From positions 1-20,259 of IMG/VR virus record IMGVR_UViG_3300009079_001915: a stretch of DNA of 20,259 nt; one strand, given 5' to 3'. The stretch is from a virus. Shown one piece after another: positions 1 through 20,259 of the stretch (its first letter is position 1; every line of letters begins with the position of its first letter). The translations under genes and the position numbers were made by a program. The notes beneath the pieces are model-generated. The model saw only the letters and a list, made by a program, of their open reading frames with translations. It was not told the origin of the DNA and did not search any database.

Positions 1-261
1 ACAGTAAAGGGAGAGCACGTCTCTAAAGGTAGAGAGTTTATCCATCGTGGCATTTCGACAAAGAAATTTAAACGAACCTTTAGGCTGTCCGAACATGTAA
101 ATGTAAACGGAGCAGATATTCAGGATGGTATTCTGGCAATTGAATTGCAGTATGTCATTCCAGAAGAAATGCGTCCTCGTAAAATCAATATTGGTCAAAC
201 GAGGAAACAAAATGACACAAGCAATACTAGTAGCGCACAGCTACTCAACGAAAGCACTTGA
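1..261 (+). CDS. hsp20: Hsp20/IbpA-type small heat shock protein, C-terminal part (5' end outside window)
   Basis: Open from base 1 in frame 1 to the TGA at 259-261; the N-terminus lies upstream of the window. The visible 86 residues match the second half of an alpha-crystallin domain of IbpA type: the segment around FIHRGISTKKFKRTFRLSEH, then a NGADIQDGILAIEL-type strand and VIPEEMRPRKINI, where KINI is the I-x-I motif used for oligomer contacts. Small heat shock proteins are ATP-independent holdases, and T4-like marine phages often carry one, where they are thought to protect virion or host proteins. The tail after KINI (about 24 residues, rich in S, T, N and Q) is longer than in bacterial IbpA. 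It overlaps the start of the next gene by 50 nt. The family call is firm. Confidence 0.85.
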   Translation, partial: TVKGEHVSKGREFIHRGISTKKFKRTFRLSEHVNVNGADIQDGILAIELQYVIPEEMRPRKINIGQTRKQNDTSNTSSAQLLNEST

Positions 262-466
262 ACTAATCATTGAAACGCTGAAAAGTGTTTACAATAATCG
301 GATTGAACGTAAAGCAATTCGTGAAACTGAAAAAGCTTTAGGCAACCTATCTGACTATGACTTAGCAGACATTGGTCTATGTCGAGGTGACATCTATGAT
401 GTTGCTCGATTAAAATCGTCAATATCACACGTCAAAGCAAACAAAAATTTGCGAGGATGGGTCTAA
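212..466 (+). CDS. DUF1127 family small protein
   Basis: 84 residues. The central segment, from about residue 29 to 55, contains RETEKALGNLSDYDLADIGL followed by CRGDIYDVA. This is the DUF1127 signature: an Arg-rich stretch, then L-x-D-x-x-L-x-D-I-G-L-x-R-x-x-I. DUF1127 proteins are small, abundant in Alphaproteobacteria, and in some species affect RNA turnover, phosphate or stress responses. A phage copy suggests host capture. Start ATG 212 is chosen over an upstream in-frame ATG at 125 because GAGGA (201-205) sits just before it and the 125 start would add residues unrelated to the family. The gene overlaps the Hsp20 3' end and is joined to the next gene by TAATG. The molecular role in the phage is unknown. 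Confidence 0.75.
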   Translation: MTQAILVAHSYSTKALELIIETLKSVYNNRIERKAIRETEKALGNLSDYDLADIGLCRGDIYDVARLKSSISHVKANKNLRGWV

Positions 467-645
467 TGACGACTTTAGTAGCAAACTATGTCTTCTCGCC
501 ATTGTCGGGTTTGTGGTCTTCTCTAGATCGTTTCACCCAGACGGTGGGATACTCGAGAGCGGCTGCGGAACTCGCAAGAATGGGTTACACCGAGGAAGCC
601 AAACGTTGTATGATGCAAATACGGGAATTACACGATGACCGGTGA
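466..645 (+). CDS. Small hypothetical protein, DUF1127-neighbour
   Basis: 59 residues from ATG 466, in a TAATG overlap with the DUF1127 gene. GAGGA at 453-457 gives normal spacing to 466; the in-frame ATG at 457 has the Shine-Dalgarno directly against it and is less likely. The N-terminal third is hydrophobic and aromatic ([15 protein letters not shown]); the rest contains [20 protein letters not shown], an amphipathic helix pattern similar to the A-x-E-L-x-x-x-G-x-x-x-x-A helix found in some small alphaproteobacterial proteins. No enzymatic motif is seen. It overlaps the ATP synthase subunit c gene by 11 nt, so the two are probably translated together. The function is not recognised. Confidence 0.6.
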
Positions 646-856
646 TATTGCAACAATGGGCGCATATATAGGCGCTGGCCTAGCAACTTTTGCAATGGGC
701 GGAGCGGCTATTGGAGTTTCGATGGTAGTAGGTAGTGTATTAAAGCACATGCCTAAAAAAGCTGACAATTCAACGATGTTTGTCGGTATAGCATTTGCAG
801 AAGCATTAGGAATCTTTGCATTTCTTATTTCACTTCTATTAATGTTTGCCGTATAA
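635..856 (+). CDS. atpE: F0F1 ATP synthase subunit c (phage-encoded)
   Basis: 73 residues, the family's normal size, forming a two-helix hairpin. Helix 1 is about residues 8-36 ([16 protein letters not shown]); the polar loop is about 37-46; helix 2 is about 47-73 ([20 protein letters not shown]). Glu56 in AFAEALGIF sits at the ion-binding carboxylate position of the c-ring. The N-terminus MTGDIA and the helix 2 sequence read like the alphaproteobacterial subunit c. In the normal protein about 8-15 copies form the proton-driven rotor ring in the inner membrane. Two departures are visible. The conserved loop R-N/Q-P, which contacts gamma and epsilon, is here KHMP; and the GxGxGxG helix-packing motif is partly lost (GVSMVVGS). 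The protein could therefore be a working ring subunit or a dominant modifier of the host enzyme. No other ATP synthase subunit is present. It is followed by TAATG into a membrane peptide. Confidence 0.85.
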
Positions 857-1005
857 TGGTAGCATCAGAGTTGGTAGAGAAGCTTGGACTAGCTTCTTTT
901 ATAGTAATGTCGACACTAACTGTTGTTTGCATACTGATAGGATTTTATGCAGTATTCGATACATATAGTCAGTCAAGCGAATGTATTATAAATACCTCAT
1001 TATAA
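856..1005 (+). CDS. Small single-span membrane protein
   Basis: 49 residues from ATG 856, which overlaps the TAA of the subunit c gene (TAATG). One hydrophobic helix at about residues 12-35 (LASFIVMSTLTVVCILIGFY) is followed by a short polar tail, DTYSQSSECIINTSL. There is no recognised family. Its position directly behind subunit c, with translational coupling, makes a joint action at the inner membrane plausible, but nothing in the sequence proves it. Its 3' end contains a TATAAATA late-promoter-like box. Confidence 0.55.
   Translation: MVASELVEKLGLASFIVMSTLTVVCILIGFYAVFDTYSQSSECIINTSL
987..994 (+). promoter_or_regulatory. T4-type late promoter box TATAAATA
   Basis: TATAAATA is an exact match to the T4 late promoter recognised by the gp55 sigma factor with gp33 and the sliding clamp. 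It lies 85 nt upstream of the gene at 1079 and would start a transcript near 1000, which would then carry the hairpin at 1026-1047 in its leader. No host-type -35 is seen at 17 nt. It overlaps coding sequence, so chance in AT-rich DNA cannot be excluded. Confidence 0.5.
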
Positions 1006-1025
1006 TGAGAATGCTTTAAAAAGCT

Positions 1026-1047
1026 AGAGGGCGGGAGATCGCCCTCT
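1026..1047 (+). other. Intergenic hairpin, 8-bp GC-rich stem
   Basis: AGAGGGCG (1026-1033) pairs with CGCCCTCT (1040-1047) across the 6-nt loop GGAGAT. No T-run follows on the + strand; instead an A/C-rich stretch (CACACACACAACA) leads to the Shine-Dalgarno of the next gene. It could end the upstream transcript weakly, be a 5' stabiliser of the downstream messenger, or mask a site. A stretch of A before it means that the minus strand would have a T-rich tail after the stem. Confidence 0.6.
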
Positions 1048-1078
1048 TAGTCACACACACAACATATAGGAGTCTATT

Positions 1079-1291
1079 ATGACTAATAAAAATCCATTCG
1101 AAATCCGTGCAGACATTCTTGCTATGGCAAAAGACTACATGGATAAACAAGTAGAATTAAATACAGCTTTGTTTGCCCAAATGGTAGAAGCTGGTAAGAA
1201 AACTATTGAAGAAGTCCCAGCAATGTATACTATGGAAGAACTTCAAGAAAAAGCAAAGGAAATGTATTCTTTTGTATCGGATAAAAAATAA
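1079..1291 (+). CDS. Small helical protein, conserved-type marine T4-like phage protein
   Basis: 70 residues, preceded by TAGGAG at 1068-1073. The sequence is predicted to be mostly helix: NPFEIRADILAMAKDYMDKQ, then a second helix FAQMVEAGKKTIEEV and a third MEELQEKAKEMYSF. The N-P-F-x-I-R-x-D/E-I-L-x-M-A-K-D pattern resembles small uncharacterised proteins I associate with marine T4-like phages; this is recollection of a pattern, not a search. No catalytic motif is visible. TAATG joins it to the next gene. It may belong to a late operon if the TATAAATA box upstream is active. Confidence 0.65.
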   Translation: MTNKNPFEIRADILAMAKDYMDKQVELNTALFAQMVEAGKKTIEEVPAMYTMEELQEKAKEMYSFVSDKK

Positions 1292-1587
1292 TGAGAGCTT
1301 TTGTTATTAACTGCTGGAATGTAGTAATGGACCATGAAAAAAATCCTTTAAGCAATATTCCAGATTTTAGCACTCGCCACATGATTATGCAAGTTCTTGC
1401 ATGGATGTGGTGTATCGTATTCGCAATTATTGTAGGAAGCATGTGGGCTGGAGTATTCAGTATGATGTTACATACATTGCTATTGGGCGCTGTTGCTATT
1501 ACGGTAGCAACATTTGAAACTGCTAATCGTAAACCAAATGTATTTGGTAGCTATAGCGGCAGAGGTGATGGCGGCGAACATGAATAA
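1291..1587 (+). CDS. Putative inner-membrane protein, two hydrophobic segments
   Basis: 98 residues. The soluble N-terminus (MRAFVINCWNVVMDHEKNPL) is followed by two hydrophobic stretches at about residues 31-55 (MIMQVLAWMWCIVFAIIVGS) and 56-75 (FSMMLHTLLLGAVAITVATF), then a polar Gly-rich tail GSYSGRGDGGEHE. It is probably a membrane hairpin with both ends on the same side. The family is not named. It starts in a TAATG overlap with the previous gene and its 3' end overlaps the next gene. Confidence 0.6.
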   Translation: MRAFVINCWNVVMDHEKNPLSNIPDFSTRHMIMQVLAWMWCIVFAIIVGSMWAGVFSMMLHTLLLGAVAITVATFETANRKPNVFGSYSGRGDGGEHE

Positions 1588-1816
1588 TGATATGCAAGAC
1601 TTGAAATTTACTAGTGCTGGAGACTTTATAAAAATGAGTGATGAAGGACCTTTTAAATCTGCATTTGATGCAGACATCAAGAATGTTGTTCGCAGGGAAA
1701 TCGTAACGTATCGTGTAAAAGATGGTACGATGATAAAGGAAATGGCATTCCGAGACTACTATGAAAGCGGGGACTATCATGATTCTCAAAGTACTATAGT
1801 ACTGGCGGAGCGTTAA
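1580..1816 (+). CDS. Hypothetical protein
   Basis: 78 residues if translation starts at ATG 1580 (MNNDMQDLKF). In-frame ATGs at 1568 and 1592 are alternatives, and the Shine-Dalgarno signal (GAGG at 1562-1565) does not decide between them. The frame also opens further upstream, but that part overlaps the previous gene's coding region. The C-terminal half, VVRREIVTYRVKDGTMIKEM then FRDYYESGDYHDSQS, looks like beta strands with a Y-x-V-K-D-G-T pattern. The function is not recognised. Confidence 0.55.
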   Translation: MNNDMQDLKFTSAGDFIKMSDEGPFKSAFDADIKNVVRREIVTYRVKDGTMIKEMAFRDYYESGDYHDSQSTIVLAER

Positions 1817-1817
1817 T

Positions 1818-1976
1818 ATGAGTGAGCAAACAAACTATTGCACCACAAAAGGTCTAGGTTGGGCCTTTTTAATTATTATCATTGGTATGGTAGGTCTGCC
1901 TATACTCGGCTCAGCCATTGCTTATCCAGATAACTGCAAGCAGTCTATTCTTATTCCCTGTATAGGTTTAGAATAG
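1818..1976 (+). CDS. Small single-span membrane peptide
   Basis: 52 residues from ATG 1818, one base after the previous stop. After a polar start (MSEQTNYCTTKGLG) there is a hydrophobic helix at about residues 15-36 (WAFLIIIIGMVGLPILGSAI), then a short tail with two cysteines (YPDNCKQSILIPCIGLE). If the tail is periplasmic, the cysteines could form a disulfide. It fits the tight packing of its neighbours, which supports its reality. The function is unknown. Confidence 0.5.
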   Translation: MSEQTNYCTTKGLGWAFLIIIIGMVGLPILGSAIAYPDNCKQSILIPCIGLE

Positions 1977-2155
1977 TGCATATAGTCAGAAAAAAAGATG
2001 GAGAGATATTGGCTATAGCATCGCGTTTAGAAGACGCTATGTCTATTGCAGACGGTCATAGAGTAGATAAAGAAGATTATATTGTACAAGAATCTACTGA
2101 TCAACAAGAGCTGACCGAGATATATCGTTCGTACTATCGGACCAGATCTTCATGA
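1976..2155 (+). CDS. Small soluble hypothetical protein, GTG start
   Basis: 59 residues from GTG 1976, which overlaps the TAG of the preceding gene (TAGTG). The sequence begins HIVRKKDGEILAIASRLEDA, is charged and likely alpha-beta, and ends YRSYYRTRSS just before the terminator. Support comes from continuous coding between two genes' ends, the 1-nt overlap and the terminator immediately behind it. The pattern of a short strand, a DGE turn and an A-S-x-L-E-D-A helix suggests a compact fold, but no family is recognised. Confidence 0.5.
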   Translation: MHIVRKKDGEILAIASRLEDAMSIADGHRVDKEDYIVQESTDQQELTEIYRSYYRTRSS

Positions 2156-2189
2156 TAGCCAAGATATAACAGCTAAAGTAAAGATTTTT

Positions 2190-2218
2190 AAAAAGGGGGG
2201 TTTACAACTCCCCTTTTT
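2190..2218 (+). terminator. Intrinsic terminator of the upstream small-gene operon
   Basis: An A5-G6 arm (2190-2200) pairs with CTCCCC-T5 (2208-2218) around the 7-nt loop TTTACAA (2201-2207). The 11-bp stem contains one G-T pair, and the 3' arm itself forms the T-run. The loop contains the -35 box of the next promoter. Confidence 0.85.
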
Positions 2219-2229
2219 CGTGTTAGAAT
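2201..2229 (+). promoter_or_regulatory. Sigma70-like phage promoter of the DNA polymerase gene
   Basis: -35 TTTACA (2201-2206), 17-nt spacer, -10 TAGAAT (2224-2229). Transcription would start near 2236, giving a leader of about 16 nt before ATG 2252. It shares its architecture with six other promoters in the window. The -35 is in the loop of the terminator and the spacer covers the terminator's 3' arm. Confidence 0.75.
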
Positions 2230-2251
2230 GGTATTGTTGATAGGAGAACCC

Positions 2252-4834
2252 ATGGCTTTTTATACATCCGTAAACAGATACGGTAATTCAATATTGTACC
2301 GAGGCTATAACGATAGCGGAGCAGCAATATCTCAAAAATACAAATTTAAACCTACATTGTATATGGAATCCAGAGAAGATTCTAGATACCATTCTTTATT
2401 TGGTAAACCATTACAACCCATACAATTTGATTCTATGCGCGAGGCAAAGGAATTCGCAGAAAAATATGAAGGCGTACCTAATTTTGCTGTACATGGCACC
2501 ACCAATTATATTCACCAATTTATTACTGACAAGTTTCCAAAAGATATAAAATTTAACATTAGCGATGTGAATGTCGTTAACTTTGATATCGAGGTTGCAT
2601 CTGATAATGGATTTCCTACACCTGAAGAAGCTGCATACCCTATTATTTCTATAGCACTTAAGTCAAGTAAGTCTTCTGTTTACCAAGTGTGGGGTTTAGA
2701 TACTTATGACTCTTCTAAAACCGAAATTGATATGCATGGAGATTTAATTCAATACCATCATTGCAATTCAGAAGAAGATCTGCTTGCCAAATTTTTAGGA
2801 TATTGGACTAAAAACTATCCAGATGTTATTACTGGTTGGAATTCACGCTTCTTTGATATCCCTTATATAGTAAACCGCATTTCTATGCTTGGCTCCGAAG
2901 CTGCTATGAAAAGACTCTCACCTTGGGGTTCAGTAAATGAACGCACTGTTAAATCTCTAAATCGTGAGCTTTTGGCCTTTGAGTTAGTAGGTATTCAGCA
3001 GGCAGATTACCTTGAACTATTTAAAAAGTTTGGTTACTCATACGGCAATCAAGAATCCTTTAAGCTTGACCACATTGCTTATACAGTCCTTGGTGAAAAG
3101 AAGTTATCGTACGAAGAGCATGGTAATCTTTATACTCTATATAAAGAAGATCATCAAAAGTTTATTGACTATAACATTAAAGATGTTCAACTCGTAGATC
3201 GCATTGACCAAAAGATGGGTCTTATCTCTCTTGCCTTAACTATGGCATATCGTGGTGGTGTAAACGTGAGCGATACATTTGGTGTTGTTGGCATATGGGA
3301 GTCTATCATTTATCGCAGACTACTTAATAACAATGTGATATGTCCAGCTAAACAAATTCAAAAGGTACCATATGCAATAGTTGGTGCTACAGAAACTTCA
3401 GTAGCAAAGCCTGGTTCTGAAGCCAGAGAAAAAGGTAAGTCGCATGCAATTGCTGGTGGTTACGTAAAAGATCCTCATGTCGGATCTCATGACTGGGTTG
3501 TATCATTCGACCTTAACTCTCTATATCCTAATATAATTGTTCAACATAATATATCACCAGAAACTATATGTAGAGATCACACTATTCGGTTCCCACAAGG
3601 AGTTGATTACTATCTTTCCAAGCATGATAGATCTACAACTATAGACGACAAGTATGCCGTGTGTGCTTCTGGTGTACCGTTTGAGCGCTCTAAACAGGGT
3701 ATTATTCCAGAGTTGATTGTAGATTATTATGCAGAAAGAAGCACTATTAAAAAAGAAATGCTTGCCACTCAATCTGAATATGAAAAAACTAAAGATAAAA
3801 AACTAGAGTCTAAGATCAATCAGCTTGAAAATAACCAGATGGCTATTAAAATCTTACTTAACTCTTTATATGGCGCTCTTGCTAACAAGTACTTTAAGTA
3901 CTTCGATAACGCTCTAGCAGAATCTGTTACACTTACTGGCCAGACTGTTATCAAGTGGGCTGAGCAGTGTATGAACAAAGCTATGAACGATATCACACAA
4001 GCAAATAAGGATTATATAGTCGCTATTGATACTGATTCAATCTATGTCAATATGGGTCCCCTTGTTAAGAAGTTCGAACCAAAAGATCCTGTCAAATTCT
4101 TAGACAAAATATGTAAAGACCATTTTGAACCAGTCATGGCAAAATCCTACGACCAGTTCTTCTTTGTTATGAATGGCTATATACCTCGTATGGAAATGGC
4201 TCGTGAAGTTATTGCAGATCGTGGCATCTGGACGGCTAAGAAAAGGTATATTCTAAATGTACACAATTCTGAAGGCGTGCAGTTTGCTGAGCCTAAACTT
4301 AAGATGATGGGTATCGAAGCTATTAAGTCTTCTACTCCTGAGGTTGTACGCGATAAGTTTAAAGAAATATTTAAGGTAATTATAAATAGTGACGAAAGAA
4401 CTACACAGAAATTTATATCTGACTTTAAAAACGAGTTTAGCTCTTTAGATCCTGAAAAGGTAGCGTTTCCTCGTGGCGTAACTCAACTTGACAAGTGGAA
4501 AGATAGGCGTACCATATATGCTAAAGGTACTCCTATCCATGTACGAGGTTCTATTTTGTACAATAAAACTGTCAAAGACTATAAGCTAGATAAAAGATAT
4601 GAGTTAGTTAAAACTGGAGAAAAGATCAAGTTTTTGTATCTTAAACTCCCTAACCCTATAAAAGAAAATGTTATTTCGTTTCCAGGCGTTTTACCAAAAG
4701 AAATTGGTTTACATAAGTATGTAGACTATGGTATAATGTTTCAGAAGACATTCATTGACCCTCTTCTACCTATTCTAGATGCGGTCGATTGGAAACCTGA
4801 ACCTGTTGCAACCTTAGAAGAATTTTTTATGTAA
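2252..4834 (+). CDS. 43: DNA polymerase, family B (gp43)
   Basis: 860 residues. It is the replicative polymerase of the T4-like replisome, with 3'-5' proofreading. Exonuclease motifs: NFDIEVA, with Asp112 and Glu114, the same numbers as in T4 gp43; [15 protein letters not shown]; and [13 protein letters not shown]. Polymerase motifs: [45 protein letters not shown]; and the later KKRYILNV. The C-terminus ATLEEFFM resembles a sliding-clamp-binding tail. The start is ATG 2252: AGGAGA (2242-2247) precedes it, the upstream in-frame ATG at 2228 lies in the promoter -10, and the numbering of the catalytic residues fits. It is joined by TAATG to the primase-like gene. Its length is slightly below that of T4 gp43 (898). 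No missing catalytic residue was seen. Confidence 0.97.
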
Positions 4835-5781
4835 TGTACTCTCTTACTGTTTTTAAAAATAGATATGATAATAAAACTCATAGGCGTCTAGACTTTGACT
4901 CATGGGATAAGTTTAAGAAGTTTCTATACAAGTTATCCGAACGGCCATTAAATGATAAGCTAGATGCTGAGCTAATCTCTCCTTCTTCTTATGTTAAGAA
5001 TACCACACGCGCTAATAAAAATGTTCTAGATTGGGGAGGTTGGGCTGCTGTAGATGTTGACGACTATGAGCCACAAGGAGACTTAGAGAGTGATCTTATA
5101 GGTAAATTTGGAAACTATAGATTTATAGTTTATTCTACTGCTAGCAGCAATGATACTCTACCTAAGTTTCGTATTGTATTTCCTCTTACAGAAAGGCTTG
5201 AAGCGGATAGAATTAAACACTTTTGGTTTGCTCTAAACTCAGAGATTAATTCTCTTGGAGATAAACAGACTAAAGACCTATCTCGTATGTATTATGTGCC
5301 TGCAGCTTACAATAAAGCTAATAACTTCATATTCTCTAATGACGATGGAGTAGATATAGATCCATCAGCGCTTATGGCTAAATGGGAATACAGCGAAAAA
5401 CAAAATAGTAAAGACTTTTTAGACAGATTACCAGATGCTTGGAAAGAACAAATTATTGATTACAGAAAATCTAAACTAGATAATACTAGTTATGTGTGGT
5501 CAAGCTATAGCGATTGCCCGTTTGTAAATAAAACCCTTCTACGTGAGTATATGAGCATCGCTAACATTGATGGCACTGGAAGATATAGAATGATTTATAA
5601 GATGATGATCTCTATTGCTGGAAACGCTATTGAAAAGCAATATCCTATTACTGCAAGCCAGATAGTTGATCTAGTAAGACAGCTTGATAAAGATACTGCT
5701 AATATATACGAAAATAGGCCATTAGATACCGAAGCTAATAATGCGCTTGAATACGCATATAAAAATGGAGTTATACAATAG
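4834..5781 (+). CDS. Putative primase-polymerase-like (AEP-type) protein
   Basis: 315 residues, translationally coupled to gp43 by TAATG. I do not recognise it with certainty. The order of conserved-looking blocks recalls archaeo-eukaryotic primase (AEP) domains of mobile elements: WAAVDVDDYE at about residues 70-79, with Asp74 and Asp76 as a D-x-D motif; FIVYSTASSNDTLPKFRIVF at about 97-116; and KDLSRMYYVPA at about 147-157. In related proteins the second block has a Ser-x-His; here it reads STASSN, so the usual histidine is absent. The C-terminal third (after about 225) is helical and may correspond to a helical primase-C-terminal type domain. The window has no DnaG/gp61-type TOPRIM primase, and the position next to gp43 fits a replication role. 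Alternative: an uncharacterised replication accessory protein. Confidence 0.5.
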   Translation: MYSLTVFKNRYDNKTHRRLDFDSWDKFKKFLYKLSERPLNDKLDAELISPSSYVKNTTRANKNVLDWGGWAAVDVDDYEPQGDLESDLIGKFGNYRFIVYSTASSNDTLPKFRIVFPLTERLEADRIKHFWFALNSEINSLGDKQTKDLSRMYYVPAAYNKANNFIFSNDDGVDIDPSALMAKWEYSEKQNSKDFLDRLPDAWKEQIIDYRKSKLDNTSYVWSSYSDCPFVNKTLLREYMSIANIDGTGRYRMIYKMMISIAGNAIEKQYPITASQIVDLVRQLDKDTANIYENRPLDTEANNALEYAYKNGVIQ

Positions 5782-5972
5782 TGTTACCAGATGAAATGGA
5801 AGCCGAAAAGAACCGCAAGATAATTGTATCACAGTCAAATACAATCGAGATTCTTCAACAGAACGTGAGAGAGTTACAAGAACAATTGAATGCTGCGCAT
5901 AAGCGTATTACTCAATTGACTCCTGAAGAAACTGAATTTATTGTCCGCAATCATAAAGGATTTGAAGGGTGA
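5781..5972 (+). CDS. Small coiled-coil protein, GTG start
   Basis: 63 residues. The start is GTG 5781 overlapping the previous TAG (TAGTG); ATG 5796 is an internal alternative. Heptad-like spacing of I, L and V in IVSQSNTIEILQQNVRELQE and QLNAAHKRITQL indicates one long coiled coil from about residue 13 to 47, followed by TPEETEFIVRNHKGFEG. It is probably a homo-oligomer or a partner of a neighbouring protein. The function is unknown. It overlaps kdsA by 4 nt (GTGA). Confidence 0.6.
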   Translation: MLPDEMEAEKNRKIIVSQSNTIEILQQNVRELQEQLNAAHKRITQLTPEETEFIVRNHKGFEG

Positions 5973-6742
5973 GAATTATAGCAGGACCTTGTCAACATGA
6001 GTCGTTAGCTGAGTCAGCAGATATTGCACGAGAGTGTAAACGAGTGTGCGATAAGTACGGCTTTGAGTATTATTTCAAAGCAAGCTTCGATAAAGCAAAC
6101 CGCTCAAGTATGCAAGGCAAACGTGGCACGGGCCTAGAAGCAACACTTACTGACTTTCTTGCAATAAAAACAGAGTTAGGTATAAAGACACTTACTGATG
6201 TGCACGACCACGTACAAGTTAGGCGCATTGAACGACAGTTTAAAGATGCTGTTGATGTCTATCAGATACCTGCATTTTTGTGCAGGCAGACTGATTTAAT
6301 CCAAGCAGCCTGTGCCACAGACAAGATAGTAAATATAAAAAAAGGTCAGTTCATGGCCCCTTGGGATATGAAAGGAGTGATAAGTAAGACTGAAGGCGCT
6401 AAAGACGTTTGGATAACTGAGCGAGGAACTAGTTTTGGCTATAACACTCTTGTCGTTGACTATACTGGGCTTATGTATATGCTCGACAATTTTAAACATG
6501 ATATTGTTTTCGATTGTACGCACTCTGCCCAAAAACCCGGAGGACAGGGTAATAGTTCAGGCGGTAATAGGGATTACGTGCCTGGGCTGGCTCGTAGCGG
6601 GGCTGCTCTTGGGATTAAATCTTTTTTCTTGGAAGTCCATCCTGAACCTGATCTAGCACCAAGCGATGGTCCTAATATGTTAAAACTAGAAGATTTTGAA
6701 AGGACCGTAGATGACATCCACCGCTATTCTTATACCGGCTAG
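5969..6742 (+). CDS. kdsA: 3-deoxy-D-manno-octulosonate-8-phosphate synthase (KdsA), metal-dependent type
   Basis: 257 residues. It condenses phosphoenolpyruvate with arabinose-5-phosphate to KDO-8-phosphate, the first committed step to KDO, the inner-core sugar of lipopolysaccharide. Family blocks are all present: IIAGPCQHES at the N-terminus, FKASFDKANRSS, LTDVHD, QIPAFLCRQTDL, KKGQFMAPWDM, TERGTSFGYN, DCTHSAQKPGGQG and EVHPEPDLAPSDGPNML. Cys8, His185, Glu222 and Asp233 match the four metal ligands of the metal-dependent class; the metal-independent class has Asn in place of the Cys. The start is GTG 5969 within a GTGA overlap, and the protein begins only a few residues before AGPC, so it is short at the N-terminus. 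KdsB follows with a 32-nt overlap. Arabinose-5-phosphate isomerase and KDO-8-phosphate phosphatase are not in the window. Confidence 0.93.
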   Translation: MRIIAGPCQHESLAESADIARECKRVCDKYGFEYYFKASFDKANRSSMQGKRGTGLEATLTDFLAIKTELGIKTLTDVHDHVQVRRIERQFKDAVDVYQIPAFLCRQTDLIQAACATDKIVNIKKGQFMAPWDMKGVISKTEGAKDVWITERGTSFGYNTLVVDYTGLMYMLDNFKHDIVFDCTHSAQKPGGQGNSSGGNRDYVPGLARSGAALGIKSFFLEVHPEPDLAPSDGPNMLKLEDFERTVDDIHRYSYTG

Positions 6743-7379
6743 ATACGGCAGCACACGTTTTCCTGGTAAGCCACTAACACTTTTAGATGGTGTTCCTATG
6801 GTTAAACGAGTATATGATAAGTGTGTAGCAACTGGCTACGACACATATGTACTAACAGACGATATGTCTATTGCGCATCTATTTAATGATAATGATTGTA
6901 GGATAGATAATACTGATTACCAAAATGGAACTGAAAGATGTGCTGGCGCAATAAATCTAATTCGTAAGTATGACCAGTATATTAATGTTCAAGGTGATAT
7001 GCCTGATGTGACAGAGGAAATGATCGAAAAGACGATTTGGCATTTAAAAAACTATCCTGTTACTACTATGTGTGCTATGATGCCAGAGGAACAACAGAAT
7101 GATCCTAATACAGTTAAACTAGTAAGAGCTGCAGATAAGTGTTTATGGTTTGGTAGAGGCATGACTGGGTATGGTGATTGGCACTTGGGAATTTATGGAT
7201 ACAAGAGGAATGCGTTAGAAATGTATCCTGGTTTGACAGGCACACGTGAAGAGCGTATTGAAGAACTAGAACAACTCCGCTGGTTAAAAAATGGATGGGA
7301 TATCGGTGTATTTCCATGTGAGTTTAACGGAGTAGAAATCAACACACCAGAAGATGCAAAGAAGTGGAATGAAAAATGA
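6711..7379 (+). CDS. kdsB: 3-deoxy-manno-octulosonate cytidylyltransferase (CMP-KDO synthetase, KdsB)
   Basis: 222 residues. It activates KDO with CTP to CMP-KDO, the donor for lipopolysaccharide core assembly. The nucleotide-binding N-terminus ILIPARYGSTRFPGKPL matches the family, followed by NGTERCAGA, INVQGDMPDV and DWHLGIYGYKRNAL, then EELEQLRWLKNGWDI and VEINTPEDAKKW at the end. The family block is usually NVQGDEP; here the Glu is Met, while the Asp expected at the metal site is kept. It is somewhat shorter than the usual 240-250 residues. ATG 6711 is preceded by AGGA (6701-6704) and lies inside the kdsA coding region. Its 3' end overlaps the cupin gene (ATGA). Another sugar-acid nucleotidyltransferase specificity is possible. 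Confidence 0.88.
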   Translation: MTSTAILIPARYGSTRFPGKPLTLLDGVPMVKRVYDKCVATGYDTYVLTDDMSIAHLFNDNDCRIDNTDYQNGTERCAGAINLIRKYDQYINVQGDMPDVTEEMIEKTIWHLKNYPVTTMCAMMPEEQQNDPNTVKLVRAADKCLWFGRGMTGYGDWHLGIYGYKRNALEMYPGLTGTREERIEELEQLRWLKNGWDIGVFPCEFNGVEINTPEDAKKWNEK

Positions 7380-7744
7380 AAGCTGGAAAAGTATGGGGTA
7401 CGACAGAACTGATTGAAGCAAATGGCGCTTTAGAGTTTCACCGTATTGAAATGTTTGAAGGCGGTGTATGCTCGAAGCATTTGCACCGCTACAAGTGGAA
7501 TGGGTTCTATGTAGAGTCAGGCAGAATGCTTATTCGTACATGGCAACGCGACTACGATTTAGTTGATGTTACTATTCTAGAAGAAGGCGATTATCATAAA
7601 GTTAAACCTGGTCTTTATCATCAATTTGAGTGTGTTGAAGATGGTATAGCATATGAACTATATTGGGCCGAGTTTAATCATAACGATATTGAACGAGAAA
7701 GTGTTGGATTTCACCAAGATGAGATTGAGCATGATGGTACTTGA
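7376..7744 (+). CDS. Cupin-domain protein, sugar-phosphate isomerase-like
   Basis: 122 residues with one cupin fold. The first cupin motif is at about residues 28-48: GGVCSKHLHRYKWNGFYVES, with His35 and His37 as candidate metal ligands and a downstream G-R-M-L. The second motif is around residue 78-84 (VKPGLYHQFE), with another His. This resembles the C-terminal cupin of type II mannose-6-phosphate isomerases and small cupins in sugar-nucleotide clusters. Its setting between kdsB and a cytidylyltransferase suggests epimerisation or isomerisation of a sugar intermediate. The precise substrate cannot be read. ATGA overlaps join it to kdsB. Confidence 0.7.
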   Translation: MKAGKVWGTTELIEANGALEFHRIEMFEGGVCSKHLHRYKWNGFYVESGRMLIRTWQRDYDLVDVTILEEGDYHKVKPGLYHQFECVEDGIAYELYWAEFNHNDIERESVGFHQDEIEHDGT

Positions 7745-7907
7745 TAAGCTGTTTTTAGATGTAAATAGAGTAGAAGTTATTGATAACAATGGTCGCTCAT
7801 ACACTAAAAACCGAGTAGGTGAGGTGAAAGTACAGCTTCAAGACGATATGAGAACACTAAAATTGTTTGTTCAGTTTGAAGAAGATGAGGAAATATCAAT
7901 TGACTAA
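7731..7907 (+). CDS. Small hypothetical protein
   Basis: 58 residues from ATG 7731 (ATG 7734 is an equal alternative). The longer reading of the frame from 7653 overlaps the cupin gene and is unlikely. The sequence looks like a short beta protein: LFLDVNRVEVIDNNGRSYTK, VGEVKVQLQDD and LKLFVQFEEDEE. It is acidic at the C-terminus. It has the character of a small conserved phage protein, but the function is not recognised. The next gene follows at once. Confidence 0.5.
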   Translation: MMVLDKLFLDVNRVEVIDNNGRSYTKNRVGEVKVQLQDDMRTLKLFVQFEEDEEISID

Positions 7908-7940
7908 TTGGCAAGCAACATGGAAGGTCTTAAAAGAGCT

Positions 7941-8378
7941 ATGGCTATAGGAATAACATTTAGCACTTTTGATTTGTTACACGCAGGTCATATCGCTATG
8001 CTAAGAGAAGCAAAAAATCAATGTGATTATCTAATCTGTGGTTTACAAGTAAATCCTGCCGCGGAAAGATCTGAAAAAAACACACCAGTTCAAACACTAG
8101 TAGAAAGATGGATGCAACTACAAGCTGTAAAATATGTAAATGAAATTATACCCTATGAGACCGAAACAGACATAGAAGATATTTTAAAAATGTTTGATAT
8201 AGATGTTAGAATTATAGGTCAAGAATATAAAGACGGAAAATTTACTGGAAGAGCTACTTGCTCTGCCCGAGGAATAGAAATTTATTTTAATAAAAGAGAC
8301 CATAGATTCTCCACTAGCGATTTACGCGATAGAGTGTATGGAGAAGAACTTAAAAAAGACATTGGAGGTCTTACATGA
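7941..8378 (+). CDS. Cytidylyltransferase-like nucleotidyltransferase
   Basis: 145 residues from ATG 7941. The same frame also has TTG 7908 and ATG 7920; 7941 is preferred because family members begin just before the G-x-T-F-D-L-L-H-x-G-H motif, here GITFSTFDLLHAGH. HAGH is the HxGH catalytic motif. Later come VNEIIPYETETDIEDIL, DVRIIGQEYKDGKF and HRFSTSDLRDRV, a variant of the ISST-type motif. The family includes glycerol-3-phosphate and other cytidylyltransferases and the adenylyltransferases of heptose activation. Here it likely activates a sugar or polyol phosphate for surface glycan synthesis, fitting its neighbours. The exact substrate is not shown. ATGA overlap with the dehydrogenase. 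Confidence 0.78.
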   Translation: MAIGITFSTFDLLHAGHIAMLREAKNQCDYLICGLQVNPAAERSEKNTPVQTLVERWMQLQAVKYVNEIIPYETETDIEDILKMFDIDVRIIGQEYKDGKFTGRATCSARGIEIYFNKRDHRFSTSDLRDRVYGEELKKDIGGLT

Positions 8379-9223
8379 AAATAACTATAGTTGGCTATGG
8401 TTTTGTGGGTAGAGCTGTAGAGTATGGATTTAGAACTCCTAAAGTAAGAATGCAAATTGTTGATCCTAAATACGGTAAAACCTGCTATAACAGTTTAAAG
8501 GACGTTAATCTAGAAGAAAATATAACGTTTGTTTGTGTACCAACTCCTATGAATAAAGACGGTTCTATAGATTCCACCATTCTGGTAGATACAGTTAAAG
8601 AGCTAAAAGAACGAATGTCCGGAATAATTGTTATCAAATCTACGGTAACTCCTGATATAATTAAAAAACTCGTAGTAGGTTCGGGCGGTACTAGAATCGT
8701 ATATAACCCAGAGTTTTTAACAGAAAAGAATGCTATAGATGATTTCATAAATCCTGATAAGCATATCTTTGGCGGAAACGACGGATTTATCGACAACCTA
8801 GAATTCTACTATAAAGAATATAGCCTTTGTAGACCTTGTCCAGTACATCGAATGTCTGCGGTAGACGCTAGTTTTGTAAAATATGGAATTAACTCTTTCT
8901 TAGCTATGAAAGTTCTGTTTTTTAATCAGCTATATGATGTAGTAGAAAATAACGAAGCAGCTTATAATAAGATAGTGAATGCTATAACATCGGATAGTAG
9001 AATAGGTAGATCTCATTCTGCAGTTCCTGGGCTTGATAATAAGCGAGGATACGGAGGAGCTTGCTTTCCAAAGGATACAAGCGCGTTATTTAATTTAGAT
9101 AAAGGGTTTACATTACTAGGAGAATGTGTTAGAATTAATAATGAATACAGATCTCAATATGAATTAGACCAAAGGGAAATAGAACAACATGTCGATTATG
9201 GACAAACTGAAGAAAAACAGTAA
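8375..9223 (+). CDS. UDP-glucose/GDP-mannose dehydrogenase-type protein, short form
   Basis: 282 residues against about 390-440 for the usual enzyme. The N-terminal Rossmann domain starts MKITIVGYGFVGRAV; then CVPTPMNKDGSID, VIKSTVTPDI, YNPEFLTEKNAIDDF, a Lys-Asn helix SFVKYGINSFLAMKVLFFNQ and GYGGACFPKDTSAL, where Cys230 is the catalytic nucleophile. The enzymes oxidise a nucleotide sugar twice with NAD+ to the uronic acid. The protein ends about 50 residues after the catalytic Cys, so the C-terminal sugar-nucleotide-binding domain is missing. The uvsX promoter and start lie within its 3' end (35-nt overlap). It is either a natural short phage form or a shortened gene with altered activity. 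Confidence 0.82.
   Translation: MKITIVGYGFVGRAVEYGFRTPKVRMQIVDPKYGKTCYNSLKDVNLEENITFVCVPTPMNKDGSIDSTILVDTVKELKERMSGIIVIKSTVTPDIIKKLVVGSGGTRIVYNPEFLTEKNAIDDFINPDKHIFGGNDGFIDNLEFYYKEYSLCRPCPVHRMSAVDASFVKYGINSFLAMKVLFFNQLYDVVENNEAAYNKIVNAITSDSRIGRSHSAVPGLDNKRGYGGACFPKDTSALFNLDKGFTLLGECVRINNEYRSQYELDQREIEQHVDYGQTEEKQ
9107..9135 (+). promoter_or_regulatory. Internal sigma70-like promoter upstream of uvsX
   Basis: -35 TTTACA (9107-9112), 17-nt spacer, -10 TAGAAT (9130-9135), identical in both boxes and in spacing to the gp43 promoter. The start of transcription near 9142 gives uvsX a leader of about 47 nt. It lies inside the dehydrogenase coding region and would uncouple uvsX and gp41 expression from the sugar genes. 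Confidence 0.65.
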
Positions 9224-10235
9224 AATCAAAACTTCTGAAGTTCTTGCGGACTCAAAATTCTTTACAGAAGTAGATATGACACCAACTGATGTACCTATGA
9301 TTAACGTAGCACTTTCAGGTTCTGTCGATGGAGGACTGGCACCTGGACTTACAGTACTGGCTGGGCCTTCAAAACATTTTAAAACATCGTTTGCTTTACT
9401 GATGGCAGCATCGTATCTGAAAAAGCACCCAGAAGCTGTTATGCTATTTTATGATTCAGAGTTTGGTTCTCCTCAAGCTTATTTCGAGCAGTTTGATATT
9501 GATACAACCCGCATTTTACATACACCAATTACAAATGTAGAAGAGCTTAAATTTGATCTTATTTCTCAATTAGAAGAAATTTCGAGAGATGACAAAGTAA
9601 TTGTTGTAATTGATTCTATTGGTAACTTAGCTTCTAAGAAAGAGCTAGATGATGCAATCAATGAAAAATCAGTAGCAGATATGTCACGTGCGAAAGCTTT
9701 AAAAGGTTTATTTCGTATGTCGACACCATATCTTACAATGAAGAATATTCCTCTGATTGCTGTTAACCATACGTATATGGAAATTGGCTTGTTTCCAAAA
9801 GCCATTGTAGGTGGTGGCACCGGAATTTATTATTCTGCAGATAATATTTGGATCTTAGGTCGTCAACAAGATAAAAAGGGTACAGAAATACAAGGTTATC
9901 ATTTCGTAATTAACGTGGAGAAAAGCCGTTATGTTAAAGAAAAATCTAAAATTCCTATCACTGTCTCTTGGGATGGTGGTGTCCGTAAGTACTCTGGCTT
10001 GCTCGATTGTGCTCTTGCTGGTAATTATGTCACTAAGCCTTCCAATGGCTGGTATGCTGCGGTTGATCAAAGTACTGGAGAAATTGGACATAAGGTTCGG
10101 CACGCTGACACTCTTGATGAATCCTTCTGGAGTCCAATCTTTGCTAATACAGATTTTAAAGACTTCTTGAAAAAACAATACAGTATTGGTCATCAATCTC
10201 TAGTAGATATGGATAAGATTGTGGAAGAAGCATAA
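9189..10235 (+). CDS. uvsX: RecA-like recombinase UvsX
   Basis: 348 residues. It forms filaments on single-stranded DNA and drives strand exchange and recombination-dependent replication. The Walker A region is LAGPSKHFKTSFALL at about residues 58-72, of the T4 UvsX type GPSKxFK. Downstream blocks match T4 closely: LFYDSEFG, VIVVIDSIGNLASKKELDDA, MSRAKALKGLFR, PLIAVNHTY, VGGGTGIYYSAD, VINVEKSRYVKEKSKIPI and the SGLLDCAL helix. It is shorter than T4 UvsX (about 390) because the acidic C-terminal tail is reduced. ATG 9189 and ATG 9198 are both possible; 9189 is kept because MSIMDKL fits the family's N-terminus. TAATG joins it to the next gene. Confidence 0.95.
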   Translation: MSIMDKLKKNSKIKTSEVLADSKFFTEVDMTPTDVPMINVALSGSVDGGLAPGLTVLAGPSKHFKTSFALLMAASYLKKHPEAVMLFYDSEFGSPQAYFEQFDIDTTRILHTPITNVEELKFDLISQLEEISRDDKVIVVIDSIGNLASKKELDDAINEKSVADMSRAKALKGLFRMSTPYLTMKNIPLIAVNHTYMEIGLFPKAIVGGGTGIYYSADNIWILGRQQDKKGTEIQGYHFVINVEKSRYVKEKSKIPITVSWDGGVRKYSGLLDCALAGNYVTKPSNGWYAAVDQSTGEIGHKVRHADTLDESFWSPIFANTDFKDFLKKQYSIGHQSLVDMDKIVEEA

Positions 10236-10507
10236 TGAAAGAAAACACTGATTATGAATTTATTCCAGTTGAGGGTCAAGATAACTGGAATATAAGAATA
10301 AAAACAGGAGATTATATAGAGACTGTGTTTCAGTTCGGAGCTTTAGCAGTAAATGAAGGAGATGAGTCTTTAAGCTTTAATTTTGAAGTAATCTCCTCAC
10401 CTATAGAAGATTTAGTTCCTGATGAAGATATTGGTTTACAAAAGAACGTAGGCAGTATACTATATGATGTATTAGAACAGGCTAGCGCGATGGGGCAAAA
10501 TGAGTAA
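10235..10507 (+). CDS. Small acidic protein between uvsX and gp41
   Basis: 90 residues and strongly acidic. The first half looks like beta strands (YEFIPVEGQDNWNIRIKTGD, YIETVFQFGALAVNEGDESL) and the C-terminal part like a helix (VGSILYDVLEQASAM). No enzymatic motif is seen. It starts in a TAATG overlap with uvsX and overlaps gp41 by 8 nt, so its amount is tied to both. A DNA-mimic or recombination-accessory role would suit the charge and place, but that is a guess. Confidence 0.6.
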   Translation: MKENTDYEFIPVEGQDNWNIRIKTGDYIETVFQFGALAVNEGDESLSFNFEVISSPIEDLVPDEDIGLQKNVGSILYDVLEQASAMGQNE

Positions 10508-11867
10508 CGTAGAACAAGTAATATTACGAAATGTGTTGAATAACGAATCTTATATGCGTAAGGTTCTACCGTTTATTCAGCCAGATTATTTTCAAGGAGT
10601 TTACAATCTTCTTTTTAAAGAAGCTGCAGCATATGTAGCAAAATTCAATACACTGCCGACTAAAGATTCTCTTAAGATTGAAGTCGATGGATCTGATAGG
10701 TTTAATCAAGATATGTATGGTGCAGCCATGGAGATTATTCCAGTGCTGTTTGAAAAGGATAATGCTGATCAAGAATGGCTTATGAGCACTACTGAAAAAT
10801 GGTGTCAAGATAGGGCTATTCATAATGCTGTCATGGAATCAATAAGTATTATTGATGGGAAGCATAAGTCTCTTACTAAGAATGCTATGCCAGATCTCCT
10901 AACAAAAGCTTTAGCAGTAACCTTTGATCCTTCAGTAGGTCACGACTATATTGAAGATGTTGAAAAACGATATGATTTTTATCATGAAGATGAAGAGCGT
11001 ATTCCTTTTGATTTAGAATACTTTAATCAAATCACAAAAGGCGGATTACCTAACAAAACTCTTAACATTGCTCTTGCTGGTACAGGTGTAGGTAAATCAT
11101 TGTTTATGTGCCACATGGCAGGTAATGTTTTAACTCAAGGTAAAAACGTATTATACATAACTATGGAAATGGCAGAAGAACGTATTGCAGAACGGATTGA
11201 TGCCAATCTGCTAAATATCCCTCTTGACCAGCTACAGCATATCACTAAAGAGATGCTAACTTCGAAGGTAGATAAGCTCGCATCTAGAACAAACGGCAAG
11301 CTCATTATCAAAGAATATCCCACTGGTTCTGCTCATACAGGCCATTTTAGAGCACTGTTAAATGAGCTTAAACTCAAGAAGAACTTTGTGCCAGAAATGA
11401 TATTTATTGATTACCTTAATATATGTTCTTCTTCTCGAATGAAAGGAATGGGTGGTGCAATTAACTCTTACACTTATATCAAAGCAATTGCTGAAGAATT
11501 ACGAGGACTTGCAGTTGAGTTTAACGTCCCGCTTGTATCTGCAACGCAAACGACGCGTAGTGGTTTTGGTAGCTCGGATCCTGGGCTTGAAGATACGAGC
11601 GAGTCTTTTGGATTACCCGCAACGGCAGATCTAATGTTTGCCCTTATATCTTCAGAAGAGCTTGAAGCTCAAGGCCAAATAATGGTTAAACAATTAAAGA
11701 ATAGATATAACGATCCTAATAACAATAAGAGATTTGTTATTGGAATTGATAAATCTCGTATGAGGCTGATAGATGAAGAAAATGGAACTGAAGGTGTAGT
11801 AAATGATGTTCCCACTTTTGATAAAACTGAAATGAACCAAAGGTTTAAGGACTTTAAAATACAATGA
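10500..11867 (+). CDS. 41: Replicative DNA helicase, DnaB family (gp41)
   Basis: 455 residues. It is the hexameric 5'-3' helicase of the T4-like replisome. The N-terminal helical domain runs to about residue 160 and the RecA-like motor follows: Walker A ALAGTGVGKSLFM (GKS at 198-200), then YITMEMAEERIAERIDA, Walker B EMIFIDYLNIC, SATQTTRSGF and an arginine-rich region KQLKNRYNDPNNNKRFVIGI. Motif order and length (T4 gp41 is 475) agree with gp41. It begins with ATGAG overlapping the previous gene. No primase domain is fused, so priming must come from another protein, possibly the one coded at 4834. Confidence 0.95.
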   Translation: MSNVEQVILRNVLNNESYMRKVLPFIQPDYFQGVYNLLFKEAAAYVAKFNTLPTKDSLKIEVDGSDRFNQDMYGAAMEIIPVLFEKDNADQEWLMSTTEKWCQDRAIHNAVMESISIIDGKHKSLTKNAMPDLLTKALAVTFDPSVGHDYIEDVEKRYDFYHEDEERIPFDLEYFNQITKGGLPNKTLNIALAGTGVGKSLFMCHMAGNVLTQGKNVLYITMEMAEERIAERIDANLLNIPLDQLQHITKEMLTSKVDKLASRTNGKLIIKEYPTGSAHTGHFRALLNELKLKKNFVPEMIFIDYLNICSSSRMKGMGGAINSYTYIKAIAEELRGLAVEFNVPLVSATQTTRSGFGSSDPGLEDTSESFGLPATADLMFALISSEELEAQGQIMVKQLKNRYNDPNNNKRFVIGIDKSRMRLIDEENGTEGVVNDVPTFDKTEMNQRFKDFKIQ

Positions 11868-11880
11868 AAGGAAATAAATA

Positions 11881-11997
11881 ATGGCTGTAATAGAAAAAAA
11901 TAAAAAGACAAGTATCGGAAGTCGTAATGTTAAAACGTCTTCTATGAACAAATCAAAGAAAAGAAGTTTTAAAAAGTACAGAGGTCAAGGTAAGTAA
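11881..11997 (+). CDS. Small, highly basic protein (38 residues)
   Basis: Starts at ATG 11881 after GAAAGGAA and ends in TAATG with thyX. The sequence is rich in Lys and Arg, with SMNKSKKRSFKKYRGQGK as its C-terminus. It may bind nucleic acid or act as a small replication partner next to gp41. It is too short for a family assignment, but the ribosome-binding site, the position between two real genes and the 1-nt overlap support translation. Confidence 0.55.
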   Translation: MAVIEKNKKTSIGSRNVKTSSMNKSKKRSFKKYRGQGK

Positions 11998-12683
11998 TGA
12001 AAACTCGTCTCCTATCATATACTCAACCAGTAAGACATGTTCACTCAGGTGATCTTGGTATTATGGGTTTAGATAACATTCAAGATTTGATTGCGTATTG
12101 CGCTCGAGTATCAAATCCAAATAATCAAAGTAATACAAAAACTACAGCAAAACTTCTTAATTATCTTATTGAGCATAAGCATTGGTCTCCGTTTGAAATG
12201 GCTTCTGTTACCATGGAAATTGAAACAACAAGAGATATCGCTAGACAGTTTCTACGTCACCGATCATTTTCGTTTCAAGAGTTTTCTCAGCGGTATGCTG
12301 ACATCCGTGATCTTAATGATAATTTTGTAATTCGTGATGCTCGAATGCAAGATCCTAAAAATCGTCAAAACTCTGTCGTAACAGATGATGCCGATCTACA
12401 AGAACGTTGGGCTGAGATGCAAGCCGATGTGATCGCCTGCTCAAAGGCGGCATACAGCTGGGCACTAGCAAACGGTATTGCGAAAGAGCAAGCCCGTGCA
12501 GTTTTACCAGAAGGAAATACTGTCTCTCGGCTCTACGTAAATGGTACTATTAGGTCATGGATTCACTATATTGATCTAAGATCCTCAAATGGTACACAAC
12601 AAGAGCACATGGACCTGGCAAAAGAAATAGCGAACGCCATAAGTATAATATATCCTAGTATCATAGACTTTATAAAGGAGTAA
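11997..12683 (+). CDS. thyX: Flavin-dependent thymidylate synthase (ThyX)
   Basis: 228 residues. It makes dTMP from dUMP with methylene-tetrahydrofolate and FAD/NADPH. The ThyX signature R-H-R-x7-S-x-R is present as RHRSFSFQEFSQRY (residues 87-100). Other family blocks are HWSPFEMASVTMEIETTRDI, AKEQARAVLPEGNTVSRLYV (a LP-x-x-x-x-S-x-x-x motif), GTIRSWIHYIDLRSS and an AQ/QE-H helix near the end. It follows the basic gene by TAATG. It supplies thymidylate for phage DNA and works with dCMP deaminase, which makes the dUMP. It is not redundant with the gp42-type protein at 15359, which uses dCMP. Confidence 0.95.
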   Translation: MKTRLLSYTQPVRHVHSGDLGIMGLDNIQDLIAYCARVSNPNNQSNTKTTAKLLNYLIEHKHWSPFEMASVTMEIETTRDIARQFLRHRSFSFQEFSQRYADIRDLNDNFVIRDARMQDPKNRQNSVVTDDADLQERWAEMQADVIACSKAAYSWALANGIAKEQARAVLPEGNTVSRLYVNGTIRSWIHYIDLRSSNGTQQEHMDLAKEIANAISIIYPSIIDFIKE

Positions 12684-12686
12684 AAT

Positions 12687-12929
12687 ATGTTTCACGGTCG
12701 TCAAAGAAAGATTAGCACCTTTCACGCAGATAGCGGAAAGGGATATGCGGAAGTATGGATGGACTTTAAAGAAGAAGTGGCTTTTATAAAATACTTTGAT
12801 GATAATGATGTTAAGTTTTTCGAAGAGGATTTCCCCAATAAGACCACACGCTATGTTGAAGACGCTGCGCAGAATTGGGCGTTAGGAATTAAAAAACTTG
12901 ATGGAAACTTTCAGCTTGGATTATTATAG
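12687..12929 (+). CDS. Small hypothetical protein behind thyX
   Basis: 80 residues from ATG 12687, with GGAG at 12677-12680. The sequence has two parts: an N-terminal strand-rich region (AEVWMDFKEEVAFIKYFDDN) and a helical part (YVEDAAQNWALGIKKLD). The EDFP-x-K-x-x-R-Y-V-E-D-A-A-x-N-W pattern looks like a conserved small phage protein. No function is recognised. Transcription from the next promoter starts behind it. Confidence 0.6.
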   Translation: MFHGRQRKISTFHADSGKGYAEVWMDFKEEVAFIKYFDDNDVKFFEEDFPNKTTRYVEDAAQNWALGIKKLDGNFQLGLL

Positions 12930-12931
12930 TA

Positions 12932-12960
12932 TGTACAATGCTTGTAAAATATTGTAGAAT
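12932..12960 (+). promoter_or_regulatory. Sigma70-like promoter upstream of the MazG-like gene
   Basis: -35 TGTACA (12932-12937), 17-nt spacer, -10 TAGAAT (12955-12960). The start is expected near 12967, about 20 nt before ATG 12987, with GGAG at 12977-12980 between them. The -35 is followed by ATGCTT, close to the ATTGCTTTT that follows the -35 in the promoters at 13937 and 20141. Confidence 0.75.
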
Positions 12961-12986
12961 AAATTATATTAAATATGGAGAATAAA

Positions 12987-13397
12987 ATGAGTGATTTTGC
13001 TAATGACATGTACATGATGCATAACAAATTCGGCGTACGTGAGTGGTTTGAAGCCAATAAAGAAAATAAAGATCTTATGCAGAAATATCTCATGTTTCGT
13101 ATGCTTATGATCGGTGAAGAATACCAAGAGACATTGTCTGCTATTAATAATTCTGATGCAGAGGAAGTCGTTGATGGTCTAATTGATATGTGCGTATTTG
13201 CTATCGGCACTCTTGATATTATGGGTGTTGATGCTAATAAAGCATGGGATGCTATATACCAAGCTAATATGGCAAAAGAGCCAGGCGTAAAGCCTGGTCG
13301 CCCTAATCGTTTTGGATTGCCCGATTTACTAAAGCCAAGTGGTTGGCAAGGGCCATCACACGAAGGCAATCATGGCGATCTGCCGAGTATCGTCTAA
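12987..13397 (+). CDS. MazG-like / all-alpha NTP pyrophosphohydrolase
   Basis: 136 residues. The metal-binding pattern of the all-alpha NTP pyrophosphatase superfamily is visible: E-E-x-x-E at Glu44, Glu45 and Glu48 (GEEYQETLSA), then E-x-x-D at Glu60 and Asp63, with Asp67 in DGLIDMCVFAIGTLDIMG. The C-terminal tail VKPGRPNRFGLPDLLKPSGW is typical of phage members annotated as phosphoribosyl-ATP pyrophosphohydrolase-like. These enzymes split NTPs or dNTPs to the monophosphate and pyrophosphate. In this phage it might control dCTP or the alarmone pool. The start is ATG 12987 rather than 12975, because GGAG lies between them. TAATG joins it to the phosphate-transporter gene. Confidence 0.75.
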   Translation: MSDFANDMYMMHNKFGVREWFEANKENKDLMQKYLMFRMLMIGEEYQETLSAINNSDAEEVVDGLIDMCVFAIGTLDIMGVDANKAWDAIYQANMAKEPGVKPGRPNRFGLPDLLKPSGWQGPSHEGNHGDLPSIV

Positions 13398-13879
13398 TGA
13401 AAAATGAAGGTGAAAAACTTTGGAAAAAGGTGAAGAAAATGGATCTAGGAAACCCGATGATAACAGCCCTTGTTGGGCTGGTCATTTTTTATATTGGACT
13501 TAAGACATTCTCAGGTGGAATGAAATCTATGGGGAATATGGAACACCTTAACTGGTTTCTAGGTAGTCCGATCTATATGTTTTTTGGTGGAATTATCATG
13601 ACATTGCTATGGCAATCATCTTCACTATCTACTACTGCTATTATTGCATTAGTTGCTTCTGGTGCTTTACCGCTGCCTGCAGCTATTGCATGCGTTCTTG
13701 GTGCTAATATTGGTACGACAGGTACAATATGGCTGGCTGGTTTATTTGTCTCTGATGGAATGCCTAAAGGTGATACGCTACGAATTGCAATGGCACATAC
13801 TGGAATGAACCTACTTATGGCTCTTATGCTACTACCTTTTGTTGGACGAATAGCGCAGTATTTAGCTAGATTTGGATAA
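13397..13879 (+). CDS. Half-size Na+/phosphate cotransporter (NptA/PF02690-like)
   Basis: 160 residues from ATG 13397 (TAATG overlap; ATG 13439 is an in-frame alternative giving 146). It contains one unit of the Na/Pi cotransporter fold: a first helix TALVGLVIFYIGLKTFSGGM; a reentrant-type segment with the QSSS signature (TLLWQSSSLSTT, 73-76); a helix AIIALVASGALPLPAAIA; the GANIGTTGT signature (102-110); and a last hydrophobic segment LLMALMLLPFVG. Full bacterial and SLC34 proteins have two inverted copies of this repeat, each with QSSS. A single unit would need to dimerise to transport. A role in phosphate supply during infection is suggested by the family. The terminator follows 30 nt downstream. 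Confidence 0.78.
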   Translation: MKNEGEKLWKKVKKMDLGNPMITALVGLVIFYIGLKTFSGGMKSMGNMEHLNWFLGSPIYMFFGGIIMTLLWQSSSLSTTAIIALVASGALPLPAAIACVLGANIGTTGTIWLAGLFVSDGMPKGDTLRIAMAHTGMNLLMALMLLPFVGRIAQYLARFG

Positions 13880-13909
13880 AAATTCTAAGTCATTGATTAC
13901 AAACAAAAC

Positions 13910-13935
13910 AAAAATGCGCTTCGGCGCATTTTTTT
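13910..13935 (+). terminator. Intrinsic terminator with UUCG tetraloop
   Basis: AAAAATGCGC (13910-13919) pairs with GCGCATTTTT (13924-13933) around the very stable loop TTCG, followed by more T. The next promoter's -35 begins one base after the T-run. Confidence 0.9.
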
Positions 13936-13950
13936 GTGTACATTGCTTTT
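13930..13950 (+). repeat. 21-nt direct repeat, copy 1 (terminator tail plus -35 region)
   Basis: Six T, then G, TGTACATTGC and four T. It is identical to the copy at 20134-20154. It covers the end of a terminator and the -35 region of a promoter, so the unit is a terminator-promoter module. Confidence 0.85.
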
Positions 13951-13965
13951 TAAACGTGTTATAAA
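13937..13965 (+). promoter_or_regulatory. Sigma70-like promoter behind the terminator
   Basis: -35 TGTACA (13937-13942), 17-nt spacer, -10 TATAAA (13960-13965). The start is expected near 13972, about 17 nt before ATG 13989, with AAAGGAG (13976-13982) directly ahead of the gene. Confidence 0.75.
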
Positions 13966-13988
13966 GGTTATAACAAAAGGAGAAAACA

Positions 13989-14192
13989 ATGTTTGAAGTT
14001 GGAATGGGAATTATTCGTCAATATAGAGATTATACTGCAAAAGGTGAAATCACTTCTATTCACGATGATGCGGATGGCGAAACACTTATTAGCGTTATGT
14101 ACGACGATGGTGCCGTGAAAACTTACACCGAAAATTGCGTAGAACAAAACTTAGGTCGTCGCATGATTGTAACCGAGGAGGTAATCTGGTAA
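13989..14192 (+). CDS. Small hypothetical protein, beta-rich
   Basis: 67 residues after a strong AAAGGAG site. The sequence suggests a small barrel: GMGIIRQYRDYTAKGEITSI, ISVMYDDGAVKTYTENCVEQ and a C-terminal strand RRMIVTEEVIW. The D-D-G-A/V-x-K-T-Y pattern resembles short SH3- or Tudor-like modules, but this is weak. It is the first gene of an operon of four unknown genes, joined by TAATG to the next. Confidence 0.65.
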   Translation: MFEVGMGIIRQYRDYTAKGEITSIHDDADGETLISVMYDDGAVKTYTENCVEQNLGRRMIVTEEVIW

Positions 14193-14362
14193 TGCTTTAT
14201 ATTCGTGAAATCGAAAAAATGTTCAACTGCACATTCGACTATGCAGAAAAAATCTTTGATAACATGGGTGGTCTTGGCTTTGACTTCTCTCAATCTTCGC
14301 AAGAAGAGTTCAATGCAACTGCAACTGAAATCTTTCAACTTATGGAAAATGGAGTAATATAA
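14192..14362 (+). CDS. Small hypothetical protein
   Basis: 56 residues from ATG 14192 (TAATG overlap, GAGGAG at 14176-14181). An upstream in-frame ATG at 14135 would lie in the previous gene and is unlikely. It is helical and acidic: MLYIREIEKMFNCTFDYAEK, then FDFSQSSQEEFNATATEIFQ. No family is recognised. Confidence 0.6.
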   Translation: MLYIREIEKMFNCTFDYAEKIFDNMGGLGFDFSQSSQEEFNATATEIFQLMENGVI

Positions 14363-14363
14363 T

Positions 14364-14633
14364 ATGGTATTCGTAACTTTTAAAAATCGTTCTTCTGATA
14401 GCTATCGTTTTTCTTGTTCTGATATTGATGATCCTGCGATTTCAGAATTAAAACTACTGATTCGCAACCAAAACAAATATCTTAATAAATTTAATAAAGC
14501 TATTGGCTACAAAAAATATTCTACAAAAGGTCTTCGTATTCGTCCTCGCGGCCCTCGCCTTTCTACATATGCTCACGACACACCAATTGAAAATGCCACT
14601 CACTTTGACGTGTATACAAGAGATTATTGTTAA
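14364..14633 (+). CDS. Small basic hypothetical protein
   Basis: 89 residues. The N-terminus VFVTFKNRSSDSYRFSCSDI is strand-like, the middle is helical (ELKLLIRNQNKYLNKFNKAI), and a basic stretch TKGLRIRPRGPRLS suggests nucleic-acid contact. It begins one base after the previous stop and ends in TAATG with the next gene. The function is not recognised. Confidence 0.6.
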   Translation: MVFVTFKNRSSDSYRFSCSDIDDPAISELKLLIRNQNKYLNKFNKAIGYKKYSTKGLRIRPRGPRLSTYAHDTPIENATHFDVYTRDYC

Positions 14634-15055
14634 TGACTCACTTTAAAGCTAAGGTCGATAAAGCTTTTATTATTCAGCGTGACGAAAAGGTCAATAAAGA
14701 TAATCGACCAAACCCCTATTTTAGATGGGATTCTGAATTTGTAGAATTCCATCAAGCAAAGGTTGATCAATTTCAGACTTTATATGATGGCTATGAATAT
14801 GATACATATCATCAGATACTTGGAGCCATTGATTATAAAATGTACTCTAAGTCTGGTGTTCATGTATCTGAGTATATTCAAAAACAAATTAAAGCTGGTA
14901 AAATCGATCAGCTTGGAATTTGGATGTGGTCGAGGCCCTGGGGTGGTCCGCTCGAAGAAAATCAAGTAGTAGAATATACAGTCATCGATTATGTTGACGC
15001 AAAAGAAGCATTAAAACACATAGATGAAAATAATAGATTTACATATCCTCTATAA
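14633..15055 (+). CDS. Hypothetical protein, 140 residues
   Basis: Starts at ATG 14633 in a TAATG overlap. Visible features are an N-terminal basic part (HFKAKVDKAFIIQRDEKVNK), an aromatic middle (YDGYEYDTYHQI), and LGIWMWSRPWGGPLEENQVV near the C-terminus, a Trp-rich turn. There is no membrane segment and no known catalytic motif. Its last 18 nt contain the -35 of the next promoter. The function is unknown. Confidence 0.6.
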   Translation: MTHFKAKVDKAFIIQRDEKVNKDNRPNPYFRWDSEFVEFHQAKVDQFQTLYDGYEYDTYHQILGAIDYKMYSKSGVHVSEYIQKQIKAGKIDQLGIWMWSRPWGGPLEENQVVEYTVIDYVDAKEALKHIDENNRFTYPL

Positions 15056-15066
15056 TATGGTAGAAT
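15038..15066 (+). promoter_or_regulatory. Sigma70-like promoter of the nucleotide/modification operon
   Basis: -35 TTTACA (15038-15043), 17-nt spacer, -10 TAGAAT (15061-15066). Seven bases after the -10 falls the ATG of the next gene, so the transcript would have almost no leader. A nearby TATAAT (15051-15056) lacks a -35. Confidence 0.65.
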
Positions 15067-15072
15067 ACAATT

Positions 15073-15381
15073 ATGAAATACGATAATGGCAAACCCCCGA
15101 TTCACCTTGTACCAACTCTCGCTATTGAATCTGCAGCGAGAGTACTAGAATTTGGTGCAAAGAAATACGGTGAAAACAACTGGCGTGATGACATAAACAC
15201 GACTGAGTGGAGTAGATCTTATTCTTCTCTTCAGCGTCACTTAATGGCATATTGGAATAAAGAAGATACTGATCCTGAGTCTGGTCTTCTCCATCTCGAT
15301 CACGCTTTAACGCAACTTATGATTCTTCGTGTAGCATACGAAGAAGGTAAAGATATGGATGATAGATATGAAAGCAAATAG
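15073..15381 (+). CDS. dATP/dGTP diphosphohydrolase-like protein (DUF5664, MazZ-like)
   Basis: 102 residues. The sequence follows the family now called dATP/dGTP diphosphohydrolase N-terminal: MKYDNGKPPIHLVP at the start, AARVLEFGAKKYGENNWRDD, RSYSSLQRHLMAYWNKEDTD and PESGLLHLDHALTQLMILRV. Relatives hydrolyse dNTPs to monophosphate and pyrophosphate; in Z-DNA phages a member (MazZ) makes dGMP. No aminoadenine synthesis gene (PurZ) is present here, so another use is likely, for instance removing dCTP or balancing the pool as T4 gp56 does; that is inference. It overlaps gp42 by 23 nt. No Shine-Dalgarno precedes ATG 15073. Confidence 0.78.
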   Translation: MKYDNGKPPIHLVPTLAIESAARVLEFGAKKYGENNWRDDINTTEWSRSYSSLQRHLMAYWNKEDTDPESGLLHLDHALTQLMILRVAYEEGKDMDDRYESK

Positions 15382-16072
15382 CGTAAACGACGTACGGCAA
15401 TTCTTTATTAATGAACTTAAAGATGAAGCATTCACTATAGATAAAACTGGCGCTAAAACTATTGAATTAATCGGTGCATCTTTTATTGCAACCGAAAAGT
15501 CTATATTTGGTGTACCCAACCAGGATTACATTAACCAAGAACTGCTATGGTACCATAACATGTCGACTAATATCAATGACATTTTTGGTGAACATCGTGA
15601 TCCTCCAGCAGCATGGAAGTATGCTTCCAATTCACATGGTGAGATTAACTCTAACTATGGCAAACTTATCTTCAGTGATACTTACAATAAACAGTACGAT
15701 AATGTATTAACAGAACTGCTAGAGAATCCTGATGGAAGACGTGCTACCATGGTTTATAATCGCCCTAGCATTTGGCTTGATTATAAAGATAACGGCAAAA
15801 ATGATTTCATCTGTACCAACGCTGTCACTTATTATATTCGTGATGGTCTGCTTCATGCTGTAGTCCAAATGCGTTCTAATGACGTAGTCTTTGGTTACAA
15901 AAATGATTACGCATGGCAAATGCATGTAGTACAAAAACTATGCGACGATTATAACTTCCGACGTTTTGAACGCACTGCAAGCGGCAGTGGCGAGGCTATT
16001 GAACCAGCCTTGATGACGTGGCAAGTACAAAATTTGCACGTTTATGAACGGCATTTTGATATAGTAGTTTAA
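15359..16072 (+). CDS. 42: Deoxycytidylate (dCMP) hydroxymethylase, gp42-like
   Basis: 237 residues (T4 gp42 has 246). It transfers a hydroxymethyl group from methylene-tetrahydrofolate to dCMP, leading to hydroxymethylcytosine DNA. The protein follows T4 gp42 along its length: FTIDKTGAKTIELIGASFIA, YINQELLWY, SNSHGEINSNYGKLIFSD, PDGRRATMVYNRPS, DFICTNAVTYYIRDGLLHAV and MRSNDVVFGYKNDYAWQMHV. Cys152 is the nucleophile and Asp183 is at the position that in T4 (Cys148, Asp179) selects cytosine rather than uracil. Start ATG 15359 has AAGG upstream; ATG 15368 is an alternative. It lies behind the diphosphohydrolase-like gene and ahead of the NCS1 permease. The stop codon lies in a hairpin. Confidence 0.93.
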   Translation: MIDMKANSVNDVRQFFINELKDEAFTIDKTGAKTIELIGASFIATEKSIFGVPNQDYINQELLWYHNMSTNINDIFGEHRDPPAAWKYASNSHGEINSNYGKLIFSDTYNKQYDNVLTELLENPDGRRATMVYNRPSIWLDYKDNGKNDFICTNAVTYYIRDGLLHAVVQMRSNDVVFGYKNDYAWQMHVVQKLCDDYNFRRFERTASGSGEAIEPALMTWQVQNLHVYERHFDIVV

Positions 16073-16084
16073 AACTGCTATATC
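16058..16084 (+). other. Hairpin over the gp42 stop codon
   Basis: GATATAGTAGTT (16058-16069) pairs with AACTGCTATATC (16073-16084) with one G-T pair and a 3-nt loop formed by the stop codon TAA. No T-run follows; an A/C-rich leader to the permease gene does. It may partly terminate, protect the gp42 messenger 3' end, or shape the next leader. Confidence 0.65.
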
Positions 16085-16115
16085 TACTACACAACAACAA
16101 AACAAGGAACTTAAT

Positions 16116-17507
16116 ATGGAACTTCATAATGAAGACCTCGGCCCTGTAACCGAGGATAAAAAAACATGGGGTTGGTTTGAAATTTTCAATGTATGGTCTA
16201 ACGATATTCAATCACTCTTTGGATATACTTTAGCAGCATCACTATTCTTATCATATGGCCTTTCTGGCTGGTCTGTCTTTTCTGCTATTTTGGTAGCAGG
16301 ACTTTTTGTTATGGTGCTGGTAAACCTAATGGGTAAACCTTCTGTACAGCATGGCATTCCATTTCCAGTTATGGCTCGAGCGAGTATGGGTGTAAAGGGC
16401 GCTAACTTTCCGGCTGTATTACGAGCTGTTGTAGCCATCTTCTGGTATGGCGCGCAAACTTATTTTGCATCAACAGCTTTGTCTCTCTTAATTAAATCTC
16501 TTTTAGGAATTGAGCCATCGAGTATGTGGCTTGGTATGACTGGCATTGATTGGGTATCGTTCTTAATTGTGTGGGGTTTTCAGATCTTCTTGTTTATGAG
16601 AGGCATTGATACTATCGCTAAGTTCTTAAATTTTGCGGGAGTGTTTGTATATGCTGTTATGATTGTTCTTGCTCTTCTTATTTGGAATGCGGCCGGATCA
16701 GGACTCATGACAGAAGTAGGTACTATCTTTCAAGGCGTAGGTGATTATAGTGGAACAGCACTCAGTGCGTGGTTCGCAGTAGTTGGTACAATGATTGCAT
16801 ACTTTGCGGCTGTTGTAATTAACTACGGTGATTTCTCTAGATTTGTAAAATCACAAAAGGAAATGAGAAAGGGTAATCTACTTGGCTTGCCATTAAACAT
16901 TGCTTTCTTTTCGTTAATCGCTTTAGTAGTTACTGCTGGTACTATTGTAGTCTTCGGTGAACCAATGACAAATCCTACTGATATTGTGGCAGCTGTCGGA
17001 TCTTTACCACTTACTATTGTAGCTGCTATCGCGTTCTTCTTTGCGACTGTTGGCATTAATATGGTGGCTAACTTTATTCCACCTGCTTATGATCTTGCCA
17101 ATCTAGCACCAGCTAAGATCGACTTTAGACTTGGTGGTTTGATTACATCGGCATTTGCTCTCGTAATTGGTGGTCTTTGGGTTTCAGTAGTAAGTCAAAT
17201 GGGTATCTTCAATTTTGTAAATACCTTTGGCGCTGTACTCGCTCCGATCTATGGTATTATGATGGTCGATCACTATATGATCAAGAAAGAAGCACTAGAT
17301 ATTGATGAACTATTTAATGCATCTGAAGATGGTGAATACTATTATGACAATGGTTGGAACAAGAAAGCACTCGCAGCTTGGGCATTGCCTGCAGCGTTCT
17401 CTCTTGGAACGGTATGGTTGCCAGTTCTTGGCTTCTTATCAGGATTCGGATGGGTAATTGGTGCCGCACTCGGTGGAATTATTTATTTTACAATCATGAA
17501 AAAATAG
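16116..17507 (+). CDS. NCS1-family nucleobase/allantoin-type transporter
   Basis: 463 residues with about twelve membrane helices: a full-length secondary transporter in the inner membrane. Family marks: EIFNVWSNDIQSLFGYTLAA in helix 1; GKPSVQHGIPFPVMARASMG with the HGIPFPV block; RAVVAIFWYGAQTYFAS, where Trp110 and Gln114 have the spacing of the substrate-binding Trp and Gln of Mhp1; INYGDFSRFVKSQKEMRKGN, the conserved N-Y-x-D-F-x-R loop; and FIPPAYDLANLAPAKIDFR. Members import cytosine, uracil, hydantoins or allantoin with H+ or Na+. The exact substrate cannot be read. AAGGAA (16104-16109) precedes ATG 16116. It lies between gp42 and dCMP deaminase, which suggests pyrimidine uptake. It is unusual on a phage. 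Confidence 0.9.
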   Translation: MELHNEDLGPVTEDKKTWGWFEIFNVWSNDIQSLFGYTLAASLFLSYGLSGWSVFSAILVAGLFVMVLVNLMGKPSVQHGIPFPVMARASMGVKGANFPAVLRAVVAIFWYGAQTYFASTALSLLIKSLLGIEPSSMWLGMTGIDWVSFLIVWGFQIFLFMRGIDTIAKFLNFAGVFVYAVMIVLALLIWNAAGSGLMTEVGTIFQGVGDYSGTALSAWFAVVGTMIAYFAAVVINYGDFSRFVKSQKEMRKGNLLGLPLNIAFFSLIALVVTAGTIVVFGEPMTNPTDIVAAVGSLPLTIVAAIAFFFATVGINMVANFIPPAYDLANLAPAKIDFRLGGLITSAFALVIGGLWVSVVSQMGIFNFVNTFGAVLAPIYGIMMVDHYMIKKEALDIDELFNASEDGEYYYDNGWNKKALAAWALPAAFSLGTVWLPVLGFLSGFGWVIGAALGGIIYFTIMKK

Positions 17508-17515
17508 TGTATAAT
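17487..17515 (+). promoter_or_regulatory. Sigma70-like promoter upstream of the dCMP deaminase gene
   Basis: -35 TTTACA (17487-17492) within the end of the permease gene, 17-nt spacer, -10 TATAAT (17510-17515). The start is expected near 17522, at the base of the hairpin that follows. Confidence 0.75.
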
Positions 17516-17518
17516 AAA

Positions 17519-17542
17519 CGAGTAGGGCGAAAGTCCTACTCG
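17519..17542 (+). other. 5'-leader hairpin with GAAA tetraloop
   Basis: CGAGTAGG-GC (17519-17528) pairs with GT-CCTACTCG (17533-17542) with one G-T pair, closing a GNRA-type loop GAAA (17529-17532). No T-run follows, only A-rich sequence, so it is not a classical terminator. It lies at or just behind the predicted transcript start and may protect the 5' end of the messenger. Confidence 0.75.
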
Positions 17543-17563
17543 ACACAAAAAAAGGTTTATATT

Positions 17564-18004
17564 ATGGTTAATAAATGGGATAAGCGATATCTTGATCTAG
17601 CATCTGGAGTCGCTAATTGGTCGAAAGATCCTTCATCTAAAATCGGTGCGATTGCTGTAGGATCAAAAGGACAAGTGCTTGCTCAAGGCTACAACGGATT
17701 TCCAAGAGGAATTAGTGATAGTTTTGATCGATATGCAAACAAAGATGTTAAGTATAAGTTTGTAGTTCATGCTGAAATGAACTGCATATACAATGCTACA
17801 TATAATGGTGTATCACTTGACGGTGCAACTCTCTATGTTCATGGATTACCTGTCTGCTCTGATTGCGCAAAGGGTATTATTCAGGTTGGAATTAAGAGAG
17901 TTGTTATGCCGCTAGCAGAATACCCACAACGATGGATCGAGTCGTTTGCATATTCATCGGAACTCTTTAGTGAAGCTGGTGTTGATTATGAGTTTATAGA
18001 ATGA
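17564..18004 (+). CDS. cd: dCMP deaminase
   Basis: 146 residues. It converts dCMP to dUMP, feeding ThyX. Zinc site: VVHAEMN, with His69 and the catalytic Glu71, and LPVCSDC, with Cys98 and Cys101 (the usual form is PCxxC; here V precedes the Cys). Substrate-binding features: SSKIGAIAVG, GYNGFPRGISD and a long loop before HAE as in T4 dCMP deaminase. Start ATG 17564 is used; the same frame opens at 17354 inside the permease gene, but that part is a shadow. T4 dCMP deaminase is activated by hydroxymethyl-dCTP and inhibited by dTTP, so similar control is likely here. ATGA overlap with the next gene. It completes a set with gp42 and thyX. Confidence 0.93.
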   Translation: MVNKWDKRYLDLASGVANWSKDPSSKIGAIAVGSKGQVLAQGYNGFPRGISDSFDRYANKDVKYKFVVHAEMNCIYNATYNGVSLDGATLYVHGLPVCSDCAKGIIQVGIKRVVMPLAEYPQRWIESFAYSSELFSEAGVDYEFIE

Positions 18005-18936
18005 TAGTCGGAACCTTTAGTAAAATACCTAAGAAGACATCAAGCCACAGTTATGGCTATGCCAGAACTTGGTCAGAAAATCTTAATGTACCCATTGACC
18101 ATACGAATGGAAAGCACAAAGATGTTTATCTTTTGCCTGGTGCTAATTTTGGTGGTACTATTAATCTTATGGGTGGGTTTAACGAAGTTATTAAGGTTTG
18201 GATCGATAACTTGCTCGCTTCAGAAACAATAACAGTACTGGACGGCTCTCCAGTTGACTACGGTGCGCAGTTAAAGAAGCGAAAAGACGTAACTGACAAA
18301 GATTGGTGCGATGCAATAACTGAGAAGCTTTCTGAAGCTAAGCCTCTTGTAGGCAGTGATTTACCACACGAATGGTTAGCAATCGGTGACAGTCACGTGT
18401 GCGCATATGCACCGAAGAATAGTAGTGTAGTCAAGCAAGATGGTACTACATTGTTTGGCCAAATCAATGAAGATTTTGCATACATCAGGTCTCATATCAA
18501 ACCGCATCATAAAGGTGTTACCATATCTCTTGGCAATATTGATGTACGTCACCATTTATGCAGAGTAGAAACTAGCATCTATAAAATGGTCGAAGCATAT
18601 AGCGATTTCGGAAAGAGTCTTGGCATTGAAGTAGAATACGCGGTGCCGTGGCCAATTGAATTCGAAGGCCGTAAACTTCCTCAGACCGGGTATTACAAGA
18701 AGCAACCATTTTGGGGCTCAAGAGATGAAAGAATGAAAGCAGCTTGGGATATGGAAGGCTGTATGAAAATATATGAAATGAAATTAGTAAAACCACCTCA
18801 AGCTTGGTATGATATGAATGAAGAAAAATATGCTATAGATAAAATGGAAAGACCCCAATCAGTACATCTTAATCCCATGTTTTATCGCCGTATGAATTGG
18901 GGTGAGAGCGAAAACACACTAGAAAGTTTTATGTAA
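18001..18936 (+). CDS. SGNH-hydrolase-like protein with clamp-motif-like C-terminus
   Basis: 311 residues with no signal peptide. SGNH/GDSL-type landmarks are visible in order: a candidate Ser131 in WLAIGDSHVCAYAP, Gly-Asn at 178-179 in TISLGNIDVRHHL, and His289 in PQSVHLNP. The usual catalytic Asp three residues before the His is Gln (Q286-S-V-H), so the triad may be incomplete. SGNH enzymes are esterases or acyltransferases. The N-terminal 120 residues contain GYARTWSENLNVPIDHTN and a GGTINLMGGFNEV segment, without a recognised family. The C-terminus ENTLESFM resembles that of gp43. Cytosolic location and coupling to the next gene (TAATG) suggest an intracellular target, possibly DNA or a DNA-associated protein; that is inference. 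Confidence 0.55.
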   Translation: MIVGTFSKIPKKTSSHSYGYARTWSENLNVPIDHTNGKHKDVYLLPGANFGGTINLMGGFNEVIKVWIDNLLASETITVLDGSPVDYGAQLKKRKDVTDKDWCDAITEKLSEAKPLVGSDLPHEWLAIGDSHVCAYAPKNSSVVKQDGTTLFGQINEDFAYIRSHIKPHHKGVTISLGNIDVRHHLCRVETSIYKMVEAYSDFGKSLGIEVEYAVPWPIEFEGRKLPQTGYYKKQPFWGSRDERMKAAWDMEGCMKIYEMKLVKPPQAWYDMNEEKYAIDKMERPQSVHLNPMFYRRMNWGESENTLESFM

Positions 18937-20006
18937 TGGAATTAGAAAGACGACCAAATTACGATTGTTATGTGGATTATTTCTGGCCTCGTTCAAAATG
19001 GCTTGAAGAGAATTGCCTAATCGGCGATGCTGATTATCTTGGACCTGAAGCTGACGAACACGTGAACGACGAGTTAATGCAAAATATCCCTGCTTACAAC
19101 TGTGTGTCTAGAACGTATGAAGGATTCAATAACGTAAACCAAGATTTAAATCACGGCACTAATCAAGTAGTATTTAAGAAAAGGCCGAAAGAGGTACAAG
19201 AACGAGTTCAGAAATATGTGACAAATAAATGGACTCTTCGAGAATATGTGTTTGCTTATTATACGCATCGTAGTACTGGATCAGGATTTTATGCTGGCAA
19301 ACCATGGCACGGATATCATCATAGCATAGTTAGTCATTTCGGAATGTATGAAACTGCAGATGAGATGGCGAATCTTATGAAGCAGTGGAAAAAAGCTGGT
19401 AAAAAGATGTTTTCTACTATTGGTAACCAGAACCCTACTCCGAAGAAAGGTATGAATCTTCCTGAACATATAACGAGTTTTGGTTTAGAACTAATGGGCG
19501 AACTGACAGAACATCTTAAAGAAAACTATAATGCAGGTAATCCACCGCTTGAACAAAAGAGTTTAACTGATAGACTTAACCAGAAAAATATAGACAACGG
19601 GATTCGTCGTTGGAACTTTCCATATGCACAAGCCATTGCAGACATTGCTACGTATCATCCACAATATGTAGATCCTAATAGTAGTTTATATTGTGGTAAT
19701 AATGCTAGACAAGCAATCGAACAAATGTTTCGAAAGCCAAAAGGGATGAGTCAAGTAGAATATCACGATCGAGCACTAGCAGATCTTACAGAAAACCTTG
19801 GTACAAATGCTGTGGCACACGAAGATACCTTATGCATCTATATCAGGTTTTTAAATAATCTCGATCGTTCTGGCCGAGGTCTTAAAAATGCTTCAGGTTA
19901 TTATATGATGGATAAAAATGATAAGCCTATGTATCCTGATATTTGGCGCCCTGAAGCGCTTGAAGCAAAACAACAAAAAGCAACTTTAGCGGAGTTTCTA
20001 GTATGA
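18936..20006 (+). CDS. Unknown 356-residue protein with clamp-motif-like C-terminus
   Basis: I do not recognise this protein with confidence. It is soluble. Notable segments: YDCYVDYFWPRSKWLEENCL (residues 9-28); FAYYTHRSTGSGFYAGKPWH (106-125) followed by GYHHSIVSHFG, a block of aromatic, His, Arg and Gly residues that looks like an active site; then a helical region KGMNLPEHITSFGLELMGEL; RRWNFPYAQAIADIATYHPQ; and a C-terminal helical region with RFLNNLDRSGRGLKN. The end KATLAEFLV resembles the C-termini of gp43 and of the preceding protein. It is coupled to the SGNH-like gene (TAATG) in an operon with dCMP deaminase. A DNA-base modification enzyme of helical type is one possibility; evidence for that is only context and the Thr-Gly-Ser-Gly block. 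Confidence 0.6.
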   Translation: MELERRPNYDCYVDYFWPRSKWLEENCLIGDADYLGPEADEHVNDELMQNIPAYNCVSRTYEGFNNVNQDLNHGTNQVVFKKRPKEVQERVQKYVTNKWTLREYVFAYYTHRSTGSGFYAGKPWHGYHHSIVSHFGMYETADEMANLMKQWKKAGKKMFSTIGNQNPTPKKGMNLPEHITSFGLELMGELTEHLKENYNAGNPPLEQKSLTDRLNQKNIDNGIRRWNFPYAQAIADIATYHPQYVDPNSSLYCGNNARQAIEQMFRKPKGMSQVEYHDRALADLTENLGTNAVAHEDTLCIYIRFLNNLDRSGRGLKNASGYYMMDKNDKPMYPDIWRPEALEAKQQKATLAEFLV

Positions 20007-20089
20007 CAGAAAAATCATTTGCTCAGATAGTGGCAGAATATAGACTGCATAGAAGATACATTCTACAAGCATTAAAGCAGTTTAAATAA
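20003..20089 (+). CDS. 28-residue peptide at operon end
   Basis: Starts ATG 20003 overlapping the stop of the 356-residue gene (ATGA) and reads MTEKSFAQIVAEYRLHRRYI followed by LQALKQFK. It is amphipathic and basic, and predicted to be one helix. The overlap and in-operon placement support translation, but it is short and unverified. Confidence 0.4.
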   Translation: MTEKSFAQIVAEYRLHRRYILQALKQFK

Positions 20090-20117
20090 ATTTATTTTAC
20101 AAGTTGTTGTTTTTAAA

Positions 20118-20139
20118 CGATTTCGATCGGCGCTTTTTT
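20118..20139 (+). terminator. Possible weak terminator
   Basis: CGAT (20118-20121) pairs with ATCG (20126-20129) around the loop TTCG, followed by GCGC and six T (20134-20139). The stem is only 4 bp, but the placement between a gene end and a promoter and the shared tail with the strong terminator at 13910-13935 suggest a degraded copy. An AT-only perfect palindrome (20084-20097) precedes it. Confidence 0.4.
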
Positions 20140-20154
20140 GTGTACATTGCTTTT
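20134..20154 (+). repeat. 21-nt direct repeat, copy 2
   Basis: Identical to 13930-13950: six T, G, TGTACATTGC and four T, again spanning a terminator-like T-run and the -35 region. Confidence 0.85.
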
Positions 20155-20169
20155 AATATGCTGTAGGAT
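20141..20169 (+). promoter_or_regulatory. Sigma70-like promoter of the last gene
   Basis: -35 TGTACA (20141-20146), 17-nt spacer, -10 TAGGAT (20164-20169). The start near 20176 gives a leader of about 19 nt, with GGAG at 20183-20186 before ATG 20195. Confidence 0.7.
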
Positions 20170-20194
20170 GGTATTATCAAATGGAGATAATAAC

Positions 20195-20259
20195 ATGATT
20201 TTTACAGTTTGGCAAATTCAATACTCTAAAGCAGATATCGCAGCTATCAATGCTGAACA
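20195..20259 (+). CDS. Start of a hypothetical gene (3' end outside window)
   Basis: ATG 20195 after GGAG (20183-20186) and behind a promoter; open to the window's end with 21 complete codons: MIFTVWQIQYSKADIAAINA and onwards. Too little is present to name it. Confidence 0.55.
   Translation, partial: MIFTVWQIQYSKADIAAINAE

Follow-up and report, generated by a model that had tools for sequence, protein, structure and literature searches.

What do the replicative DNA polymerase of a T4-like phage and two adjacent proteins share, such that all three end in the same few residues? The question is raised by a 20,259-base IMG/VR fragment of a T4-like phage, a marine relative of phage T4, which constitutes the window analysed here; every feature discussed lies on its plus strand. 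The gp43 DNA polymerase (2228..4834; PHROG 262, E 2.9e-303) terminates in ATLEEFFM (4808..4831, by direct translation), an SGNH-fold protein (18001..18936) in ENTLESFM (18910..18933), and a 356-aa all-alpha protein (18936..20006) in KATLAEFLV (19977..20003), the latter two tails being identified by translation and comparison of homologues. A preliminary description had reported these three TLxxF-type ends, and the ORF calls reproduce them exactly. All three tails are short, combine hydrophobic with acidic residues and sit at the very end of the chain, and the phage's own gp43 carries the same motif as the two other proteins.

The nearest precedent is the sliding clamp of T4. The C-terminal tails of T4 gp43 (KASLDFLFG), gp33 (TNTLDFLL) and gp55 (SPSLDFLYEAND) bind the gp45 clamp and are interchangeable (PMC2988020). 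In addition, T4 alpha-glucosyltransferase (alpha-GT) is recovered together with gp45, to which beta-GT does not bind (PMC13216743). The analogy drawn in the preliminary description is sound, as the T4 tail sequences, the published gp45 binding and the co-purification of alpha-GT with gp45 agree. The window is too short to include gene 45, and related contigs encode a T4-type gp45 with 31–34% identity to the T4 protein (E 2e-12 to 3e-18).

Hydrophobic C-termini might resemble each other by chance, a reading that draws on the post hoc definition of the motif and on a relaxed pattern that occurs with a frequency of 5e-4 per position. The strict pattern, TLxxF[FLM] followed by at most one further residue and the protein end, was matched at 18 of 313,462 internal positions (5.7e-5) in proteins of related contigs and at a single one of 1,597 C-termini from proteins of other families. 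Given gp43, finding two more matches among the ~26 other genes of the window has a p of ~1e-6 for the strict and 9e-5 for the relaxed pattern, values that are optimistic because the pattern was chosen after the tails had been seen. Conservation in relatives therefore weighs more than these p-values. Dozens of divergent homologues retain the motif, with synonymous differences in its codons, which refutes chance likeness and leaves it with a probability close to nil.

Homologues were taken from viral contigs, with tails counted over distinct homologues. More than 500 relatives were recognised for each of the SGNH and 356-aa families, and the tail is kept down to ~31% identity. Nearly all gp43 homologues are tailed, mostly with [ST]LE[DES]FF, and those of 45–84% identity keep [ST][LM][ED][DES][FI]F. 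Short-form homologues of the 356-aa protein carry the tail in 39 of 52 cases, and either the tail or an LPI variant in 51. Among near-full-length SGNH homologues, 36 of 71 possess it. Column entropy drops sharply at the hydrophobic tail positions while the residues just upstream vary, so that among tailed members the tail is conserved above the linker. This result, obtained on tailed members only, is partly circular because a regex on the hydrophobic positions chose those members; the acid-rich positions in between are unaffected. The unconditioned counts are thus the fairer measure. The proposal that the tail would persist while the preceding residues drift is mostly borne out, holding among tailed members. 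Homologues without the tail, named beforehand as evidence to the contrary, do exist in part: all nine long-form 356-aa homologues, 25 of the 71 SGNH homologues and the LPI sub-clade described below. At paired loci, a regex finds neither tail in 3 of 35, and one of these three has a 356-aa homologue ending in PLETMFG.

Conservation of this kind could also originate in the DNA, if the tail codons served the downstream gene as its ribosome-binding site or promoter. In the window, gp43 and the SGNH gene both overlap the next start, and in some clades TATAAT lies across the stop codon and a promoter-like TGTAC-N-TGnTATAAT element lies over the SGNH 3′ end. However, the tail Leu codons are variously TTA, TTG, CTA, CTC, CTT and CTG, the Phe codons TTT and TTC, and the tails persist with the next start anywhere from −4 to more than +100. 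Synonymous codon use and tails at any next-gene spacing indicate that selection acts on the protein. Many stops also lack TATAAT: it spans the stop codon in 16 of 35 tailed 356-aa and 21 of 38 tailed SGNH homologues, and is absent from all 15 gp43 tails, 17 of 38 SGNH tails and 19 of 35 356-aa tails. A ribosome-binding or promoter origin is largely rejected on these codon and spacing data and is very improbable. The final M[VLI] is nevertheless confounded in those homologues where TATAAT spans the stop codon. In one contig the TGTAC-N-TGnTATAAT element recurs 13 times, one copy overlapping the SGNH 3′ end, where constraint on the DNA may in part account for the final residues; the element was not found in the window.

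If the tails are protein-binding elements, the identity of their partner has to be considered. In one sub-clade, both the SGNH and the 356-aa proteins end in (T/V/I)LPI and gp43 keeps its own tail. A frameshift origin of the LPI tail was rejected, since the tail lies in frame and shows synonymous codon differences. ORFs ending in xLP[ILVM] belong to the SGNH or 356-aa families in 25 of 26 cases. Such a joint replacement looks as if the two proteins had a partner distinct from that of the polymerase, and the tails might accordingly bind a common partner other than gp45, such as a replisome, RNA polymerase or modification-complex protein. Against this, gp43 in the same genomes bears the same motif, the partner of the T4 gp43 tail is gp45 (PMC2988020), and the SGNH tails of Aeromonas phages resemble the gp43 tails of the same phages. 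A partner other than gp45 is consequently considered unlikely, while retaining more weight than the chance and DNA-level explanations, and gp45 is the presumed partner in what follows.

Which other proteins carry the tail bears on its function. In a family survey, 1,768 ORFs from the loci were clustered without preselecting families and scored with a broad pattern (background 1.2%). The main tail-enriched families are gp43 (19/20), the 356-aa family (40/68), the SGNH family (31/79) and HMUDK_hel-like proteins (3/3). The broad pattern is also matched by RNase H-like ORFs (2/3), a small family (2/6) and ThyX (5/26), none of which fits the stricter patterns. The HMUDK_hel-like proteins, relatives of the 5-hmdU DNA kinase helical domain with Pfam matches above cut-off, end in tails such as STLEEFMQ and KVTLEDFF. 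Beside the SGNH gene of one contig, a relative of C5-cytosine methyltransferases (Pfam DNA_methylase, E 4.5e-20) ends in NNLESFFG. Cultured phages provide further examples: in Aeromonas phage 44RR an SGNH/HMUDK_hel fusion ends in CSLDGLFAI, in Aeromonas phage phiAS4 the SGNH protein ends in NTLELFDI, and gp43B of both phages ends in NNLFDMFDI. The tail is thus nearly restricted to gp43 and to proteins that look like DNA-modification enzymes. A search for it on gp33 and gp55 had also been proposed. Two of three gp55 proteins of relatives have tail-like ends (EKLELFMV and SDLSTIFGD) and the third has none; gp33 was looked for in relatives and not identified. RB69 ORF003c, an arabinosyltransferase candidate, was rejected as a carrier, having no such tail.

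The SGNH protein (PHROG 13881, unknown function) has the fold from which it takes its name. Its AlphaFold2 model (pLDDT 89.8), in which the final residues are of low confidence (blocks of 64 and 53), matches SGNH/GDSL esterases and acyltransferases in Foldseek searches with E down to 2.8e-5. GDSH at residues 129–132, D181 and H289 are invariant in 36 sequences, providing the catalytic Ser and His blocks, and in block III the Asn position is occupied by N or S (GNID or GSID). On the strength of this model, the protein is a putative esterase or acyltransferase on modified DNA, probably transferring an acyl moiety to, or cleaving an ester of, an added group.

The 356-aa protein is more elusive. 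It belongs to no Pfam, NCBIfam or PHROG family, and its divergent homologues are likewise without a Pfam or NCBIfam match. Foldseek searches against viral models retrieved proteins annotated as “amino acid:DNA transferase domain” (E 2e-10 and 8e-5). The best match (E 2e-10, probability 1.00) has a TM score of only 0.43 and an rmsd of 15.9, and stems from a model with a pLDDT of 65; with this model, a fold search of the PDB gave no significant match. Profile comparison detected no relation to the HMUDK_hel-like family (hhalign probability 0.2–0.3), and direct homology with it was set aside. No relatives were found in phage records, and those in bacterial genomes are confined to two contigs of one Rhodobacteraceae MAG. 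The viral fold matches make the 356-aa protein a probable transferase, akin to amino acid:DNA transferases. In the open-licence papers searched, no work on the SGNH or 356-aa families was met, nor, among the matches listed, any that connects SGNH proteins to the modification of phage DNA.

The genes around the pair suggest a substrate. Just upstream lies a dCMP hydroxymethylase (15359..16072; PHROG 160) that is 49% identical over 229 aa to T4 gp42 (E 2e-75) and is the source of 5-hydroxymethylcytosine (5-hmC). A dCMP deaminase (17354..18004; PHROG 174, E 6e-43, residues 61–213) also precedes the SGNH gene; its real start is probably further in than the ORF as called, near residue 60. In many relatives the gene order is hydroxymethylase, 356-aa family, PLP-fold protein, SGNH. 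From the hydroxymethylase neighbour, this gene order and the fold matches, we infer a 5-hmC hypermodification set.

An alternative would accept the clamp tails and assign both proteins to other processes, for example as late-transcription or recombination factors. The functions are indeed predicted ones, and the 356-aa model is of low confidence (pLDDT 65). This reading has to contend with the adjacent hydroxymethylase, the SGNH/HMUDK_hel fusion in Aeromonas phages, the PLP-fold neighbour in relatives and the fold matches of the 356-aa protein to amino acid:DNA transferases, and it appears rather improbable, slightly more so than a partner other than gp45. The preliminary description had itself offered two roles for these putative clamp clients. 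Action on newly made DNA is favoured by the resemblance of the carriers to DNA-modification enzymes, while no support was obtained for a role in late transcription.

Taken together, T4 tail binding, the gp45 of related contigs and the precedent of alpha-GT suggest that the tails tether modification enzymes to the clamp. The explanation favoured here, with somewhat better than even confidence, is that the two proteins are 5-hmC hypermodification enzymes docked on gp45 through their tails. The SGNH-fold and 356-aa proteins would further modify 5-hmC in phage DNA after its incorporation; disordered tails would let both enzymes ride gp45 behind the replisome, and they would thereby act on newly replicated DNA. 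The observations on RB69 and beta-GT, the minor part ascribed to the alpha-GT contact in alpha-glucosylation, the LPI swap, the tail-less homologues, the final residues confounded by TATAAT and the failure of profile comparison to connect the 356-aa family with HMUDK_hel count against this explanation.

A broader proposal can be made only tentatively, namely that T4-like marine phages possess an undescribed 5-hmC hypermodification pathway built on a clamp-tethered enzyme set, in which one or both of the two neighbours usually bear the tail and (T/V/I)LPI replaces both tails in one lineage. A single T4 enzyme, alpha-GT, connects base modification with the clamp, and how much its contact with gp45 matters is disputed: the dominance of alpha-glucosylation is credited by the authors mostly to expression rather than to this contact (PMC13216743). 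If the explanation is correct, a short, conserved and swappable clamp tail on at least two modification-like enzymes of a large phage group would open the coupling of base modification to replication to direct testing. The tails also offer a handle on two protein families without a function in the libraries searched.

Compared with known systems, the SGNH protein shares its fold and invariant Ser and His with SGNH/GDSL esterases and acyltransferases, but is only 10–17% identical to them and differs in its long N-terminal part, its tail and its GNID or GSID block III. The 356-aa model has Foldseek matches to amino acid:DNA transferases and the 5-hmdU DNA kinase helical domain, with poor global superposition, whereas the protein has no Pfam or NCBIfam match and its profile comparison with the HMUDK_hel-like family is not significant. 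Homologues of the SGNH protein in cultured phages are 44RR2.8t ORF233c and phiAS4 ORF0027, with 25–30% identity and the tails CSLDGLFAI and NTLELFDI, respectively. Both Aeromonas proteins are annotated as hypothetical, and ORF233c differs in being fused to an HMUDK_hel-like half. T4, a 5-hmC phage, has in alpha-GT an enzyme that modifies DNA and makes contact with the clamp (PMC13216743). In contrast to the window proteins, alpha-GT ends in FKEQFDIITK without a TLxxF tail and is a GT-B glucosyltransferase, a fold unrelated to SGNH. Unlike T4 gp43, gp33 and gp55, the carriers described here include putative DNA-modification enzymes, and their binding to gp45 is presumed. Their tails nonetheless have the same design as those of the three T4 proteins: short and hydrophobic-acidic, placed at the extreme C-terminus after a variable linker, with [ST]L followed by F/L.

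In one sub-clade, homologues of the SGNH protein and of the 356-residue protein, which are neighbouring yet unrelated, both terminate in (T/V/I)LPI. Such LPI-type ends lie at the 3' ends of both genes in the related loci L133, L157, L162, L171, L128 and others, and all but one of the ORFs ending in xLP[ILVM] (25 of 26) belong to the SGNH or 356-residue family.

Many relatives carry a gene for a PLP fold-II-like protein between the 356-residue and SGNH genes (L162:5129-6004 and its relatives, 60 ORFs). The member of this set in contig G008 matches PHROG 7093, threonine dehydratase, at an E-value of 1.2e-32, while its match to Pfam PALP reaches only 0.0062. The gene is absent from this position in the window.

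A promoter-like element, TGTAC-N12-17-TGnTATAAT, is repeated in contig G006 (loci L064-L066) at 13 sites in 58 kb, for example on the minus strand at L065:12510; one of the 13 overlaps the 3' end of SGNH. The same search did not find the element in the window.

Elsewhere in the window, a close group of genes (5969-7379 and 7908-9223) encodes two proteins of KDO-pathway type, a KdsA-like member of the DAHP_synth_1 family and a KdsB-like cytidylyltransferase, together with a CTP_transf_like protein and one that resembles UDP-glucose/GDP-mannose dehydrogenases. A 463-residue membrane protein (16116-17507), which by eye resembles a nucleobase permease, is encoded between the genes for the hydroxymethylase and the dCMP deaminase. 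Among bacterial genomes, relatives of the 356-residue protein occur only on contigs L246 and L247, both from a single Rhodobacteraceae MAG, which may point to the host.

In contig G005, a C5-cytosine methyltransferase gene (19711-20925, at the L061/L062 junction) directly follows the SGNH gene, and its product carries the tail NNLESFFG. The SGNH domain is fused to an HMUDK_hel-like half, resembling the 5-hmdU DNA kinase helical domain, in Aeromonas phage AS4 (L042:5956-8373) and in phage 44RR2.8t (L211:5992-8379), which also has gene 42 (the gene for dCMP hydroxymethylase in T4).
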